A DNA stretch of 64,000 bases from Clostridiaceae bacterium. GTDB taxonomy: Bacteria; Bacillota; Clostridia; Lachnospirales; Lachnospiraceae. The position numbers and the translations under genes were made by a program. The notes beneath the pieces were generated by a model. It saw nothing but the letters and a program-made list of their open reading frames with translations, ran no database searches and was not told the DNA's origin. Shown here in pieces: positions 1-64,000 of the stretch. The stretch is from the NCBI GenBank assembly GCA_902363735.1, contig CABJBA010000003.1, forward strand, positions 248,001 through 312,000, given 5' to 3'. The number at the start of each line of letters is the position of its first letter. The stretch's first letter is position 1.

Positions 1-260
1 ACCAGTTCCATCTGACGGATAGGATCTCCTTCTTCATAAAGGGTGATAAAGCTCACATCGGCATTGAATTCCCCTGCTGCTTTATCCGCACCCTTCCTGA
101 AGTTGGAGTAATAATCGTCAGAGGTATCGCTGATGATGACAGAAACCGGATAAATAACAGTCTTTTTTTCTTTGATAATTAAATCTGTGGAAGACAAAAG
201 AAATAAGATTACAAGCACCCCTGCCAACAGACTCCACAAGAACTTTTCTTGTCTGGTCAC
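1..260 (-). CDS. Substrate-binding protein of a sugar ABC system, N-terminal part
   Basis: The reading frame runs off the left edge, so only about 86 N-terminal residues are visible. It opens with a GTG codon at 258-260 after a G-rich ribosome site, and this codon overlaps the stop of the kinase gene (GTGA). A single hydrophobic segment (about residues 9-25) follows a short basic start, then a segment reading VYPVSVIISDTSDDYYSNF, typical of the first beta strand of ribose/galactose-type periplasmic binding domains (Peripla_BP_4). No lipobox cysteine is seen, so it may stay anchored by the hydrophobic segment. Placed right after a YesM/YesN pair, it is probably a sensor-associated or transport-associated sugar-binding protein. 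The identity of the sugar is unknown. Confidence 0.7.
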   Translation of the reverse strand, partial: MTRQEKFLWSLLAGVLVILFLLSSTDLIIKEKKTVIYPVSVIISDTSDDYYSNFRKGADKAAGEFNADVSFITLYEEGDPIRQMEL

Positions 261-2029
261 ATCCTTCCCCCCTTTCCTGTCATGGAATCGTAAGGAACAG
301 CAGGAAGACGGATCGTGATGGAGGTCCCTTCATCCGGCTCCGAATCAATGGTAAGACCGTATTTTTCTCCAAAATACAGCTTGATCCGTTCGTTGACGTT
401 CTTTACACCGATTCCCGACCCTTTTTTGGATGTTACATGAACCTGGTCAGAGAACAGGCTTTCCACCTGCTCCACTGTCATACCCAGTCCATTATCCTTC
501 ACTGCAAGATAAAGATCCTCCTCCGTCCTCCAGACGTGAATGGCGATTTCTCCATCTCCATCCATAAATTCCATTCCATGATAGATGGCATTTTCCACAA
601 GGGGCTGGAGAACCAGTTTTAAGCTGGTTAAGTCCAGGCAGTCTTCTTCAGTTCTTATTTCATAAGAGAACTTATTTTTAAAGCGCATATGCTGGATCAT
701 CAAATAGTTACGCACATGCTCTAATTCATCCTTCACCGTAATTACACTCTTTCCTTTACTCAAACTGATGCGAAAGAAACGGGCCAGGGCCGTCACCGCT
801 TTCACGGCCTCCGCCTTCTGTTCATTTTCAATCATCCACACAATAATATCCAGAGTATTATATAGAAAGTGAGGGTTAATCTGGGACTGTAAAGTATCAA
901 ATTCCTGTTTTCTCTTAGCCTCGTGCTCCTCCACAATATCATCCATCAGGACACGTATTTGCTTTGTCATATTTTTAATGGAGTTTCCAAGATGCTGGAT
1001 TTCATAAGACCCTCCGATAAAAATAGGGGTTTCCAGGTCTCCCTCCTCCAGGATTCCCACCGATTTTTCCAGTTCCTTAATAGGATTTGTGATACGGGAA
1101 GATATATAGGAATTAATCAGTGCCAGGATAAATAAGATAAGCGTAATGAGGAACACAATAAAAAGTCTGGTCTTGATAGAGTTTAAGGAAACTACGTTTT
1201 TAGGAGTTACTCCAACCACTTTCCAGCCAGTGTAGCCTATGGATTTTACGGTGATGATCCGGCCCTCTCCCTGAAACTTCTCCTGGTGGTTTCCATCTTT
1301 ATATCCAGCTGCCGTCATATTATTCTCCTGCAGGCGGCCGGAATCAATGAGTTGGATTCTAGGATGGTAGAGAATTTCCCCGTCACTGCTGATTAAGTAA
1401 AGGTACCCCCCTTTTCCTGTCGTGACCCCGTCAAATAAATGCTCTAAACTTGAATAGCTTAAATCCACCAAAAGAACTCCCTGGGTGGTGGAGGTTCCCT
1501 CGGTCAGCTCCACAGCCCTTGATAAGGAGACCACCCACCGATACTGGTTTTCATTGCTGTCAAAAACATATTGGACATGAGGATAAGAAAAGTGCTGGTT
1601 TTCCGTCTTATCCAGAGCGCTTATAAACCAATCTTCTTTGGTCACATCCAGGCCATTTTTCAGTCTTGCTGCAGGGACAGCTTCCACCATGGTGCCTGAC
1701 TGAGAAAAGAGAGCAATATTATCCACATTATCCTTGTTGTTATCATACAAAAGGGTGATTTCGTTATTAATGGACTCTGAGGAAAGGTCCGCATTTTTCA
1801 CGGCTCCGTAATACAGGGAATCAGACAGCTTCATGACCGTTCGGAGATAGGATTCTACGGATCTGGCTGCCTGATTGATCAGGCTCTGGTTTTCCTCCTG
1901 TACCATTTCCGCCACCTGGGTGGAAAGGCGCTGATACAGGGAAAAAGTGATCAAAAGGCTGGCAGCCAGAGCGGTCACTGTAAAATATATAAAAATCGTA
2001 TAACGAATGCTGGTATTCTTTTTTTCCAT
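257..2029 (-). CDS. YesM-like sensor histidine kinase
   Basis: Membrane histidine kinase of 590 residues. The order is: transmembrane helix (about 10-32), extracellular dCache-type sensor region (about 33-285), second helix (289-308), HAMP linker (about 308-360), a His_kinase domain with the phospho-acceptor motif QINPHFLYN (His387), and a C-terminal HATPase domain with the N box LVENAIYHG and GSGIGVKN glycine motifs. This architecture is the YesM/LytS class, which normally senses sugars or oligosaccharides through partner binding proteins and phosphorylates a YesN-type AraC regulator. The regulator gene ends one base upstream of this start, so the two are surely co-transcribed. The binding-protein gene that follows overlaps by GTGA. 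The ligand cannot be read from the sequence. Confidence 0.93.
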   Translation of the reverse strand: MEKKNTSIRYTIFIYFTVTALAASLLITFSLYQRLSTQVAEMVQEENQSLINQAARSVESYLRTVMKLSDSLYYGAVKNADLSSESINNEITLLYDNNKDNVDNIALFSQSGTMVEAVPAARLKNGLDVTKEDWFISALDKTENQHFSYPHVQYVFDSNENQYRWVVSLSRAVELTEGTSTTQGVLLVDLSYSSLEHLFDGVTTGKGGYLYLISSDGEILYHPRIQLIDSGRLQENNMTAAGYKDGNHQEKFQGEGRIITVKSIGYTGWKVVGVTPKNVVSLNSIKTRLFIVFLITLILFILALINSYISSRITNPIKELEKSVGILEEGDLETPIFIGGSYEIQHLGNSIKNMTKQIRVLMDDIVEEHEAKRKQEFDTLQSQINPHFLYNTLDIIVWMIENEQKAEAVKAVTALARFFRISLSKGKSVITVKDELEHVRNYLMIQHMRFKNKFSYEIRTEEDCLDLTSLKLVLQPLVENAIYHGMEFMDGDGEIAIHVWRTEEDLYLAVKDNGLGMTVEQVESLFSDQVHVTSKKGSGIGVKNVNERIKLYFGEKYGLTIDSEPDEGTSITIRLPAVPYDSMTGKGGRM

Positions 2030-3646
2030 TTACCTGGCTCCACGAAATTTGGTCGGCGATACACCGAACTTCTTTTTGAATACATAGCTGAAATAATTCT
2101 GCTCCGGATACCCCACTTTGGCCGCAATAACATAAGTCTTATCATCGGTTTTATTAAGCAGCTCCACCGCTTTATTAAGCCGCAAATCTGTTAGGTAAGC
2201 AATGTAAGTCTGCCCCGTCTCCTTTTTAAACATGGTGGAAAAATAGGCAGGACTCATATGAAGGTGGCGGCATATCATTTCCACTGATAAATCCGGGTCC
2301 TGATAATGGTCCAGAATATACTGCTTTGCCTCCTGGATGACCTGGCGGGCAGTCATATCCCTTTCCTGGTTAATGACCTGATTCATCTTCTCCCCTGTTT
2401 TTAAAAGCCACTGTCCGAATTCCTCTTTTTTCTGAAAGTTTCCAAGGATTTCCATATAGACCAGTTCACCGCCCAGGATGTCCTCCAGTGTTAAGTCATA
2501 CTGGCGAATCATCTGAAGAACACTGTTTACCACACCGAACATATAGACCTGCTGCTGGCGGGAGTGAACTTTGGCTGATTCCATCTTCTCCATAATTCTG
2601 TACACTGCCGCCTGGATTTTTTCAGCAGGCCCAAATTTTATAGCAGAAATTAAATCTGCTTCTGTCATGCTGTCAAACTCCAGCTTCCCATTTCCCACTG
2701 GTTCCATATCATTGATATATATGGTATTTCCCCTTCCGGCTATGGCCTTATACCCCAGAGCATCAATAGAGGATTGGTAACTTTCCCTTAGACCGGACAG
2801 TTCGGTGCAGCTATGGCCGATTCCAATGGTGACGGGCACCTCCAGAATCCGTTTTGTCTCCTTACAGATATCTCCCAGTACATCAATGAGCCCAGTGGTG
2901 GAATTGTTCTCATCAAGAGCTGCCACTGCTACCATATCAGCCTCAGAGGAGGACTGGAAAATGGCAAAACGGCAATATCCCTGAAGCTTTTCCTTTACGA
3001 TCTGCATAACCGAGATGGGAATCAGTTCCTCTTCATTATGAAGAGAAAGGTTTTCCTCCATATCTCCTCGCTCTACATCAATAGCCGCCAAAATCCACTT
3101 CCTGGCTCCAAGAACCGGAACGTCATATTCTCTCAGTTTCTGCTCCGCCAGTTCTTTTGAGAGATTCTTATGAACCAGGTCGTTAAAAAATTGTTCCCGG
3201 ATAATAGGAAGGCTTTTCCTGTAATTTTCCCGAAGACGGTTTAAATTTCTTTTCTCTTCTATTTCCTGATTTAAATTGGATCTGATCTTCTTTAATATAG
3301 AAGTCAGCTCCTCCACATTAACAGGCTTTAAAATGTATTCGGTCACATTCAGCTTAATAGCTCTCTGGGCATATTCAAAGTCATCATATCCGGAAAAAAT
3401 CAGCACTTTCATGGAAGGATACTTTTGTCTGATTTTCTCCGCCAGAGCCAGACCATCCATGTATGGCATACGGATGTCCGTCAAAACCACATCAGGCTCC
3501 AGAAACTCAATTTTCTCCATGGCATCTTCTCCATTTTCCGCATCTCCAATGACCCGGAATCCGGCTTCCTGCCAGTCTATTTTCTTAATAATGCTTTTGC
3601 GCACTTCCTCTTCATCATCCACTAAAATTATGGTATATAAATCCAT
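2030..3646 (-). CDS. YesN-like response regulator (REC + AraC HTH)
   Basis: 538-residue response regulator. The receiver domain (about 1-120) has the acidic pair D10/D11, the phosphorylation site D57 in VVLTDIRMPYMDG and the K of ILKPVN. A long middle region (about 130-420) is of the kind found in YesN proteins, and the C-terminus is an AraC-type double helix-turn-helix (about 435-538, with HMSPAYFSTMFKKETGQTY and GYPEQNYFSYVFKKKFG). It should activate sugar-utilisation genes when phosphorylated by the adjacent kinase. The gene begins only 21 bases after the stop of cbiC, so it may be read through from the cobalamin cluster, unless a promoter lies within cbiC. An AAGGAA site precedes the ATG. 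Confidence 0.93.
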   Translation of the reverse strand: MDLYTIILVDDEEEVRKSIIKKIDWQEAGFRVIGDAENGEDAMEKIEFLEPDVVLTDIRMPYMDGLALAEKIRQKYPSMKVLIFSGYDDFEYAQRAIKLNVTEYILKPVNVEELTSILKKIRSNLNQEIEEKRNLNRLRENYRKSLPIIREQFFNDLVHKNLSKELAEQKLREYDVPVLGARKWILAAIDVERGDMEENLSLHNEEELIPISVMQIVKEKLQGYCRFAIFQSSSEADMVAVAALDENNSTTGLIDVLGDICKETKRILEVPVTIGIGHSCTELSGLRESYQSSIDALGYKAIAGRGNTIYINDMEPVGNGKLEFDSMTEADLISAIKFGPAEKIQAAVYRIMEKMESAKVHSRQQQVYMFGVVNSVLQMIRQYDLTLEDILGGELVYMEILGNFQKKEEFGQWLLKTGEKMNQVINQERDMTARQVIQEAKQYILDHYQDPDLSVEMICRHLHMSPAYFSTMFKKETGQTYIAYLTDLRLNKAVELLNKTDDKTYVIAAKVGYPEQNYFSYVFKKKFGVSPTKFRGAR

Positions 3647-3667
3647 GGTATTATTTCCTTCTCTCTT

Positions 3668-4306
3668 TTATTGCCGTATCTGATAAAGCAAGGCGTTTAC
3701 AATAGCCGCCGCCACGTTGCTTCCTCCTTTTCTGCCTTTTGCCACAATAAATGGTACCTGGGTCAGAGACATAATCATTTCCTTGGACTGGACTACATTG
3801 ACAAAACCTACCGGAACGCCAATAATCAGTTTGGGCTGGATCTTCCCTTCCTTTATCAGCTCGTAAAGACGCACCAAAGCAGTGGGCGCATTTCCTACAG
3901 CAAAAATACAGTTCTCTGAAAGACCGGCTGCCTTGTCCATACTGGCCCTGGCTCTGGTGGTGTTATGGTTTCTGGCATACTCTGCCACATCCTCATCTGC
4001 CATAAAGCAGTCAACGCTGCAGCCCAGACGCTTTAAAGCACCTTTGTTGATTCCCGCCTTTCCCATATTGGTATCTGTGATAATCCTGCACCCATCTTTT
4101 AATGCCGCCAGTGCTTTTTCTACCGCACTGGGAGAAAATATCATATTATCGGCATATTCAAAATCAGCCGTTGTATGAATCACCCGTTTAATAATCAGTT
4201 CATGTTCCGGTTTGAGAACCTTTTCTCCAAGTTCTTCAGTTATGATTTCAAAACTTCTCTTTTCTATTTCTTCAGGCAATACCCGTTCTAATTCGTAAAA
4301 TTCCAT
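3668..4306 (-). CDS. cbiC: Cobalt-precorrin-8X methylmutase
   Basis: 212-residue CbiC/CobH enzyme, the usual length. It moves the C11 methyl group to C12 and so turns cobalt-precorrin-8 into cobyrinate in the anaerobic corrin pathway. Visible family marks are the catalytic-histidine region IKRVIHTTADFEY (His44), TDTNMGKAGINK and the C-terminal GVPVGFVNVVQSKE. It is the last cobalamin gene of the cobS-to-cbiC cluster, 18 bases after cbiP, and is cytoplasmic. Its separation from the other corrin-ring methyltransferases by more than 40 kb is notable, because it acts directly between CbiT/CbiE and CbiA, which sit at 45-55 kb. Confidence 0.95.
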   Translation of the reverse strand: MEFYELERVLPEEIEKRSFEIITEELGEKVLKPEHELIIKRVIHTTADFEYADNMIFSPSAVEKALAALKDGCRIITDTNMGKAGINKGALKRLGCSVDCFMADEDVAEYARNHNTTRARASMDKAAGLSENCIFAVGNAPTALVRLYELIKEGKIQPKLIIGVPVGFVNVVQSKEMIMSLTQVPFIVAKGRKGGSNVAAAIVNALLYQIRQ

Positions 4307-4324
4307 TGATTTCTCCCTGTTGTT

Positions 4325-5854
4325 TTAATCCGCTTTCTTAAGTCCCATGATCTCATAAATCCGCTCCATGTCAAGGCTGTCCCTTAAAGTCTTTGCCAGG
4401 CGGTCATACTGCTGTTCCTTATATTCATCATAACGAAAACCTCCGCCAGGCTCAAAAGTCAATCCTTTTCGTTTCATCAGAGATTTTATAACGGTTGCTG
4501 CAATTCCTTCCATGTCAAAAAAGCCGTGAATGTAGGTACCGTATACATTTCCCTTTTGGCAGCCATCCATTTTAGTCAGATGGGAGCCGGACTGGCTTTC
4601 CATAACATAAGTCAAAGGAGGCAAAGACCTGGTGGTCTCTCCCATATGGATCTCATAGCCCTCCACTTCCATGCCGGAAAGTTCTTCAAAAATTCCTTCT
4701 ATACCGGTACAAGACCCTGAAACCCTTGTTCTGGTCTTTTCTTTTCCAAAAACAGTGCGGACAGGCAGAAGCCCCATGCCCCTTATGGATGAGACCGCTG
4801 ATTCCGACTCCACCATTTCAGGATCAGACAGGCTTTCTCCCAGCATCTGAAAGCCACCGCAGATGCCAAAGACAGGAACTCCGGCTCCTTCCAGCTTGCA
4901 GATTGCAGCTTCCAGGCCATTCTGACGCATCCAGAGCAAATCCTGAACCGTATTCTTGCTTCCCGGCAGAATAACCAGATCCGGTTTTCCCAAATCTGAT
5001 ACCCGGTCCACATAATGCAGATGGACCTCAGGCAAAATGGAAAAGACCTGAAAATCTGTAAAATTGGATATTTTGGGCAGCCGGATCACCGCAATTTCCA
5101 CAGCAGCTTTTTCCGTCCGCTCCTTTCCTGCCAGATGGTCTCCCAGACTATCTTCATCCTCCAAATCAACATCCATATAAGGCACCACACCTGCTACCGG
5201 AATATGAAGCCGTTCTTCAATCATTTGAAGCCCCGGATCCAGAATGGTCTTATCTCCACGGAACTTGTTGACGATCAGTCCGCCGATCAAAGCCCTTTCA
5301 TCCGGCTCCAGCAGCATAACCGTTCCATATAGCTGGGCAAACACGCCGCCCCTGTCAATATCTCCCACCAAAAGAACAGGGGCATTTGCCATCCTGGCCA
5401 TTCCCATATTGACGATATCGTCCTGTTTTAAATTAATTTCTGCCGGACTTCCTGCTCCTTCGATAACAATGATATCATACTCCTCTGACAGAGAGTGAAA
5501 AGCCTTTTCAATCTCCGGTATAAGATTTTTCTTATATGCAAAATAGTCCCTGGCAGGCATATTTCCTATAGAAATCCCGTTTACAATAACCTGGGAACCA
5601 GTGTCATTAGTGGGCTTTAGCAGAATGGGGTTCATGGCTGCCGATGGCTTTACTCCCGCTGCTTCTGCCTGAACTACCTGGGCCCGTCCCATTTCCAGAC
5701 CTTCCTCCGTAATATAGGAATTAAGGGCCATATTCTGGGATTTAAAAGGGGCAACCCGATAGCCATCCTCCTTGAAAATACGGCACATCCCTGCCGCAAG
5801 CAGGCTTTTTCCTGCATTGGACATGGTGCCCTGTATCATAATTGTTTTTGCCAT
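4325..5854 (-). CDS. cbiP: Cobyric acid synthase (glutamine amidotransferase)
   Basis: 509-residue CbiP/CobQ enzyme. It amidates the b, d, e and g side chains of adenosylcobyrinate a,c-diamide using glutamine and ATP. The N-terminal dethiobiotin-synthetase-like domain starts [17 protein letters not shown] (nucleotide loop). The C-terminal GATase_3 domain carries the nucleophile cysteine in [12 protein letters not shown]. The ATG at 5854 is chosen because AAGGAG lies about nine bases before it. A longer frame upstream would overlap cobD and has no family similarity. It follows cobD by 56 bases and precedes cbiC by 18 bases, in one operon. Confidence 0.95.
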
Positions 5855-5910
5855 CTTCCTGCTCCTTTTCACAATAATTCGCCATGCATTTGGGGCATAG
5901 CGGGATACCC

Positions 5911-6999
5911 TCAGAGGGTTTTCCTGCATACAGAACCTAAAATAGAAATAAATTCTTTGTTTTCCTCCCGCTGTCTGACACAGATACGGTAATAGGTTCC
6001 GTCAAGCCCCCTGTAATTGGCACAGGAACGGATCAGAATCTTTTGTTCGAGAAGCTGATGATAAAGGAGATTTTCTTTTTCAAGAGCAGCCTGCCTTACA
6101 TCCCGGAAAAAAATATAATTAGCCATGGATTCAAAAACAAAAAATCCAAGTTTCTGAAGATTTTGCTTTAAAAACTCCCGTTCACATGAAATAAGCCTTC
6201 TGGTCTGTTCTACATAACCAGTTTCTTTAAGGGCTGCAACTCCCGCCGCCTGGGCCAGAGAGGACACACTCCAAGGCTGGCGCAGTTCCTCCATACGGTC
6301 TGATATCTTTCGGTTTAAACATATGCCGTACCCCAGACGCAGACCTGCCATTGCATAAATTTTAGTAAATGCTTTTAACAGGAACACATGTCCATATTCT
6401 TCATTTTTAAGGTCTTCCAGAACAGAATAACTCTCTGGCTCCTGCAAAAACTCATTGAAACACTCGTCTACCACACAAAAAATTTCCTTTTTACCGCAAA
6501 AATCCAGAAACTCTGCCATATCTTCCTTTTTTACTGCAAAGCCAGTAGGGTTATTAGGATTGCATAGAAATATGATCTGGAATGGAATTTTGCTTTCCTC
6601 TATCCATTTTTCCAATTTCTTTTCTTCCAGACAAAATCCATTGGTTTCATCTAAATCAAAGTAAGTGATCTCACAGGAGGAGGCCAATAGAGCCTGCCGG
6701 TACTCCAGAAAGGAGGGCGCTATTAAAAGAGCATGAACCGGCTTCACTGCCTGTACAATCTGAAAAATCAAATCCGCCGCCCCATTTCCGCATATGACGG
6801 CTTCTGACGGAACCTGGTGGAATTTTGCCAGAGACTCTTTTAAGGCCTGGCACCGGCTGTCAGGATAGCAGGAACAATGCTCCACCGACTCATGAAGCGC
6901 TTCCTTTACTTTCCTGGGAAGCCCCAAAGGGTTTATATTGGCTGAATAATCCATTGTTACGGAATTGGTATAAATGTCTCCTCCATGCTGATATTCCAT
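5911..6999 (-). CDS. cobD: Threonine-phosphate decarboxylase, PLP-dependent
   Basis: 362-residue aspartate-aminotransferase-fold enzyme of the CobD/HisC class. It decarboxylates L-threonine phosphate to (R)-1-amino-2-propanol phosphate, the linker that joins corrin ring and nucleotide loop. Evidence is the start [10 protein letters not shown], the segment [22 protein letters not shown], and the PLP-binding lysine in [15 protein letters not shown]. The start at 6999 is set by a strong AGGAGG eight bases ahead. Histidinol-phosphate aminotransferase is the main alternative, but the HGGD/ANINPLG start and the position between cbiB and cbiP favour CobD. Confidence 0.93.
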
Positions 7000-7071
7000 A
7001 TTTTCCTCCTGAATTTTGTAACTTACCCCCAAGAAGGGATTCTCCTTTGAATCAATGTTGAAAGAAACTGA

Positions 7072-8064
7072 TCATACAAACAAATAAAATATGAGAACAG
7101 TCATCAAAGCCAGTCCATAGGTAACAGACATCAAATCATTAGCCCTTGAAATATCCTTATATTCCACCGGCCTGATGTCATCTCCTATGGTAGGTTTTTC
7201 ATATTTTTTTCCAAAATAAACTGCATTTCCTGCCAATTCAATTTGCAGCACTCCGGCACAAACGGATTCTGTCTGGGCGGAATTGGGACTTTTATGGTTG
7301 AAACGGTCCCTCTTAAATATTTTAACGCCGTTCTTTCCATTAAACGGATTGTTTTCTTTCCGTTTTCTTTGGAAAAACCAGCACAAATATCCTGCCCCCA
7401 TCATAAACAGGGCAGATAATCTGGACGGTATAAAATTACAGATATCATCAAGCTTGGCCGCCGCCCATCCGAACCAGAGATATTTATCATTTTTATATCC
7501 CACCATGGAATCCATGGTATTGACTGCTTTATAGAGAAATACCCCAGGCCCGCCAAAAAACACCATGGCAAGAAGGGGGGCAATGATCCCGTCAGAGGTG
7601 TTTTCCGCCACCGTTTCTATTGCTGCCTTTGCAATTCCCATATCAGTTAAAGTTTCCGTATCCCGCCCCACGATCATGGAAACTGCCTTTCTGGCCTCCT
7701 CTGTATCCTTTTTGCAAAATGCTTTATAAACCTTCATGCTTTCCGCCCGAAGAGAACGCCATGCCATCATCTGCCCAAACATTACACTTTCCGCCGCAAC
7801 TCCTGCATAAGGGGAAATGCGATAAGCGCAGACAACCACTGTTCCGGATAAAGCTCCCACTGTCAGAAGCACCAAGACCACCAGCCATATACCAGCTGTA
7901 CGCTCCCCCTTTTCACCTTCGGGAAATTGCTTTCTAAGAAGTTTTTCCAGACTGCTGATTAATGAGCCTATTGCGCAGACCGGATGCCAGAGCCATTTGG
8001 GATCTCCAATGCATAAATCCAGAAAGCTGCCTATAAAAACTGCTAATAAATGTAGTTTTATCAT
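7072..8064 (-). CDS. cbiB: Adenosylcobinamide-phosphate synthase
   Basis: 330-residue membrane protein of the CbiB/CobD(Pseudomonas) family. It attaches aminopropanol phosphate to adenosylcobyric acid. The N-terminus LLAVFIGSFLDLCIGDPKWLWHPVCAIG holds the family's GDP-x3-HPV signature. Later marks are VGRDTETL, ENTSDGIIAPL, AVNTMDSMVGYKN and FIPSRLSAL. Several hydrophobic segments (near the start, about 50-85, 155-180, 205-230 and the C-terminus) fit an integral membrane protein. It begins eight bases after the short cobU-like gene and an AAGGTG ribosome site precedes the ATG. It is followed by cobD, the enzyme making its substrate. Confidence 0.95.
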   Translation of the reverse strand: MIKLHLLAVFIGSFLDLCIGDPKWLWHPVCAIGSLISSLEKLLRKQFPEGEKGERTAGIWLVVLVLLTVGALSGTVVVCAYRISPYAGVAAESVMFGQMMAWRSLRAESMKVYKAFCKKDTEEARKAVSMIVGRDTETLTDMGIAKAAIETVAENTSDGIIAPLLAMVFFGGPGVFLYKAVNTMDSMVGYKNDKYLWFGWAAAKLDDICNFIPSRLSALFMMGAGYLCWFFQRKRKENNPFNGKNGVKIFKRDRFNHKSPNSAQTESVCAGVLQIELAGNAVYFGKKYEKPTIGDDIRPVEYKDISRANDLMSVTYGLALMTVLIFYLFV

Positions 8065-8072
8065 TGTTCACC

Positions 8073-8462
8073 TTATTTTATCCGGGAAGAAATACCGCAG
8101 ACCAAGCGGTAAACTTCCTCCGAAATCCCTGCAACTTTAACCGATGCTCTGCCTGATACTTCTCTCCACTGTCTGTCTTTAGGGTCTACAGGCACGATGC
8201 CGCACCCCAGTTCATTAGAAATAATAATCACATCCGGATTTTTCTCTGTAATGGAACTGATAAACGAATCCATACTTTTTTTTTCGTCCAAAATCCGTCT
8301 TATATATTCATGGAATCCGTGGATGATGGAACTGTCAAAAGCAGCGTCATAAGAGTCTGACGCTCCTTCAGCCACCTTAATTCTTTCTTTTCCATTTTCT
8401 TTTGCCAGCTCCATGGCAAAGTCCAGTTTCCCCTGCCAGGCACCTCCTGTAATCAATATCAT
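8073..8462 (-). CDS. Short CobU-like protein with degenerate P-loop
   Basis: 129 residues, against about 180 for normal CobU. It starts MILITGGAWQGKLDFAMELA, where the usual GGSGSGKS nucleotide loop has become GGAWQGKL. The later segment VIIISNELGCGIVPVDPKDRQWRE matches the CobU region containing (V/I)TNEVG and the conserved GRxNQ-like end is only loosely kept (GRASVKVAG). The central block with the guanylylated histidine (RIxxHRxxR in CobU) is missing. A full CobU is encoded at 45333-45884. The ribosome site AGGAGG lies six bases ahead. It is located between cobS and cbiB, so a role in nucleotide-loop assembly is likely, but normal kinase/guanylyltransferase chemistry is doubtful. Confidence 0.8.
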   Translation of the reverse strand: MILITGGAWQGKLDFAMELAKENGKERIKVAEGASDSYDAAFDSSIIHGFHEYIRRILDEKKSMDSFISSITEKNPDVIIISNELGCGIVPVDPKDRQWREVSGRASVKVAGISEEVYRLVCGISSRIK

Positions 8463-8502
8463 GCATTGCCTCCTAAAACCGCTTTTCTTTCAACTTTATC
8501 TT

Positions 8503-9276
8503 CTATATTAAATGGGAAACCACAGCCAGGCCTGTTGCCAGCCCCAGTTCACATATTTGCAGAAAATATCCGGCCAGATCCCCGGTAATCCCACCAAATT
8601 CCCGTTTTGCCATGGTGTAATAGTAAACATAAATAACGAGGGACACAACAAATGACACCGCTGCTGCAAAAAAACCTCCCAAGTACCAGATACCTGCCTC
8701 TGCCAAAATCACATATCCAGCCATCGCAGCAGCCACAACTCTTTTTTCTGCAGCATTGGAAAACATTGCTGCAAGCCCTCCTGGCTTGGCCATGGGAAAA
8801 GTGACTACCGACAATCCACTTAAAGCTCTGGTCAGAACAAAGGTCATTGAATAAGCAGGAATTATTCCTGGCTTCATCTCTCCAAAAGCCGCCAGATAGA
8901 GAAGAACGTAAACACCCCATCCAATGATGGCAAAAGCGCCTGTATGAGGATCTTTTAATATCTCAAGCTTCTCTTCCCTGCTCTTTTGAGAAGATTTTGC
9001 ATCAATCACATCTAAAAGTCCATCCATATGAATTCCGCCTGTCACCAATACCGGAATTAACACCGGGAAAATTCTTTGAAAATACGGAAATCCCCTTTGG
9101 TTAAAGACAGTATAGGCAAACGCCACAAGAAGTCCGGTCACGGCTCCAACTAAAGGAAAAAAACACATAGCATATTTCATCCGTTCCTTAGTCCACTCCA
9201 CCTGAGGCATAGGAATACGGGAATACATGGAAAACGCAATAACAAAACTGCCCAGAAGATCCATACTCCTTTTCAT
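8503..9276 (-). CDS. cobS: Adenosylcobinamide-GDP ribazoletransferase (cobalamin synthase)
   Basis: 257-residue multi-pass membrane enzyme CobS. It joins adenosylcobinamide-GDP with alpha-ribazole (phosphate), the last main step of cobalamin assembly. Family marks are the N-terminal AFSMYSRIPMP, the acidic motif GGIHMDGLLDVIDAKSSQKSREEKLEILKD (Mg-binding DGLLD plus EKLEILKDPHTG), and five or more hydrophobic segments. It appears to be the first gene of the late cobalamin cluster. Two in-frame ATG codons (9276 and 9267) both lie very close to purine-rich sites, so the exact start is uncertain by three codons. The upstream gap shows no recognisable cobalamin riboswitch. Confidence 0.95.
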   Translation of the reverse strand: MKRSMDLLGSFVIAFSMYSRIPMPQVEWTKERMKYAMCFFPLVGAVTGLLVAFAYTVFNQRGFPYFQRIFPVLIPVLVTGGIHMDGLLDVIDAKSSQKSREEKLEILKDPHTGAFAIIGWGVYVLLYLAAFGEMKPGIIPAYSMTFVLTRALSGLSVVTFPMAKPGGLAAMFSNAAEKRVVAAAMAGYVILAEAGIWYLGGFFAAAVSFVVSLVIYVYYYTMAKREFGGITGDLAGYFLQICELGLATGLAVVSHLI

Positions 9277-9391
9277 CCTTTCACACCGTATAAAATCCAG
9301 GAATATTGTTAATCCCTGTATTTTAGAATAATCATATCATAAAAAAAGAAAATTGTCATTTCCATTGAAGTGAGAACAGGCGTCAAAAGTC

Positions 9392-9420
9392 TTGCCTTAG
9401 TGGGCTTTGTAATCTATAAT
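9392..9420 (+). promoter_or_regulatory. Predicted promoter of the ZIP transporter gene
   Basis: A -35 box TTGCCT (9392-9397) and a perfect -10 box TATAAT (9415-9420) are separated by 17 bases, about 70 bases ahead of the transporter start. The 9277-9390 stretch between this and cobS is otherwise AT-rich without a gene. No long metal-regulator palindrome was recognised. Confidence 0.65.
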
Positions 9421-9497
9421 AATAAAAAGAAGTGCAATTACTGCACCAGTTTATTTGATTGCATTTCTTAAACCAACGATGAAAAGGAGTGAGTTTT

Positions 9498-10307
9498 TTG
9501 GAGTTATCTAATGTAATTTTTGCATTTTCCCTGACACTTTTTGCCGGTCTCTGTACTGGGATCGGAAGTGCTCTCTCTTTGCTGACAAAGAAAACCAGCC
9601 CCAAATTCCTTTCGGTGTCACTGGGATTTTCGGCAGGTGTTATGATTTATGTTTCCTTTGCTGAAATACTTATAAAAGCAAAAGATGCTCTGGTATCTGC
9701 TCTTGGGGACAAAGGCGGAGCATGGGCCTGTGTGGGCGGATTCTTTTTCGGAATATTGGTTATCGCTTTGATTGACAAGTTAATCCCTTCGGCAGAAAAT
9801 CCTCATGAAGTACATACTGTAGAAGAAATGGATGGACAAAGCGAATCCCACAAAGCAAATCTGATGAGAATGGGGATGTTTACCGCATTAGCCGTTGGCA
9901 TCCACAACTTTCCGGAAGGACTGGCAACTTTTACTGCCGCACTGAGTGACCCAAAGCTGGGAATCCCTATCGCCGTTGCCATTGCAATTCATAATATACC
10001 GGAAGGCATAGCAGTTGCTGTTCCCGTATTTTATGCAACAGGAAGCAGGAAAAAAGCCTTTCAATTATCATTTTTATCAGGGCTTTCAGAACCCGTTGGC
10101 GCATTGATCGGATACCTGCTTTTATACCGGTTCTTTAATGACGTCATGTTTGGATTTATATTCGCTTCTGTAGCCGGAATCATGGTTTACATCAGCCTTG
10201 ATGAACTTCTGCCTTCTGCCAGAGAATATGGAGAACACCATCTTTCCATTTATGGTCTGATTGCAGGAATGGCTGTTATGGCTGTCAGCCTTTTACTTTT
10301 TATATAA
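9498..10307 (+). CDS. zupT: ZIP-family divalent metal transporter (ZupT-like)
   Basis: 269-residue integral membrane protein of the ZIP family, which imports zinc and other divalent metals. After the start [25 protein letters not shown] it shows the helix IV and V metal motifs [10 protein letters not shown] and [12 protein letters not shown], diagnostic of the ZupT group, and about eight hydrophobic helices. A histidine-containing loop ([18 protein letters not shown]) joins helices III and IV. I choose the TTG at 9498 because AAGGAG lies eight bases before it. The GTG at 9489 overlaps the ribosome site. It is monocistronic between a consensus promoter and a strong terminator. Proximity to cobalamin genes does not prove a cobalt role. 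Confidence 0.92.
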
Positions 10308-10311
10308 ACTC

Positions 10312-10342
10312 AAAAACAGGAAAGCCATGCTTTCCTGTTTTT
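10312..10342. terminator. Bidirectional terminator between zupT and dhaL
   Basis: Perfect 14-base arms (10312-10325 and 10329-10342) with a three-base loop. The stem has an A-run on the left and T-run on the right, so it can stop transcripts from both convergent genes. Confidence 0.85.
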
Positions 10343-10349
10343 CACTTGC

Positions 10350-10967
10350 TTACCGGCCTGCAACAGCCTTCATCATAAGAGCAGCCACAGCAGCTCCCGG
10401 ATCTTTTAAGGAACGGGAGGCCTCTCCTCTGGTTGCTGCCCTCCCATGAACCGCAACCATAGTTGCAGTCTGTTCAAATCCTTCCCAAGAAATCTCTGCC
10501 GCACTTTCAAATCCTTCTTCCAGAGACCTTCCTGCCTCCACTTCTGCCCTAAGAGCTTCCACACCCGGATGAAACCCATCCAAAAATGTCTTATCTCCCG
10601 GTTTTGCCTTACCCAAATCAGCAACACCTGCTTCATAAGCCTCAAACAAAGCCACAACATCGGCTCCGGACAACTCTGTCTTTCCCTTTAAAACTTTCCC
10701 TGCCCGCATCAGGCCTGCCGCCATCAAGGTTCCCATGGTGGAAGGAACCTTATTTCCCATGGTTTTTCCAGCCTTATACAAAAGCTTGCCCAGATCAGTC
10801 TCCAGTCCATCGGAAACCGATTCATAGGCCGCTAAAAATCCATCTCCCATGGTTAGTCCCAAGTCACTGTCTCCCACAATACTGTCCAGCTCAATCAGGT
10901 AATCCCGGTTTTCCCCCATAATCTTACTGATTCTTTCGAGCATGGCTATCAATTCCTGTTGATTCAT
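10350..10967 (-). CDS. dhaL: DhaL-type kinase subunit of the BMC operon
   Basis: 205-residue protein of the DhaL (DAK2) family, the ATP/ADP-binding half of dihydroxyacetone kinases. The Mg-nucleotide aspartate motif reads IVGDSDLGLTM, where DhaL of E. coli has GDGDHG. Further marks are DLGKLLYKAGKTMGNKVPSTMGTL and the C-terminal GRAATRGEASRSLKDPGAAVAALM. The ATG at 10967 is chosen because GGAGG lies five bases ahead; the upstream ATG overlaps that site. It is the last gene of the BMC operon, just after dhaK, and ends at the shared terminator. No DhaM phosphotransfer subunit is in the window, so the phosphate donor (ATP or a PTS protein elsewhere) is unknown. It could act on a ketose other than dihydroxyacetone. 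Confidence 0.88.
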   Translation of the reverse strand: MNQQELIAMLERISKIMGENRDYLIELDSIVGDSDLGLTMGDGFLAAYESVSDGLETDLGKLLYKAGKTMGNKVPSTMGTLMAAGLMRAGKVLKGKTELSGADVVALFEAYEAGVADLGKAKPGDKTFLDGFHPGVEALRAEVEAGRSLEEGFESAAEISWEGFEQTATMVAVHGRAATRGEASRSLKDPGAAVAALMMKAVAGR

Positions 10968-10987
10968 ATCTGCCTCCATTCTGCCCT

Positions 10988-12001
10988 TTACACTGTCCCC
11001 TGTTTAAAGAAAGGTGTATCAGCCGGTGCATCCACATATCCTTTTAGTTCCTCATCCATTTTTAAAAGAGAAATGGACAACCCAGCCATTTCAATGGAAG
11101 TCACATATTCACCGACATAATAACGATAAACCCTGATTCCTTTTTCTTCCAGAATCTGATTGACCTTTCTGGTCACAATATACTGTTCATCAAGAGTAGT
11201 AGCCCCCAGTCCGTTTACAAGAACCGAAACCTCTTCTCCCGCTTTATATGGGATATCCTCAAGTATCTTTTCCATCATTTCCAATGTGACTTCATCTGCA
11301 GTTTCCAGCTTGCCCCGTCGGATTCCCGGTTCTCCATGGATTCCCATACCAATCTCCATCTCCTCATCTCCGATCTCAAATCCTGGATGTCCCACTCTGG
11401 GCACTGTACAAGGAGTCAGAGCCACTCCCATAGTCCTTACATTGTCAGCCGCCTTTTCGGCAATCCGTTTTACTTCCTGGAGATCTTTTCCTGCCGCAGC
11501 AGCAGCGCCTGCACACTTAAATACGAAGAAAATACCGGCTACTCCTCTTCTGGTATTCTTCTCTCCGGGTGCCGCCTTGGGAGATGCCACATCCTCCCCT
11601 GCAACCACGCTTTCCACGCGGATGTCCTCTTCCATATCTGCCATTTCCGCAGCCATATCAAAATTAAAGATATCTCCGTTATAATTGCCGTAAATATAGA
11701 GAACCCCTGCTCCGGAATCAATGCTTTTTGTCACATGAAGCATCTGTTCTGCGCTGGGAGACTGAAATACATCTCCAACGGCACAGCCATCCAGCATCCC
11801 TTTTCCCACATAGCCTAAAAACAGAGGAAGATGACCGGAACCTCCTCCGGTAGCAATCCCCACCTTTCCCTCTACCTTTTGGGAGGTGACAAGACAGCGT
11901 AAATCATCTGCCGTATTAGTGACATAATCCGGATGGGCAAGATAAATTCCCTCCAGCATTTCATTTACATAGTTTTCCGGTGCATTAATCAGTTTTTTCA
12001 T
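10988..12001 (-). CDS. dhaK: DhaK-type kinase, substrate-binding subunit
   Basis: 337-residue DhaK family protein. DhaK binds dihydroxyacetone covalently through a histidine, and that histidine is kept in GMGIHGEPGIRRG. Other marks are GGGSGHLPLFLGYVGKGMLDG, the NYNGD motif and VLVNGLGATTLDEQYI. The start MKKLINAPENYVNEML at 12001 is typical of the family; a longer frame is unsupported. It is 61 bases after the alcohol dehydrogenase gene and 20 before dhaL. Since the operon's aldolase should already release dihydroxyacetone phosphate, this kinase may serve a second C3/C4 ketose feeding the compartment or recover dephosphorylated dihydroxyacetone; this is inference. Confidence 0.9.
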   Translation of the reverse strand: MKKLINAPENYVNEMLEGIYLAHPDYVTNTADDLRCLVTSQKVEGKVGIATGGGSGHLPLFLGYVGKGMLDGCAVGDVFQSPSAEQMLHVTKSIDSGAGVLYIYGNYNGDIFNFDMAAEMADMEEDIRVESVVAGEDVASPKAAPGEKNTRRGVAGIFFVFKCAGAAAAAGKDLQEVKRIAEKAADNVRTMGVALTPCTVPRVGHPGFEIGDEEMEIGMGIHGEPGIRRGKLETADEVTLEMMEKILEDIPYKAGEEVSVLVNGLGATTLDEQYIVTRKVNQILEEKGIRVYRYYVGEYVTSIEMAGLSISLLKMDEELKGYVDAPADTPFFKQGTV

Positions 12002-12062
12002 CCTCTTCCTTCTCCTTCCCACAATTTGCTGCAATTCTTCTGTCCAAAATATCTATAAACTA

Positions 12063-13226
12063 TTATCCATATGCTTTTCCATATACTTCTATGACCTGTT
12101 GAAGTGACGGCTTAATGGGGTTATCTTCCATGCAGGAATCCCGCATTGCAGTTTCTGCCAAAGCCTCAAAATTCCCGGGGGATACATTTAAGTCCCTCAG
12201 ACTCTGTGGAATCCCCACTTCCCTTGACAAACGCCTGATACAGGCTGACGTTTCCTTTACTGCCTGTTCTCCTGTCATGGAAGCTGCTCCGGGAAGCCTT
12301 AACCCTATGGCTGCCTTCTTATACCTTTCTGCGGCCTCCGGCATACTTCCGTTAAATTCCATCACAAAGGGCAGCAAAACCGCATTGCAAATACCATGAG
12401 GCAAGTTCATCAGCCCTCCCAGAGAATGAGCCATAGCATGAACCATACCAAGACCTGCATTGGAAAAAGCCATTCCTGCGCTGTATTCTGCATAAGCCAT
12501 CATTTCCCTGGCTTTTTCATTGCTTCCGTCAGACACTGCCTGGGGAAGATAAGCCTTAATTACGTCCATTGCCCAAAGAGCGTCTTTATCTGTAAAAGGA
12601 GTGGCCCTTTTTGACACTGCCGCCTCAATGGCATGGGTCATGGCATCCATTCCAGTGGAAGCGGTAAGTCCCTTAGGCATGGTCATCATCAATTCCACAT
12701 CGTTGACGGCAATGGTGACCATAGAGTTAGGATCCACCATACACATCTTGGACTGTCTGACAGGATCAGTCACAATATAAAAAGCTGTGACTTCCGAACC
12801 AGTTCCTGCAGTGGTATTGACTGCCACAACCGGAATTCCCGGCTTATGGGAACGGTTGATACCCTCATAATCCTCCACCTTTCCACCGTTTGCCATGACA
12901 ATACTGACCGCTTTTGCAGTGTCAATAGCAGAGCCTCCGCCCACCGCTACCAAAAGATCAACTTCCAGGGCTCTGGCTGCTTCCAGACAGTCATTGACAA
13001 TAATTGTAGTGGGATTTGGTTCAACCAGATAATAGATGGCATACTCCACTCCAGCTTTTAATAAAAAGGTTCCAACCTTATCCCCGGTTCCATTTTCATA
13101 CAGAAATGAATCCGTAACAATAAGCCCCCTCTTAAACCCTCGTTTCTTAAGCTCCTCCGGCAAAAGTTCCATGGATCCCCGGCCAAAGAAGCTGGTACCT
13201 ACTGCATTGATCCTTTCAAACGCCAT
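12063..13226 (-). CDS. Iron-dependent alcohol dehydrogenase of the BMC operon
   Basis: 387-residue group III (iron-containing) alcohol dehydrogenase, similar to FucO/PduQ-type enzymes. The NAD motif is AVGGGSAIDTAKAVSI. Metal ligands are visible as the aspartate and histidine in STGMDAMTHAIEA and histidines in MVHAMAHSLGG and NLPHGICNA. In microcompartments this enzyme reduces the aldehyde to an alcohol and regenerates NAD for the acylating dehydrogenase. The start at 13226 follows AAGGAGG by six bases; the frame upstream of it is not conserved. It lies 11 bases after the CoA-transferase-like B gene. Its substrate here is probably acetaldehyde or another short aldehyde made by the aldolase. 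No obvious encapsulation helix is seen. Confidence 0.93.
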   Translation of the reverse strand: MAFERINAVGTSFFGRGSMELLPEELKKRGFKRGLIVTDSFLYENGTGDKVGTFLLKAGVEYAIYYLVEPNPTTIIVNDCLEAARALEVDLLVAVGGGSAIDTAKAVSIVMANGGKVEDYEGINRSHKPGIPVVAVNTTAGTGSEVTAFYIVTDPVRQSKMCMVDPNSMVTIAVNDVELMMTMPKGLTASTGMDAMTHAIEAAVSKRATPFTDKDALWAMDVIKAYLPQAVSDGSNEKAREMMAYAEYSAGMAFSNAGLGMVHAMAHSLGGLMNLPHGICNAVLLPFVMEFNGSMPEAAERYKKAAIGLRLPGAASMTGEQAVKETSACIRRLSREVGIPQSLRDLNVSPGNFEALAETAMRDSCMEDNPIKPSLQQVIEVYGKAYG

Positions 13227-13237
13227 AAAGAGCCTCC

Positions 13238-13963
13238 TTAGAATTCTATATTTCTGAAATCTCCCGGATCGATCCGTTTCAACGCATTGAGTTCTTCCCT
13301 GGTAGGAAGAGGCGTATAGACCACTGGAGAGAACTTTATGGGAAATCCGGTATTTTCCCGTACCTCTTCCAGACTGGAAGCCGGGTGAATACTTTCCAGA
13401 ATCATTTCTCCATTTTCCATTTTGAAAACACATAAGGGAGTTATAATCCGGTCGACATTTCCCTTAACAGTAACAAAATCCACCTGATTTACAAAGGTTC
13501 GCTTATCATGCTTTGTTCTCCAAAGAATTGCTCTTTTTGCAGTTGGAATCAATACGGCGCTTCCCGCTCCTCCCGGCATTCTCACCTTTGGCTTGTGGTA
13601 ATCTCCAATAACCGACGCATTGACATTACCATGGACATCAAATTGGATTCCGCTTAAAAATGCCATATCCAGGTCTCCTCTCATGGCCAGGTCAAACACT
13701 TCCATTAAGGGAAAATACCCGGTGGAACGTTCCAAAAGTTCTGCACCAGCACTGGTATACCGCTTAAGCCTTGCAGGAGCCGGATCCACTCCACCGGGGA
13801 TATTTAAATGCACTGCTGCTGGCGCATGAAGAGCCTTTGCAAGCATTATTGCAATCATAGGCATATGAGATGAGACACCGTGAAATATTTTTCCGCCATC
13901 AGGTATAAGGCGGGCCATAGCGCAGACCATAATATCGCAGACTCTGTATGTTTCTTTCATCAT
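13238..13963 (-). CDS. CoA-transferase-like protein, subunit B
   Basis: 241-residue protein of the glutaconate-CoA-transferase/IpdB branch of the CoA_trans fold. Recognisable segments are DGGKIFHGVSSHMPMIAIMLAKALHAP, MAFLSGIQFDVHGNVNAS and GGAGSAVLIPTAKR. In true transferases of this type a glutamate sits in a VESG-like turn following the first half of the sheet; here that region reads HLNIPGG and lacks a glutamate. The subunit may therefore act as a CoA-ester hydrolase or lyase like IpdAB, or transfer CoA by another route. ATG codons at 13963 and 13960 are both possible after AAGGAGG. It is adjacent to subunit A (9 bases) inside the BMC operon. Confidence 0.85.
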   Translation of the reverse strand: MMKETYRVCDIMVCAMARLIPDGGKIFHGVSSHMPMIAIMLAKALHAPAAVHLNIPGGVDPAPARLKRYTSAGAELLERSTGYFPLMEVFDLAMRGDLDMAFLSGIQFDVHGNVNASVIGDYHKPKVRMPGGAGSAVLIPTAKRAILWRTKHDKRTFVNQVDFVTVKGNVDRIITPLCVFKMENGEMILESIHPASSLEEVRENTGFPIKFSPVVYTPLPTREELNALKRIDPGDFRNIEF

Positions 13964-13972
13964 ACTGCCTCC

Positions 13973-14785
13973 TTATCCTTTGTAGTCAGACTTTTCAAAT
14001 TCCTTTAAATATTCCCTGAGCCCGTCCAGATTTTTCAGTTCCTTAAACCGCTTTAAATTCTTTTCATCAATGTCATAAGAACCGGAGCAGGAACAAGGCG
14101 CTGCTCCTTTGGATACCCTGACCACCCCATCCACCAGAAAATGAGGAATATCCGCCTTTTGCTGACTCCCTGTAAAAGCTGAGCTACGGACAATATGTTC
14201 AGTTGTCAGAATAACCCGCCTGGCCGCTCTTGAAAACAGCACATCCTCAAATAAAGGCCCTGTGATCCGGGCATTTCCCTCTTCATCAGCCTCCTGGACG
14301 TGAATAACTGCCACATCCGGCCTTATAGCCTTTACTGCTGTCACAGGCTCTCTTGTAAAAGGGTCTTCAACCCGCATAAAGTAATCATTTGCATCAATCA
14401 GATCACTGATTATCAGCCCCTTTACAGGCATGAAACCCACACCAAAACTGGCTGCCCGCAGGGCAGAAATCACAGTATAGCAGGCATGCTCATTCCCTTT
14501 TACAATTCCGCCTTCCACTGCCCTGCGGTAATGTCCTGCCAATGAATATTCGCTTTCATAGCTGATAAATCCTGCATCAACGCTGGAAACACACCCTCCA
14601 AAACAGAGCATATCCACATCCATGGCTCCTGCCGTCTTTACCAGCTTTAAGTTTCTTTTATTCTGGCGCACCAGTTCCCGCACCATTGCCATGGGAGCCC
14701 GGTGGAGAACATTGCCTCCAAGGCCAAGGATATCCCCGTCATGAATCCAGGCCGCCGCCTCCTGCAAAGATATTACCTTGCTCAT
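13973..14785 (-). CDS. CoA-transferase-like protein, subunit A
   Basis: 270-residue partner subunit of the glutaconate-CoA-transferase/IpdA kind. It starts MSKVISLQEAAAWIHDGDILGLGGN, the common start of this family, and shows LKLVKTAGAMDVDMLCFGGCVSSVDAGFISYE and the segment ARITGPLFEDVLFSRAARRVILTTE. A cysteine-rich CSCSGSYDID patch lies near residue 235. The start at 14785 follows an AGAGGA site. Together with subunit B it should form a heterotetramer that handles an acyl-CoA made from the compartment aldehyde. The actual acceptor and donor are unknown. Confidence 0.86.
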   Translation of the reverse strand: MSKVISLQEAAAWIHDGDILGLGGNVLHRAPMAMVRELVRQNKRNLKLVKTAGAMDVDMLCFGGCVSSVDAGFISYESEYSLAGHYRRAVEGGIVKGNEHACYTVISALRAASFGVGFMPVKGLIISDLIDANDYFMRVEDPFTREPVTAVKAIRPDVAVIHVQEADEEGNARITGPLFEDVLFSRAARRVILTTEHIVRSSAFTGSQQKADIPHFLVDGVVRVSKGAAPCSCSGSYDIDEKNLKRFKELKNLDGLREYLKEFEKSDYKG

Positions 14786-14817
14786 GATCTGATCCTCTCT
14801 TTCTATCCTTCCGTCCA

Positions 14818-16152
14818 TTATTTGGCTGCATTGCAGGCAATTTGAATCACATCCCATACGCCGGAAAACGGAGGCGCATAAATCAGATCTGTCATTCCCA
14901 GCTCCGCTGTTGTCATCCTGCAATGAATTGCCACTGCAAACACGTCCGCCCGAAGAACAGCTCCTTTTTGCCCGCAGGTCTGTGCTCCCAGCAGTATTTT
15001 TGTTCCATTTTCATAAATCAGTTTAATGGTGATGGGAGTTGGATTGGGATAATAGGCAGGGTGATCATTTGACCGGATAATGATAGTCTTGTAATCCTTT
15101 CCAAGACGCCTGGCGTCTCCTTCTCCCATACCTGTGCGCCCTAATTCCAGATCACAGACCTTGATTCCTGCCGAACCAAGAGCACCTATAAACTGTTCAT
15201 GACCTCCTGCCAGGTTAGCTCCTGCAATCCTTCCGCATTTGTTGGCAACCGTACCAAGGGCCAGAAAACTGTCTTCCTCCAAAACCTCGTTGTAGACCAG
15301 AATACAATCTCCCGCTGCATATACATCGGGCAGGGAAGTCCTCATCTCCCTGTCAACCAGCAAAGCTCCGTTCTTTCCCATGGAAATCCCCGTATCCTTT
15401 AAAAATTCTGTAGAGGGGCGGACTCCGGCAGCAACAATTACCAAATCTGTCTCATAAGTTCCCTTATCCGTCTTTACCTCTTTTACATAAAGCCCATCTC
15501 CGCAAAAACTTTCTACCTTTTCTCCGGTATGAACCGTTACTCCGCTTCTTACCAGCTCTTCCTGGGCCAGAGCAGCCATTTCCTCATCAAAGGACATTAA
15601 AATTCTGGGAGCAGCCTCCAGCATACGGACATGTTTCCCAATATTTAAAAAGGCTTCCGCACATTCCACCCCAATATATCCGCCTCCCACAATGGTGACG
15701 TTTCGGACTTCCGGCAGCATGGCATATTCCCTTAAAAAGATTCCGTCTTCCAGAGTTTTCAGCACATGGATCCCCAGAAGTTCTTTTCCCGGAAATGGAG
15801 GAACCACTGATTCCGCTCCTGCTGCTATCATCAGCTTGTCATATGTATCCGTAAACTCCTGACCATTTTCCAGATTTCTTACAAGAACCTTTTTCTCCTT
15901 CCCATCAACAGACATCACCTGGTGGCGGAGAAATGTGTCTATGCCCATTTTTGTAAAAGCCTCCCTTGAACGGGCAATCATCTTGCGGTAATCATCATTA
16001 AAGTCTCCTACATAATAAGGGAGTCCGCAGGCTCCGTAAGAGAGAAACCCACCCTTTTCATAGACCGTAACTTCAATATCCGGATTCACCCTTCGGATTT
16101 TGGAAGCGGCGCTCATTCCTGCCGCTACTCCTCCAATTATAATAACCTTCAT
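14818..16152 (-). CDS. CoA-disulfide reductase-like FAD/NAD(P)H oxidoreductase
   Basis: 444-residue flavoprotein of the single-cysteine disulfide reductase group (CoA-disulfide reductase, NADH oxidase/peroxidase, Npsr). The N-terminal FAD motif is VIIIGGVAAGMSAASKIRR. The redox cysteine lies in FLSYGACGLPYYVGDF. A second Rossmann motif is VTIVGGGYIGVECAEAF and the C-terminal FAD motif is VYAAGDCILV. The protein has no fused rhodanese domain. The start at 16152 follows GGAGAG. In this operon it could reduce CoA disulfide or a persulfide, protect the CoA pool used by the dehydrogenase, or consume oxygen. A sulfur role would suit methylthio substrates, but that is a guess. Confidence 0.88.
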   Translation of the reverse strand: MKVIIIGGVAAGMSAASKIRRVNPDIEVTVYEKGGFLSYGACGLPYYVGDFNDDYRKMIARSREAFTKMGIDTFLRHQVMSVDGKEKKVLVRNLENGQEFTDTYDKLMIAAGAESVVPPFPGKELLGIHVLKTLEDGIFLREYAMLPEVRNVTIVGGGYIGVECAEAFLNIGKHVRMLEAAPRILMSFDEEMAALAQEELVRSGVTVHTGEKVESFCGDGLYVKEVKTDKGTYETDLVIVAAGVRPSTEFLKDTGISMGKNGALLVDREMRTSLPDVYAAGDCILVYNEVLEEDSFLALGTVANKCGRIAGANLAGGHEQFIGALGSAGIKVCDLELGRTGMGEGDARRLGKDYKTIIIRSNDHPAYYPNPTPITIKLIYENGTKILLGAQTCGQKGAVLRADVFAVAIHCRMTTAELGMTDLIYAPPFSGVWDVIQIACNAAK

Positions 16153-16165
16153 GTTTTCTCTCCGA

Positions 16166-17284
16166 TCATACGACCTCGTCAATCTCTTTTACGGCCTCCT
16201 TCATAGCTTCCTCCGCCGTTTTTTTTCCGGAAAAGACCTGGAAGATCTTCTCATAAAGAATGCCGTTTTTCTCTCCTGCTTTTGACAGATGAGGTAGGGG
16301 ACTTGCCAGCTCCATCATCTGAAGCTGTACCGGAAACCAAGGGCATTCTTTGGTTCCTTCCTCATAGCTTGCTCTTCTCACCGGAGCACCGCTCTTTCTT
16401 CCTGCTTTCCGGTCTATATCAGGGGATCTTAAGTATTCAAGAAATTTTTGAGCAGCTTCCTTTTTTCCGGAGCTTAAACAGATTCCAAAGGACCAGGTCA
16501 CGTTCCAGGCCGTGGAAAAGGTGGAAAAACCAATATCCCAGGGCTCCAGACAGCCGTCTTTAAAGACTTCTCCCATCTGACCGCTCCAGGTAACTGCCAT
16601 GACCGCTCTTTTTTCCCGGACGGCTGACGCAATTTCTCCGTTTCCGAAATGTTCCGTTCCGTCAACTGCATATTCTTTCAGTGCTGCATAGGACTGAAGT
16701 CCTTTTATAACCTCTTCTTTTTCACAAATTGATTGTCCGCCGGAATCATAAGCATCTCCTCCGTACATTCGAAGGAAAGGAAGAGCGTCCGTAAAGATTT
16801 CAGATTTATGAGCCTTCATTGCTAAGGCCTGCTCTCTGGCGGCTTCCCTGTAAGCCTTTGCCATCTCTATATATTCCTGAGGAGTCATGACACTTCCGGG
16901 TTTCTTTCCCAGCACCTGGTTGAGCAGGCTTTTCCGGTAAAGGATCATATGACCGTCGCAGAAAGAAGGAGATAAGTAGGTTTTCCCTTTATACTTCATT
17001 TCCTCTGCAATAACCGGAAGAATATCTTCCTCCTCATAATCAATTTCTGAAAGGTATCCCTTTTCCACAAAATCACGAAGCCACAGATGGCCTGCAACCA
17101 TAACAATGTCATAATCTGCTTCCCCGGCAAACGCTTTCATCATCATGGAGTAGTAATCCTCCCACGGCACTATATGAAAATCCACTTCTTCGCTGTATCC
17201 GTCTAAAATCCCCAATTCTTTATCCAGATACCCTTTCACCGCCGGGTCTGCCACTGCCAAAACCTTAAGTGTTTCCTGTTTCAT
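16166..17284 (-). CDS. Solute-binding-protein homologue without a signal peptide
   Basis: 372 residues related to family 1 extracellular solute-binding proteins (MalE/UgpB fold), shown by DYDIVMVAGHLWLRDFVEKGYL, YKGKTYLSPSFCDGHMILYRKSLLN, TPQEYIEMAKAY, VTWSGQMGEVFKDG and FLEYLRSPDID. It starts MKQETLKVLAVADPAVKGYL, with no hydrophobic leader and no lipobox. The preceding gene ends about 20 bases upstream, so no exported start is hidden there. It should be cytoplasmic. Its place between the BMC-P gene and the flavoprotein suggests a role tied to the compartment, such as binding substrate, cargo or a metabolite, but no such function is established as far as I know. The ATG at 17284 is favoured over the GTG at 17296, which abuts GAGAGG. 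Confidence 0.82.
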   Translation of the reverse strand: MKQETLKVLAVADPAVKGYLDKELGILDGYSEEVDFHIVPWEDYYSMMMKAFAGEADYDIVMVAGHLWLRDFVEKGYLSEIDYEEEDILPVIAEEMKYKGKTYLSPSFCDGHMILYRKSLLNQVLGKKPGSVMTPQEYIEMAKAYREAAREQALAMKAHKSEIFTDALPFLRMYGGDAYDSGGQSICEKEEVIKGLQSYAALKEYAVDGTEHFGNGEIASAVREKRAVMAVTWSGQMGEVFKDGCLEPWDIGFSTFSTAWNVTWSFGICLSSGKKEAAQKFLEYLRSPDIDRKAGRKSGAPVRRASYEEGTKECPWFPVQLQMMELASPLPHLSKAGEKNGILYEKIFQVFSGKKTAEEAMKEAVKEIDEVV

Positions 17285-17305
17285 AAGTTTTATCACCCTC
17301 TCACT

Positions 17306-17566
17306 TTACTTTCCCGGCTGAGGCGGCCCATCTACGATGCCCACAATATAGGCATCTACCGGAGCTGAACGTTCCAAAGCGTACTGGGTCGTATCGTCGG
17401 TAGTTACCAGTACCAGTTCCCCAATTCCTGCTCCTATGGTGTCTGCTGCAACAAAAATACTCTTCTTATCCCCATAATAAGGCTCTACCAGAAGCAGCTT
17501 AAACCCAACCAGGCTTCTGCATTTTCTGGTGGAAACCACGGTTCCCATTACTGTTCCTAATATCAC
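17306..17566 (-). CDS. BMC-P shell vertex protein (EutN/CcmL family)
   Basis: 86-residue pentameric vertex protein of the EutN/CcmL family, which closes the corners of the icosahedral shell. The N-terminus reads (V)ILGTVMGTVVSTRKCRSL, followed by GFKLLLVEP, VAADTIGAGIGELVLVTT and the end APVDAYIVGIVDG, all standard for the family. The GTG at 17566 is chosen because homologues begin MILG, and it overlaps the pduL stop as GTGA, giving translational coupling. It is the only BMC-P gene in the window. Confidence 0.94.
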   Translation of the reverse strand: MILGTVMGTVVSTRKCRSLVGFKLLLVEPYYGDKKSIFVAADTIGAGIGELVLVTTDDTTQYALERSAPVDAYIVGIVDGPPQPGK

Positions 17567-18219
17567 CTGGCCTCTTCCTTTCTGATGGTTACCCACTGTC
17601 CCTGTTTGATCTGGAATGCGTTGGCATCATCTGTGTCCACATGAAAATCCAGCCTGCTGTTACCGGTAACCCGGATCAGTACCTGCCCCAGTTCTCCGCC
17701 TTTTGGTCCCGGAACCAAAACCCTAACCCGCTCCCGGTCAAACACCCCGAACCACAAGGCATCCTCCGGAGTCATGTGAATATGGCGGTCGGCAACCATA
17801 ACTCCTTCCGTCAGCATGACCTCTCCTCTTGGCCCTTTTAACAGAATTCCGGGAGTTCCCTTTAAATCTCCTGATGATCTTACCGTTGCTTTTATTCCCA
17901 GGACTCTGCAGTCACTAAAGGCCATTTCCACCTGACTTTGTGTTCTCTCCGGTCCAAGAATACGTACCTTGGGAAAGGTTCCTGAGGGCCCCCAGACTGC
18001 CACCTGTTCCTCACAGGCAAACTGTCCCGGCTGGCTTAAAGCCTTTTTAGGAGTCAGCTTATAGCCCGTTCCGAAAAGCATATCCACATGTTCTCTGGAC
18101 AAATGCACATGTCTTGCCGATATCCCTGCAGGAACCTGGAAGGGCTGTGTGCTCAGCCTTTCCCAGTTTTCCAGGACCAGTGCAGTTACTTTCTGAACCA
18201 GTTCTTCCCTGTTTTTCAT
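17563..18219 (-). CDS. pduL: Phosphate acyltransferase PduL of the BMC
   Basis: 218-residue phosphate propanoyltransferase (PTAC). It turns an acyl-CoA plus phosphate into acyl phosphate and free CoA, recycling CoA inside the shell and feeding an acetate/propionate kinase for ATP. Two PduL domains carry the zinc ligands: GISARHVHLSREHVDMLFG and MVADRHIHMTPEDA. The first 20 residues (REELVQKVTALVLENW) form an amphipathic helix of the kind that targets PduL to the lumen. It follows the first BMC-H gene by 36 bases and overlaps the BMC-P start. No acetate kinase gene is in the window. Confidence 0.95.
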   Translation of the reverse strand: MKNREELVQKVTALVLENWERLSTQPFQVPAGISARHVHLSREHVDMLFGTGYKLTPKKALSQPGQFACEEQVAVWGPSGTFPKVRILGPERTQSQVEMAFSDCRVLGIKATVRSSGDLKGTPGILLKGPRGEVMLTEGVMVADRHIHMTPEDALWFGVFDRERVRVLVPGPKGGELGQVLIRVTGNSRLDFHVDTDDANAFQIKQGQWVTIRKEEAR

Positions 18220-18255
18220 CGTAAGCCTCCGACCTTAAATAATTTCCTGTTCCTT

Positions 18256-18555
18256 CTATTTGATATAAGGAAGGATTGTGCCTATAGAGCTATGAGGTCT
18301 TGGAATCACATGAACTGCAATCACTTCTCCCATTCTGGAGGCCGCTTCTTCTCCTGCTTCCACAGCCGCCTTTACTGCGCCTACATCCCCCTGCACCATG
18401 ACTGATACCAGACCAGAACCGATCTTTTCCGTTCCCACCATCTCAACATCCGCTGCCTTTAACATGGCGTCTGCAGCCTCAATGGAGGCTGTAAGCCCTC
18501 TTGTCTCAATGATTCCCAATGCCAGCATTCCCTTTTTTGCTCCTGTCTCTGCCAT
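18256..18555 (-). CDS. BMC-H shell hexamer protein, canonical (copy 1)
   Basis: 99-residue single-BMC-domain hexameric shell protein of the PduA/EutM/CcmK type. Core: [20 protein letters not shown], then [25 protein letters not shown] and [14 protein letters not shown]. The KIGSG loop lines the pore in related hexamers. It starts directly after the stop of the preceding shell gene (TAA then ATG), with AGGAGG inside that gene. It is a close paralogue of the protein encoded at 18937-19215, differing mainly in an extra eight N-terminal residues, so the pair arose by local duplication. Confidence 0.95.
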
Positions 18556-18909
18556 TTACTTTTCCTCCTTATTTGCTTGTCCCTCTGATTTTGCAGAAGT
18601 CTTTATATCCTCATGCCTGTCTATCATATTTAAAAGCTTTAATACCTCAGGATGGGGGTTTTCAATGGATACAGCCACCTTTATATTTTCCTCTCCCACC
18701 ATCCTTCCGGCCTCTCCTGCCGCTTCCATGGCAGCCCGGACAGCCGAAGTTTCACCCGCTACTACTGTGTGGCACATCCTTCCTCCCAGTTTCTTATGGC
18801 AGCTTACAATTTCCACGTCTGCTGCTTTTAGAGCCTGATCCACCACCACAACGGTATTTGCATAATAATTAATTTCTAAAACTCCTATGGCGCTTCGGTT
18901 TGTTTTCAT
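18556..18909 (-). CDS. BMC-H shell protein with charged C-terminal extension
   Basis: 117 residues. One BMC domain (about 5-90) reads AIGVLEINYYANTVVVVDQAL, then LGGRMCHTVVAGETSAVRAAMEAAGEAG. It diverges from the canonical hexamers: the pore loop is KLGGRM rather than KIGSG. The end of about 30 residues (EVLKLLNMIDRHEDIKTSAK onward) is highly charged. Such extensions may bind cargo or vary pore selectivity. It sits between the two canonical shell genes and should co-assemble with them in the shell. Confidence 0.9.
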   Translation of the reverse strand: MKTNRSAIGVLEINYYANTVVVVDQALKAADVEIVSCHKKLGGRMCHTVVAGETSAVRAAMEAAGEAGRMVGEENIKVAVSIENPHPEVLKLLNMIDRHEDIKTSAKSEGQANKEEK

Positions 18910-18936
18910 GATGTCCGCCTTTGCTGATGCTGTTGA

Positions 18937-19215
18937 TTATTTGTTTATGGGCAAAATCTTGCTGATGTCCTGATGCGGCCTTGGAATTACATGAACCGCC
19001 ACCAGTTCTCCGATCCTGGAAGCCGCTGCCTCTCCTGCCTCTGTAGCCGCCTTTACTGCGCCTACCTCTCCCGTTACAATAACCGTTACAAGGCCTGAGC
19101 CGATTTTCTCAGTTCCCACAAGTTCTACATCTGCTGCCTTTAACATTGCATCTGCCGCTTCGATAGAGGCAGTTAACCCTCTTGTTTCAATTAAACCGAT
19201 TGATGTGGATGCCAT
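18937..19215 (-). CDS. BMC-H shell hexamer protein, canonical (copy 2)
   Basis: 92-residue PduA/EutM-type shell protein, probably the major facet tile. It reads [40 protein letters not shown] and [17 protein letters not shown]. It is strongly alike the protein encoded at 18256-18555 over its whole length, and the two genes also look alike at the DNA level. It lies 6 bases after the fourth shell gene. Expression should be high, since an AGGAGG-like site precedes the ATG. Confidence 0.95.
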
Positions 19216-19221
19216 ATGCTG

Positions 19222-19560
19222 TTACCTCCTGAAATTTTTTATATTTTCTTCTTCCAAATCTACTTTTGTTATATGGGATAATGCCCTGGTTCCCTGGTAG
19301 GGCTTTTCAATCATTTCCACCAGAACCTCTTCCGGACTGTTAAACTTAAGAGCTGCCCTTTTTGCTGCCTCGCAAGCTTCTTTCACATCATCAATGCTGC
19401 CCTCAAACTTCACCTGGGCTGTAAGAGGAATGAATGCAGTGGCATCCTTGGGATTAATGGTATCAATACCAATAATTCTAATATTTGCCCTTTTGCACGC
19501 CTGATCCATGGCATATAGAACAGCCCCGTATCCTGCACATTCTAAAAAGCCGATTGCCAT
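19222..19560 (-). CDS. BMC-H shell protein, divergent
   Basis: 112-residue BMC-domain protein. It starts MAIGFLECAGYGAVLYAMDQ, then ANIRIIGIDTINPKDATAF, PLTAQVKFEGSIDDVKEAC and VEMIEKPYQGTRALSHITK. The pore-loop region (TINPKDATAFIPL) is longer and different from the other three hexamers, so it may make a distinct pore. The start at 19560 fits the family and has an AGGGGAAG site; an upstream in-frame extension overlaps the aldehyde dehydrogenase gene and is rejected. It is the first shell gene transcribed after the enzymes. Confidence 0.9.
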   Translation of the reverse strand: MAIGFLECAGYGAVLYAMDQACKRANIRIIGIDTINPKDATAFIPLTAQVKFEGSIDDVKEACEAAKRAALKFNSPEEVLVEMIEKPYQGTRALSHITKVDLEEENIKNFRR

Positions 19561-19576
19561 ATGTATCTTCCCCTTC

Positions 19577-20998
19577 CTAGATAATCCGCAGGCCGCCTTC
19601 TGCCAGCATACATCTTCGTCTTCTTGTAAAGCTTCTGGCACAGGTCAGTCCTTCTCCGGTGGGTCCTGCTATGGTCATGGTTGTATGGCCTTCTCCGCCG
19701 ATTCCCGCACCTTTTAAAGTGGAACCATTCTTTGTAAAAATAGTAGTTTCAATGATCTTTCCAAACTTTGTCATGTTCTCAACATTTCTGGAAAACACAG
19801 AAGATGTATGGCGGTTTCCCGATTCTGCGGCAACTGCAGCCTCCACACACTCCTCAAAGGATCTTAAGCGGACGATAGGAAGTATAGGCATCAATTGCTC
19901 CACCATGACAAAGGGATGATTTTTATCTGTCTCACATATTAAAAGACGGACATCTTTTCGGCCAGTTATTCCTATAGCCTCCAGAAATAAGGACGCATCT
20001 TTCCCCACCCACTTTTTGTTTACATCATAGCTGCCGCTTTTCTCCACCATGGCAAACTTGAGGATTTCACTTAACTCCACCGTGTTAAGCAGGTAGGCCC
20101 CTTCTCTTACCAGCTTATCCACCAGTTCATCGGCAACCCGTTCCATAACAAAAACTTCTTTCTCTGCCAGACAAAGGATGTTGTTATCAAAAGATGCTCC
20201 CCGGTAAAGTTCTCTCGCCGCTAAGTCTATATCCGCCGTATCATCTACAATGACCGGTGGGTTTCCAGCCCCCGCTCCAATAGTCTTTTTGCCGGAACGA
20301 AGGAGGGCATTCACCATAGGCATTCCGCCTGTTCCCACCATAAGGCGTATTCTGGGATCAGCCGTCAGCTTTCCCACTGCTTCCATATCAGGTTCCCTCT
20401 GCATAGTAATTAAATTTGCCGGGCCTCCGTTTTCCACAATCGCCTGATGAAGAATCTTCAGGCAGTGGGCGCAGCTTCTTTTTGCCCCCGGATGGACGTT
20501 GAACACAACAGAATTGCCTCCCGCTATCATGCTGATGGTATTATTGATAACCGTTTCCGTTGGATTGGTAGATGGAGTAATAGCTCCAATAACCCCAAAT
20601 GGAGCGTATTCCTCTATCATCAGTCCCTCATCACCGGAAATGGCATCAGTCGTCAGACACTCCACTCCCGGCGTACCTTCAATCACGGCAATGTGCTTCT
20701 GGATCTTATCCTCAAACCGACCCATTCCGGTTTCTTCCCAAACCATCTTTGCCAATGCTTCCGCGTGTTTTTTTGCGGTTACACGAAGGGCCTCAATAAT
20801 TCGTCGTCTGTCTTCCACCCGATAATTCTCCACCCACCGGCGCTGGGCTGCATGGGCTGCCTCAATGGCGTCTTCCACCCGTTCAAATACTCCGCTTTCA
20901 CTTTGAGGAGATACATAAGAAGACTTTACCCCCTTGTTTTCTATCCCTGCAAGCACTTCTCTTACAATTATTTCTATTTCTCTTACCCCAATTTCCAT
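19577..20998 (-). CDS. CoA-acylating aldehyde dehydrogenase of the BMC
   Basis: 473-residue EutE/PduP-type dehydrogenase that converts an aldehyde, CoA and NAD to acyl-CoA and NADH. The catalytic cysteine lies in SFDNNILCLAEKEVF. NAD-binding marks are GVIGAITPSTNPTETVINN and VGTGGMPMVNALLRSGKKTIG. The N-terminus VREIEIIVREVLAGIENKG is an amphipathic helix joined by a flexible serine-rich linker to the domain, the classic encapsulation peptide layout. The gene follows the aldolase by 10 bases. Expected substrate is the aldehyde released by that aldolase: acetaldehyde, lactaldehyde or a methylthio aldehyde. Confidence 0.95.
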   Translation of the reverse strand: MEIGVREIEIIVREVLAGIENKGVKSSYVSPQSESGVFERVEDAIEAAHAAQRRWVENYRVEDRRRIIEALRVTAKKHAEALAKMVWEETGMGRFEDKIQKHIAVIEGTPGVECLTTDAISGDEGLMIEEYAPFGVIGAITPSTNPTETVINNTISMIAGGNSVVFNVHPGAKRSCAHCLKILHQAIVENGGPANLITMQREPDMEAVGKLTADPRIRLMVGTGGMPMVNALLRSGKKTIGAGAGNPPVIVDDTADIDLAARELYRGASFDNNILCLAEKEVFVMERVADELVDKLVREGAYLLNTVELSEILKFAMVEKSGSYDVNKKWVGKDASLFLEAIGITGRKDVRLLICETDKNHPFVMVEQLMPILPIVRLRSFEECVEAAVAAESGNRHTSSVFSRNVENMTKFGKIIETTIFTKNGSTLKGAGIGGEGHTTMTIAGPTGEGLTCARSFTRRRRCMLAEGGLRII

Positions 20999-21008
20999 AA
21001 TCCGCCTC

Positions 21009-21965
21009 CTAGTTTAGCCCCTCTACAACCCGTCTTACTACTTCGGCTATGATTTCCTCCTTTGCCTTTCCCAAAGCCTCTGCTCCCACCGCCTTTTGCC
21101 CCTCCGGAGCGGTAAGCCTTTCTGAAGTGACGCTGCATCCGCAGCCTGCCGATACCTGACTCTTTCCCGGCCTTACAATTGAGGTCACCCCTTTTAGTAC
21201 AGGTGCGGTCCCCGTCTGCTCGGCAGGGCGGACATCTGCTGCTGAAACCACATCCCTTGCATTGGTTTCCTCCGGTGAACAAGGGGGAATTCCCCCTGCT
21301 GTGATGCCCAGCTTATGACGGATATCTAACAGCTTATTAACCTGATCGCAGGAAAGAACATTCTGCCGTCCAATAATATTTCCTGTATACATCAATATAG
21401 TCGCATAATATTCAATGGATTCCAGCCTGTAAAATGCCTGGTAAATATCCTTTCCCCAGGTCAGGGCCCCGTGATTTGCAAGAAGCACTCCATTGTGGGT
21501 ATTCACAAACGGGGCGATGGAATCAGGAACTTCATCCGTGCCGGGGGTTGCATATTTTGCAACCGGTATGGACCCAAGTCCCAACACCGCTTCTGTTAGC
21601 ACCGCGGCATCCAGGCTGATTCCGGCGATGGCAAAGCTGGTTGCAACCAGAGGATGGGCGTGGGTTACTGCCTGAACATCGGGATTTTCCTTATAAACCC
21701 GCAGATGCATTTTTACCTCTGAAGAAGGCTTTTGTTTTCCCATCAGAACCTTTCCGTTTAAATCCATCTTCACCAGCATATCCAGTGTCATAAACCCCTT
21801 TGATACACCTGTGGGCGTAGTCCAGATGGTATTTGGCCCTACCTTACAACTGATGTTTCCGTCATTTGAGGCCACAAAGCCTTTGTCGTACATACGCCTG
21901 CCGATGTCTAGAATCGCCTTTTTGGCCTCAAAATCAGACATGTACTTTATTCCTTGAACTGTCAT
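21009..21965 (-). CDS. Class II aldolase with C-terminal encapsulation tail
   Basis: 319 residues; ordinary FucA/RhaD-like aldolases are about 215. The aldolase domain (about 1-215) has SNDGNISCKV, the catalytic glutamate in PSSEVKMHLRVYK, and zinc histidines in THAHPLVATSFA and LLANHGALTWG. It should cleave a ketose 1-phosphate to dihydroxyacetone phosphate and an aldehyde. The remaining ~100 residues are a Pro/Ala/Ser/Gly-rich linker with a CGC patch, ending in a helix EEIIAEVVRRVVEGLN, which resembles the aldehyde dehydrogenase's N-terminal targeting helix. It is the first gene of the operon, so it is probably the signature enzyme. The start at 21965 follows GGAGG. Substrate candidates are 5-deoxyribulose-1-P, methylthioribulose-1-P or fuculose-1-P. 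Confidence 0.92.
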   Translation of the reverse strand: MTVQGIKYMSDFEAKKAILDIGRRMYDKGFVASNDGNISCKVGPNTIWTTPTGVSKGFMTLDMLVKMDLNGKVLMGKQKPSSEVKMHLRVYKENPDVQAVTHAHPLVATSFAIAGISLDAAVLTEAVLGLGSIPVAKYATPGTDEVPDSIAPFVNTHNGVLLANHGALTWGKDIYQAFYRLESIEYYATILMYTGNIIGRQNVLSCDQVNKLLDIRHKLGITAGGIPPCSPEETNARDVVSAADVRPAEQTGTAPVLKGVTSIVRPGKSQVSAGCGCSVTSERLTAPEGQKAVGAEALGKAKEEIIAEVVRRVVEGLN

Positions 21966-22234
21966 CTTATATTTACCTCCAAAGTACAAATAACTTCGTG
22001 CTTCTTTTTGTTAAAAGCATACTAATTTTATACATAATTCTTATATTATTTACATGATGTTACGTTACTTTATGTTGTTTTCTTTTTGATTTTGCTGATT
22101 TGTTTTTATTTATTTCATTCCTTCTTTACATTTAATAAGAATAATTATACAATATGCTTATATACCACTTGATTTTTATGGTTTTATATTGCATTTAATT
22201 TTAACATCTATGTTACAAAGAAAGGAACATGCCC
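21966..22234. promoter_or_regulatory. Divergent control region of BMC operon and DeoR regulator
   Basis: This 269-base AT-rich gap separates the aldolase gene (minus) from the DeoR-type regulator (plus). It contains TTTATGTTGTTTT at 22069-22081 and GTTTTATATTGCATTTAA at 22181-22198. The first occurs exactly, and the second with two changes, ahead of the ABC-mtnK-mtnA operon near 29.4 kb. They are candidate operators. I could not choose unique promoter boxes in the A/T-rich background. Confidence 0.55.
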
Positions 22235-23002
22235 ATGCTAGCAGTAACGAGGAAAGCCAGGATCAAAGATATTGTTTTAGAAAAGAAAAGCGTTACGGTA
22301 ACCGAGCTTTCAAAGATTTTTTCCGTAACCGAGGAGACCATCCGACGGGACTTAAAACAGTTGGAGGACGACGGATTCCTGACCAGAACATACGGCGGCG
22401 CATTCATACAGGATGGGGTTGAAAATAACGTGGATTTAACCATCCGGGAAACCGCATATATGGAAAGCAAGCAGGCCATTGCAAAGAAATGCTTGTCAGT
22501 GATTCACAACGGAGACTCTATTTTCCTGGATGCCTCTACCACAGCCCTTCAGGTAGCAAAGGCTTTACAGGGAATGCGCCTTACTGTGGTAACAAACTCT
22601 CTCCTGATCATTAACGAGCTTCATGATAAAGAAGACATTCGCCTCATTTCCATAGGAGGTTCCTATACCCCCAGGGATAAGGCCTTTGTAGGAAATACCG
22701 CTATCCAAAATCTGGAATCCTTTTATCTGGATAAAACCTTTATGTCCTGCCGGAGTGTCTCCATGGAACACGGAATTACCGATTCCAATGAAGCAATTGC
22801 TTCCATACGACAATCCCTGTTGACCAGAAGCAATCACGTCTACCTCATAGCAGACCACTCAAAATTCGATAAAACCTCATTTATCCGCATATCAGGTTTT
22901 GATGCCATCACCGGGCTGGTTACCGACAAGCAGATGAGCATCCAGTGGAAAGAATTTCTTCACAAAAATCATATAGAGCTTTACGAAGCATACGAGTTAT
23001 AA
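22235..23002 (+). CDS. DeoR/GlpR-family transcriptional regulator
   Basis: 255-residue DeoR-type regulator. The N-terminal winged helix-turn-helix reads VTELSKIFSVTEETIRRDLKQLEDDGFLTRTYGGAF. The C-terminal sugar-phosphate sensor domain (DeoRC) shows SIFLDASTTALQVAKAL, VVTNSLLIINEL, LISIGGSY and VYLIADHSKFDKTSFIRI. Such proteins generally repress sugar operons and release DNA on binding a phosphorylated sugar, here perhaps the pathway's pentulose 1-phosphate. It is divergent from the BMC operon and lies between it and the mtnA/mtnK operon. The ATG at 22235 is preferred because GGAA is nine bases ahead; the ATG at 22229 is nearly adjacent to it. Confidence 0.92.
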   Translation: MLAVTRKARIKDIVLEKKSVTVTELSKIFSVTEETIRRDLKQLEDDGFLTRTYGGAFIQDGVENNVDLTIRETAYMESKQAIAKKCLSVIHNGDSIFLDASTTALQVAKALQGMRLTVVTNSLLIINELHDKEDIRLISIGGSYTPRDKAFVGNTAIQNLESFYLDKTFMSCRSVSMEHGITDSNEAIASIRQSLLTRSNHVYLIADHSKFDKTSFIRISGFDAITGLVTDKQMSIQWKEFLHKNHIELYEAYEL

Positions 23003-23015
23003 ATCTGATTTTGGC

Positions 23016-23053
23016 AAGAGGATGTCCCGTTTCCTTTGAGACATCCTCTTTTT
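23016..23053 (+). terminator. Terminator after the DeoR-family gene
   Basis: Perfect 11-base arms AAGAGGATGTC (23016-23026) and GACATCCTCTT (23040-23050) followed by a T-run on the plus strand. It lies between the convergent regulator and mtnA genes, and could also slow transcription of the mtnA operon from the other side. Confidence 0.85.
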
Positions 23054-23097
23054 ATAATTTTCATAAAAACAAACCGTTTCTATCTTCTTGCTGCAAA

Positions 23098-24204
23098 TTA
23101 CATCTCTTTCTCTTTCTGAGCTTCTTCTTTTTTCCTGAATATTTCCTTTAAAGATAATTCATACGGTGCCAGGGCAATCCCATATTCCGTTACAATGCCG
23201 GAAATCAAGTCATTGTCCGTCACATCAAAGGCAGGATTAAATACCTTTACGCCTTCTGGAGCCATCCTTTTTTTATACCACATTTCCACAACTTCCTCTG
23301 CGGGACGTTCTTCAATGTGAATTTCTTTACCTGTAGGGGTATTCATGTCAATGGTGGAAGTAGGGGCACAGGTATACATAGGTACTCCGTAACGTTTGGC
23401 TGCCAGAGCCACCATAGAGGTTCCGATTTTGTTAGCCGTGTCCCCATTGGCTGCCACCCGGTCGCATCCAACAAATACGGCATCGACCCAGCCGTTTCTC
23501 ATAACAGTGGCCGACATATTGTCACAGATCACAGTGACATCAAGACCTGATTCCTTTAATTCAAAGGAAGTTAGTCTGGCTCCCTGAAGAAGGGGCCTGG
23601 TCTCATCGGAAAAGATGCGGAAATCATAGCCTTTTTCATGTCCCAAATACATGGGGGCTGTTGCCGTTCCGTACTTTACCGTTGCCAGCTGGCCTGCATT
23701 GCAGTGGGTCAGTAGTCCGTCGCCCGGTTTTACAAGGGACAGTCCATATTCCCCGATCATCCTGCAGACCCAGATATCTTCTTCCCGGATTTCAACTGCT
23801 TCTTTATGGAGAATTTCCACGATCTCAGCAACGGATTTTTCTTTATTTTTCAAAACCACATGCTCCATCCGTCTTAAAGCCCATGATAAATTAACGGCAG
23901 TAGGACGTGCAGAATCAAGATATTCTTTGGCTTTTTGAAACTCTGCATAAAACCCGTCAAAGGTATCTGCCTTGATTTTCCTTGCTGCCAGATATATACC
24001 GATAGCTGCAGCCACACCAATGGCAGGCGCACCTCTTACCTGAAGGAGATAGATCGCATTCCAGATATCCTCCTGTTTGGTCAGGGATAGGATTTCCGTA
24101 TGGTAAGGAAGCTGGGTCTGATCTATAATCACCAGGGCGTTATTTTCTTCATCAAGAGCAACGGTATCATAATCCATAATGGATTTTTTTGTTTCTTCGC
24201 TCAT
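23098..24204 (-). CDS. mtnA: Methylthioribose-1-phosphate isomerase-like protein
   Basis: 368-residue aldose-ketose isomerase of the MtnA/eIF2B-like family. It converts 5-methylthioribose 1-phosphate, and in DHAP-shunt organisms also 5-deoxyribose 1-phosphate, to the ribulose 1-phosphate. Family marks are VRGAPAIGVAAAIG, the catalytic cysteine in THCNAGQLATVKYGTA, and the catalytic aspartate in VFVGCDRVAANGDTANKIGT. AGGAGG precedes the ATG. It is the last gene of the ABC-mtnK-mtnA operon. The classical downstream genes of methionine salvage (mtnB, mtnC/W/X, mtnD, mtnE) are not nearby; the next enzyme available is the BMC class II aldolase. Confidence 0.93.
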   Translation of the reverse strand: MSEETKKSIMDYDTVALDEENNALVIIDQTQLPYHTEILSLTKQEDIWNAIYLLQVRGAPAIGVAAAIGIYLAARKIKADTFDGFYAEFQKAKEYLDSARPTAVNLSWALRRMEHVVLKNKEKSVAEIVEILHKEAVEIREEDIWVCRMIGEYGLSLVKPGDGLLTHCNAGQLATVKYGTATAPMYLGHEKGYDFRIFSDETRPLLQGARLTSFELKESGLDVTVICDNMSATVMRNGWVDAVFVGCDRVAANGDTANKIGTSMVALAAKRYGVPMYTCAPTSTIDMNTPTGKEIHIEERPAEEVVEMWYKKRMAPEGVKVFNPAFDVTDNDLISGIVTEYGIALAPYELSLKEIFRKKEEAQKEKEM

Positions 24205-24239
24205 TTTTTCCTCCTAAATGAATGTGCAGATATGCTTTT

Positions 24240-25463
24240 TTAAAACCTGCTCACTGCCTCTTTGATTGCCTTTACGTAGTCCGCTCCACTGCGGAAGCTG
24301 CGCCGTTTGAATATATAATTCTTTGCAAGTGTAATGATGATTTTTTCAGCTCTGGCCCGCTTTTCTTCATCTGGGATTCTGGTAATATCAATGACATTGG
24401 CCATTCCCACAGTACGGCGGATGGATTCCAGCCCTGCCACACCTGCGGTGTCGGAAAGAATTCCTTCCAGATACCATTCTTTAAAGCCAGGTACCTTTGC
24501 CATGGTTTCCGTCACATACTCATCAAACACCTGGTTGTACTTTTCAATGAACATATCCACTATGTCTGAAATGGTGGTTAAGCACCAGCCGCAAAACTCT
24601 TCTTTTTTCGTTTCATCCTCTATAGTTGCATCTCCGTTGCACCATGCAAAAAACATATTTGCAATGATATTGCCAACATCATAGCCCATGGGGCCGAAGA
24701 AAGCGAACTCCGGGTCAAAAATGTATGTGTGTTCCTTGTTTATAAACACAGAACCGGTATGTAAATCCCCATGAATCAGAGACTGGGCATTGTTCATGAA
24801 TTCAATTTTCATTTTAGCCGCTTCCAGATGAAGGGCCTGATCCTCATACAATTCTTTTTTTACAAACTCTGCATTTGGAGGGAATACATTGTTTCGGTGG
24901 TTATAATCGATAAACGGTTCGCTGTATACCAGATCCTCGGTAATCTCGCAGAGATCCGGATTGATAAAGCTTTTGACCAGTTCTTTTTTCTCCTTATGTC
25001 CCATGACAATATCCGTTGTCCGCAGAAGAGAATTAGCCATAAAGGTGGTCACATGGTCTGCAAATTCAGGATATATCTCATGCTTCAGCAGAGCGGTGCG
25101 CATCATGGTGTGACCGGTCATATCTTCCATTGCCATTGCACACATGGTGCCGTCATATAAATACACCTTAGGCACCAGCCCCGGCGCATAGGAATCCTGG
25201 ATTCCCAGGATTTTTGCTTCAATTCTTCCCCTGTCCGTGGAAACACGCATTTCTGCGGAAATACGAAGGGCCTCTCCTGCCTGTTTGACGATGATGGATT
25301 TCCCGCTTGCCGGTTCCGTTACCCGGAACACATAATTTAAATTCCCGTCTCCAATCTCCTTGCATTCCAGACTGGCAGACTTACTAAAATAGGAAAGCTT
25401 CTCCTGAACATAGTCCGGTACATCTTCCGCTTTCATCAAAAAATAACTGTCGTATTTAGACAT
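24240..25463 (-). CDS. mtnK: Methylthioribose/5-deoxyribose kinase-like protein
   Basis: 407-residue kinase of the MtnK (APH-like) fold. It phosphorylates C1 of free 5-methylthioribose, or by relation 5-deoxyribose, with ATP. Marks are IGDGNLNYVFRV (nucleotide loop), KSIIVKQAGE (lysine), the catalytic loop SLIHGDLHTGSVFI and the metal-binding FDPEFAFFGPMGYDVGN. The ATG at 25463 follows GGAAGG by eight bases. It is 36 bases ahead of mtnA and 40 bases after the permease gene, so import, phosphorylation and isomerisation are encoded in one operon. Because it works on a free sugar, the partner phosphorylase or nucleosidase must be elsewhere or outside the cell. Confidence 0.93.
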   Translation of the reverse strand: MSKYDSYFLMKAEDVPDYVQEKLSYFSKSASLECKEIGDGNLNYVFRVTEPASGKSIIVKQAGEALRISAEMRVSTDRGRIEAKILGIQDSYAPGLVPKVYLYDGTMCAMAMEDMTGHTMMRTALLKHEIYPEFADHVTTFMANSLLRTTDIVMGHKEKKELVKSFINPDLCEITEDLVYSEPFIDYNHRNNVFPPNAEFVKKELYEDQALHLEAAKMKIEFMNNAQSLIHGDLHTGSVFINKEHTYIFDPEFAFFGPMGYDVGNIIANMFFAWCNGDATIEDETKKEEFCGWCLTTISDIVDMFIEKYNQVFDEYVTETMAKVPGFKEWYLEGILSDTAGVAGLESIRRTVGMANVIDITRIPDEEKRARAEKIIITLAKNYIFKRRSFRSGADYVKAIKEAVSRF

Positions 25464-25502
25464 TCCTGTCACCTTCCCCTGATCATTATTATGCTTTTGT
25501 TT

Positions 25503-26522
25503 TTAGTTACCATTTTTTGTCTTGCCGCTTGCGTACGTCATGGCAAGAGCGATGGCAAGAACCGCTCCCTTAATGATGTTCATGGCATAATAAGGCACTG
25601 ACATCATAATAAGACCGTTTTCCAGCATACCCACCAGCACTGCTCCCGCAAAGGTACCAAATGCATTGGCCTTTCCTGCACCTAATACGGAGAAACCAAT
25701 ATAAGCCGCACATACGGAGGGCATCAGATACGAGTCACCTGCTGAAATCTGGGCTGTTCCCACACGGGCTGCCAGACAGATTCCGCCGACGGAAGCAAAG
25801 GTGGCTGACAGAAAGTAAGCCAGTATTTTATACCTTGCCACTGGAATACCGGAAAGCTGGGCTGCCTCAGGATTTCCGCCAACTGCGTACATGTATCTGC
25901 CGTGTTTGGTATAATTTAAGAAAAAATATGCGAACAGCACCACGCAGATCATAATGATAATCAGCCACGGCTCTTTTCCCAGTGCCCGGAATGCTTCAGG
26001 AACAAGGCCCGGTGCCTGGCTTCCGTCAGGGCGGGTCATGCGTTCTGTGATGGCTCCGCCTCTGGAATAAGTCATAGAAACACCCTGATACATAAACATA
26101 ACAGAAAGCGCAGCAACCATATCCGGTATTTTGAATCTGACGATTAAAATGCTGTTAATAACCGCAACACTCAAACAAATGAGCACCGTAAGAACGATAG
26201 AAACACCAATATTGATATTGTGCCATACAAAACATGTCATAACCAAAACGTTTGCAAACTGAGCCGTAGCTCCAATGGAAAGATCCATGCCGTTTACCGC
26301 CAGAGCAAACGTAAGCCCCGTTGCAATAATAGTGGTAATGGACACCGCCCGAAGAATCGTAACCATATTGGACTGGGTCAGAAACATGCTCGTCCCCGTA
26401 TCCTTACTCCAGTTTCCGAATGTGAACAAAACAAACATAATGAGCATAGTTGCAATGGTGCCCCATTTTGTCACAAAGTCTCCGGCATTGATTTTCTTTT
26501 TTACCTTTTCTGCCCCAGACAT
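25503..26522 (-). CDS. Sugar ABC transporter permease (RbsC-like)
   Basis: 339-residue integral membrane protein of the BPD_transp_2 family used by ribose, xylose and autoinducer-2 importers. About eight to ten hydrophobic helices are visible, with the conserved GMDLSIGA, the RFKIPDMVAALSVMFMYQG segment and the AVGGNPEAAQLSGIPV coupling motif typical of RbsC. It starts one base after the stop of the ATPase gene. In this operon it should carry a ribose-like sugar, most simply the substrate of the kinase that follows. Confidence 0.94.
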   Translation of the reverse strand: MSGAEKVKKKINAGDFVTKWGTIATMLIMFVLFTFGNWSKDTGTSMFLTQSNMVTILRAVSITTIIATGLTFALAVNGMDLSIGATAQFANVLVMTCFVWHNINIGVSIVLTVLICLSVAVINSILIVRFKIPDMVAALSVMFMYQGVSMTYSRGGAITERMTRPDGSQAPGLVPEAFRALGKEPWLIIIMICVVLFAYFFLNYTKHGRYMYAVGGNPEAAQLSGIPVARYKILAYFLSATFASVGGICLAARVGTAQISAGDSYLMPSVCAAYIGFSVLGAGKANAFGTFAGAVLVGMLENGLIMMSVPYYAMNIIKGAVLAIALAMTYASGKTKNGN

Positions 26523-26523
26523 A

Positions 26524-28035
26524 TCATTTACCTCCTGTGGAATAGTAAAGCAGTTCTTTTTCGTTGGTATCCGCCGTTTTTAGCTCTTTAATGATTTCTC
26601 CGTCATACATCACATAAATCCGGTCACAGATACTTAATATTTCCTGGAATTCACAGGTAGCATAAATGATACCTTTTCCTTTGGCTGCCAGCCCCTCGAT
26701 CAGTTCATACATATCCTGCTTTGCCCCCACATCAATCCCCTTGGTGGGCTCATCAAAAATATAGACCTCCGAATCCTTATTCAGCCACTTTCCAACCACC
26801 ACCTTCTGCTGGTTTCCCCCGGACAGCAGGGCAACAATCTGGTTTTCCGATGGAGTTTTAATCCCAAGGTCCCGTATCATACCTCTGGCATCCTCTTTTT
26901 CCCGTTTCCTGTTTACCACTGAAAAACGGCTGGTGTACTTTTCCATAGCTGCAACAGAAATATTGGATACAACCGGATCCGTAATCAGGACACCTTCCTT
27001 TCTCCGTTCCTCGGGAACCAGAGCCAGCCCGTTTTTCACGGCCTGAGCAGGCCCCTTTGCCCTGATTACTTTTCCGTCCAGCTTCATGGTACCGCCTGCG
27101 TGCTGGTAAGCGGAAAACAAGGTTTTGCAAAGCTCTGTTTTTCCTGCGCCCACAAGTCCAGCCACACCGATGATTTCTCCTTTACAGACGGACATGGTAA
27201 TGTTTTTTACTTTTCCTTCTTTTTCTGTAAGGTTTTCTATTTCAAGCAGCGGCCCGCCGATCTCGCATCTTTTTCTTATGTAATTATCCTCATAGCTGCG
27301 GCCCAACATATATTCCACAAGAGTGTTTACTTCCAGTTCTCTGGTGAGGGGCAAATTAGTTACCAGCTTGCCATCCCTCATTATGGTAATGGTTTCACAG
27401 ATTTCATACAGTTCACTTAAACGGTGGGAAATAAACACCACCCCTACATCTTCTTTTGCCAGTTCCCGCACTACCCGGAACAATTCCAGCGTCTCGGAAT
27501 TGGAAAGAGGAGCCGTCGGTTCATCTAAAATCAGGAACCGGCACTTTTCCACCACGCATCTGGCAATGAGAACCATCTGTTTCTGTGCCAGAGTCAGTCC
27601 TGATACCTGTTTGTTCACATCCACGTTTACATTTAGTTTCTTTAATACCGTTTCTGCTGCCTGTCTGATCTTTTTCCAGTGTATGATCTGTTTACGCCCC
27701 ATCTTATTGACTAAGGTGTTAAACATTACATTCTCAGCCACAGACAGATAGGGGATCAGCGCGGTGTCGACTTCCTGGAATACAATCTCTATTCCAAGAT
27801 TTTTTGCGTCTTTGGGGCACCGGATTTCCACCGGTTCCCCTCCAACGTAAATTTGTCCTGTATAATGCGTATTGACGCCGGCAAGCACTTTCATCAGGGT
27901 AGACTTACCGGCGCCGTTGGCACCCACCAGCGCATGAATCGTACCACTTGTCAGGCTAAAATCAACTCCATTAAGGGCCTTTACCCCTGGAAATTCAATG
28001 GATATATCTTTCATTTCAAGTTTAACTTCATTCAT
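26524..28035 (-). CDS. Sugar ABC transporter ATPase with two ATPase domains (RbsA-like)
   Basis: 503 residues, the usual length of RbsA/MglA-type duplicated ATPases. The first domain has Walker A GANGAGKST and Walker B FLILDEPTAPLS; its signature is degenerate (SGLTLAQKQM). The second has a degenerate loop VAGLVGAGKTELCK, the signature LLSGGNQQKVVVGKWL and VYIFDEPTKGIDVGAK. This asymmetric pattern is normal for the family. It powers import together with the adjacent permease and lipoprotein. The gene lies 43 bases after the binding-protein gene. Confidence 0.95.
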   Translation of the reverse strand: MNEVKLEMKDISIEFPGVKALNGVDFSLTSGTIHALVGANGAGKSTLMKVLAGVNTHYTGQIYVGGEPVEIRCPKDAKNLGIEIVFQEVDTALIPYLSVAENVMFNTLVNKMGRKQIIHWKKIRQAAETVLKKLNVNVDVNKQVSGLTLAQKQMVLIARCVVEKCRFLILDEPTAPLSNSETLELFRVVRELAKEDVGVVFISHRLSELYEICETITIMRDGKLVTNLPLTRELEVNTLVEYMLGRSYEDNYIRKRCEIGGPLLEIENLTEKEGKVKNITMSVCKGEIIGVAGLVGAGKTELCKTLFSAYQHAGGTMKLDGKVIRAKGPAQAVKNGLALVPEERRKEGVLITDPVVSNISVAAMEKYTSRFSVVNRKREKEDARGMIRDLGIKTPSENQIVALLSGGNQQKVVVGKWLNKDSEVYIFDEPTKGIDVGAKQDMYELIEGLAAKGKGIIYATCEFQEILSICDRIYVMYDGEIIKELKTADTNEKELLYYSTGGK

Positions 28036-28078
28036 GGCATCTTTTCCTTACTATGTAATGGACGCGGAGCACTTATAT

Positions 28079-29248
28079 TTATTCTGAATAAGCTCCCTTG
28101 ATTGCATCATTGTATAAAGCATTAGGATCTTCCGCATCGCCCCAGCCATCAATAATGGTTGCCAGATCCGCCATAGTGTCCTTTTCTGAAAGCTGAGTTG
28201 TTAAAATATTGCTTGCATCCAGATCAAAATAATCCGGTGTTTCTTCTCCCATAAACTTCAGGGCCAGAAGGCGTACATCCACAATACCGATCAGTTTGGG
28301 ATCAACAGCTGCGGTAGATTTCCATACGTCGGGATTCTTAACCATAAGCTGGATATCGTCATTAGATACGTCAATGGTATACATGGGAATATCGGTCCGT
28401 CCAGCATCATTCAATGCCTGCAGTACGCCCTTTGCCAACTCGTCGTAGCATCCCCAGATAGCATCTACGGAGCCTTCCGGATACTTAGGAAGAATAGCAG
28501 CAGTCTTATTGGTCATATCGCCCCGGGCGTTAGCTGAATCAGATGGTGCAATCACTTCTAAAGTCTGGATTTTGCCTTCTGCTTCCAGCTTGGTATATAT
28601 TTCATTACGTCTGTCAAGAGGAGGGATTCCAGGGCCCATAAAGGTCTTTAAAACCTTCATCGGATAAGTTCCCCCATTTGCTTCGAATTCTTCCATCATA
28701 TAGCCAAGGGAAAGCTCAGCCAGTGCCTGGTCATTCTGAGCGGTGGAAGTCACTCCTTCCAGAAGCTCACCGCTTGCATCGCCGCCCTTAAATGGCATGG
28801 TGTCAAAAGTTACAACCTCCATACCCTTGTCCCTGGCAGGCTTTAACATCTCATAAGAATAGGATAACTGTCCATGAGATACGATGATTCCGTCATAGTC
28901 CTTTGAAATAACCTGGGCTACCGTCTCCTGGGCTCTTGCGTCATCTCCATCTGTTACAAAGGTATCAACAGTCCAGCCGAACTTTTTACCTTCAGATACG
29001 CAGCCATCCAAAAACTGCTGGGTATGGTCTCCTGCTGCCAGGTTCCGTACAACGGCAATCTTCTTTCCTGCCAATGAAACTGCTGTCTGACTCTCTCCTG
29101 CCTTCTCCGTCGCAGTTGTCTGAGTCTCAGCCTTTGTCGTTTCCGTTTTTGCCTCTGTAGTTGCCGGTGCAGCTGTACCGCTGCTGCCGCATGCTGTTGC
29201 AGACAATACCATTGCTGCTGCAAGCACCATTGCTAACTTCTTTTTCAT
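28079..29248 (-). CDS. Sugar-binding lipoprotein of the ABC importer
   Basis: 389-residue periplasmic-type binding protein. The signal peptide MKKKLAMVLAAAMVLSATAC ends in a lipobox with cysteine 20, followed by a Thr/Ala/Glu-rich spacer and then KKIAVVRNLAAGDHTQQFLDGC, the start of a Peripla_BP_4 ribose-type domain. Further marks are QVISKDYDGIIVSHGQ, MYTIDVSNDDIQLM. It begins the importer operon, with a strong AGGAGG before the ATG and a consensus-like promoter upstream. Ligand is not known; the kinase and isomerase behind it point to a 5-modified ribose. Confidence 0.94.
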   Translation of the reverse strand: MKKKLAMVLAAAMVLSATACGSSGTAAPATTEAKTETTKAETQTTATEKAGESQTAVSLAGKKIAVVRNLAAGDHTQQFLDGCVSEGKKFGWTVDTFVTDGDDARAQETVAQVISKDYDGIIVSHGQLSYSYEMLKPARDKGMEVVTFDTMPFKGGDASGELLEGVTSTAQNDQALAELSLGYMMEEFEANGGTYPMKVLKTFMGPGIPPLDRRNEIYTKLEAEGKIQTLEVIAPSDSANARGDMTNKTAAILPKYPEGSVDAIWGCYDELAKGVLQALNDAGRTDIPMYTIDVSNDDIQLMVKNPDVWKSTAAVDPKLIGIVDVRLLALKFMGEETPDYFDLDASNILTTQLSEKDTMADLATIIDGWGDAEDPNALYNDAIKGAYSE

Positions 29249-29320
29249 AAAGTAAACCTCCTTTAAAATATAAAATATAGTTTTTTATTCCAGACACACA
29301 TTCCTGTCCTTCCTGTAGAA

Positions 29321-29349
29321 ATTGTAGCATATTGTATCCGTTTTTTCAA
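29321..29349 (-). promoter_or_regulatory. Predicted promoter of the ABC-mtnK-mtnA operon
   Basis: On the minus strand a -35 box TTGAAA (29344-29349) and a -10 box TACAAT (29321-29326) are 17 bases apart. The ATG of the binding protein is about 70 bases further on. The wider gap 29249-29561 also holds the candidate operators at 29380-29416 and a terminator at 29501-29518, and no gene. Confidence 0.65.
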
Positions 29350-29379
29350 TATTTTTATTTGATTTTATTTATTTATTTT

Positions 29380-29416
29380 GTTTTATATTGTATTCAATAG
29401 TTATTTATGTTGTTTT
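29380..29416. promoter_or_regulatory. Candidate operator shared with the BMC operon
   Basis: GTTTTATATTGTATTCAA (29380-29397) matches 16 of 18 bases at 22181-22198, and TTTATGTTGTTTT (29404-29416) is identical to 22069-22081. Both places flank operons beside the DeoR-type gene. TTGTTTTAT recurs about 32 bases apart here (29378 and 29410), as expected for helical phasing of direct repeats. Low complexity of the region lowers certainty. Confidence 0.5.
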
Positions 29417-29500
29417 ATGCAGTATTTATGACGCTGTTATTTATACAACATTCTTCGGTAGCCTTTATTTAAGGCAGTATTAAATCAATATTACAAAAAA

Positions 29501-29518
29501 GCCGCCATCACTGGCGGC
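29501..29518 (-). terminator. Terminator of the WYL regulator gene
   Basis: GCCGCCA (29501-29507) pairs with TGGCGGC (29512-29518) over a four-base loop. On the minus strand the stem is followed by TTTTTT, about 45 bases after the WYL gene's stop. Confidence 0.85.
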
Positions 29519-29561
29519 ATAAATTACAGGACTGTCCTTTAATTCTTTGATCATTGTATCT

Positions 29562-30503
29562 TTACACGTTAGAGAAATAATCAGTAAGCGTTCTTAGCCT
29601 TTCTGCAATCAGTGTTTTTAGTGATTCCGGCTTTACTGATAAGATTTTCTCTCCATAATTTATAAAGTAATTTGCAATAAAAGTTTCTTCTCCTACATTA
29701 TAAAAACCACGAATATAATATTTGCCGTTTTCAATATAAAGCTTCATTGTAGGATAATGCTCCTTGTAGAATAAATCCATACCCTTTTTTGATATTTCAA
29801 ACTCAAAATTAGTAGCACCATGGATTTTATATAATTCATCAGCAGGTTTTATAAATTCAGAAAGAGGTTTGGAACTATATCGATTGCTTGTTTCAATACC
29901 TGAAATCTTATCACAGCGAAATACCTGAGATTTTTCTGATTCAAAGTTATATCCTGTTGCGTACCATTGTCCATAAGCTGATGAAATATCAAAAAATTGA
30001 ATGTAATATCTTTGATCGGCCTCTTTTTTTCGGTAGGTAACACTGCAAACCTTTTCTTCTATGGCATGTTGCAAAACATCGCTTAAAAAAAGGCATACAT
30101 TGGTATGCTGAACAGAAGCCAGACTGAACACTTTTTCAACTTTGCGAAGCATTTCTACTTTTTTTATAGATAAACAATTTTCAAACTTTTCCTTTAATCT
30201 TTCTACACTTAAATGAAACGGGGTGGTTTCATAAGCCCGTAATGTCAGCATTGAAAAATATAATGCGAAGACTTCATCAATATTGAAGACGATAGGAGAT
30301 AAAAGCTTATTGCGAAGTATACCATAATAACCATTCCTTCCATGTTGAGAATATATAGGCATACCAATTCTTTCTAAGGCTTCCAAATCTCTTAGAGCCG
30401 TACTCTTTGATATGTTATACTTATCCATCAAATCCCTTAAATTAAATGAATTTTTATCATTTAAAAATAGCATCATATCATTTAATCTTTCAGATTTATT
30501 CAT
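29562..30503 (-). CDS. WYL-domain transcriptional regulator (YafY-like)
   Basis: 313 residues. An N-terminal DeoR-like helix-turn-helix (LRDLMDKYNISKSTALRDLEAL) is followed by a WYL domain (about 130-220; the GQWYATGYN segment and RCDKISGIE) and a C-terminal WCX region. The ATG at 30503 follows GAGGA. The gene is clearly richer in A and T than the surrounding operons and so is its divergent neighbour, which suggests they moved in together. It probably controls that neighbour through the inverted repeat between them. Ligand unknown; WYL domains often bind nucleic acids or small molecules. Confidence 0.9.
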   Translation of the reverse strand: MNKSERLNDMMLFLNDKNSFNLRDLMDKYNISKSTALRDLEALERIGMPIYSQHGRNGYYGILRNKLLSPIVFNIDEVFALYFSMLTLRAYETTPFHLSVERLKEKFENCLSIKKVEMLRKVEKVFSLASVQHTNVCLFLSDVLQHAIEEKVCSVTYRKKEADQRYYIQFFDISSAYGQWYATGYNFESEKSQVFRCDKISGIETSNRYSSKPLSEFIKPADELYKIHGATNFEFEISKKGMDLFYKEHYPTMKLYIENGKYYIRGFYNVGEETFIANYFINYGEKILSVKPESLKTLIAERLRTLTDYFSNV

Positions 30504-30533
30504 AAAATTTTCCTCGCTTTTTATATGCAAAAT

Positions 30534-30560
30534 AAAAGGTGTCGCTATATGACACCTTTT
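30534..30560. promoter_or_regulatory. Operator palindrome for the WYL regulator, overlapping a promoter
   Basis: Perfect 10-base arms AAAAGGTGTC (30534-30543) and GACACCTTTT (30551-30560) surround seven bases. The right arm overlaps the -35 box ATGACA (30549-30554) of the peptidase promoter, whose -10 box TATAAT is at 30571-30576 (16-base spacer). The position fits repression of both divergent genes. Confidence 0.7.
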
Positions 30561-30576
30561 TGTATTATACTATAAT
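30549..30576 (+). promoter_or_regulatory. Promoter of the peptidase E-like gene
   Basis: -35 ATGACA (30549-30554), 16-base spacer, -10 TATAAT (30571-30576). The start codon is 33 bases beyond the -10 box, after an AAAGGAG ribosome site. Confidence 0.75.
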
Positions 30577-30608
30577 CAAAGAAAAGGTCAAAGGAGAAAA
30601 TATAATAT

Positions 30609-31223
30609 ATGAAAAAACTATTTTTAGCATCATCATTTAAAGATGCAGCCGATATATTCGAAAAATTCGAAAAAAATACAAGTGGTAAAACCGTAACTTT
30701 TATACCTACTGCAAGTATCGTTGAAAAGATGGTCTTTTATGTAAATGCGGGGAAAAAAAGTCTTGAGAAATTAGGGCTGATTGTTGATGTATTAGAAATA
30801 ACAACAGCAACTTCCGATGAAATAAGAACAAAATTAAAAAGCAATGATTTTATCTATGTAACAGGCGGCAACACTTTTTTCCTGCTGCAAGAATTAAAAA
30901 GGACAGGGGCAGATAAGATTATCATTGAAGAAGTAACCGCGGGCAAACTTTATATTGGAGAATCTGCAGGGGCCATAGTTGCCTCCCCCAATATTGAATA
31001 TGCAAAGGAAATGGATAGTGTAAAAAAGGCTCCGGATTTGGTGAGTTTTGATGCTTTAGGCTTAGTGGATTTCTACACAGTTCCTCATTTTACCAATGCA
31101 CCGTTTAAAAAAGTGGCACAAAGAATAGTCGATAACTATTCTTCCGATTTAAATTTATCTCCCATCAGCAACAATGAAGCGATTCTTGTTGAGAATAACC
31201 TGGCTAAAACAGAAAGGAGTTAA
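30609..31223 (+). CDS. Peptidase E-like (S51) serine hydrolase
   Basis: 204-residue protein of the class I glutamine-amidotransferase-like peptidase S51 family, which includes alpha-aspartyl dipeptidase and cyanophycinase. The nucleophile serine is in YIGESAGAIVA (Ser119), preceded by FIYVTGGNTFFLLQEL, and a histidine lies in YTVPHFTN. It has no signal peptide and is cytoplasmic. The gene is AT-rich compared with its neighbours. It is divergent from the WYL regulator and probably controlled by it. Its physiological substrate cannot be deduced; Asp-X dipeptides are the family precedent. Confidence 0.9.
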   Translation: MKKLFLASSFKDAADIFEKFEKNTSGKTVTFIPTASIVEKMVFYVNAGKKSLEKLGLIVDVLEITTATSDEIRTKLKSNDFIYVTGGNTFFLLQELKRTGADKIIIEEVTAGKLYIGESAGAIVASPNIEYAKEMDSVKKAPDLVSFDALGLVDFYTVPHFTNAPFKKVAQRIVDNYSSDLNLSPISNNEAILVENNLAKTERS

Positions 31224-31234
31224 TAGAAGCAGAT

Positions 31235-31265
31235 GGTGCAGCTGGGCAATCCGCCCTGCTGCACC
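31235..31265. terminator. Stem-loop between convergent peptidase E and deoB genes
   Basis: Thirteen-base arms GGTGCAGCTGGGC (31235-31247) and GCCCTGCTGCACC (31253-31265) with one mismatch and a five-base loop. A second small stem AGCTTG/CAAGCT follows at 31277-31292 next to CTTTT. A termination role is likely from position, though the T-run is weak. Confidence 0.55.
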
Positions 31266-31295
31266 GTAAGAAAACCAGCTTGGATACAAGCTCTT

Positions 31296-32483
31296 TTAAA
31301 GCAGCTTTAAAACAGGCTCTCCTATCATTTTTTCAGCTTTACTCAGATTAAAGTTTTCCAAAACTGTCACTCCCACCACTGCAAAAGTGCTCTGCTCGTC
31401 AATTTCTCCACAATTAGTATAAGACGGGGAATATGCCAGTAATGGTACTTTTTCTCTGGTGTGGTCACTGCCCTTATAGGTTGGATCATTACCGTGATCT
31501 GCTGTGATCATCAGCAAGTCATCTTCCCCCAGCAGCGGCAAAAGCCCGCCCAGTTTTTCATCAAACCGTTCCAGTTCTGCGCCATATCCAACCGGATCTC
31601 TCCTGTGTCCCCACAATGCGTCAAAATCCACAAGATTGACAAAACACATCCCGCTGAAATCTCTTTTTGCAATTTCTATAGTCTGATCCATGCCGTGAAC
31701 ACTGCTTTGAGACTTATGCCCTTCCGTCAATCCTTCCCCATCAAAAATATCATAGATTTTACCCACACTGATTACATCAAGACCAGCATCCTTTAATACA
31801 TTCAAAGCAGTGGCTCCAAAAGGCTTCAAAGCATAATCATGGCGGTTGGCAGTTCTTTTAAACTCACCCTTTTTCATCCCTATATAGGGCCTTGCAATAA
31901 CTCTTCCTACCTTCCACTCATCTTTTAAGGTCAGTTCTCTGGCAATCTCACAGCAACGGTAAAGTTCCTGAAGACCAAAGGTTTCCTCATGGGCGCATAT
32001 CTGCAAAACTGAGTCAGCAGAAGTATACACAATCATGTCTCCGGTAGCGATCTGGTGCTCTCCCAGCTCATCCATGATTTCTGTACCGCTGGCAGATTTA
32101 TTTCCCACGATCTTGTGGCCGGTTCGTTTTTCCAGTTCATCCAGCAATTCCTTGGGAAACCCGGTTTCGGTAAAGGTTTTAAATGGCTTTGTAATATAAA
32201 GCCCCATCATCTCCCAATGGCCTGTCATGGTATCTTTTCCCACGCTGGCTTCATTGAGTTTTCCATAATACGCCAAAGGCTTTGAAACAGGCTTTACATG
32301 ATTTAACTGACACAGATTCCCCAGTCCAAGTTTTTCTAAATTAGGCAGTGAAAGATGGCTTACAGAAGCATCGATATGACCCAGAGTATTGCTGCCTTCA
32401 TCTCCGTACCGGGCGGCGTCAGCCATTTCCCCTATTCCCAAAGAATCAATGACTATAACAAAAACACGTTTAAATGGTTTCAT
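31296..32483 (-). CDS. deoB: Phosphopentomutase
   Basis: 395-residue metal-dependent mutase of the alkaline phosphatase superfamily that interconverts ribose (or 2-deoxyribose) 1-phosphate and 5-phosphate in nucleoside catabolism. Marks are [18 protein letters not shown] (metal aspartate), [18 protein letters not shown] (with the phosphorylated threonine in [13 protein letters not shown]) and [23 protein letters not shown] (metal ligands). AAGGAGG precedes the ATG. It appears to be transcribed alone from its own promoter. It is not part of the proposed deoxyribose pathway, because a 5-deoxy sugar has no 5-phosphate, though it shares nucleoside-derived pentose metabolism. Confidence 0.96.
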
Positions 32484-32521
32484 ATATCCTCCTTAAGACT
32501 GTTTTCAAATATCTTAATTTC

Positions 32522-32549
32522 ATTATACAGTCCTTTGGGACTTTTACAA
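32522..32549 (-). promoter_or_regulatory. Promoter of deoB with inverted repeat in the spacer
   Basis: Minus-strand -35 TTGTAA (32544-32549) and -10 TATAAT (32522-32527), 16 bases apart. The spacer contains AGTCC and GGACT facing each other, a possible small operator. The same gap follows the stop of dppA. Confidence 0.65.
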
Positions 32550-32587
32550 GGCTTTTTCCCTATAATTACCGCACCTTTGAGATGCCT

Positions 32588-33382
32588 TTATAATATGAAC
32601 ATCTTCGCCGTCATAAGATCATTCATATCCTTAGCCATATATGAAACAGTATACTCATCCAGCATCCTTACTCCCGGAAAAAACGATGCCCGCAGTGCAT
32701 CAAAATGGTCTTTAAAACTGATTTCCAGTTCTATGGAATCGGGCACATCTAAATGACACTTGTCTTTATTCAAAAGCGCGTGGTATACCCCTTCACAAAT
32801 TTTTTCCTGAGCCATTTCCGGCGCAAGATTGATGGTTGCATTTCCAAGACCTTCTTTCACTGCCACAGCCGTAATATGAGAATTATATTCATGTACATGA
32901 CCGCAAAGGGCTTCATCTCCGCTGATAAATACAGAGGGAACACCAAGTGACTGCCCATAGAAAGCGTGCATAAGAAATTCAGAAGCTATTTTACCATTGA
33001 ATTTTACAATATTATTACGTCTGTTCATCGTGTGTGACAACGGATTGCCCTTAGAGCCTGCAGGTGAATGATATCCCACAAACATGAGGGCATCAAAACT
33101 GCTGTCCAGTCCGCAGACCATAGATGCAGGAGAGCCTTCCCACCCAAATATAACTTTTACTTCTTTCGGAAATAAAGATAAATCCATGTTACGCCCTGAG
33201 TCATGGGCATCCTTCACATAAATTTCTGTGGCTCCTGCCTTAATTGCGCCCTTGCAGGCAGCCACTGCTTCAAGTGTCATCTCTCTGGCAAGAGGACCGT
33301 GCTCAATGTCTCCTAAATTTGTAGAGTTCCAGGATGTTGAACCTGAAATGCCTTCAAAGTCAACGCTAATATAAACTTTCAT
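32588..33382 (-). CDS. dppA: M55-family D-aminopeptidase
   Basis: 264-residue metallopeptidase of the DppA (M55) family, which releases D-amino acids such as D-Ala from short peptides and so recycles cell-wall peptides. It starts MKVYISVDFEGISGSTSW, with the zinc ligands Asp and Glu in VDFEG, and continues with VYVKDAHDSGRNMD-like and YHSPAGSKGNPLSHTMN segments. The start at 33382 is chosen by family similarity; the ribosome site (AGAG) is weak. It follows 17 bases after the stop of an M20 peptidase remnant, and M20-M55 pairs are common, so it probably lost its operon partner and now depends on transcription from hydF. Confidence 0.92.
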   Translation of the reverse strand: MKVYISVDFEGISGSTSWNSTNLGDIEHGPLAREMTLEAVAACKGAIKAGATEIYVKDAHDSGRNMDLSLFPKEVKVIFGWEGSPASMVCGLDSSFDALMFVGYHSPAGSKGNPLSHTMNRRNNIVKFNGKIASEFLMHAFYGQSLGVPSVFISGDEALCGHVHEYNSHITAVAVKEGLGNATINLAPEMAQEKICEGVYHALLNKDKCHLDVPDSIELEISFKDHFDALRASFFPGVRMLDEYTVSYMAKDMNDLMTAKMFIL

Positions 33383-33399
33383 TGTTTTTCTCTTTTCTT

Positions 33400-33504
33400 T
33401 TATTTTTTCAACAATCTTAAAGTCAGTTCTGTCTGTAACCTTACTCCCAGTTTCAGACATTCTTCGTCAATATCAAACAGATTGCTATGAAGAAAGTAAT
33501 GATA
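33400..33504 (-). pseudogene. C-terminal remnant of an M20-family amidohydrolase/peptidase
   Basis: Directly after the hydF stop codon, in the same frame, about 34 codons run to a TAA at 33400-33402. They read YHYFLHSNLFDIDEECLKLG and then VRLQTELTLRLLKK, which resembles the end of M20D amidohydrolases (histidine ligand followed by FDIDE-x-LK-x-G). No start or upstream body exists, because hydF occupies that place. This looks like what a deletion or insertion left of a peptidase gene that once preceded dppA. The similarity is by eye only. Confidence 0.6.
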
Positions 33505-34701
33505 TTACAGAAGTATTTTCTCCAAATCAGGAAATATTTTTACACTTCTTTTTAGTATCCCCTTCATGTGAGCAATGGCAATTCCGTAATTGACAAAAGG
33601 AACCCCTGCATCGGCGGCACATTTTCTCCGGTATTCCATCTCCCGCTCATTCAGCATACATCCACCACAATGTATGACTAACCGATAAGAAGAAATATCC
33701 TCTGGGAACTCCCGTCCCGATGAAGTTTTAATGACCAGTTCTTTTCCAGTAAATTCTCTAAGCCAGCGGGGAAGCTTTACAGTGCCTATGTCCTCACACT
33801 GCCTGTGATGGGTACAGCCTTCGGAAATAAGGATCTTGTCTCCCGCTTTTAATGTATTTAAGGCTGCCGACCCTTTTACTGCATCTTCTAAAAATCCTTT
33901 ATATCTTGCCATCAGAATAGAAAAGGAAGTGAGCAGAATATCTTCCGGTGTATTCTGATTTACATATTCAAATGCCTGACTGTCTGTAATGACAAGAGCA
34001 GGTTTTTTTCCAAGATGTCTGAACGTCTCCTTTAACTCCGTATCCCGTACCGCAACTGAGATTGCCCCTGCCTCTAAAATATCCCTCATAACCTGCTGCT
34101 GCGGAAGAATAATCCGGCCCTTCGGTGCCGCACTGTCAATGGGGATAACCAGAACCACCAGATCATAAGGCTTTAGCATATCCCCTATGAGCCGCTTTTC
34201 CTTATTTCCCGTATTGACAAGTCTTCCGATCCGTTCCTTTAATTCGTGGATAAAGAAACCCTGATCCCCGCTGACGGAGAGACCGTCTGAAAAATCCTGT
34301 TTTCCTGTTAAATCACACTTATTATAGGCTACAGTATAGGGGATTTTCTTCTCCTCAAATAGCCGCAGCAATTCCTCATCAGCTTCTGTTTTTCCCAGGG
34401 TGCCATCCACTACCAGTACAGCACAGTCGGCTCTGTTTAGAATCTGTTTTGTCTTCTTAACCCGCATTTCCCCAAGAGCACCCTCATCATCAAAGCCAGG
34501 GGTGTCAATAATAACCACAGGGCCTAGCGGAAGAAGCTCCATAGATTTATATACAGGGTCTGTGGTTGTTCCCTTGATATCTGATACAACGGACATTTCC
34601 TGTCCTGTCACCGCATTTACAACAGTAGATTTTCCCGCATTGCGGCGTCCGAAAAAGCCTATATGCAACCGCTCTGCAGATGGCGTTTCATTCAGTCCCA
34701 T
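33505..34701 (-). CDS. hydF: [FeFe]-hydrogenase maturation GTPase HydF
   Basis: 398-residue HydF, the scaffold/carrier that assembles the 2Fe subcluster of the H-cluster. The GTPase domain begins IGFFGRRNAGKSTVVNAVTG (P-loop), then GTTTDPVYKSMEL and IIDTPGFDDEG; the NKCD motif is present (YNKCDLTG). The C-terminal iron-sulfur region contains CTHHRQCEDIG and HCGGCMLNEREM, the HCxxC cluster ligands. The ATG at 34701 follows GAGG by eight bases; an earlier GTG at 34710 is possible. It follows hydG by 34 bases. HydE is not in the window. Confidence 0.95.
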   Translation of the reverse strand: MGLNETPSAERLHIGFFGRRNAGKSTVVNAVTGQEMSVVSDIKGTTTDPVYKSMELLPLGPVVIIDTPGFDDEGALGEMRVKKTKQILNRADCAVLVVDGTLGKTEADEELLRLFEEKKIPYTVAYNKCDLTGKQDFSDGLSVSGDQGFFIHELKERIGRLVNTGNKEKRLIGDMLKPYDLVVLVIPIDSAAPKGRIILPQQQVMRDILEAGAISVAVRDTELKETFRHLGKKPALVITDSQAFEYVNQNTPEDILLTSFSILMARYKGFLEDAVKGSAALNTLKAGDKILISEGCTHHRQCEDIGTVKLPRWLREFTGKELVIKTSSGREFPEDISSYRLVIHCGGCMLNEREMEYRRKCAADAGVPFVNYGIAIAHMKGILKRSVKIFPDLEKILL

Positions 34702-34735
34702 ACCTGTCACCTCATTTTCCTGTCAGTTACAAACA

Positions 34736-36151
34736 CTAAAAACGGAAATCCCTGATCCCATTTTCTATTTTTTTCAAGCTTTCTTCACAGATCAGGCGGA
34801 CCTTTTCCTTGGGGATGTGGTTTAGTTCTGACTGGATAAGGGCTTCGCCCACTTGTTTCGTTTCCTTGGAAGCATAATCCATTAAATATTCTTTTAAAGT
34901 CATTAGAGCATTAGGCTGACAGCAGTTTTGAATCTGACCGCTTTTACAAAGACTCATGAAGCGGTCGCCTGTACGGCCTTCACGGTAACATGCCGTGCAA
35001 AAGGACGGGATGTACCCCATATCCATGAGCCAATGAACCACCTCATCCAAAGAACGCTGATCGGAAACGTCAAACTGTTCCGTATCGGTAGGACGGACTT
35101 CCTCCTGATAGCCGCCCACACTGGTTCTGGAGCCGCCGCTGATCTGGGATACACCCAGGCGAATCACTTTTTCCCGTACCTGCTGGCTCTCTCTGGTGGA
35201 TACAATCATTCCGGTATAAGGAACAGAAATGCGGATCAAAGCACAGAGTTTTGCAAATATTTCATCATCAATTCCATTGTTAAAAGCATCAGGATCTATG
35301 TCATCAGCTTTTTTTATCCTGGGAACGCTGATGGTGTGGGGTCCAACTCCATGAACAGCCTCCAGATGCTCAGCATGCATCAAAAGACCAGCAAATTCAT
35401 ACTTATAAAGCTCCAGGCCAAATAAAACCCCCAAACCCACGTCATCAATGCCTCCCTCCATAGCCCGGTCCATGGCTTCCGTGTGATAGGCGTAATTGTG
35501 TTTCGGTCCTGTGGGATGAAGTTTTTCATAGCTTTCCTTATGATATGTTTCCTGAAAGAGAATATAGGTTCCAATCTCCGCCTCTTTCAATTTCCTGTAA
35601 TTTTCTACTGTAGTTGCCGCAATATTTATATTGACACGTCGGATAGCACCGTTTTTGTGCCTGATGGAATAGATGGTTTTGATACAATCCAGAATATATT
35701 CTATAGGATTGTTGACAGGATCCTCTCCCGCTTCAATAGCGAGGCGTTTATGCCCCATATCCTGAAGGGCAATAACTTCTTTTTCCACTTCCTCCAGAGT
35801 CAGTTTCTTTCTGGCTATATGTTTATTTTTGAGGTGATATGGACAGTAGGTGCATCCATTGACACAATAATTAGAAAGGTAAAGAGGTGCAAACATGACA
35901 ATACGGCTTCCGTAGAAGTCTTTCTTAATCTGTTCCGCCAGATCATAGATTTCCCTTATTTTTTCTGGAATATTACAGACTAACAACACAGATGCCTCAC
36001 GGTGGGTCAGCCCTTTTCTCAGTCCTGCCTTGGCAATGATCTGATCGATGAGTTCTGTATTGCTTTTGTTTTTTTCCGCATAATCAAGAGTTTCAAGAAT
36101 TTCCTCATGAGAAATGAATTCTTCCGCCTTCAGCGATTTTGGATCATACAT
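34736..36151 (-). CDS. hydG: [FeFe]-hydrogenase maturase, tyrosine lyase HydG
   Basis: 471-residue radical SAM enzyme that cleaves tyrosine to p-cresol and dehydroglycine, giving the CO and CN ligands of the H-cluster. The radical SAM cysteines are in NYCVNGCTYCPYHLKN (CX3CX2C). The accessory cluster cysteines lie in the C-terminal FCTACYREGRTGDRFMSL and the following C region. It produces 5'-deoxyadenosine at each turnover, the type of by-product whose sugar the BMC pathway may salvage. The ATG at 36151 follows AAGGAAG; a longer frame overlaps the leader. It follows the TM1266-type gene by 60 bases. Confidence 0.96.
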   Translation of the reverse strand: MYDPKSLKAEEFISHEEILETLDYAEKNKSNTELIDQIIAKAGLRKGLTHREASVLLVCNIPEKIREIYDLAEQIKKDFYGSRIVMFAPLYLSNYCVNGCTYCPYHLKNKHIARKKLTLEEVEKEVIALQDMGHKRLAIEAGEDPVNNPIEYILDCIKTIYSIRHKNGAIRRVNINIAATTVENYRKLKEAEIGTYILFQETYHKESYEKLHPTGPKHNYAYHTEAMDRAMEGGIDDVGLGVLFGLELYKYEFAGLLMHAEHLEAVHGVGPHTISVPRIKKADDIDPDAFNNGIDDEIFAKLCALIRISVPYTGMIVSTRESQQVREKVIRLGVSQISGGSRTSVGGYQEEVRPTDTEQFDVSDQRSLDEVVHWLMDMGYIPSFCTACYREGRTGDRFMSLCKSGQIQNCCQPNALMTLKEYLMDYASKETKQVGEALIQSELNHIPKEKVRLICEESLKKIENGIRDFRF

Positions 36152-36211
36152 AGTATTACTTCCTTTCTTTTGGGTCAGCATCTGCTTTCCCGTCAGTTTT
36201 TGTGAATTTCT

Positions 36212-36475
36212 TTACTCCCCGGGACTGCTTTTCATCCCCTGATAAGCCGTTTTTGAACTGATTCCCTTTAATTTTCCGATTTTGCCGGTCAATGCAGAAA
36301 TAATGCTTTGAGGCGCATCCACTGCAATGCTGATGATACTGACATTTTTCTTCGGATAAGGAATACCCATACGGCCAATAATGTACTGCCGGTATTCATG
36401 CAGGATATCATTAAGCTGCTCAATTGAGGCTTCTTCCTCTACTACAATACCGATTACAGCAATTCTGGTTTCCAT
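36212..36475 (-). CDS. TM1266-family hydrogenase-linked regulator
   Basis: 87-residue ACT-like protein of the TM1266 family, named for its constant link with iron-only hydrogenase maturation genes and a putative regulator. It reads METRIAVIGIVVEEEASIEQ, GRMGIPYPKKNVSIISIAVD, LTGKIGKLKGISSKTAY. It is the first gene of the hyd operon. Three consecutive codons GTG, GTG, ATG could start it; the ATG at 36475 has GGAGG at the best spacing. Its mechanism is not known. Confidence 0.9.
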   Translation of the reverse strand: METRIAVIGIVVEEEASIEQLNDILHEYRQYIIGRMGIPYPKKNVSIISIAVDAPQSIISALTGKIGKLKGISSKTAYQGMKSSPGE

Positions 36476-36577
36476 CACCACTCCTCCGTTTTATTTCCCT
36501 TAATGTTAACAATGTCTTAAATGCCCAGCCTTCTGCCTCAAATCGTGTTTTCAGCATCAGGATGCAACGTTAATTGT

Positions 36578-36606
36578 ATCTTAACATAATTGATAATTTT
36601 TTTCAA
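36578..36606 (-). promoter_or_regulatory. Predicted promoter of the hyd operon
   Basis: Minus-strand -35 TTGAAA (36601-36606), 17-base spacer, -10 TAAGAT (36578-36583). The -10 region lies inside a GTTAA-7-TTAAC dyad, and a perfect palindrome TATTGGCGCCAATA (36621-36634) lies just upstream of the -35 box. The leader is about 100 bases. The gap 36476-36853 holds this promoter, the long inverted repeat at 36669-36723 and the opposite promoter, but no gene. Confidence 0.6.
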
Positions 36607-36668
36607 TTTTGTTTTTTTGTTATTGGCGCCAATACAAAAACTATCTTCATCACATACCTAAAAAGCAA

Positions 36669-36723
36669 ATATAATGTCAAAAGAAGTCGATTGTTTGGCA
36701 ATTGACTTCTTTTGACATTATAT
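36669..36723. repeat. Perfect 20-base inverted repeat with internal promoter
   Basis: Arms 36669-36688 and 36704-36723 are perfect reverse complements (20 bases), and pairing continues across most of the 15-base centre. The right arm contains the TTGACA -35 box of the cytochrome gene promoter. No T-run follows on either side, so a simple terminator is unlikely. It could be an operator or a small mobile relic. Confidence 0.8.
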
Positions 36724-36739
36724 GATATTATATTATAAA
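36712..36739 (+). promoter_or_regulatory. Promoter of the cytochrome b5-like gene
   Basis: -35 TTGACA (36712-36717), 16-base spacer and -10 TATAAA (36734-36739). The leader of about 110 bases ends in an AAAGGA ribosome site before the ATG at 36854. Confidence 0.65.
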
Positions 36740-36853
36740 ATAATTACCAGTTTTGATATGTATAGAAGGATAATAATAATAAAGCAATCAGCTCTTATGG
36801 CTGATGCCTGCAAACCATTAAAAACAGCAATTAATCAACGAAAGGATGCTTAG

Positions 36854-37201
36854 ATGAAAAAGTACAGAAATGTTTTAATTGCAATCGTCGTTTTATTTTT
36901 ACTGGCGGGTACCGGCTGCGCCCGGCAGCAGCCAGCAGATGATACGTCCGCTTCCACGGAAGGTCCTCAGCTTGAACTTACGCTGGAAGAGCTTGCCTCA
37001 TATGACGGGAAAGACGGAAACCCTGCCTATATCGCCGTTGACGGTGTCATTTATGATGTAAGCGGTAGCTCGAAATGGACAGACGGGGAACACAACGGAT
37101 ACTCCGCAGGTCAGGACCTTACGGAAACTATTAAAGGAAAATCTCCTCACGGCGTCTCCGTTCTCTCAAGGATGCCGGTCGTCGGGAAAATAGTTGAATA
37201 A
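36854..37201 (+). CDS. Cytochrome b5-like heme-binding lipoprotein
   Basis: 115 residues. A lipoprotein signal peptide (VLIAIVVLFLLAGTGC, cysteine about 22) precedes an acidic spacer and a cytochrome b5-like domain: LTLEELASYDGKDGNPAYIA, VDGVIYDVSGSSKW, then EHNGYSAGQDLTETIKGKSPHG. The two histidines are the likely axial heme ligands. It should sit on the outer face of the membrane and pass electrons. The next gene, 20 bases on, encodes a small multi-helix protein with several in-membrane histidines, so the two probably form an electron-transfer pair. The redox partner is unknown. Confidence 0.88.
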   Translation: MKKYRNVLIAIVVLFLLAGTGCARQQPADDTSASTEGPQLELTLEELASYDGKDGNPAYIAVDGVIYDVSGSSKWTDGEHNGYSAGQDLTETIKGKSPHGVSVLSRMPVVGKIVE

Positions 37202-37221
37202 ATGAGAAAGGGGGTAACGGA

Positions 37222-37614
37222 TTGTATAGTATACTGGGTATCATCAATGTGATCTTGATTATTGGCATTACATTGCCTTACTTGCTGCGCCGCCTAGGCC
37301 AACGGTTTTTCCCAAAAAGAAAAATCGCTTCCACAAAGCTGATAAAAGTCTTACGTACCATGCATAAGCCCTTTGGCATGTGCCTGTTACTGATTACGCT
37401 GATACATGGCTATCTGGCTTTAGGGGCGTTGCGGCTGCATACGGGTACGCTCGCTGGGATTATGGTTCTTGTGACTGTTGTGCTTGGGATATTGTTTTAT
37501 AAGAAGAAAAAAGCAGTATTTTTCAAATGGCACAAACGTGCGGCATTGCTGATGGTGTTGCTGACGCTTTTACATCTTTTTGTCCCCAATGCAATTTACT
37601 ACATCTTTTCCTGA
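37222..37614 (+). CDS. Small four-helix membrane protein, possible b-type cytochrome
   Basis: 130 residues with about four hydrophobic helices (near 3-22, 48-65, 75-95, 105-128). Histidines occur at helix ends and inside helices: TMHKPFGMCLLLITLIHGYL and KWHKRAALLMVLLTLLHLF. That pattern resembles cytochrome b561/ferric-reductase-like heme anchors. The TTG start follows AAGGGGG by about eight bases. Co-transcription with the cytochrome b5-like lipoprotein supports a transmembrane electron route. I did not recognise a precise family. Confidence 0.75.
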   Translation: MYSILGIINVILIIGITLPYLLRRLGQRFFPKRKIASTKLIKVLRTMHKPFGMCLLLITLIHGYLALGALRLHTGTLAGIMVLVTVVLGILFYKKKKAVFFKWHKRAALLMVLLTLLHLFVPNAIYYIFS

Positions 37615-37630
37615 CAAAAAAGCCGATGTT

Positions 37631-37668
37631 CCCGGCCGTGCCGGTTTTATTAATTTAAAACGGCCGGG
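37631..37668. terminator. GC-rich stem-loop after the cytochrome genes
   Basis: CCCGGCCG (37631-37638) and CGGCCGGG (37661-37668) pair, extended by T/A. The loop contains TTTTATTAATTTAAAA. It lies between convergent genes and is probably a terminator for one or both. Confidence 0.6.
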
Positions 37669-37712
37669 AGGCTGATCTGCAGAAAAGCGCCCCAGGTGTT
37701 TTGAACTTCCCA

Positions 37713-38075
37713 TCAAATCTTTTCTAACTTTTCTATTGCTTCAGATTCTGTGCCGACAAAGAAAAAATCATTGCCATGATTACTCTCATAAATAAAATCG
37801 TGAAGAGACTTGCTGTTGTAAACAGAATAATCCCCCCAGACAGCAATTTTAAAACTGTAATTGATATATTTTTGAAGCACTTCTCCTGCCAAGCGTGTCG
37901 ACAATACGAAAAAGTCATTGATTATGCAGGTTTTAGGAAGTACAAAATTGTGAATTCCTGTTTCGTAGCTGACTGTCATTGCAAGGTCAAGTGCCGATTG
38001 CAAGTCCTTAATCAAAAGATCATTACTTCTGATTACTGCAATATTTTGATTATCTCCCATAGTAACAATATTCAT
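37713..38075 (-). CDS. DUF4180 domain protein
   Basis: 120-residue cytoplasmic protein that matches the DUF4180 pattern: IAVIRSNDLLIKDLQSALDL, LPKTCIINDFFVLSTRLAGE, KIAVWGDYSVYNSKSLHDFI and FFVGTESEAIEKL. The family resembles STAS-like alpha/beta folds, but no function is established. The ATG at 38075 follows AAAGGAG by eight bases. The HTH gene lies 57 bases upstream and the two probably work as a pair, a small regulatory or toxin-antitoxin-like unit; this is an inference. Confidence 0.82.
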   Translation of the reverse strand: MNIVTMGDNQNIAVIRSNDLLIKDLQSALDLAMTVSYETGIHNFVLPKTCIINDFFVLSTRLAGEVLQKYINYSFKIAVWGDYSVYNSKSLHDFIYESNHGNDFFFVGTESEAIEKLEKI

Positions 38076-38132
38076 AAAATTACTCCTTTTTATAGATAAA
38101 ATTCTTTTATCATAATTTCTTTCCACTCTAAA

Positions 38133-38570
38133 TCAGCTTAAATGTTCTGTTACAACTGAAATAAGTTCCAACATTTCTTTCATAAAATCAAGATTTCCCC
38201 ACAAAGCTATACGAACTTTATTTTCATGTTCCAAATGTTGTACGTGCATTGTGGATCTGCCGTATTCCTGGGGCTTACAATTCAATGCTGCTGTAAGCAT
38301 ATTGACAACACGGGCGCTTTCATCAAAACCATTAACCTGAACATCAATTACAGAAGACACGATAGTGCTATCTTTCAGTTGTTCAACTGTATCATAATTG
38401 CTCTTATGGTTATTATCGGCAAAAATGCTTAAATCATGGCCGGTTATACGCCAGCTTTTTCCAATCTTATTGGCACGCAATTTTCCCTCTCGGATATAAC
38501 GTTGTATAGTTTTTGGGTGTATGTCAAGCAGTTCGGATATTTGCTCAACTGTATAGTATTTTTCCTGCAT
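38133..38570 (-). CDS. Excisionase-like HTH regulator with unknown C-terminal domain
   Basis: 145 residues. The N-terminus YTVEQISELLDIHPKTIQRYIREGKLRANKIGKSWRI is a HTH_17/MerR-like DNA-binding domain. The C-terminal ~80 residues (SSVIDVQVNGFDESARVVNM, CKPQEYGRSTMHVQHLEH, KVRIALWGNL) look like a small ligand-binding or dimerisation domain that I do not recognise. It probably regulates itself and the DUF4180 gene. Composition is somewhat AT-rich. Confidence 0.82.
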   Translation of the reverse strand: MQEKYYTVEQISELLDIHPKTIQRYIREGKLRANKIGKSWRITGHDLSIFADNNHKSNYDTVEQLKDSTIVSSVIDVQVNGFDESARVVNMLTAALNCKPQEYGRSTMHVQHLEHENKVRIALWGNLDFMKEMLELISVVTEHLS

Positions 38571-38755
38571 CTAATTACTCCTTATTACTACTCATAAGGT
38601 TGTTATAAGTTATAATAAGGAATTTGTCAATGTATTATAATATTTTTAATTGTATATGGTTAAAATTTAAAATACCTCTTGTATAAAATTAGTTTTAGGT
38701 GTAATATATCTCTTGGTACCTAAACTCTTGGTGCAAAGCAAAAAGGAGGTGGAAT

Positions 38756-39211
38756 GTGTTGGAACTGCAAAAAGAACATATCCTAGCGGCCCGTCTGAGA
38801 GCATGCGGACATTTTCTTTACTATCAAACGGGTGGAAAATCAGGTCAGCGCCGTATACTGGTAATTCTTTTAAAACAAAAAGACATTACCCAAAAAGAAC
38901 TTCAGGATATACTTGAAATAAGCTCCGGCTCTTTAAGTGAGATTCTCCAAAAAATGGAGGATTCCTCTCTGGTGGAAAGAAAAAAAAGCAGCAATGATAA
39001 ACGTCAGGTAAAGCTTACCCTTACGCCCGCTGGGAAAGACAGGGCTCTTCAGGTAAAGGAGCATTACTTCCGCACCCTTGATCGTATGTTTGAGTGCCTG
39101 GATGTGGATGAAAAAGAACAGCTTGACGGAATTTTAGAAAAACTTGTAGGCCATTTGGACTCTCTGAAAACTGACCCTTTATTTGAGTCGGGAGCAGATG
39201 ACTCCCTATGA
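38756..39211 (+). CDS. MarR-family transcriptional regulator
   Basis: 151 residues with a winged helix: RRILVILLKQKDITQKELQDILEISSGSLSEILQKMEDSSLVERK, then the wing SSNDKRQVKLTLTPAGKD. GTG start at 38756 with AAGGAGG six bases ahead. It precedes the two ABC exporter genes and almost surely controls them; many MarR proteins release DNA on binding a toxic compound. TTAGGT (38695-38700) and ACCTAA (38718-38723) form a possible operator just ahead of the gene. Confidence 0.92.
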   Translation: MLELQKEHILAARLRACGHFLYYQTGGKSGQRRILVILLKQKDITQKELQDILEISSGSLSEILQKMEDSSLVERKKSSNDKRQVKLTLTPAGKDRALQVKEHYFRTLDRMFECLDVDEKEQLDGILEKLVGHLDSLKTDPLFESGADDSL

Positions 39212-39325
39212 TAACGCCAGGCTGAACTTAAAAAGCAATTGGTTCGCAGCATACGGACCTTAAACAAAAGAACAATTTTGACAGGATCATGTATCCCGTC
39301 GTTAAGAGGGAGTGAAATTAATAAA

Positions 39326-41065
39326 ATGTGGAAAATCCTTATAAAAAGCATAAGGGAATTTAAAAAGCCTTCTATTCTGGCACCGGTTTTTGTGTCAATG
39401 GAGGTTGTAATTGAGTGCATTATTCCGTTTATCACTGCACATCTGGTCAATCAGATTAAGGCAGGCTGCGGAATCAATGTCATCTTGCAATATGGTCTGC
39501 TGCTTCTGGTGATGGCCAGTTTTTCCCTCACATTCGGAAGGCTGGCCGGAACGGCGTGTGCTACGGCAGCAAGCGGCTTTGCCCGCAATCTTAGAAAGGA
39601 TATGTTTTACAACATTCAATCCTTTTCCTTTGAAAACATCGACCGTTTTTCCTCATCATCGCTGGTAACAAGACTTACCACTGATGTGAGCAATGTTCAA
39701 AACGCATACATGATGATTATCCGAACAGCGATCAGGAGCCCGCTGATGTTGGTTTTTGCCGTTATAATGGCATTTATCATGGGCGGAAGGCTGGCACTTA
39801 TCTTCGTTGTAGTGATACCAATTCTGGCTGTGGGACTCTTCCTGATCATCCGCAAAGCGTTTCCTATTTTTAAAAGAGTGTTTCGTAAATATGATATGCT
39901 TAATAACTCCATTCAGGAAAATATTCAGGGCATCCGTGTAGTAAAATCCTTTGTACGGGAGGATTACGAAAAGCAGAAGTTTGAAAAAGCCGCCGAAGAT
40001 GTGCGTACAGAGTTCACCATGGCTGAGAAAATTCTTGCGTTTAACAGCCCCATGATGCAGTTTTGTCTGTATGTAAACATGGTGTTCATTTTGACCTTTG
40101 GTTCCTATACCATTATCACTACCCAGGGACTGAACTTTAATGTAGGACAGCTTTCCTCGCTGATGGTATACAGCTTCCAGACGCTGATGAGCCTGATGAT
40201 GCTTTCCATGGTATTTGTGCTGATCACGATTGCAGATGAATCCTCCCACCGGATTGTGGAGGTTCTTCAGGAAAAGAGCACACTGACCAATCCTAAAACC
40301 CCTGTCTATGAAGTAAAAGATGGTTCCGTGAATTTTTCGGGTGTCAGCTTCCGATATTCCAGAAAAGCTGAGTTTATGGCGCTCCAGAATATCGACCTTC
40401 ATATCAGCTCCGGGGAAACCATCGGTATTTTAGGCGGTACCGGTTCCTCTAAAACCTCTCTGGTCCAACTGATTCCGCGTCTGTATGACGCCACTGAGGG
40501 TCTGGTGCAGGTAGGCGGCCTGGATGTACGTGACTACGATATTGAGTCTCTGCGCAATCAGGTTTCAGTGGTACTGCAGAATAACATTCTTTTTTCCGGA
40601 ACCATTAAAGAGAACCTGCGTTGGGGCAATCCTCAGGCAACGGATGAGCAGCTTCTGGAAGCCTGCAGGCTTGCCCAGGCAGATGATTTCATTTCCCAGT
40701 TCCCCAAAGGCTATGATACGTACATCGAGCAAGGCGGAACCAACGTGTCAGGAGGGCAGAAACAGCGTCTTTGTATTGCCCGGGCATTGCTGAAAAAGCC
40801 CAAAATACTTATTATGGACGATTCTACCAGTGCTGTCGATACCCAAACCGATGCAAATATCCGCAAAGCGTTCCGCGAGTATATTCCCCAGACCACTAAG
40901 ATTATCATTGCACAGCGTATTGCCTCCATACAGGATGCGGACCGTATTGTACTGATGGATAAAGGCATGATTGCGGCTGTAGGAACACACGAAGAACTTT
41001 TGAAAACAAGCGAAATCTACCGCGAGGTATATGATTCCCAGAACAAGGCAGGTGGACGACAATGA
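39326..41065 (+). CDS. ABC exporter half-transporter, degenerate-site subunit
   Basis: 579 residues: six-helix exporter domain (about 1-310) and a nucleotide-binding domain with Walker A LGGTGSSKTSL, signature NVSGGQKQR and Walker B ILIMDDSTSAVD. The catalytic glutamate after Walker B is an aspartate here, as in TM287/BmrC-type subunits. Its partner, encoded next with an ATGA overlap, has the glutamate but a degenerate signature. Together they make a heterodimeric multidrug-type exporter with one working ATP site. ATG at 39326 is chosen from similarity; AGGGAG is rather far upstream. Regulated by the preceding MarR protein. Confidence 0.92.
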   Translation: MWKILIKSIREFKKPSILAPVFVSMEVVIECIIPFITAHLVNQIKAGCGINVILQYGLLLLVMASFSLTFGRLAGTACATAASGFARNLRKDMFYNIQSFSFENIDRFSSSSLVTRLTTDVSNVQNAYMMIIRTAIRSPLMLVFAVIMAFIMGGRLALIFVVVIPILAVGLFLIIRKAFPIFKRVFRKYDMLNNSIQENIQGIRVVKSFVREDYEKQKFEKAAEDVRTEFTMAEKILAFNSPMMQFCLYVNMVFILTFGSYTIITTQGLNFNVGQLSSLMVYSFQTLMSLMMLSMVFVLITIADESSHRIVEVLQEKSTLTNPKTPVYEVKDGSVNFSGVSFRYSRKAEFMALQNIDLHISSGETIGILGGTGSSKTSLVQLIPRLYDATEGLVQVGGLDVRDYDIESLRNQVSVVLQNNILFSGTIKENLRWGNPQATDEQLLEACRLAQADDFISQFPKGYDTYIEQGGTNVSGGQKQRLCIARALLKKPKILIMDDSTSAVDTQTDANIRKAFREYIPQTTKIIIAQRIASIQDADRIVLMDKGMIAAVGTHEELLKTSEIYREVYDSQNKAGGRQ

Positions 41066-42951
41066 AACAGGATGTCATATTTAAAAAAGATACGTTAAAA
41101 CGGCTTTTAAAAATGCTGGTCGAATTTTATCCGACTGCATTGCCGCTGGTGCTCGTCTGCATCGTATTCACAGCCGCTGTTTCCTCCATTCCCTCTATCT
41201 TTATGCAGAACATCATTGCAGTACTGGAAAAAAACCAGGGTAACGATTGGGCGCATGTAGGACCTCAGATCCTGCGTCTGGTATCCATACTGGCTGGGCT
41301 GTATGCGGTTTCCCTGGTGTCGGCGCTGGCCTATAATCAAGCTATGGCTGTTATCACTCAGGGTGCACTTAAAAAAATGCGGGAAAGACTGTTTCATAAA
41401 ATGCAGGACCTTCCCATCCGTTTTTTTGATACTCATCCCCACGGCGATATTATGAGCCATTATACCAATGACATTGATACTCTCAGGCAGCTTATTTCGC
41501 AGAGTATACCGCAGCTTCTTATCTCAACAGTCACTGTGATCACGCTTTTAAGCATTATGCTTTACTTCAGTGTGTGGATGACCGCAGTTGTGCTCAGTGG
41601 TATGGTTGTCATGGTAACTGTTGTAAAAAAGCTGGGTGGCAATTCTGCAAAAAACTTTATACTCCAGCAGCATTCTCTGGGTAAAACTGAGGGCTTCATT
41701 CAGGAAATAATGAACGGCCAGAAGGTAGTAAAAGTTTTTTGTCATGAGGATGATGCTAAGGCAGATTTTGATGCTATCAATGACCAGTTGTTCAGGGATT
41801 CGGAGCAAGCCAACAAGTTTGCCAATATTCTCCCACCCATTCTCATGAATATCGGAAACCTGATCTACGTTACCGTTGCTATGGCAGGCGGGATATTCCT
41901 GCTGGCAAAGGTTAATAATTTAAGTATTTCAGGACTTCCCTTCACGATTAGTATAGTAGTTCCATTTTTAAACATAACCCGGCAGTTTTCCGGTAATATC
42001 AATCAGGTGTCCCAGCAAATAAATGCGGTGGTCATGGGACTGGCAGGGGCAGAACGTATCTTTACAGTATTGGATGAAGTATCCGAAGAGGACAGAGGAT
42101 TTATCACTCTCGTCAATGCCAAAGAAGAAAGCGGTGTTCTTACGGAATGTTCAGAGCGCACAGGGCTTTGGGCATGGAAGCAGCCTCTGCCCGATGGTAC
42201 GGTGCGCTATACCAAGCTTGAGGGCAATGTCCGCCTGCAGGAAGTGGATTTTGAATACGAAAAGAATAAACCCATACTTCACAACATCACTCTGTTTGCA
42301 GAGCCAGGTCAGAAGGTGGCGTTTGTTGGCGCCACAGGTGCTGGAAAAACTACTATCACCAATCTTTTAAACCGCTTTTACGATATTGCTGACGGCAAGA
42401 TATTCTATGACGGCATCAATATCAACAAAATAAGGAAATCAGACCTGCGCCGTGCCATCGGCATGGTGCTTCAGGATACCAACCTGTTTACCGGTACTGT
42501 CATGGATAACATCCGCTATGGAAGACTTAATGCCACGGATGATGAATGTGAAGCGGCTGCCAGACTGGCCGGTGCCCACGACTTCATTACAAGACTGCCG
42601 GAGGGCTATCAGACCGGGCTTTCCAGTAATGGCAGCAACCTTTCCCAAGGGCAGAGGCAGCTTATCGCCATTGCACGGGCGGCAGTGGCAGACCCGCCGG
42701 TAATGGTATTGGATGAGGCAACTTCTTCTATTGATACTCGTACTGAGTCCATTGTGCAAAGAGGCATGGATGCTCTTATGAAAGAGCGCACCGTCTTTGT
42801 GATTGCCCATCGTCTATCCACAGTTCAAAACTCCGATGTCATTATGGTACTTGAACGTGGTGAAATTATTGAACGAGGCAGCCATGCACAGCTGATTGAA
42901 GAAAACGGTAAGTATTACCAGCTTTATACCGGCGCATTTGAACTTGAATAG
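41062..42951 (+). CDS. ABC exporter half-transporter, catalytic-glutamate subunit
   Basis: 629 residues, exporter membrane domain (about 1-330) followed by an insertion (about 345-385) and a nucleotide-binding domain: Walker A GATGAGKTTI, signature LSQGQRQ (degenerate) and Walker B VMVLDEATSSIDTRTE. This complements the aspartate-type partner, giving the asymmetric composite sites of TM287/288-like transporters. It overlaps the upstream gene by ATGA and ends before a strong terminator. Substrate unknown; drug, peptide or lipid export is typical. Confidence 0.94.
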   Translation: MKQDVIFKKDTLKRLLKMLVEFYPTALPLVLVCIVFTAAVSSIPSIFMQNIIAVLEKNQGNDWAHVGPQILRLVSILAGLYAVSLVSALAYNQAMAVITQGALKKMRERLFHKMQDLPIRFFDTHPHGDIMSHYTNDIDTLRQLISQSIPQLLISTVTVITLLSIMLYFSVWMTAVVLSGMVVMVTVVKKLGGNSAKNFILQQHSLGKTEGFIQEIMNGQKVVKVFCHEDDAKADFDAINDQLFRDSEQANKFANILPPILMNIGNLIYVTVAMAGGIFLLAKVNNLSISGLPFTISIVVPFLNITRQFSGNINQVSQQINAVVMGLAGAERIFTVLDEVSEEDRGFITLVNAKEESGVLTECSERTGLWAWKQPLPDGTVRYTKLEGNVRLQEVDFEYEKNKPILHNITLFAEPGQKVAFVGATGAGKTTITNLLNRFYDIADGKIFYDGININKIRKSDLRRAIGMVLQDTNLFTGTVMDNIRYGRLNATDDECEAAARLAGAHDFITRLPEGYQTGLSSNGSNLSQGQRQLIAIARAAVADPPVMVLDEATSSIDTRTESIVQRGMDALMKERTVFVIAHRLSTVQNSDVIMVLERGEIIERGSHAQLIEENGKYYQLYTGAFELE

Positions 42952-42969
42952 CTATCTCTTGTAATTTCA

Positions 42970-43015
42970 ACAGGCTCCATGAACGGTCATATCAGCCGCC
43001 ATGGAGTCTGTTTTG
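42970..43015 (+). terminator. Terminator after the ABC exporter operon
   Basis: Arms ACAGGCTCCATG (42970-42981) and CATGGAGTCTGT (43000-43011), with one G-T pair, run into TTTT. It ends the marR-ABC operon. Confidence 0.85.
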
Positions 43016-43085
43016 TCATGAAATATTCCGATCACTTCTTTTACTTCCTGGATATTAATAAAAATAATCATTTAAAATGAAAAGT

Positions 43086-43114
43086 TTGCCGAATTTTGTC
43101 GATAGTGGTATAAT
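43086..43114 (+). promoter_or_regulatory. Promoter of the chemoreceptor gene
   Basis: -35 TTGCCG (43086-43091), 17-base spacer, -10 TATAAT (43109-43114). The leader of about 100 bases contains a stem ATTATTATT/AATAATAAT close to the ribosome site, function unknown. Confidence 0.7.
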
Positions 43115-43223
43115 ATGGAATAAGTCGAAAATCATAGTACGATTGTCTCTAATAGTAAGTCTCAGATTATTATTGAAAACCGGAAAGTTTTTTTCGAATA
43201 ATAATTTGGCAGAGGTATAAAAG

Positions 43224-45170
43224 ATGAAATATCTAAAGAGTAAAATGCTGTTTTTTGTTTCATTGTTATTAGGTTTTACCATTATATTTTTTACAACAAT
43301 TTCTTCCATTCTTTATTACAGCAGTTCTATGAAAGAATCCAAGAAAAATTCTTCCTATCTTGCAGCGGCATACCAGCAGGGCATTGATTCGGTGCTGAAT
43401 ATTTACCGCAATCAATTAAGTATTACTGCTTCTAAACGTTTTCTTACTGACGGAAAGACATCTGTTTCCGATCAGAAGCTGACGCTTCAGGAAGAAGCAG
43501 AGGTGTCAGGCTTTGAGTACATAACTGTGGCAGATGCACTTGGAGCCAATGATAAAGGGGATCCGGTTGCAGATCAGGAATTTTTCAAACAGGCAAAGAA
43601 CGGAGTCGCTTATATCTCCAATCCGTTTCTGAATGCAGAGCAGAAACTGATGGTCTATGTGGCTGCACCCATTGGAAGTACGGGTAAGGTCTTATATGGG
43701 GAACTGCCTTACCAGACCATCAGCGATGCTTTGACCAAGATAAAAATCGGGGAAAGCGGATATGCATTTGTTGTCAACAAGGACGGCACTACTGTGATCC
43801 ATCCTAATGCGGATAATGTTGCAAATCCTCAGAACTATATCGAACTGGCAAAACAAAATGCTTCCTATGCCCCTACGGCAAAGATCTTTCAGCAGATGAT
43901 GACCGGTGCCACTGGTACCGGATTTAGTTTCTACAATGGGGAAAGACGTCTGGTTGGTTATACGCCTCTTCTGGGACCAGAGGGCTGGTCGGTTGCAGTT
44001 ACCACACCCCTAACTCAGATTGAAGCAACGGTTCGGCTTACCATTACCATGTGTGTAATAACTGGAATTGTGATTTTATTACTGGCAATTTTAATTACCC
44101 GTGTGTTTGCCCGCAGACTTACAGACCCCATTGTTTCGGCAACCCATTGGATCGAATGTCTGGCGGAGGGAGATCTTCTGGTAGAAATACAGCCGGCAAA
44201 AGGAAAAGATGAAAGTGCCCGCCTGATTATGGCACTGCAAAATACCATTTTGGGCCTTCGCACCTATATTTCAGATATATCCAATGTGCTTTCTGCAGTA
44301 GCTTCCAAAGATTTGACAGTAAGAAGTTCCGTAGAGTATAAAGGAGATTTTATTCCTATAAAGACTGCACTGGATGAGATTATCAATTCTCTTAACAGCA
44401 CCTTGCACCACATTTCCGGATCAACGGATCAAGTACGGTGCAGCTCCGAACAAGTAGCCATGACCGGAAGGAATCTGGCAGAAAATTCATCAGAGCAGGC
44501 TGCAACAACGGAAGCACTGACTGACTCCCTGGAGATGGTTACTAATTACATTAAGGACAATGCTCAGTATTCTCTTTCTATGAAGGAAATAACCGAATCT
44601 GCTCTTTCAGAAACCCAAAGGGGCAATGTGGAAATGGGCAGATTATTAGAATCCATGGCCAATATCGAAAGTTTTTCCAAAAAAATCCAAAGTATTGTAA
44701 AGATTATTGATGATATTGCATTCCAGACCAATATTCTTGCACTGAATGCTGCGGTAGAAGCCGCCCGTGCCGGAGAGTTTGGAAAGGGTTTCTCTGTTGT
44801 GGCGGATGAAGTCCGTCAGTTGGCGTCCAAGAGTGCTGATGCGGCTAAACAGACCACTGATTTAATTCACAGCACCATAGAGTCTGTGGCTCAGGGAAAG
44901 AAAAATACAGAGCAGACGGCTGGAGTATTCCGTACAATTGTTGAACAGACCGGTACCATCAATACCCTTGTGACCAAAATATCCCAGTCTTTGGAGGATC
45001 AGTCCAACAGTGTTATGGAGCTGGAAGGGGGAATGCAGAAGATTTCCATGGTTACGCAGTCTAATTCAGCCACTGCTCAGGAAAGTGCTGCAACCAGTGA
45101 AGATTTGTTAAATCAGATGCATATGCTAAAAGAACTGGTAATGGAATTTAAAATTAATGAGTCTCTATAA
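43224..45170 (+). CDS. Methyl-accepting chemotaxis protein with dCache sensor
   Basis: 648-residue transmembrane chemoreceptor. TM1 (about 9-32), an extracellular double Cache domain (about 35-270, with [19 protein letters not shown], the usual Cache signature), TM2 (about 272-295), HAMP and a long cytoplasmic signalling domain whose hairpin tip reads [24 protein letters not shown], binding CheA/CheW. It is likely to sense small molecules such as amino acids or carboxylates. Its own promoter and terminator mark it as a single-gene unit. The flagellar and che genes are elsewhere. Confidence 0.95.
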
Positions 45171-45206
45171 TCCCAAAAGGGGGAGACATAATATTTCTTA
45201 ATAAAG

Positions 45207-45260
45207 TTCCCCATGCAGTTATTGATGGTTTAAATATCAATAAACTACATGGGGAATTTT
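45207..45260 (+). terminator. Terminator after the chemoreceptor gene
   Basis: Near-perfect arms at 45207-45226 and 45236-45256, about 20 bases each, followed by TTTT and later T-runs. The gene-free stretch 45171-45332 holds only this. Confidence 0.85.
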
Positions 45261-45332
45261 CGAGGTTTTTTTGTTTTTTTCCCTTCTGTTTTCTTTTGAA
45301 AACAGAAGGCGCTTTATAAAATACAATTTTCT

Positions 45333-45884
45333 CTACCGTACATATTTTACCATAACTGGAATCCCTGCAACCACCTCGACCACCATGTTGGCCGCCTTAC
45401 CAATGCTGCGGTTGACTTCTCCAAGAACTTTTCTGTATATCAGAGTTTCTTTGCTGTAGCTCTCCCCGTCAGAGAACACCTCATTGGTCACAATAATAAC
45501 ATGCTCTGCCTTTTCTTTTATGCTTTGGATTCCTCTTAGTATCTCTTCTGACACTGCACTTTTTTCCAGACATGGAGGCTCATTGGCTTCTCCCAGTCCG
45601 AACAATTCATTAGACACAAGATTGGACATGCATTCCAGAAGAATTATTCCTGGTTTCCCATCATCCGGCAGCTTCCGTTCTTTTAAATTGCGGTAGCACT
45701 CTACTGTCTCAAACTGTTTTTTTTCCCTCATCTGCCTGTGGCGTTCAATTCTTTGTCTGCATTCCTCATCCCAGGGCTTCATGGTGGCAATGTAAATCCG
45801 CCTTCCATGTCCCAGATTTACAGCCAGGTTTTCCGCATATTCTGATTTCCCGCTTCCACTTCCTCCTGCAATCAGTGTGATCAT
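45333..45884 (-). CDS. cobU: Adenosylcobinamide kinase / guanylyltransferase
   Basis: 183-residue complete CobU. It phosphorylates adenosylcobinamide and then transfers GMP to it. The P-loop is AGGSGSGKSEYAE. The guanylylated histidine lies in QRIERHRQMRE. The GTP-binding IILLECMSNLVSNELF, VIIVTNEVFSDG and the C-terminal YRKVLGEVNRSIGKAANMVVEVVAGIP are all kept, although the usual GRxNQ reads GEVNRSIGKAAN. Its ATG overlaps the cobT stop (ATGA-like). It is the last gene of the cbiD-cobU operon. It contrasts with the truncated CobU-like protein at 8073-8462. Confidence 0.95.
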   Translation of the reverse strand: MITLIAGGSGSGKSEYAENLAVNLGHGRRIYIATMKPWDEECRQRIERHRQMREKKQFETVECYRNLKERKLPDDGKPGIILLECMSNLVSNELFGLGEANEPPCLEKSAVSEEILRGIQSIKEKAEHVIIVTNEVFSDGESYSKETLIYRKVLGEVNRSIGKAANMVVEVVAGIPVMVKYVR

Positions 45885-46963
45885 CAGACACCTCCCAGAG
45901 GCTTATACTCTTCTATGCAAATATCTTGAAAGGAACTCATTTTCTTATAAACGCCCTGTGCCATGTCAAGCAATGGAATGGCAGCAACCGCACCGCTTCC
46001 TTCTCCCAGACACATACCGGCCTGTATGAAAGGAGTCAGTCCCAGTTCATCAAGAAGAAGTTTACCGGCAGGTTCTGCCGAAACATGAGACGCCAGCATA
46101 TAATCCCGGCATCCGGAATAAATCCGCTCCCCACAAAGAGCTGCAGTAGCAGAAATAAAACCATCCACCAATATGGGGATCCGACAGACCCCGCCTCCAA
46201 TGAATACACCCGTAAGACCGGCCAGATCAAATCCACCCATATAAGCCAGAATATCCACTACATCCCGGCATTCCGGCCCGTACCTTTCTATGGCTTCCCT
46301 GATTACCCGGACTTTTCTTACAAGCCCTTCATCACTTAATCCAGCTCCTCTTCCAGTCAGTTCCTCCGGATTTTTCTTCAAGATCATGGAAGAAACCGCA
46401 CTGCTGGTGGTGGTGTTTCCGATTCCCATTTCTCCAGTGGCAATCAATCCATAGCCTTTTTCTGCCAGTTCTTCAACAAGGTTGATTCCGGTTATGATAG
46501 CTTTTACAGTTTCTTCTCTTGTCATGGCTGGCTCTTTTTTAAAATTCCTTGTTCCGTAAGCAATCTTTCTGTTTACGAGCCTGTGGCGGCTGCCGGACTT
46601 TAAATCCCTGGCAACTCCCATATCCACGGGAAACACGTCAACTTTGGCATGCTCAGCCATAATACAGACACTGCTGTTTCCTTCTGTCATGTTTTCCGTC
46701 ACAACAGCAGTTACTTCCTGACCTGTCTGGGTAACCCCTTCCTCTACAATTCCGTTGTCACCGCATAAAATTAAAAGGGCACGTTTTTCTATATCTGCCT
46801 CCCAAGTGCCTTTGATACCGGCTATTTTCACTATGCACTCTTCCAATGTTCCCAGACTGTTGAGAGGTTTTGCCACCTTTGCCCATTTCAGACGTGCCAT
46901 TTCCATGGACCTTTCATCTAAAGGACGAATCCGGGATAAATATGGTTGTAATTCTCCGTTCAT
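45884..46963 (-). CDS. cobT: Nicotinate-nucleotide-dimethylbenzimidazole phosphoribosyltransferase
   Basis: 359-residue CobT, which activates the lower-ligand base to alpha-ribazole phosphate using nicotinate mononucleotide. Marks are LCGDNGIVEEGVTQTGQEV, the nucleotide loop GEMGIGNTTTSSAV, GRGAGLSDEGL and the C-terminal catalytic LGEGSGAVAAIPLLD (Glu). No dimethylbenzimidazole synthesis genes (bluB or bza) are in the window, so the base may be scavenged or another base used. It lies between a GNAT gene (3 bases) and cobU (overlap). Confidence 0.96.
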   Translation of the reverse strand: MNGELQPYLSRIRPLDERSMEMARLKWAKVAKPLNSLGTLEECIVKIAGIKGTWEADIEKRALLILCGDNGIVEEGVTQTGQEVTAVVTENMTEGNSSVCIMAEHAKVDVFPVDMGVARDLKSGSRHRLVNRKIAYGTRNFKKEPAMTREETVKAIITGINLVEELAEKGYGLIATGEMGIGNTTTSSAVSSMILKKNPEELTGRGAGLSDEGLVRKVRVIREAIERYGPECRDVVDILAYMGGFDLAGLTGVFIGGGVCRIPILVDGFISATAALCGERIYSGCRDYMLASHVSAEPAGKLLLDELGLTPFIQAGMCLGEGSGAVAAIPLLDMAQGVYKKMSSFQDICIEEYKPLGGV

Positions 46964-46966
46964 TTC

Positions 46967-47509
46967 TTAGACCTTTCCTTGCAGAAGTTTTTCATACAGC
47001 CTAAACCAGTTCAAACCAAAGGTTCCATATCCCAGATCAGCAGTTCCCATATACTCATATCCCGAACTTTCATAAAGGCGTATGGCAGGGGCATTATGCT
47101 CGTAAACATCAAGCCGAATCACTTTTCTTCCCTCTTCTTCTGCCTTTTTCTCCGCGAACTCCAGAATCAATCTGCCGGTTCCTGACCTTAAGTAATCCGG
47201 ATGTACCATAAAGGTATGAATTACAGCCACTTCTTCCACAACTGCTCCATTTTTCCATGGTACTGAATCATAACCCTTTTCCTGTTTTTGGTTGACAATC
47301 ACAGAACCGGCAATTTCACCTGATAAACGAGCCACATAAAGCGTACCTTCTTTTGCAGCTTCCTCTGCGTCCGTACGGGTAGGATAGATCCCCTTTTTCC
47401 AGCCAGGATAATTGGTATGGCTTTCTAAATATTCAGTAACTGTATCATATAACACTGATATCTCTTGAATATCCTGCTCTGTTCCCTGTTTTATCTCCAA
47501 ATCATTCAT
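46967..47509 (-). CDS. GNAT-family N-acetyltransferase inside the cobalamin operon
   Basis: 180 residues with a complete GNAT fold: LYVARLSGEIAGSVIVNQ, VEEVAVIHTFMVHPDYLRSGTGRLILEFAEKKAEEEG (acetyl-CoA loop, in variant form SGTGRL), and RLDVYEHNAPAIRLYESSGYEYMG. It is spaced 4 bases from cbiA and 3 bases from cobT, so it is embedded in the operon. No cobalamin step needs an acetyltransferase, so it may be a passenger or act on a precursor. Substrate unknown. Confidence 0.9.
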   Translation of the reverse strand: MNDLEIKQGTEQDIQEISVLYDTVTEYLESHTNYPGWKKGIYPTRTDAEEAAKEGTLYVARLSGEIAGSVIVNQKQEKGYDSVPWKNGAVVEEVAVIHTFMVHPDYLRSGTGRLILEFAEKKAEEEGRKVIRLDVYEHNAPAIRLYESSGYEYMGTADLGYGTFGLNWFRLYEKLLQGKV

Positions 47510-47513
47510 TTAT

Positions 47514-48911
47514 TTATTCTCCCTTTGATGATATGACACGAAATTCCTCACAGGCCTCTACAAACCGTCCCGGCAAAACAGGATTGGAGGGATAATAAAA
47601 ATGAGGAAAGCCGGCCAGCAGATTCCTTCCGGCGTGAATGCAGTCCCAGCTTTTCTTCTGCCCTGGCTTTTTTGCTTCCATGTGGTTTCCATTATCCGTA
47701 CTGTCCCAATAATGGAATTCATGACCCCGTATGGATTCTCCTGTTTTAATAAAACCTGTGTTTTCTTTGGAAAAAGCTTCGATATAGCCAAATCTCATAA
47801 GGCGTTCCGTCGGAAATACCTTTCCATGTATGACTCCGGCCATGGGATAGACCTGATGGTCCCTTGTCTCCATCTCCTGGTGAAGGTACATAAAACCTCC
47901 GCATTCAGCCAGTATAGGCATGGAGCTCTCTGATGCCCTCTGGATTTCCCGCAGCATAGATTGGTTCCCGGATAATTCTCCAGCGTATAATTCCGGATAC
48001 CCTCCTCCCAGCAGCAGACCGCAAATTCCTTTTGGAAGGCTTTTATCATGAATCGGACTGAACGGGATCAGCTCTGCTCCCATTTCTTCCAGAAGCTTTA
48101 TATTTTCCTGGTAGTAAAAACAAAATGCTTCATCCTTTGCAATCCCTACTGGCACCCGGATCCGGCCAACTGACTTACTTATGGACTCATTTGTCCCCTC
48201 CTGGATTAAAGGCAAAGTTCCGGCACCTTCAGCCAGCTCAATCAAACCATCCAGATCCAGGGTGTCCTCTAATTTTAAAGCCAGCCGGTCCAGCTGCTCC
48301 TTTAATCCCTTTGCCTCCTCCGGAAGCACCAGGCCCAGATGGCGGCTTTCAAGGCATCCCTCCTCACACTCCGGCAAATACCCATAAACCCGGATTCCCA
48401 GGTCCTCTATAGCGGGTTTTAACCGCTCTGCCATAACTTTAGAAGTCCTGTTTAAAATCACCCCGCAGATGTGGCTGTCTTTTTTATATTCTAAAAACCC
48501 TTTTACCACAGCGGCCATGGACAGACTGGCACCTTTGCAGTCCAAAACCAGAACAACCGGAGCTTCAACCCCACAGGCCACCTCATAAGAACTGGCCCAT
48601 ATGCTGTTTCCTCCGACTCCGTCATAATAGCCCATAACACCCTCAATAACAGAAATCCCGGCCTCCTTCGCTCCATTGGCAAATATGTTTCTCACCTTTT
48701 CTTTTTCCAGAAAAAAGGTGTCCAGATTTCCTCCATCTATACCCAGGACATATTTATGAAACATGGGGTCAATATAATCCGGACCGCATTTAAAAGAGCG
48801 GCAGGATAAGTTTCTTCTTAAAAATGCAGTTAAAAGCCCGCAGGTCATCATGGTTTTGCCACTGCCGCTCTTAGGAGCAGCCAGCATCAGTCTTGGAAAA
48901 TCACTTTTCAA
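47514..48911 (-). CDS. cbiA: Cobyrinate a,c-diamide synthase
   Basis: 466-residue CbiA/CobB that amidates the a and c side chains of cobyrinate with glutamine and ATP. The nucleotide domain has LMLAAPKSGSGKTMMTCGLL and FKCGPDYIDPMFH; the C-terminal GATase domain has the nucleophile cysteine in PILAECGGFMYL. I choose the TTG at 48911, since AAGGAGG lies eight bases ahead and the protein then starts MKSDFPRLMLAAPKSGSGKT-like, as homologues do. This start overlaps cbiT by 11 bases. An ATG at 48935 would give eight more residues. Confidence 0.94.
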   Translation of the reverse strand: MKSDFPRLMLAAPKSGSGKTMMTCGLLTAFLRRNLSCRSFKCGPDYIDPMFHKYVLGIDGGNLDTFFLEKEKVRNIFANGAKEAGISVIEGVMGYYDGVGGNSIWASSYEVACGVEAPVVLVLDCKGASLSMAAVVKGFLEYKKDSHICGVILNRTSKVMAERLKPAIEDLGIRVYGYLPECEEGCLESRHLGLVLPEEAKGLKEQLDRLALKLEDTLDLDGLIELAEGAGTLPLIQEGTNESISKSVGRIRVPVGIAKDEAFCFYYQENIKLLEEMGAELIPFSPIHDKSLPKGICGLLLGGGYPELYAGELSGNQSMLREIQRASESSMPILAECGGFMYLHQEMETRDHQVYPMAGVIHGKVFPTERLMRFGYIEAFSKENTGFIKTGESIRGHEFHYWDSTDNGNHMEAKKPGQKKSWDCIHAGRNLLAGFPHFYYPSNPVLPGRFVEACEEFRVISSKGE

Positions 48912-49476
48912 GCAGGGTTCCTCCTTCCCCTCCAAAGGAAATCACATAAACCGGATTCTGCCCCATCATCAGGTGATAATCCCCTGCTTCTTTGGCCCTG
49001 GAAACCTGCACCTGAACGATCTCTGCAGCAATGGAATGATCTTTTAACCAGGTTAATATTTCCGAAAGAGATTCCAGTGCAAGGACATTGATAACAATAC
49101 GTGCCCTGGGATTCTTAAGGAGAACAAGGGCAAGAACCTCATTCATGGAGCCTGAGGTTCCACCCACAAATACATGAGTAGGCGCTTCAAGGCTTTCCAT
49201 GGCCTCTGGAGCTATTCCTTCCACGATTTCCAGACACCCTGCATGAAACCGTTCTTTGTTAGCTTTTATCAGGCTGATGGCTTCCTCTTTTCTTTCAATG
49301 GCATAAACCTTGCCATTTTTAAGAAAGGAAGCAGCTTCCACAGACACAGAACCTGTGCCTGCTCCCACATCGTACAGGACAGAACCCTCTTCCAGCTCCA
49401 GCTTTGATATGGAAACAGCCCTGACCTCACTTTTGGTCATGGGCACCTCTCCCCGGATAAACAGTTCATCTCTCAT
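48901..49476 (-). CDS. cbiT: Cobalt-precorrin-6B C15-methyltransferase (decarboxylating)
   Basis: 191-residue SAM methyltransferase CbiT that methylates C15 and decarboxylates the C12 acetate. It starts MRDELFIRGEVPMTKSEVRA, the typical CbiT start, followed by the SAM motif VLYDVGAGTGSVSVEAASF and FVGGTSGSMNEVL. The ATG at 49476 follows GAGG by seven bases. In many bacteria CbiE and CbiT are one protein; here CbiT is separate and CbiE is fused to CbiJ in the gene just upstream. Confidence 0.95.
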   Translation of the reverse strand: MRDELFIRGEVPMTKSEVRAVSISKLELEEGSVLYDVGAGTGSVSVEAASFLKNGKVYAIERKEEAISLIKANKERFHAGCLEIVEGIAPEAMESLEAPTHVFVGGTSGSMNEVLALVLLKNPRARIVINVLALESLSEILTWLKDHSIAAEIVQVQVSRAKEAGDYHLMMGQNPVYVISFGGEGGTLLEK

Positions 49477-49502
49477 AGATTGCCTCTTTTCCGCCCATGT
49501 TT

Positions 49503-50966
49503 TCAGGGCATAAGGGTATGCCTGCAAGGTGCTTCCCCTTCTCTTTCAATCAACAATACGGATAAAACATCAAATTCCCGGTTCACCAGTATTCCCGGTG
49601 TTCCAACCGTAATTCTTTCATCAGAATAGGACAGCCGTTCCCCTACCGAAATTTTCACATGGTCAAATCCTTGTTCCTCAAGAAGAGTGCAAAGACTTTT
49701 TACCGTATGGGTTCCGTCTAACAAAGCAAAAACCCTGGAATTTTTCTTTAATTCCTCTATGATATCACATTCCCGTCCATGAAGACTTAAAAGACGGACA
49801 TCTTCCCAACCTGTATTCAATCTGGAGCACAAGTATGATACAGAAGATATTCCAGGAAATACTGACATCTCATACTCCAAACGATATGGTTCCCGGCTTA
49901 AAGACTCAGCCATCTTCTTTGCTCCGCTGTAAAATCCGGTGTCACCGGAATATAAAATACCGATTCTGCGGCATTCTCCATGATTTGTCAGCCAGGGAAG
50001 TATGTCTTTACTTAAATAAAATGGAATTTTCCTGGCTTTGGGTGCTGCATGGGAAGTTTCAAGAAGCATCCGCTCTGCACCAAATACCACATCACAATTC
50101 TGCAACGCTTTCCAGGCTCCCACTGTCATCTGGTCCTGTCCGCCCATTCCAACTCCGATCAATGAAATACTTTTCTTTTCCGGAGGTATAGCAGGCCCTT
50201 CCACAGTTTTCCATCGCTTTAATACTTCCATCGCTTCCTCAGTGGTAATTCCATCTTCCTTTACCGGACGTCCCACTACAACTGTGGTAATGCCGCATTC
50301 TGCTGCTGCCCCCATTTTTTCAGGAAAACCTCCCGCATTTCCGGCTTCTTTTGTCACCAGATACCGGATATCATACTGCTTTATCATGGCCCGGTTCATT
50401 TCCACCGAAAAAGGACCCTGCATTCCAATCAAATGATTCCCTTTTATTCCTATCTGTTCACAGGCAAAAATGACGGATAGAGCAGGAAGAACCCTTGCAT
50501 AAATCCGTTCTTCCCAGAAATTCATGGCCGTATAACTGGAAAGCTCCTTGCTCCCTGTTGTCACAAGAACATTTCCTGTCTGCTTATCCAGATAAAAAAC
50601 TGCCTCCTCCACCGAATCCACCCATACGATGCTCCCCTTTCTCTCAAAATCTTCTGAGGATTCCCGGAGCACCCGAATGTGTCTGATCTCTGCTTTTTGG
50701 CAAGATGTGAGAATATTTTGACTCACAACTGCCGCATAAGGATGGGTAGCATCAAGAACCAGAGTGATTTTCTTTTCTCTTATAAAGTCTTCCATTTGGC
50801 AGGCGTCCATGGGAGATTTTTGGATATGCAGGTATTTGCTTTCAGGAAGCACCATTTCTCCATATCCGGTGGCTACACTGACCCATGCATGAATCCTCTG
50901 TTCATGGCAGTATTCTGCCAGAATCCGGCCTTCCGTAGTGCCTCCAAAAATAAGAATTTTACACAT
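49503..50966 (-). CDS. CbiJ-CbiE fusion: precorrin-6A reductase plus C5-methyltransferase
   Basis: 487-residue bifunctional protein. Residues about 1-255 are CbiJ/CobK, the NAD(P)H-dependent cobalt-precorrin-6A reductase (ILIFGGTTEGRILAEYC, LDATHPYAAVVSQNI, TGSKELSSY, KEAGNAGGFPEK). Residues about 265-487 are CbiE, the C5-methyltransferase (SISLIGVGMGGQDQMTVGAW, ILYSGDTGFYSGAKKM, VFPGISSVSYLCSRL, LLSLHGRE). The two act on successive intermediates, so fusion could channel the unstable substrate. The gene overlaps cbiH at its start and precedes cbiT by 26 bases. Confidence 0.95.
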   Translation of the reverse strand: MCKILIFGGTTEGRILAEYCHEQRIHAWVSVATGYGEMVLPESKYLHIQKSPMDACQMEDFIREKKITLVLDATHPYAAVVSQNILTSCQKAEIRHIRVLRESSEDFERKGSIVWVDSVEEAVFYLDKQTGNVLVTTGSKELSSYTAMNFWEERIYARVLPALSVIFACEQIGIKGNHLIGMQGPFSVEMNRAMIKQYDIRYLVTKEAGNAGGFPEKMGAAAECGITTVVVGRPVKEDGITTEEAMEVLKRWKTVEGPAIPPEKKSISLIGVGMGGQDQMTVGAWKALQNCDVVFGAERMLLETSHAAPKARKIPFYLSKDILPWLTNHGECRRIGILYSGDTGFYSGAKKMAESLSREPYRLEYEMSVFPGISSVSYLCSRLNTGWEDVRLLSLHGRECDIIEELKKNSRVFALLDGTHTVKSLCTLLEEQGFDHVKISVGERLSYSDERITVGTPGILVNREFDVLSVLLIEREGEAPCRHTLMP

Positions 50967-51699
50967 TTTTATAGCCTCTGGGTGTGACCATCCGGCCCCT
51001 GATCTCTTTTGTCATGGAATTACCTATGTAAACGGTGGTAAACATATCCACCTGAGCTTCACTTAATTGTTCCAAGGACAAAATCTCCACGTCTTCCTCT
51101 TCCCTGCTGATATTCTTTACAAAACCGCACACAGTTTCAGGACTTTTATATTCCATAACAATCTCACAGGCCCTCTTTAAATAATCGGCCCTCTTTTTGC
51201 TGGCTGGATTATAAATGCACAAAATCATATCCGCCTGGGCAGACCGCCTCAGCCTCTCTTCAATCAATTCCATGGGAGTCAGCAGATCGCTTAAGCTGAT
51301 CACTGTAAAATCGTGACCAAGGGGAGCGCCCAGCAAAGCACCTCCACTTAACGCTGCAGTCACGCCTGGGATTACCTGGATTTCCAGCTCAGCATCCGTT
51401 TCCGCCATTTCCAATATCAGACCGCTCATACCATAAACGCCGGAATCCCCGCTGCACACCATGGCAACGGTTTTTCCCTTTTTTGCTTCATTAATGGCCA
51501 ACTGACACCGTTCCTGTTCCCTGCGCATAGGTGTAGACAGAATTTCCTTACCGGGAAAATGCTCACGCACAAGGTCTACATATACTGTATATCCCACAAT
51601 AACCTGGCTCTCTTCCAACGCCTTCACTGCCCTTATGGTCATGTCCTCATAAGCTCCGGGGCCAATTCCTACCACATAAAGTTTTCCTGTATTTTTCAT
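50959..51699 (-). CDS. cbiH: Cobalt-precorrin-3 C17-methyltransferase
   Basis: 246-residue CbiH/CobJ SAM enzyme that methylates C17 and contracts the macrocycle ring. It starts MKNTGKLYVVGIGPGAYEDM, followed by MVCSGDSGVYGMSGLILEM, VIPGVTAALSGGALLGAPLGHDF, and IYNPASKKRADYLKRA, all typical. The ATG at 51699 overlaps the cbiG stop (ATGA). No fused ferredoxin or CbiG domain is present. Confidence 0.96.
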   Translation of the reverse strand: MKNTGKLYVVGIGPGAYEDMTIRAVKALEESQVIVGYTVYVDLVREHFPGKEILSTPMRREQERCQLAINEAKKGKTVAMVCSGDSGVYGMSGLILEMAETDAELEIQVIPGVTAALSGGALLGAPLGHDFTVISLSDLLTPMELIEERLRRSAQADMILCIYNPASKKRADYLKRACEIVMEYKSPETVCGFVKNISREEEDVEILSLEQLSEAQVDMFTTVYIGNSMTKEIRGRMVTPRGYKNV

Positions 51700-52739
51700 A
51701 TTCTTACCTTCCAATCCAAGACAGCCAACGCCACTGTTACGCCGTTTTGTGCCTGTTTTTTCACCAACAGTTTTCCGCCTCCCAGTTCTTTCGCATTGGC
51801 AAGAGCCGCTCTTTCACAGACATTATCCACTCCTGTCACCTGTTTTACGAAAGAAGATGCAGAGAATTCTCCTTCCACATCCCCAAGGACTTCTGAAGAA
51901 TAAGTATTAAAGCCAATTCCCATAGATGCTGCAAATTCACAAAGCCCGGGTTCTTCTTTTTTTAAATCAATGCTTGCACATGCAGCCAGTCCCTCTTTTG
52001 ACAAGTTCCACATTTGTAAAACCTGGTTCACAGCTGTTTCTATAATTTCCGGAGCCACTCCCTTTCTGCATCCGATTCCCAGAACCAGAAGCCTGGGAAC
52101 CAGCTTAAAGGAGTCTTTTGGCACTTCACTTCCCGGCTTATCTTTTATGGTTATCCAAAGGTTTACATTCCGTTGTTTATTGTGAACAAGGAGGGCAGGG
52201 AACCTTCCTTCTACAGGGAAATCGCTGAAAAGCCCTACTTCCTCCCCTCTGAGCACTGCAGAAGAAACCTCTTTTATTCTGTTGATCTCACTAATAACCA
52301 GCTTCTGCTTTTTTGCAAACAAATCCACTGCAAAGCTGCCGTGATTGTCTGTGGCAGTGGTGATCACTGCCTGACCTCCTGAAATTTCAGCCGCCTCTTC
52401 TGCCAGTTCATTGGCTCCTCCCAAGTGCCCGGATAAAAGGGAGATGGAAAACCTCCCCATATCATCCAAGACCACTACTGCCGGATCTTCTGCCTTTGTT
52501 TTTAAAAAAGGAGCAATGGCCCGGACCGCTATTCCTGCTGCCCCGATAAATATAATTCCATCTCTGCATAAAAACTGCTCTTTTGTCCACTCAGACAGAG
52601 ATACCGTTAAGGGAACCAGTTTGTCTCCGTAAGGGCCATATCCCTGGCACTGGCTGCCTTGTTCAGAAAGCCCTTCCATAAGTCTTACACACAGCTCTGC
52701 TCCGGCTTCTGTAAAGCAGATAAGCGATAGCTTCTTCAT
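51696..52739 (-). CDS. cbiG: Cobalt-precorrin-5A hydrolase
   Basis: 347-residue CbiG that opens the delta-lactone ring of cobalt-precorrin-5A and loses acetaldehyde. Marks: FIGAAGIAVRAIAPFLKTKAEDPAVVVLDDMG, SLLSGHLGGANELAEEAAE, and the C-terminal domain LVLGIGCRKGV. It overlaps both neighbours by ATGA. Acetaldehyde release here is chemically the same product as the proposed BMC aldehyde, but the amounts are trivial, and a link is not implied. Confidence 0.96.
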   Translation of the reverse strand: MKKLSLICFTEAGAELCVRLMEGLSEQGSQCQGYGPYGDKLVPLTVSLSEWTKEQFLCRDGIIFIGAAGIAVRAIAPFLKTKAEDPAVVVLDDMGRFSISLLSGHLGGANELAEEAAEISGGQAVITTATDNHGSFAVDLFAKKQKLVISEINRIKEVSSAVLRGEEVGLFSDFPVEGRFPALLVHNKQRNVNLWITIKDKPGSEVPKDSFKLVPRLLVLGIGCRKGVAPEIIETAVNQVLQMWNLSKEGLAACASIDLKKEEPGLCEFAASMGIGFNTYSSEVLGDVEGEFSASSFVKQVTGVDNVCERAALANAKELGGGKLLVKKQAQNGVTVALAVLDWKVRI

Positions 52740-53524
52740 AAATCCTCTTTCTTGTCCACATATCCTTCACCTGTCCCCTTACGATATTCCGTAGTAAAGA
52801 CAGGATCATAAAGTTTGGAACGCTCATAACCATTCTGAGCTACCGCATCTCCCACAACAATTAAAGCGGTTTTTCTTATATTTTCCTGCTCAGCCCGCTC
52901 ATGTAAGCTTCCCACCGTACAGATCACGGTCTTTTCCTCAGCCCAGGTGGCCTTGTAAACGATAGCTGCAGGGGTTTCCTGCTTATAGCCGCCTTTTATC
53001 AGCTCCTCTGACAGCTCTTTGAGCATTCCTGTGCTTAAGAAAATGACCATGGTGGCACCATGGGCTGCAAAGGAAGCGATAGATTCCTTTTCCGGCACCG
53101 GTGTTCTTCCTGCCAACCGGGTTATCACCACACTTTGGGATATCTGAGGAAGAGTATATTCCATTTTTAACGCAGAGGCCGCACCGCAGAAGGAACTGAC
53201 TCCGGGACAGATATCATAGGAAATTCCCCTTGCATCCAGTTCATCCATCTGCTCCCTTATGGCACCATAAAGGCAGGGATCTCCGGTGTGAAGCCTGACT
53301 GTTATCTTCCCTTCCTTTTCCCCTTGAACCATGACTCCAATCACTTCTTCCAGAGTCATTTTAGCACTGTCATAAACCAGACAGCCTTCCTTTCCTGCTT
53401 TCAAAAGGGCAGGATTGACCAGGGAACCTGCATAAATGATTACATCAGCCTGTTCAAGCAAAGCCTTTCCCCTCACTGTAATTAAATCCGGTGCTCCCGG
53501 ACCTGCTCCTACAATATGTACCAT
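52736..53524 (-). CDS. cbiF: Cobalt-precorrin-4 C11-methyltransferase
   Basis: 262-residue CbiF/CobM SAM methyltransferase. It reads MVHIVGAGPGAPDLITVRGK, IIYAGSLVNPALL, RLHTGDPCLYGAIREQMD, ICPGVSSFCGAASALKMEYTLP and VVITRLAGRTPVPEKES, all classic CobM motifs. It lies two bases after cbiL and overlaps cbiG by ATGA. Confidence 0.96.
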   Translation of the reverse strand: MVHIVGAGPGAPDLITVRGKALLEQADVIIYAGSLVNPALLKAGKEGCLVYDSAKMTLEEVIGVMVQGEKEGKITVRLHTGDPCLYGAIREQMDELDARGISYDICPGVSSFCGAASALKMEYTLPQISQSVVITRLAGRTPVPEKESIASFAAHGATMVIFLSTGMLKELSEELIKGGYKQETPAAIVYKATWAEEKTVICTVGSLHERAEQENIRKTALIVVGDAVAQNGYERSKLYDPVFTTEYRKGTGEGYVDKKEDL

Positions 53525-53526
53525 AT

Positions 53527-54204
53527 TTACCTCACAATCAATAATGAATAATAACCTGCGTCCTCCGGGATTTCATCAAGGGAACGGTAAATTCTCTCCT
53601 CAGCCATCCCGCAGTTTTCCACCATTACAGCACTGGCATTGCATTTCCTGATTTCTTCCTTTACCGCTTCCATCTGCCTGCCTGTTTTCATCAGCACCTT
53701 GACTCCCGGCATTTGTAAAGCTTCTTTGATCTGGTAAGAAGCAGGAATAATATGAAGCTCCTCTGCCCCTGATACCAGGGGAATTCCCAGTCTGGCGGCA
53801 GCCGCACAAAATGAGGGGATTCCGGCTTCCAGCCGGGTGGTATAGCCCTCTTCCTTAAGCCGGTCCAAAAGGTAGCTGCATGTAGAATAAATACTCACAT
53901 CGCCCAGATTAATAAATCCCACATCTTTCCCCTCTGACAAATATTCCATCACTGTTTGGGCTGCCAGCTCATGGCTTTCCTCCAGTGTTTTTTTATCCTT
54001 AGTCATTGGCATGGAAAGATAAATACATTCCTTTTCCTCAATTTCCGGTACTGCCTGTCTGGCGATCTGGTATGCCACACACAATTCTTTATCTGTATGA
54101 GGAATGGCAATGACATCTGCACTTTTAATCCTCTTTACCGCCTTTAACGTCATAAGCTCAGGATCTCCCGGGCCTACTCCGATTCCATACATGATCCCTG
54201 CCAT
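53527..54204 (-). CDS. cbiL: Cobalt-precorrin-2 C20-methyltransferase
   Basis: 225-residue CbiL/CobI SAM methyltransferase, first methylation of the corrin-specific path. Marks: MYGIGVGPGDPELMTLKAVK, INLGDVSIYSTCSYLLD, LEAGIPSFCAAAARLGIPL. ATG at 54204 has AGGAGG seven bases ahead and overlaps the end of cbiD by 31 bases. Confidence 0.95.
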   Translation of the reverse strand: MAGIMYGIGVGPGDPELMTLKAVKRIKSADVIAIPHTDKELCVAYQIARQAVPEIEEKECIYLSMPMTKDKKTLEESHELAAQTVMEYLSEGKDVGFINLGDVSIYSTCSYLLDRLKEEGYTTRLEAGIPSFCAAAARLGIPLVSGAEELHIIPASYQIKEALQMPGVKVLMKTGRQMEAVKEEIRKCNASAVMVENCGMAEERIYRSLDEIPEDAGYYSLLIVR

Positions 54205-55421
54205 GTTTTATCCTCCTGTTTATCACCACTGGTATTTTCTGTTTCCCCGGTAAAAAGACGGATGAAAGCCTCCGCCTCCAGGCTCTTTCCAAGTATACCG
54301 TATACGGTGGAAAATGTCACCACCTCCACTGGTATCCCCTTTGCCCATCGAGAAGTGAATTTCCCGATTCTGTTCACCGCTTCCCCCATGACAGGTTCTA
54401 AAAGTCCATATTCTTTTAATATCCTCACCCCTTCATCCATGGTATTTGCAGTAAGAATATTATTTTTCAATTCTCCATGGCCCTGCCCGCTGTTTTTCAG
54501 AAAAGAAGACGTAATATCCCATAATATTTCCATTCTCCGGTCTCCATATTTAGAATGGGTATTGTACACTCCTCCTGCCACCTTAATCAGCTTTCCGATA
54601 TGTCCAACAAATAAAATCCGGTCAAAACCTTCTTTTCCTGCCATTTCCATTGCATTTCCAATAAAATTGCTGCAGGTCACTCCATGTTTCATAGAAAGAC
54701 CCAGAGATTCTTTTATAAATGCTTCCCCGTAATTTCCGGGAGTCAGTATGACCTGCCTGACACCTGCCACCGCTTTCATGTGCAGTTCCAAATCTATGGT
54801 AGCTGTAAGTGCTTCTTCACTCATTGGTTTTACGATTCCAGTGGTTCCAAGGACTGACAGGCCGCCTTTTATTCCCAGCTTGGGATTAAAGGTCCTTTCT
54901 GCCAGTTTCACGCCCTCCGGTATCCAGATGCATATTTTTAAAGAACCTTCGTAACCAGCTTCGTACCTGGCCTCATCCACTCCCTGAAATATCATGGTGC
55001 GGGGAACCGGATTAATAGCCGGCATTCCCACCGGACAAGAAAGTCCAGGCTTTGTTACCACACCTATCCCTTCTCCTGACGTTAAAAAAAGCGGACTTTT
55101 GCCCGCCTCCTCTTCATACCAGCAATACATTCTCTTTATTTCATCGTTCTTTTGATCCTTAACATATTCTACAGAAGCAAAGATCAAAGCCTGATTCGTA
55201 ACATCCGGATCATCTCCTGCATCCTTTTTTACCGCACATGAGACCATTTCCCGACTTTTTACAACGTGAAAAAGGGGCAGATGGGCTTCTGTCCCTTTTG
55301 GTGTTATGAGCTTCATATGTTCCAGTTCACCTCCCGTAAGCAGCATAACTGCTGCTGCCTTGGCCGCCGCTGCGGCACATGTTCCGGTGGTGAATCCGCT
55401 TCTTAATCTGTTTTCTTCCAT
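54174..55421 (-). CDS. cbiD: Cobalt-precorrin-5B C1-methyltransferase
   Basis: 415-residue CbiD that methylates C1 in the anaerobic path. It begins MEENRLRSGFTTGTCAAAAAKAA, the strongly conserved CbiD start, and shows GEGIGVVTKPGLSCPVG, GTTGIVKPMSEEAL and GHIGKLIKVAGGVYNTHSK. The ATG at 55421 has GGAGAG about ten bases ahead; a TTG at 55430 is nearly touching that site. It is the first gene of the early cobalamin operon. A TGCCCTG/CAGGGCA hairpin (55438-55455) lies just before the ribosome site in the short leader. Confidence 0.95.
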   Translation of the reverse strand: MEENRLRSGFTTGTCAAAAAKAAAVMLLTGGELEHMKLITPKGTEAHLPLFHVVKSREMVSCAVKKDAGDDPDVTNQALIFASVEYVKDQKNDEIKRMYCWYEEEAGKSPLFLTSGEGIGVVTKPGLSCPVGMPAINPVPRTMIFQGVDEARYEAGYEGSLKICIWIPEGVKLAERTFNPKLGIKGGLSVLGTTGIVKPMSEEALTATIDLELHMKAVAGVRQVILTPGNYGEAFIKESLGLSMKHGVTCSNFIGNAMEMAGKEGFDRILFVGHIGKLIKVAGGVYNTHSKYGDRRMEILWDITSSFLKNSGQGHGELKNNILTANTMDEGVRILKEYGLLEPVMGEAVNRIGKFTSRWAKGIPVEVVTFSTVYGILGKSLEAEAFIRLFTGETENTSGDKQEDKTWQGSCMESE

Positions 55422-55493
55422 CTCATTCAATCTCTCCTGCCCTGTCTTCAGGGCATAACAGACACTTATAAGGTGTTTCTTCCTTCGATTTGT

Positions 55494-55522
55494 ATTATAA
55501 AAGATTTTTGCTGATGACGCAA
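55494..55522 (-). promoter_or_regulatory. Promoter of the cbiD operon, short leader without riboswitch
   Basis: Minus-strand -35 TTGCGT (55517-55522), 17 bases, -10 TATAAT (55494-55499). Only about 65 bases separate it from cbiD, too short for a cobalamin riboswitch, and no B12-box was seen. Confidence 0.7.
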
Positions 55523-55540
55523 GATGTTTCCTGCTTTTGC

Positions 55541-55762
55541 CTATTGGTCCACTTCCTTTTGTACGTCACTTTGCTTCAATTCCCGTTTTCTTTTGGTGAT
55601 CAGCCCTCCGATCCTCCCGCTTTCCTTGGCAGTAAGGCTACGCCATCCATCCTTTATCACCTTGTCGCTGAGTCCAAGCTCCGTAGCGATCTCAAACTTA
55701 AGTATATCCTCAGGCTTCATATTATGAGGATCAAAGGTCTCATTTTTCTTTCCTTTTGGCAT
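55541..55762 (-). CDS. Small acid-soluble spore protein, alpha/beta type
   Basis: 73 residues. The core EIATELGLSDKVIKDGWRSL and AKESGRIGGLITKRKREL matches the alpha/beta SASP family, in particular the divergent clostridial type; GRIGG precedes the KRK end. SASPs coat and protect DNA in dormant spores, so the organism is a spore former. The gene has its own AAAGGAG site. I did not find a convincing sigma-G promoter in the 68-base upstream gap. Confidence 0.88.
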   Translation of the reverse strand: MPKGKKNETFDPHNMKPEDILKFEIATELGLSDKVIKDGWRSLTAKESGRIGGLITKRKRELKQSDVQKEVDQ

Positions 55763-55830
55763 ATATCTGTATCTCCTTTCACAAATCTAAAGAGAGTATG
55801 CCCGCTGCAAAAGGAAATAAACATTGATTC

Positions 55831-56019
55831 TTATCTTCTGGGAATAATAACTGCTGCTATAATATAGGCCACGATTCCAGGCCCTGTGCAAGTCAGCACA
55901 GTCCAAAGCAAACGGATGATTGTTGGATCTACGTTAAAATATTCTGCAATCCCTCCACACACTCCGCAAAGCATTTTATCTGTATCCGAACGATATAATT
56001 TTCTCTGATTGTCTTCCAT
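55831..56019 (-). CDS. Short PspC-domain membrane protein
   Basis: 62 residues: KLYRSDTDKMLCGVCGGIAE, YFNVDPTIIRLLWTVLTC, then a hydrophobic helix VAYIIAAVIIPRR. This is a PspC domain, found in phage-shock and envelope-stress proteins. It follows the DUF4097 gene by 21 bases and is related to the 83-residue PspC protein that opens the same operon (57966-58217). AAGGAG precedes the ATG. Confidence 0.9.
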   Translation of the reverse strand: MEDNQRKLYRSDTDKMLCGVCGGIAEYFNVDPTIIRLLWTVLTCTGPGIVAYIIAAVIIPRR

Positions 56020-56040
56020 TTTTCTTTCTCCTTCCTTGTC

Positions 56041-56877
56041 TTATGATTCTTTAATAAAATCCACCTGGATACTGCCTGTGCTGCATTCTAAATCCATGGT
56101 TTTTTCAGCACCGTTATCCGTTTTTTTCCTGCCATTTAGTGAGGCTATAGTTTCGCCTGCCAGATCTACCTCCCCCACATTGCATTCAATATTATAGTTG
56201 TAATCTTCCTTTTCTCCTTCCAGCTCCATAAGGATACTGCCGGCCTTGCATTCCCCATAAATGTCTCCCCCGACTCTTCCAGCAAATTCCACACTGCCTG
56301 CAAGGCTTTCAATATCAAGGGTTCCTGCTTCTCCCTTTCCGATTCTTATAACTCCTGCTTTTGCTTCAAGCCTGAGACTATCGGTAAAAAGGGATTCCAC
56401 CGTCATAACAGACCCCATATCCTTCCAGCCCCTCTTGGAGTGAGATGCTTCCAGAGTCACTGCGGAAAAATGGTATTTTTCAGGCACCTGTATAGTGAGC
56501 ACTTCACCGGAACCTGCATTCAGTTCCAGCTTCCCATCCTCTTCCTCCCAATCCCAGTCCAGCTTATACCGGCTGCCGATCACCTTAATCTCATCACCGG
56601 AAGAAGTATTTACAAAAACAACTTTTCCTGAATTTGCAGTCACTTCCAGTTCCTTTACTCCGGAAAATGAGCTGATTTCCTCTTCTCCCCACTCTATATC
56701 CGCATATTCCAGTTCATCCAAAACAGCATCTGAGACTTCTCTTTTCCACTTAAGGGCATTTTCAGGCACCAGTTCTATCAGGTTTCCGCCTAAAGCCGCT
56801 GCCGAGATTGCTGAAGCTCCTCCTATGACTATGCAGACAGCTCCTGCAATCAGACAATTTCTGGCAAATCTTCTCAT
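56041..56877 (-). CDS. DUF4097 beta-strand repeat protein with N-terminal anchor
   Basis: 278 residues. One hydrophobic N-terminal helix (NCLIAGAVCIVIGGASAISAA) is followed by many short beta strands with repeated VKELEVTANSGKVVFV-like and LDIESLAGSVEFAGRVGGD units, typical of DUF4097 (head-GIN-like) proteins. It overlaps the DUF1700 gene by ATGA, the standard partner. The protein should be anchored outside the membrane. A role in envelope stress response is inferred from its neighbours. Confidence 0.88.
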   Translation of the reverse strand: MRRFARNCLIAGAVCIVIGGASAISAAALGGNLIELVPENALKWKREVSDAVLDELEYADIEWGEEEISSFSGVKELEVTANSGKVVFVNTSSGDEIKVIGSRYKLDWDWEEEDGKLELNAGSGEVLTIQVPEKYHFSAVTLEASHSKRGWKDMGSVMTVESLFTDSLRLEAKAGVIRIGKGEAGTLDIESLAGSVEFAGRVGGDIYGECKAGSILMELEGEKEDYNYNIECNVGEVDLAGETIASLNGRKKTDNGAEKTMDLECSTGSIQVDFIKES

Positions 56878-57617
56878 AAACGGCCCCTCCTTCTGTAAAA
56901 TAACCGGCTGATGGCATCAGTACCGCTTCGAAACAGGAAAGGCAGAAACCTTCCATAAAATACTCCGCAAAAAGCCAGTGCCAGTAGTCCGATGCCAAGA
57001 AACAGTATTCCCAATCCTAAAAGCAGCACTCCGCTTAAAGGCCGTAAAACCATAGCAACAATTCCAGCCACTATCATAGCTGCTCCTGCCAGAAGAAGGG
57101 CAAAGGTCGCTGCCCCTACTCCCACTACTGCTGCCAGAAGAATTCCAAAGAAGCCGCTTACCAGTCCTATGATGCCTCCTCCTATTCCTAAAAGAGCCGG
57201 AGAAGCCACAATAATCAGCACGATCCATAAAATCAGTCTTACTGTCCGGTTCCTTTCCGGAGATATTCCTTCCTTTCCAGGTCCCCCGAAAGATTCATTT
57301 TCATATTCTGTCTGGTAGTCAGAAACTTCCGGAAGTTCATACCTCTTTGCCATTTGATAATTGGGATCTTTAAACCGCTTATCCTCATATCCCTTTTCCG
57401 TAAAATCTCCTCCATCCTCTAAATCACCAAAAATATCTGAGCGAATGATAGAAGCAATCCGTTCAGGACTTCCAAAGGATTTGATAACTTCCTCCTCATG
57501 CTCTTCTCCCGCTTCCTCCAGATAATCCCTGTAATATTCTATGGCGTCCGCCTTCTCATCCTCAGAAATATCCGACAGCAGATATTCCAGCTCCCTCATA
57601 AACTCATCCCTGCTCAT
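56874..57617 (-). CDS. DUF1700 (HAAS-type) membrane protein
   Basis: 247 residues. N-terminal soluble part MSRDEFMRELEYLLSDISED with AIEYYRDYLEEAGEEHEEEV is the HAAS/DUF1700 domain; the C-terminal part has about four to five hydrophobic helices rich in glycine (GIGGGIIGLVSGFFGIL). Its start overlaps the PadR stop by ATGA. DUF1700 proteins are almost always paired with PadR regulators and are thought to signal between membrane and PadR, though the mechanism is not shown here. Confidence 0.9.
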   Translation of the reverse strand: MSRDEFMRELEYLLSDISEDEKADAIEYYRDYLEEAGEEHEEEVIKSFGSPERIASIIRSDIFGDLEDGGDFTEKGYEDKRFKDPNYQMAKRYELPEVSDYQTEYENESFGGPGKEGISPERNRTVRLILWIVLIIVASPALLGIGGGIIGLVSGFFGILLAAVVGVGAATFALLLAGAAMIVAGIVAMVLRPLSGVLLLGLGILFLGIGLLALAFCGVFYGRFLPFLFRSGTDAISRLFYRRRGRL

Positions 57618-57934
57618 ATATGTGCCTCCTCAAAAATGCGGGATATTTTCTGCTTATAGCTTTCCCATTCACCGCTGTATAAATTTAGCTGGACCCGTCC
57701 TTTTTCCGTAATCTTATAGTATCTCCGATTCCTTCCGTCAAACGCCTGGTCATAGACCTCCAGACATTCCTCCTTCTGCAGCCTGCGAAGGACCGGATAC
57801 AGGGTTGATTCGGATATTTCGATAACATTCCTCACATCCTGAGTGATCTTATATCCATAGGTACCTTCCTGATCCCTTGACACAATTGCCAGGACAATGG
57901 CATCCAATAATGCTGCTCCCGTGTTAAAAACCAT
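57614..57934 (-). CDS. PadR-family transcriptional regulator
   Basis: 106 residues, start MVFNTGAALLDAIVLAIVSR, winged helix GTYGYKITQDVRNVIEISESTLYPVLRRLQKEECLE and the wing DGRNRRYYKITEKG. The ATG at 57934 has GGGAG seven bases ahead; an in-frame extension overlaps the PspC gene and is unlikely. It should repress its own operon, perhaps at the AT-rich palindrome in the promoter (58300-58310). Confidence 0.93.
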   Translation of the reverse strand: MVFNTGAALLDAIVLAIVSRDQEGTYGYKITQDVRNVIEISESTLYPVLRRLQKEECLEVYDQAFDGRNRRYYKITEKGRVQLNLYSGEWESYKQKISRIFEEAHI

Positions 57935-57965
57935 ATGTCCACTCCCATCCTTGATTTCCGAAAAG

Positions 57966-58217
57966 TTACACTCTTCCATCATCCCGCGGCTCCTGGGGAA
58001 TGATGACTGCTGCAATAATATAAAGAATCAAACTGCCTCCTACCAGGGAAAACCCCATAAAAGAGTGAAATAAGTTGCGCCATGGCTGAAACAGCATGAG
58101 AAGGACCCATATCAGCCTTATTATGACAGGATCAACCTGGAAGTACTCTCCAATCCCTCCGCATACACCGCAGATAACCTTGTTTTTAAAAGACCGGTAT
58201 AAACGTCTTGTCTTCAC
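57966..58217 (-). CDS. PspC-domain membrane protein
   Basis: 83 residues: RLYRSFKNKVICGVCGGIGE, YFQVDPVIIRLIWVLLMLF, then a second hydrophobic helix LVGGSLILYIIAAVIIP. First gene of the PspC-PadR-DUF1700-DUF4097-PspC operon, 31 bases before padR. It probably senses or buffers envelope stress together with DUF4097. Confidence 0.92.
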   Translation of the reverse strand: MKTRRLYRSFKNKVICGVCGGIGEYFQVDPVIIRLIWVLLMLFQPWRNLFHSFMGFSLVGGSLILYIIAAVIIPQEPRDDGRV

Positions 58218-58296
58218 TGTAATTTCCTTCCTTTCTCTGTTCTATAAAGATATATAATATTAATCCTCATCTTATATTATATTCTGTATAGTATAT

Positions 58297-58325
58297 ATTA
58301 TATGTCATATAATACTAGTTGTCAA
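58297..58325 (-). promoter_or_regulatory. Consensus promoter of the PspC-PadR operon with operator
   Basis: Minus-strand -35 TTGACA (58320-58325), 17-base spacer and -10 TATAAT (58297-58302), both perfect. ATATG-x-CATAT (58300-58310) is a small palindrome inside, a likely PadR site. The gap 58218-58535 otherwise contains a terminator (58397-58426) and AT-rich sequence without a gene. Confidence 0.85.
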
Positions 58326-58396
58326 CACCTATCAAAATTTTATATGGAAATTTTCTAATTCTATATGCTTTTATATTATTGAAAGAACATTAAAAA

Positions 58397-58426
58397 AAGC
58401 AATGGTTCTGTGCCGGACCATTGCTT
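58397..58426 (-). terminator. Terminator of the DUF1801 gene
   Basis: AAGCAATGGT (58397-58406) pairs with ACCATTGCTT (58417-58426). On the minus strand the stem is followed by seven T. Confidence 0.85.
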
Positions 58427-58535
58427 CCTGATTTTTCATCTCATATATCATTATATTCAAATTCCTGTATGTTCCATCTTTTGACTTTGGCGGTTTTAGA
58501 TATATATTCGTCTCTTCTATATCACAAAGTTTCTA

Positions 58536-58943
58536 TTAATCAATGGATTTGCAGCACCATTCAGCGACCTCAGCAATAAGCTCAAGGGGCAGAGGTTTGC
58601 TGTAGGGAAATTGTATTGCACCTTTGCTCGTCCTATAGTCTGCAAGCTGTTCCGAAAAATGTTCTATTGCCTTATCCCCGGGGTATACCCCCAAATGTTT
58701 TTTAAAGGCGGCAAAATGAATTATATTTTTCTTATTCCAATAAGTCGGCATACGCCAGGAGATTCGTTCCTGAGCGTTTGGAAGAGCAATGCGCAGTGTT
58801 TCACGCACCTGATTCAAACAAAGCTGAACCTCTTCAGGATATGCCGCAATATATTCATCAATGGTATTCGCAGGCTCGCCGCAGTAATGATCCTGATTTG
58901 TTTTTTGAAATTCCCGGCCGCATTTAGGACATTGCCACATCAT
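58536..58943 (-). CDS. DUF1801 (YdhG/Fra-like) protein with N-terminal zinc ribbon
   Basis: 135 residues. The N-terminus WQCPKCGREFQ...HYCG is a short CxxC zinc-ribbon-like piece. The rest, including IDEYIAAYPEEVQLCLNQVRETLRIALPNAQERISWRMPTYW and FAAFKKHLGVYPGDKAI, is the DUF1801 fold related to frataxin-like iron chaperones such as YdhG of Bacillus. The functional assignment for DUF1801 is weak. It is transcribed alone with its own terminator. Confidence 0.85.
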   Translation of the reverse strand: MMWQCPKCGREFQKTNQDHYCGEPANTIDEYIAAYPEEVQLCLNQVRETLRIALPNAQERISWRMPTYWNKKNIIHFAAFKKHLGVYPGDKAIEHFSEQLADYRTSKGAIQFPYSKPLPLELIAEVAEWCCKSID

Positions 58944-59096
58944 ATGTTCCTCTCTCCAATGCCTCAGGCATTTGTATTTATTGTAACTCCAGTTATAGAC
59001 AGTATACCATTCTTTGAAGAAATCATCACGTCAATATTTATATTTCCCATCAAATAGAGAGGCACTGCGGATACAGTACCTCTTTTATAGAAAATT

Positions 59097-60323
59097 TTAT
59101 AGTTTGAACGCCCTCCATAGTCGTCTGAAGTAATCGGCAAATCCTGCCTCCCTTACTTCTTGTGCCGTCAGTACAGGCACCTCTCCTATTTTTTCTCCTC
59201 CCAGAGTATAGACCAAAAACCCTGCATTCTGCCCTTCCTCCACCGGAGCAGAAACAGAAGGAAGCAGTTCCAGCTTCTTTTCAATAGCAGCAAAGTCTTC
59301 CCCCTTAAGGCTTAAATAAGAAAAAGAACCGCCATATTTCAAAGGAACCTGATCCACTACACCATTATCTACAATTAACTCAGGAAGAGGAACCATTTCC
59401 TTGTCTTCATACAGCTTGCAGTTGGCATACCCATAATTTAACAGATTCTGGGCATCGGCAAACCGGATCTTATAATCAGGTGCTGCCATAATAGAGGCAA
59501 TGAGACGAACACCTTCTTTTTCTGCAGTGGCAGAAAGACAATATTTTGCCAGAGCAGTGGAACCGGTTTTTAAACCTGTCACCGAGAAATTTGTAGCCAT
59601 CTTTAGCAGCTTGTTAGTATTGGAAAGCCCAAATTCCTTACTTCCCTGTTTTGTCACATGGGTAATGTTTTCCATCCATATAGTAGAATAATTATGGATC
59701 TGAGGATATCTGTTAATCAATTCCCTTGACATAATTGCAATATCCCTGGCAGTAGTCACATGAGTTGAGGAATCCGTCAACCCACAGCAGTCTTCAAAAT
59801 GGGTGTTAACCATACCAAGGCCCGCTGCTCTTTCATTCATCAGTCTTACAAATTCCTCTTCTGTTCCTGCTATGTATTCTGCCATGGCTACGGAAGCATC
59901 ATTGCCGGAAGCTATAACAATGCACTTAATGAGAGTTTCTACGGTCTGGATTTCCCCTTCTTCCAGAAATACCTGAGAACCTCCCATGGACTTTGCATAA
60001 GCGCTGGTAACAACCTCATCGGTCATTTTGATCTTACCTGACTCTAAAGCGTCAAAAATAAGGATAAGAGTCATAATTTTAGTAATGCTTGCCGGACTCC
60101 TTTTTACATCTGCATCTTTTTCAAAGATAATCTGTCCGGTTGATGCTTCCATCAAAACAGCGCTTGGAGACTGCAGGGACGGACCGCCCGAAGTGTTTGC
60201 CTCCTTTGCGTGAATAATCATGTCCGAAGCTACCGCCAGATCCGGCTCTTGTGCCGCCGCGGGCAGGCATAAATAGAAAAACAGCAGAAAACAGCTTAAA
60301 ATAATTGCCGTAACTCTCTTCAT
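59097..60323 (-). CDS. D-alanyl-D-alanine carboxypeptidase (DacF/PBP5-like)
   Basis: 408-residue penicillin-binding protein (S11). Signal peptide MKRVTAIILSCFLLFFYLCL up to AAAQ. Active-site motifs: SPASITKIMTLI (Ser79, Lys82), SGNDASVAMAEY (SxN) and GLKTGSTALAKYC (KTG). A C-terminal PBP5_C beta domain and an amphipathic tail (FADYFRRLWRAF) that can hold it at the membrane follow. It trims pentapeptides in peptidoglycan. In spore formers DacF-type enzymes also tune spore cortex; which role applies here is unclear. Adjacent divergent gene encodes a polysaccharide deacetylase. Confidence 0.94.
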   Translation of the reverse strand: MKRVTAIILSCFLLFFYLCLPAAAQEPDLAVASDMIIHAKEANTSGGPSLQSPSAVLMEASTGQIIFEKDADVKRSPASITKIMTLILIFDALESGKIKMTDEVVTSAYAKSMGGSQVFLEEGEIQTVETLIKCIVIASGNDASVAMAEYIAGTEEEFVRLMNERAAGLGMVNTHFEDCCGLTDSSTHVTTARDIAIMSRELINRYPQIHNYSTIWMENITHVTKQGSKEFGLSNTNKLLKMATNFSVTGLKTGSTALAKYCLSATAEKEGVRLIASIMAAPDYKIRFADAQNLLNYGYANCKLYEDKEMVPLPELIVDNGVVDQVPLKYGGSFSYLSLKGEDFAAIEKKLELLPSVSAPVEEGQNAGFLVYTLGGEKIGEVPVLTAQEVREAGFADYFRRLWRAFKL

Positions 60324-60514
60324 GTTTTACACGATCCCCTGATAAATTCTTTTATACCATTGTATGGGATTGTTTTATGTACATATGCCATTTTTTCTAA
60401 AAAAAATGACACCTTTTGATTTCATCCTCCTAAAATATATGCTATACTGATACAGGGAAGGAAAACAGCCTGTCTGTGCCTGCCCTAATATTACAAGAAA
60501 CAAGAGGTTAAGTT

Positions 60515-61918
60515 ATGAGTTTACATGATTTCCGTGACCGGAACCCTGGTAAAAGCCGCAGCCGTGGATTGCATATTGCAGCCATCACTTTGATAGGAAT
60601 TCTGATTATTGCTGTTTTAGTGTTTTGCGGGATTACCTTTAACAAGAATTTCAAAGACAAGGTATTGCCCGTTGATTCTTCAGTTTCACAGATTCCCCCT
60701 GAAAATGAAACAACGCTTCCCATAACAGAGCCAGAGTCCTCTGCGGACCCAAAGGAAGCTTTGAATGCTATTCTGGCTCAGGCAGAGACCCTTGCCGTTC
60801 AGTATGATTATGATGGGGCCATAGAACTGCTTAAGGCAGATTCTGCATATGCCTCAGAGGAGGAAGTTCTTTCTGCCCTTAGTACCTATGAAACGACCAA
60901 AAGCACCCTGGTACGGGTCAATCCCCAGGAGGTTACTCACGTATTCTTCCACTCTCTGGTTATGGATACGTCAAAAGCATTTGACGGAGATGCCAAGGAA
61001 GCCGGCTATAATCAGGTGATGACCACAAAATCAGAATTTCTTAAAATCATGAAATCCATGTATGACAAAGGATACGTTCTGGTGAAAATTCACGACCTGG
61101 CATATGAAACGACAGATGGGAACGGAAATTCAAAATTTACATACGGAGACATTATGCTTCCGGAAGGAAAAAAGGCATTTGTACTTTCCCAGGATGACGT
61201 ATGCTTTTACGAATATATGAAAGGTGATGGCTTCGCCACCCGTATGATTATCGGAGAAGACGGCTATCCCACCTGTGAAATGGAAATGGAGGACGGAAGC
61301 ATTTCCGTAGGTGATTATGACCTGGTTCCCATCCTTGAAAGCTTCATCAAGGAGTATCCGGACTTTTCCTATAAGGGAGCCCGGGGAATTCTTGCATTTA
61401 CCGGATATAACGGAATTCTCGGATACCGGACAGACGAATCTTATAAGGACACCAATCCCAATTATGAAGCTGACAGGGAAATGGCGGCAAAGGTAGCCCA
61501 GGCCTTAAAGGATCACGGCTGGGAACTGGCATCTCATAGCTGGGGGCACCGGAACCTGGGACAGATTTCCATGGAACACTTTAAAACAGATTCTGATAAA
61601 TGGGAACGAAATGTGGAATCTCTCATCGGCCCAACCGATATCATCCTCTTCCCCTTTGGAAGCGACATCGGAAGCTGGACTCCTTATGCCGTAGACAACC
61701 CCCGCTTTGCCTACTTAAAGTCTTTGGGATTCCGCTATTACTGCAACGTAGATGCCAGCAAAACGGCATGGGTTCAGTTAGGATCTGACTATTTGCGCCA
61801 GGGACGACGAAACTTAGACGGATATCGGATGTATTATTATCCCGACGGTTTAAAGGATTTATTTAATGTACCGGATGTATTTGACCCGGCACGGCCTACT
61901 CCCGTTCCTCCTATGTAA
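60515..61918 (+). CDS. Membrane-anchored polysaccharide deacetylase-like protein
   Basis: 467 residues. Basic cytoplasmic start, a transmembrane helix (about 19-42), an acidic linker, a short helical repeat region (about 75-125) and a C-terminal deacetylase (NodB) domain. The usual TFDDG is changed to LSQDDVCFYEYM with two aspartates, while the histidine motif ELASHSWGHRNLGQI is kept. It probably acts on cell-wall or exported glycans. ATG at 60515 has an AAGAGG site. Its promoter includes an extended -10 TGCTATACT near 60440. Followed by a bidirectional terminator. Confidence 0.87.
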   Translation: MSLHDFRDRNPGKSRSRGLHIAAITLIGILIIAVLVFCGITFNKNFKDKVLPVDSSVSQIPPENETTLPITEPESSADPKEALNAILAQAETLAVQYDYDGAIELLKADSAYASEEEVLSALSTYETTKSTLVRVNPQEVTHVFFHSLVMDTSKAFDGDAKEAGYNQVMTTKSEFLKIMKSMYDKGYVLVKIHDLAYETTDGNGNSKFTYGDIMLPEGKKAFVLSQDDVCFYEYMKGDGFATRMIIGEDGYPTCEMEMEDGSISVGDYDLVPILESFIKEYPDFSYKGARGILAFTGYNGILGYRTDESYKDTNPNYEADREMAAKVAQALKDHGWELASHSWGHRNLGQISMEHFKTDSDKWERNVESLIGPTDIILFPFGSDIGSWTPYAVDNPRFAYLKSLGFRYYCNVDASKTAWVQLGSDYLRQGRRNLDGYRMYYYPDGLKDLFNVPDVFDPARPTPVPPM

Positions 61919-61936
61919 AACAAGTAAAATAACATA

Positions 61937-61975
61937 AAAAACCACAAAGCCTGCAATTGAGTCTTTGTGGTTTTT
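61937..61975. terminator. Bidirectional terminator between deacetylase and GTPase genes
   Basis: AAAAACCACAAAG (61937-61949) and CTTTGTGGTTTTT (61963-61975) form a perfect 13-base stem with A- and T-runs at each end, serving the two convergent genes. Confidence 0.9.
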
Positions 61976-61988
61976 CTGATTAAATCTG

Positions 61989-62942
61989 TTAAAACTGGAC
62001 AAATCCGCGGATTGGCTGGGCTGGAACCACAGATTCTGCATGAAGCACAGGTCCTTCCCCGTCATAATCCTTCCAGAATTCATATGTGATCTCGGCCCTG
62101 ACACGGACCCATTGCTTTGTTTCAAGAGATTTCGCTTCTCTTGATTTTGTTACAAACCCTAAAAATGTCATATCATCTTCACAGCAGGTCATTGCCATCC
62201 GTCCCGGAACAAAGTAGTTTTTGGGGAAATCCGGAGTTTTTAAAACCATGGCTGTAAACTCTACTGTTTTTCCTTCATATCGGTCACGCCGTTCCATACA
62301 GTCAATGTACCAGATTCCGTAAGCCTCCGGAGATATTTCCACCACTTCGGCGTTGATATCGTAAGGCAGGTCTTCATCGGAAATCTCATCAATCTCTCCC
62401 TCAGAACCCTCAAATATGATTTCTCCTTTAAGACACATAGCCTTAAGAGTGCGGCGGTAACCGGACAAATCTTCTATTCCGTCACTGCGGTTGCAGATGA
62501 CCATTTCCGATTCCCTGACCATAGCATACAAAAGCGGCTTCATATTGGCAGAATATAACTCAAAGGTTGTCATATCAATCAATGTGATCTGCTGATGAAT
62601 CCTCCAGTCGTCAGGAAGTTTTAACTGATCCTGGTTCCACATGCCGTTCCACTCAATTAAAACCCGCTCCGGGTTGTAAAGCCGTTCCAGCTCCTGAAGC
62701 CTGTCCGGATTCATTTCAGCCATAGTTTCTATGAATACGGCTTCTGTTTTATTCTGTTTCAGCAGCTTTGCATCATATTCTGTTTCTCCGTCTTCGCAAA
62801 TAATCAGCAGGGTTTTTCCATCAGATTTAAAATAATCCTGTTCCATGGTAAATTGAAGAAACTGGGTTTTACCTGACTCTAAAAAGCCATTGATGAGGAA
62901 TACCGGCATAAAGTCGTCTTCCATTTCATTGATATTGCTCAT
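61989..62942 (-). CDS. G3E/CobW-like GTPase fused to a YcgQ-like domain
   Basis: 317 residues. The N-terminal part is a diverged CobW-type P-loop domain: VFLINGFLESGKTQFLQF, then VLIEWNGMW at the Walker B site and ICNRSDG at the NKxD site. The C-terminal ~110 residues (YEGKTVEFTAMVLKTPDFPK, AMTCCEDDMTFLGF, WVRVRAEITYEF) resemble the soluble domain of YcgQ/TIGR03943 proteins, which are encoded beside CobW-family zinc chaperones. Fusion of both parts suggests a metal- or membrane-linked role. Start ATG follows GGAGG. It lies 16 bases after the neighbouring CobW-like gene. Confidence 0.82.
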   Translation of the reverse strand: MSNINEMEDDFMPVFLINGFLESGKTQFLQFTMEQDYFKSDGKTLLIICEDGETEYDAKLLKQNKTEAVFIETMAEMNPDRLQELERLYNPERVLIEWNGMWNQDQLKLPDDWRIHQQITLIDMTTFELYSANMKPLLYAMVRESEMVICNRSDGIEDLSGYRRTLKAMCLKGEIIFEGSEGEIDEISDEDLPYDINAEVVEISPEAYGIWYIDCMERRDRYEGKTVEFTAMVLKTPDFPKNYFVPGRMAMTCCEDDMTFLGFVTKSREAKSLETKQWVRVRAEITYEFWKDYDGEGPVLHAESVVPAQPIRGFVQF

Positions 62943-62958
62943 GCTTCCTCCGTTCGCC

Positions 62959-64000
62959 TTACTTTATAAAGGCTTTTTTAAGTTCTTCTTCCTTCAGATT
63001 TGCGCCGATTACGCAAACTTTACCGGTATATTCTGGCATCCCGTTACGGATTTCATACTGCTCCGGCACCAGGTCAAAATAAAGCCATGAACCTTTTTCC
63101 TCACCGGGAACCATTCCCTTAGCCCGGAGAACCTCTCCAAAGCTATCTCCATAAGCCAGCTCATCAAGAATCTCATCAAGCTGCTGCTTTGTCATGGAAG
63201 GCACATTTTCAACTCCCCAACTGGTGAACACTTCTTCAGCATGGTGATGGTCGTGATCCTGACCGCAGCCACATTCCTCTCCATGCTTGTGGTTGTGATG
63301 GCCGTGACCAGCGCCTTCCATCTCATGATCGTGATGATGGCCATGACCAGCGCCTTCCATCTCATGATCGTGATGATGGCCATGACCAGCACCTTCCTCA
63401 TTATGATCATGGTGGTGACCGTGACCGCAGCCTTCTTCGTCATGATCATGGTGATGATGCCCGTGACCGCAGCCGCAGCCCTTTCCATGTCCGTGCCCCT
63501 CGCCATGATGGCGGCCTTGACCGCAGCCGCAGCCTTCTCCCCCATGGTGGTGGTGGTGGCGTTTCTCTCTCACCTCTTCCATAAGCTCCTCTGCCATTGT
63601 ATCCGGCTTTTCAATAATTTCCAAAAGCTGTTTTCCGCTCAGTTCTTCACATGGTGTTGTCACAACAGAAGCTTTGGGATTCAGCTCACAGACAATTTCA
63701 ATAGCCTGGTTTACCTTATCAGCTGCTGCTATATCCGTACGGCTTAAAACAACAGTCCCCGCATGTTCAATCTGGTTATTAAAAAATTCCCCAAAATTCT
63801 TCTTATACATCCTGCATTTCTGGGCATCCACAATGGTCACTGCACTGTTTAAAGTTACCTCCAGTTCAGAAGCCACATCGATGACTGCCTTCATTACATC
63901 GGATAATTTCCCAACTCCTGACGGTTCGATAATAACACGGTCCGGATTGTATTTTGTCAGAACTTCTTCCAGAGACTTTCCAAAATCACCTACCAAAGAA
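62959..64000 (-). CDS. CobW/G3E metal-chaperone GTPase with His/Cys-rich loop (N-terminus outside window)
   Basis: About 346 residues visible; the start lies beyond the right edge, and the TTG at 63996 is an internal leucine. Visible G3E marks are VIIEPSGVGK, VTIVDAQKC and LSRTDIAA. A ~105-residue insert of HHHHH, CGCGQG and GHGHHHDHEMEGA units follows, then the CobW C-terminal domain (VFTSWGVENVPS, AKGMVPGEE, WLYFDLVPEQYEI). The loop should bind many metal ions (Zn, Ni or Co). It is paired with a GTPase-YcgQ fusion. Metal identity is not known. Confidence 0.9.
   Translation of the reverse strand, partial: SLVGDFGKSLEEVLTKYNPDRVIIEPSGVGKLSDVMKAVIDVASELEVTLNSAVTIVDAQKCRMYKKNFGEFFNNQIEHAGTVVLSRTDIAAADKVNQAIEIVCELNPKASVVTTPCEELSGKQLLEIIEKPDTMAEELMEEVREKRHHHHHGGEGCGCGQGRHHGEGHGHGKGCGCGHGHHHHDHDEEGCGHGHHHDHNEEGAGHGHHHDHEMEGAGHGHHHDHEMEGAGHGHHNHKHGEECGCGQDHDHHHAEEVFTSWGVENVPSMTKQQLDEILDELAYGDSFGEVLRAKGMVPGEEKGSWLYFDLVPEQYEIRNGMPEYTGKVCVIGANLKEEELKKAFIK
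63301..63417. repeat. Tandem 39-base repeats in the His-rich coding region
   Basis: Two nearly identical 39-base units (63301-63339 and 63340-63378) and a diverged third (63379-63417) each encode a GHGHHHDHxMEGA-like 13-residue unit. More diverged His-rich units continue to about 63550. Copy number may vary between strains. Confidence 0.85.

Follow-up and report, generated by a model that had tools for sequence, protein, structure and literature searches.

The window analysed here, a 64-kb stretch of clostridial DNA, carries two adjoining operons, one encoding a bacterial microcompartment (BMC), with every gene on the minus strand, and one encoding an ABC importer together with mtnK and mtnA. 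The region runs from 10350 to 29248; the first coordinate is exactly the end of dhaL, the second exactly that of the importer binding-protein gene. Family profile searches located each of the genes named in an earlier note on this DNA at the place given for it. The features are:

10350..10979, minus: dhaL-like, last gene of the BMC operon (PF02734; TIGR02365 121.5 bits, below the cut-off of 138.3)
10988..12001, minus: dhaK-like dihydroxyacetone kinase subunit, start set by its Shine-Dalgarno sequence (PF02733; TIGR02363 393 bits, cut-off 406)
12063..13226, minus: iron-dependent-type alcohol dehydrogenase (Fe-ADH), the metabolosome core AlcDH (PF00465/PF25137)
13238..13963, minus: CoA-transferase-like subunit B (PF01144)
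13973..14785, minus: CoA-transferase-like subunit A (PF01144; 5mzw 1.2e-39)
14818..16152, minus: CoA-disulfide reductase/NADH oxidase-like flavoprotein (NF007123 563 bits, cut-off 458)
16166..17284, minus: SBP_bac_1-like protein (PF01547; MalE3-like 6dtq 7e-16)
17306..17566, minus: BMC-P (EutN/CcmL) vertex protein, GTG start (PF03319)
17563..18219, minus: PduL phosphotransacylase with an amphipathic N-terminal helix (PF06130; NF011652 254 bits)
18256..18555, minus: BMC-H shell protein 1 (PF00936)
18556..18909, minus: BMC-H shell protein 2 (PF00936)
18937..19215, minus: BMC-H shell protein 3 (PF00936)
19222..19560, minus: BMC-H shell protein 4, divergent in sequence (PF00936)
19577..20998, minus: CoA-acylating aldehyde dehydrogenase (AldDH), PduP/EutE type, with an amphipathic N-terminal helix (NF011927 645 bits, cut-off 403)
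21009..21965, from its ATG, minus: class II aldolase (PF00596)
22069..22081, minus: candidate operator AAAACAACATAAA ahead of the BMC operon
22229..23002, plus: DeoR-family regulator, divergent, between both operons (PF00455/PF08220)
23098..24204, minus: mtnA, methylthioribose-1-phosphate isomerase family (TIGR00512 410.1 bits, cut-off 279)
24240..25463, minus: mtnK, methylthioribose kinase family (TIGR01767 415.8 bits, cut-off 275)
25503..26522, minus: ABC permease, ribose (RbsC) type (PF02653)
26524..28035, minus: ABC ATPase, ribose/arabinose (AraG/RbsA) type (PF00005, two stretches)
28079..29248, minus: sugar-binding protein of the importer (PF13407)
29372..29384, minus: candidate operator, copy with one mismatch
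29404..29416, minus: candidate operator, exact second copy, ahead of the importer-mtnK-mtnA operon

The four BMC-H genes, all single-domain, and the one BMC-P gene make up the shell gene set of a metabolosome, and the core set of AldDH, phosphotransacylase (PduL) and AlcDH (Fe-ADH) is present, along with the class II aldolase, accessory genes and DhaK/DhaL. The closest solved structures to the AldDH are 5jfl and 4c3s, and the top NCBIfam match of the Fe-ADH is lactaldehyde reductase (TIGR02638, 409 bits, below the cut-off of 523). Several genes lie beyond those listed in the earlier note, namely DhaK, DhaL, the SBP-like protein, the CoA-disulfide-reductase/NADH-oxidase-like flavoprotein, the two CoA-transferase-like subunits and the DeoR regulator. 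The DhaK-like protein retains the HGEPG motif with its histidine (alignment to 3ct4); subunit A of the CoA transferase has its closest solved relative in the glutaconate CoA-transferase family (5mzw), and no signal peptide was seen in the SBP-like protein. Except for DeoR, these proteins are superfluous to the dihydroxyacetone phosphate (DHAP) shunt scheme set out below, which does not account for them. Between positions 5000 and 35000 Rfam gave zero matches at gathering scores, and promoter and terminator scans yielded counts no higher than the shuffle means and were hence uninformative.

In the second operon, MtnK and MtnA exceed the curated cut-offs of the kinase and isomerase families of the DHAP shunt. 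No aldolase gene is present in this operon, and the non-BMC mtnK-mtnA operons found at L029-L032, L013 and L018 encode an aldolase of the same clade as that of the window. The two operons share a 13-bp motif that occurs as an exact copy only twice within the 64 kb, once upstream of each operon; allowing up to one mismatch, four copies were observed against 0.20 expected. Its 12-mer core lies at the same position upstream of the aldolase in L001-L003. This common candidate operator makes both operons look co-regulated, in agreement with the linkage that the earlier note had proposed as a test. The core was also found directly upstream of the aldolase in L073, a rhamnose-linked GRM5-like locus, and the motif is therefore not restricted to mtnK-linked loci.

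The linkage was followed in a genus sample of 25 genomes and a family sample of 397. An aldolase of the window's type is present in 15 of the 25 genus genomes; mtnK is found in exactly these 15, the other 10 lacking it, and mtnA in 14 of the 15. In the fifteenth genome (G793) the aldolase begins 303 bases into its contig, and the match to mtnK breaks off at residue 260, so that the assembly looks broken at this locus. This co-presence reflects a single inherited block and not 15 independent events. Synteny holds in L001-L003 as far as dhaK, where the fetched stretches end, and in two family genomes the layout is kept within the reach of the stretch, to the flavoprotein in L009 and from mtnK to the Fe-ADH in L006. 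A second BMC arrangement, which includes a RuBisCO-like gene, stands beside mtnK-mtnA in three genomes (L014, L015 and L019). Among the 397 family genomes there are 17 MTRK loci above the cut-off, six of them with BMC genes nearby, as judged by tblastn with the window's proteins in stretches of about 10 kb per side (less at contig ends); in the class sample BMC genes lie beside an MTRK above the cut-off in only one of 18 genomes, G001 itself.

The pairing also varies with aldolase identity. Where the aldolase shares at least 58% identity with that of the window, mtnA was found in the fetched stretch at 19 of 24 loci, compared with 2 of 25 fetched loci with an aldolase 43-56% identical (Fisher 3.7e-7, uncorrected for relatedness); the remaining 5 of the 24 close aldolases lack mtnA nearby. 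The same shell type was found without mtnK/mtnA at two loci, L004 and L046, the latter neighboured by a nucleoside hydrolase and a xylose-isomerase-like protein, which implies that the shell does not depend on an mtnK-mtnA feeder. Since the pairing recurs in relatives, chance proximity is excluded: homologous BMC loci are found together with mtnA/mtnK there, as the earlier note's reading demanded, and both operons form a single conserved unit.

The aldolase of the window falls within a 31-row clade (bootstrap 100, SH-aLRT 99) that includes non-BMC aldolases from mtnK-mtnA-aldolase operons and leaves the GRM5 aldolases outside. Thus, the tree groups it with enzymes of mtnK-mtnA operons and not with those for rhamnose/fucose, the specificity that the earlier note had regarded as fatal to its proposal. 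The careful tree omitted L085, L005, L026, L036, L037, L027 and L028 as truncated, distant or long-branched; the quick tree omitted L085 and L005. A single clade of all BMC-linked aldolases was rejected (p 5e-50). L054, L055 and L056 join the 31-row clade in the best tree, so that the rows with at least 58% identity are not exactly one clade, although their forming one was not rejected (AU p 0.206). We do not claim two independent encapsulations of the aldolase, as a single clade joining types A and B was not rejected (p 0.248). DrdA (6btd), the characterised 5-deoxyribulose-1-phosphate aldolase, belongs to another clade, and we know of no assayed member of the clade of the window aldolase. 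By sequence comparison the Zn-binding and catalytic residues are retained, at the positions that we take to be theirs. Assignment as MtnB was discarded (86 bits on TIGR03328, cut-off 137), and no mtnB for the route of universal methionine salvage was present among the operon proteins.

An alignment and a structure model describe the aldolase as a core, a disordered linker and a C-terminal helix of the encapsulation-peptide type; the helix is conserved after the variable linker in an alignment of the window protein with 53 of the 120 matches listed. The AldDH and PduL carry N-terminal amphipathic helices of the same type. The aldolase tail is present at 11 of the 11 BMC-linked loci of the clade, the window counted, and MtnA and MtnK showed no extra terminal extensions relative to non-BMC orthologues. 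The hydrophobic moment is unspecific, the C-terminus of MtnK reaching 0.69, equal to that of the aldolase. Six genomes that yielded no BMC domain also encode aldolases with a comparable tail; the tail is thus no proof of encapsulation, and we dropped it as such. As the compartment genes stand beside families for sugar uptake and activation, also in relatives, the aldolase is predicted to sit inside the shell, with its aldehyde trapped there.

Together, these results led us to propose, with a probability of roughly two in three, that both operons form one pathway for 5-deoxyribose-type sugars that runs through a shell-housed aldolase. The predicted importer would bring in 5-deoxyribose or 5-methylthioribose, which the MtnK- and MtnA-family enzymes would convert in the cytosol to a pentulose 1-phosphate. 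Within the shell, the tailed aldolase would cleave this compound to DHAP and an aldehyde, acetaldehyde from 5-deoxyribose or methylthioacetaldehyde from methylthioribose; the acylating AldDH and Fe-ADH would act together on the aldehyde and disproportionate it to acyl-CoA and alcohol, PduL would provide acyl phosphate for ATP, and DHAP would exit to glycolysis. The DeoR protein may repress both operons via the common 13-bp operator. The net result would be a DHAP shunt with its final, aldehyde-releasing step relocated into a metabolosome, whereby an anaerobe could ferment sugars excreted by other bacteria. Of the salvage compartment put forward in the earlier note, the conserved unit, the candidate operator, the aldolase clade and the terminal helices speak in favour, and its source of substrate, the cell's own SAM by-products, is backed only in part: the MTA/SAH nucleosidase family TIGR01704 occurs in 25 of the 25 genus genomes, while the importer suggests an external sugar.

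A different account would make this an ordinary PVM-like or GRM5-type BMC for fuculose- or rhamnulose-1-phosphate that merely adjoins an unrelated mtnK-mtnA salvage operon. A fucose/rhamnose-like substrate has been assigned to PVM-like loci in print (PMC8156839, in the part available), the accessible text of PMC4207490 terms class II aldolases promiscuous, and the shell retained without mtnK/mtnA at two loci, the Fe-ADH closest, below cut-off, to lactaldehyde reductase and the motif core preceding the rhamnose-linked aldolase of L073 all fit it. However, isomerase and kinase families for rhamnose or fucose were not found among the 20 proteins of both operons or in DeoR, the importer operon lacks an aldolase, unlike non-BMC mtnK-mtnA operons, and the rejection of a single clade for BMC-linked aldolases, the linkage of the block in 14 of 15 genus genomes and the common motif argue against it. 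On neighbourhood and tree we rank such a substrate below the DHAP-shunt reading and consider it unlikely.

It seems quite unlikely, too, that the same layout serves D-ribose or another 5-substituted ribose of nucleosides, with ribulose 1-phosphate as intermediate and glycolaldehyde, or another aldehyde, released in the shell. The ribose-type importer would suit such a substrate, as would the close aldolases near a nucleoside hydrolase (L046) and beside a pyrimidine nucleoside phosphorylase (L048), the RbsD/FucU-like genes, recognised by sequence likeness, near mtnK-mtnA at L013, L014, L017 and L019, and the 85 bits of the aldolase on the ribulose-1-phosphate aldolase family (cut-off 300); yet MtnK and MtnA score well above the cut-offs for methylthioribose enzymes, MtnA reaches only 187.8 bits on ribose-1,5-bisphosphate isomerase (cut-off 314.1), far below its methylthioribose isomerase score, and the ribokinase family is absent from the operon proteins. 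The tailed aldolases of the six genomes that yielded no BMC domain would agree with an aldolase outside the shell, its tail serving another contact while only the aldehyde branch is encapsulated, or being a relic; the tail at all 11 BMC-linked loci of the clade and its conservation past a variable linker in aligned homologues make this very improbable.

If the DHAP-shunt reading is true, a catalogued BMC type, for which we found no assay in the literature, would gain a substrate, the recently described shunt would be housed in an organelle, and anaerobic fermentation of a sugar that shunt-bearing E. coli only respires (PMC10986504, as far as its available text goes) would be accounted for. The reading would also make testable whether metabolosome carriers that import excreted SAM by-products decide the fate of these in gut and sediment communities. 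More tentatively, and at somewhat less than even odds, the DHAP-shunt metabolosome could be a distinct organelle class that enables anaerobic Lachnospiraceae to ferment 5-deoxyribose and methylthioribose, sugars that arise as waste of SAM chemistry and are excreted by other bacteria; it would come in two shell arrangements, one recruiting a RuBisCO-like pentulose-phosphate isomerase/epimerase just before the aldolase, a new context for that family, and the substrate of the PVM-like type would have been misassigned. Our literature search found no paper proposing a BMC for 5-deoxyribose or methylthioribose.

Among known systems, the BMC operon is probably a member of the PVM-like type catalogued for Firmicutes, an assignment made by gene content against the published description (Axen 2014, PMC4207490; Sutter 2021, PMC8217296; Asija 2021, PMC8156839; each in the portion available). 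The class II aldolase, the DeoR regulator and more BMC-H than BMC-P genes agree with the excerpted description in PMC4207490. On the fucose/rhamnose-like substrate proposed for PVM-like loci in these excerpts the evidence points both ways: the window has the adjoining importer-mtnK-mtnA operon, no rha/fuc isomerase or kinase in its operons and an aldolase outside the rha/fuc group, but its Fe-ADH is nearest to lactaldehyde reductase, as such a substrate would lead one to expect; and while AlcDH is encoded by only one locus of the 2014 set as excerpted, the window has one. The GRM5 BMC for rhamnose/fucose shares a homologous aldolase (43-56% identity), AldDH, PduL and shell genes; unlike this glycyl radical enzyme system, neither that enzyme nor its activating enzyme was present among the operon proteins scanned, and the aldolase lies outside the GRM5 group. 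The SPU BMC for 2-deoxyribose-5-phosphate, according to the available part of PMC8217296, likewise uses an aldolase yielding triose phosphate and acetaldehyde, and a sugar derived from nucleic acids or nucleosides is proposed for each; the SPU type has a DeoC-type aldolase (PF01791) and RpiB (PF02502), whereas neither was found among the operon proteins scanned. The methylthioribose kinase beside the pdu cluster of A. woodii, called unrelated to BMC function in the accessible text of PMC7593272, may be akin to the MTRK paralogues, 24-27% identical, that lie near BMC genes in L023 and L045.

The DHAP shunt itself, represented by mtnK-mtnA-ald2 of E. coli (PMC10986504) and by the kinase-isomerase-aldolase cluster of Bacillus thuringiensis (PMC8102628), is a parallel in reaction order, with kinase, isomerase and class II aldolase following one another and the MtnK and MtnA families in common. 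The consulted sections of PMC10986504 report that E. coli lacking the shunt excretes 5-deoxyribose as well as methylthioribose, and that E. coli with it respires 5-deoxyribose and cannot ferment it. The window differs from the DHAP shunt in that its aldolase belongs to a non-DrdA clade, is tailed and is encoded with a shell operon, and in the aldehyde disproportionation proposed to take place in the BMC.

Family scans of the window bore out, at the coordinates given, the gene list that the earlier note had read from the sequence alone. The locus consists of two operons:

BMC operon, 15 genes, minus strand, first half (5' to 3'): aldolase, AldDH, BMC-H 4, BMC-H 3, BMC-H 2, BMC-H 1, PduL, BMC-P
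BMC operon, minus strand, second half: SBP-like protein (16166-17284), CoA-disulfide-reductase-like flavoprotein, two CoA-transferase-like subunits, Fe-ADH, DhaK and DhaL (10350-12001)
Importer operon, 5 genes, upstream of the BMC operon beyond a divergent DeoR gene: binding protein, ATPase, permease, MtnK, MtnA

MtnK and MtnA scored above the curated NCBIfam cut-offs; the name of the aldolase is not readable from the families, since it passed no listed cut-off (at best 120 bits against 250, among the best 25 of 31 families). Four BMC genes of the BMC operon carry one BMC domain each, and the family scans found no tandem-domain BMC-T gene in this operon. The SBP-like protein resembles maltose-binding protein, has no visible signal peptide and is conserved in five homologous loci (L001-L003, L006 and L009). 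A phosphopentomutase gene (deoB, 31296-32483) lies 2 kb past the importer operon, and cobalamin-synthesis genes (5911-9276) lie past the other end of the locus.

We propose, with a probability of about 0.7, that both operons constitute one pathway for 5-deoxyribose or methylthioribose, in which the last step of the DHAP shunt takes place in a metabolosome. MtnK and MtnA would act outside the shell, and the aldolase, AldDH, ADH and PduL inside it; the aldolase would release DHAP and an aldehyde, the latter being disproportionated to an alcohol and an acyl phosphate. The earlier note had named the cell's own SAM by-products as the source of the sugar. An internal source is indeed possible, because the MTA/SAH nucleosidase family is present in all 25 genus genomes, but the importer suggests that the sugar comes from outside.

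The pairing of mtnK-mtnA with BMC genes is real and conserved. The nearest species-named relative is Lacrimispora celerecrescens (87% aldolase identity; a Lacrimispora protein in the protein listing reaches 92%), and L. algidixylanolytica and [Clostridium] aerotolerans have the same genes in the same order as far as dhaK, at which point stretches L001-L003 end. Within the genus, 15 of 25 genomes carry the aldolase; mtnK occurs in exactly these 15 and in none of the remaining 10, and mtnA in 14. The exception, G793, appears to have an assembly broken at the locus, since its aldolase starts 303 bases into the contig and its mtnK match ends at residue 260. According to the printed coordinates, the three genes fall inside about 5 kb of one contig in all 14 genomes. 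As BMC-P genes of some kind are present in 25/25 genus genomes, the presence of BMCs as such does not explain this linkage, which reflects a single inherited block rather than 15 events. Two genus genomes (G785, at C1:3880101-3882411, locus L087; and G794) have a second mtnK (45-46%) and a second mtnA (31-32%); in L087 these adjoin a FucA-like aldolase gene, perhaps a second route in one cell.

Across the family, MTRK matches over the cut-off were found in 16 of 397 genomes (17 loci), and tblastn with the window's proteins detected BMC genes in the fetched stretches of six of these loci (G001, L006, L009, L014, L015 and L019), the co-occurrence that the earlier note had anticipated; at the class level the matches numbered 18 in 391 genomes, with adjoining BMC genes in G001 only. 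Absence counts at these loci are lower bounds, because several stretches end at contig ends. MTRK-like paralogues (24-27% identity) also lie near BMC genes in L023 and L045, where no aldolase match was found; the A. woodii gene next to the pdu cluster that bears a methylthioribose kinase annotation is possibly of this type.

The BMC-bearing loci show two arrangements. Type A comprises the window, L001-L003, L006 (which starts at mtnK) and L009 (which stops within the flavoprotein gene). Type B (L014, L015 and L019) has the order mtnK, mtnA, divergent DeoR, RuBisCO-like gene, aldolase, PduL, BMC-P, PduP, PduS-like, double-BMC protein and BMC-H, with extra BMC-P genes in L015 and L019; no PduP gene was found within the L019 stretch. 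The importer precedes mtnK in L014 and L019, and the L015 stretch starts at mtnK. In type B, the BMC operon opens with the RuBisCO-like gene, immediately 5' of the aldolase:

L019:12343-13485, RuBisCO-like gene, PF00016 (Pfam, 95 bits)
L014:12376-13530, RuBisCO-like gene, by BLAST
L015:3849-4994, RuBisCO-like gene, by BLAST

Two loci, L004 and L046, have a type A shell without mtnK/mtnA, the latter stretch also holding a nucleoside hydrolase and a xylose-isomerase-like protein. No flavoprotein, CoA-transferase, SBP-like or DhaKL genes were found in either stretch, so that within type A these genes go with mtnK/mtnA. DhaK, with or without DhaL, lies near mtnK-mtnA in 5/17 family loci (G001, L013, L014, L020 and L021), two of which have no aldolase in the fetched stretch; in L020 and L021, DhaK/DhaL stand immediately 3' of mtnA and are followed by what by eye looks like a PfkB kinase gene. 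The window's DhaK keeps the HGEPG motif and might, at a guess, be a kinase for the free pentulose.

Among loci drawn from two homology searches, mtnA was present within the fetched stretch in 19 of the 24 whose aldolase is at least 58% identical to that of the window (exceptions: G371, G037, G258, G113 and G212), vs 2 of 25 at 43-56% (L054 and L055, at about 8.5 kb; Fisher p 3.7e-7, kinship ignored), the latter 25 being a subset picked from the better-ranked matches below 58% and including loci of the GRM5 type, which carry glycyl radical enzymes or rhamnose/fucose genes. Trees were built with 68 rows (quick) and 63 rows (careful). The window aldolase falls in a 31-row clade (bootstrap 100, SH-aLRT 99) with both types, non-BMC mtnK-mtnA-aldolase and mtnA-aldolase operons, and seven rows (L047-L049, L052, L054-L056) without a close mtnA or at the clade's edge. 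A single clade of types A and B is compatible with the data (p 0.248); one of all BMC-linked aldolases was rejected (p 5e-50). Two close relatives of the aldolase, in L047 and L052, are accompanied not by mtnA/mtnK but by RuBisCO-like genes and what seem to be PTS and TIM-like genes, so this clade may also serve another route. DrdA (6btd; titled deoxyribose-phosphate aldolase, B. thuringiensis, in the PDB) clusters with FucA-like aldolases, several of them near other mtnK genes; the assayed enzyme therefore belongs to a different clade from the window's aldolase, whose substrate is deduced from its operon neighbours. The Zn ligands and the catalytic Glu are conserved, while Tyr113, Phe131, Phe206 and Tyr209 of FucA give way to Leu, Pro, Arg and Leu. 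The rhamnose/fucose group has the same Pro and Arg; in place of the Leu it has Met in 17/17 rows, against Leu in 20/22 mtn-linked rows.

The C-terminal tail of the aldolase suggests that the enzyme may be encapsulated. It is conserved in the alignment (window plus 53 of 120 listed homologues), and the AlphaFold model (54 sequences; mean pLDDT 70.5, core mostly confident) predicts a linker (244-308, pLDDT below 50) and a helix (304-325, pLDDT about 70 from residue 311). The N-termini of AldDH and PduL are amphipathic, and MtnA and MtnK showed no extra ends relative to the non-BMC orthologues compared. The tail is only suggestive, because a high hydrophobic moment alone says little (0.69 at the C-termini of both MtnK and the aldolase) and tailed aldolases also occur where the genome yielded no BMC domain. 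In 17 genomes the aldolase locus lacks BMC genes; eight of these have a tailed and nine an untailed aldolase. No BMC domain was found in six of the former (L029-L032, L047 and L070, in G756, G597, G533, G637, G037 and G471), and one of the latter has BMC genes elsewhere. In those six the tail may be a relic or have another use.

Within the window, a 13-mer marks both operons:

22069-22081: exact copy of AAAACAACATAAA, before the BMC operon
29404-29416: exact copy of AAAACAACATAAA, before the importer operon
29372 and 61926: copies with one mismatch, the latter outside the locus

The two exact copies are the only ones in 64 kb; with up to one mismatch, four sites were counted vs 0.20 expected, and 0/100 shuffles reached four, a test that was not blind because the word had been spotted by eye in both stretches ahead of counting. 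In L001-L003 its 12-mer core occupies the same position 5' of the aldolase; L001 and L002 have it ahead of the binding-protein gene as well, and it lies upstream of the aldolase in L009 (two copies) and L046 (one). It is also found in L019, in L036 and at L073:10489-10500, the last being a GRM5-like, rhamnose-linked locus in which the core directly precedes the aldolase. The motif may thus be a general operator of this regulator family and, given L073, may predate the link to mtnK. This last site would also suit a PVM-like or GRM5-type fucose/rhamnose compartment merely lying beside an unrelated mtnK-mtnA operon, as would the Fe-ADH, whose closest family is lactaldehyde reductase (409 bits, below the cut-off of 523). 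In view of the block linkage of aldolase, mtnK and mtnA in the genus, the motif before both operons and the rejected single clade of BMC-linked aldolases, we consider this rival reading unlikely, and favour the joint 5-deoxyribose/methylthioribose pathway.

Literature searches, with subscription journals and preprints outside their scope, found no paper linking a BMC to 5-deoxyribose, to mtnK, to 5-deoxyadenosine or methylthioadenosine with an aldolase, or to 5-deoxy/DHAP/acetaldehyde terms. Methylthioribose and a BMC met in one paper, on A. woodii, an excerpt of which calls the kinase gene unrelated (PMC7593272). Excerpts of PMC10986504 report that E. coli lacking the shunt excretes methylthioribose and 5-deoxyribose, and that with the shunt it grows on 5-deoxyribose by respiration and not fermentation. 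Comparison with the BMC catalogues, which the earlier note had called for, led to the PVM-like loci described in sections of PMC4207490, PMC8217296 and PMC8156839; part of the last, a 2021 survey, proposes a fucose/rhamnose substrate for them. The main texts lack 'thioribose' in the 2014 taxonomy (PMC4207490) and the 2021 catalogue (PMC8217296), and any word starting with 'ribose' in the 2021 survey. We tentatively raise the possibility, to which we give somewhat less than even credence, that DHAP-shunt metabolosomes are a distinct organelle class with two shell arrangements, and that PVM-like BMCs were given the wrong substrate. The function predicted from gene content and company is supported, and the compartment would be an aldolase metabolosome of the PVM-like kind with a newly inferred substrate.
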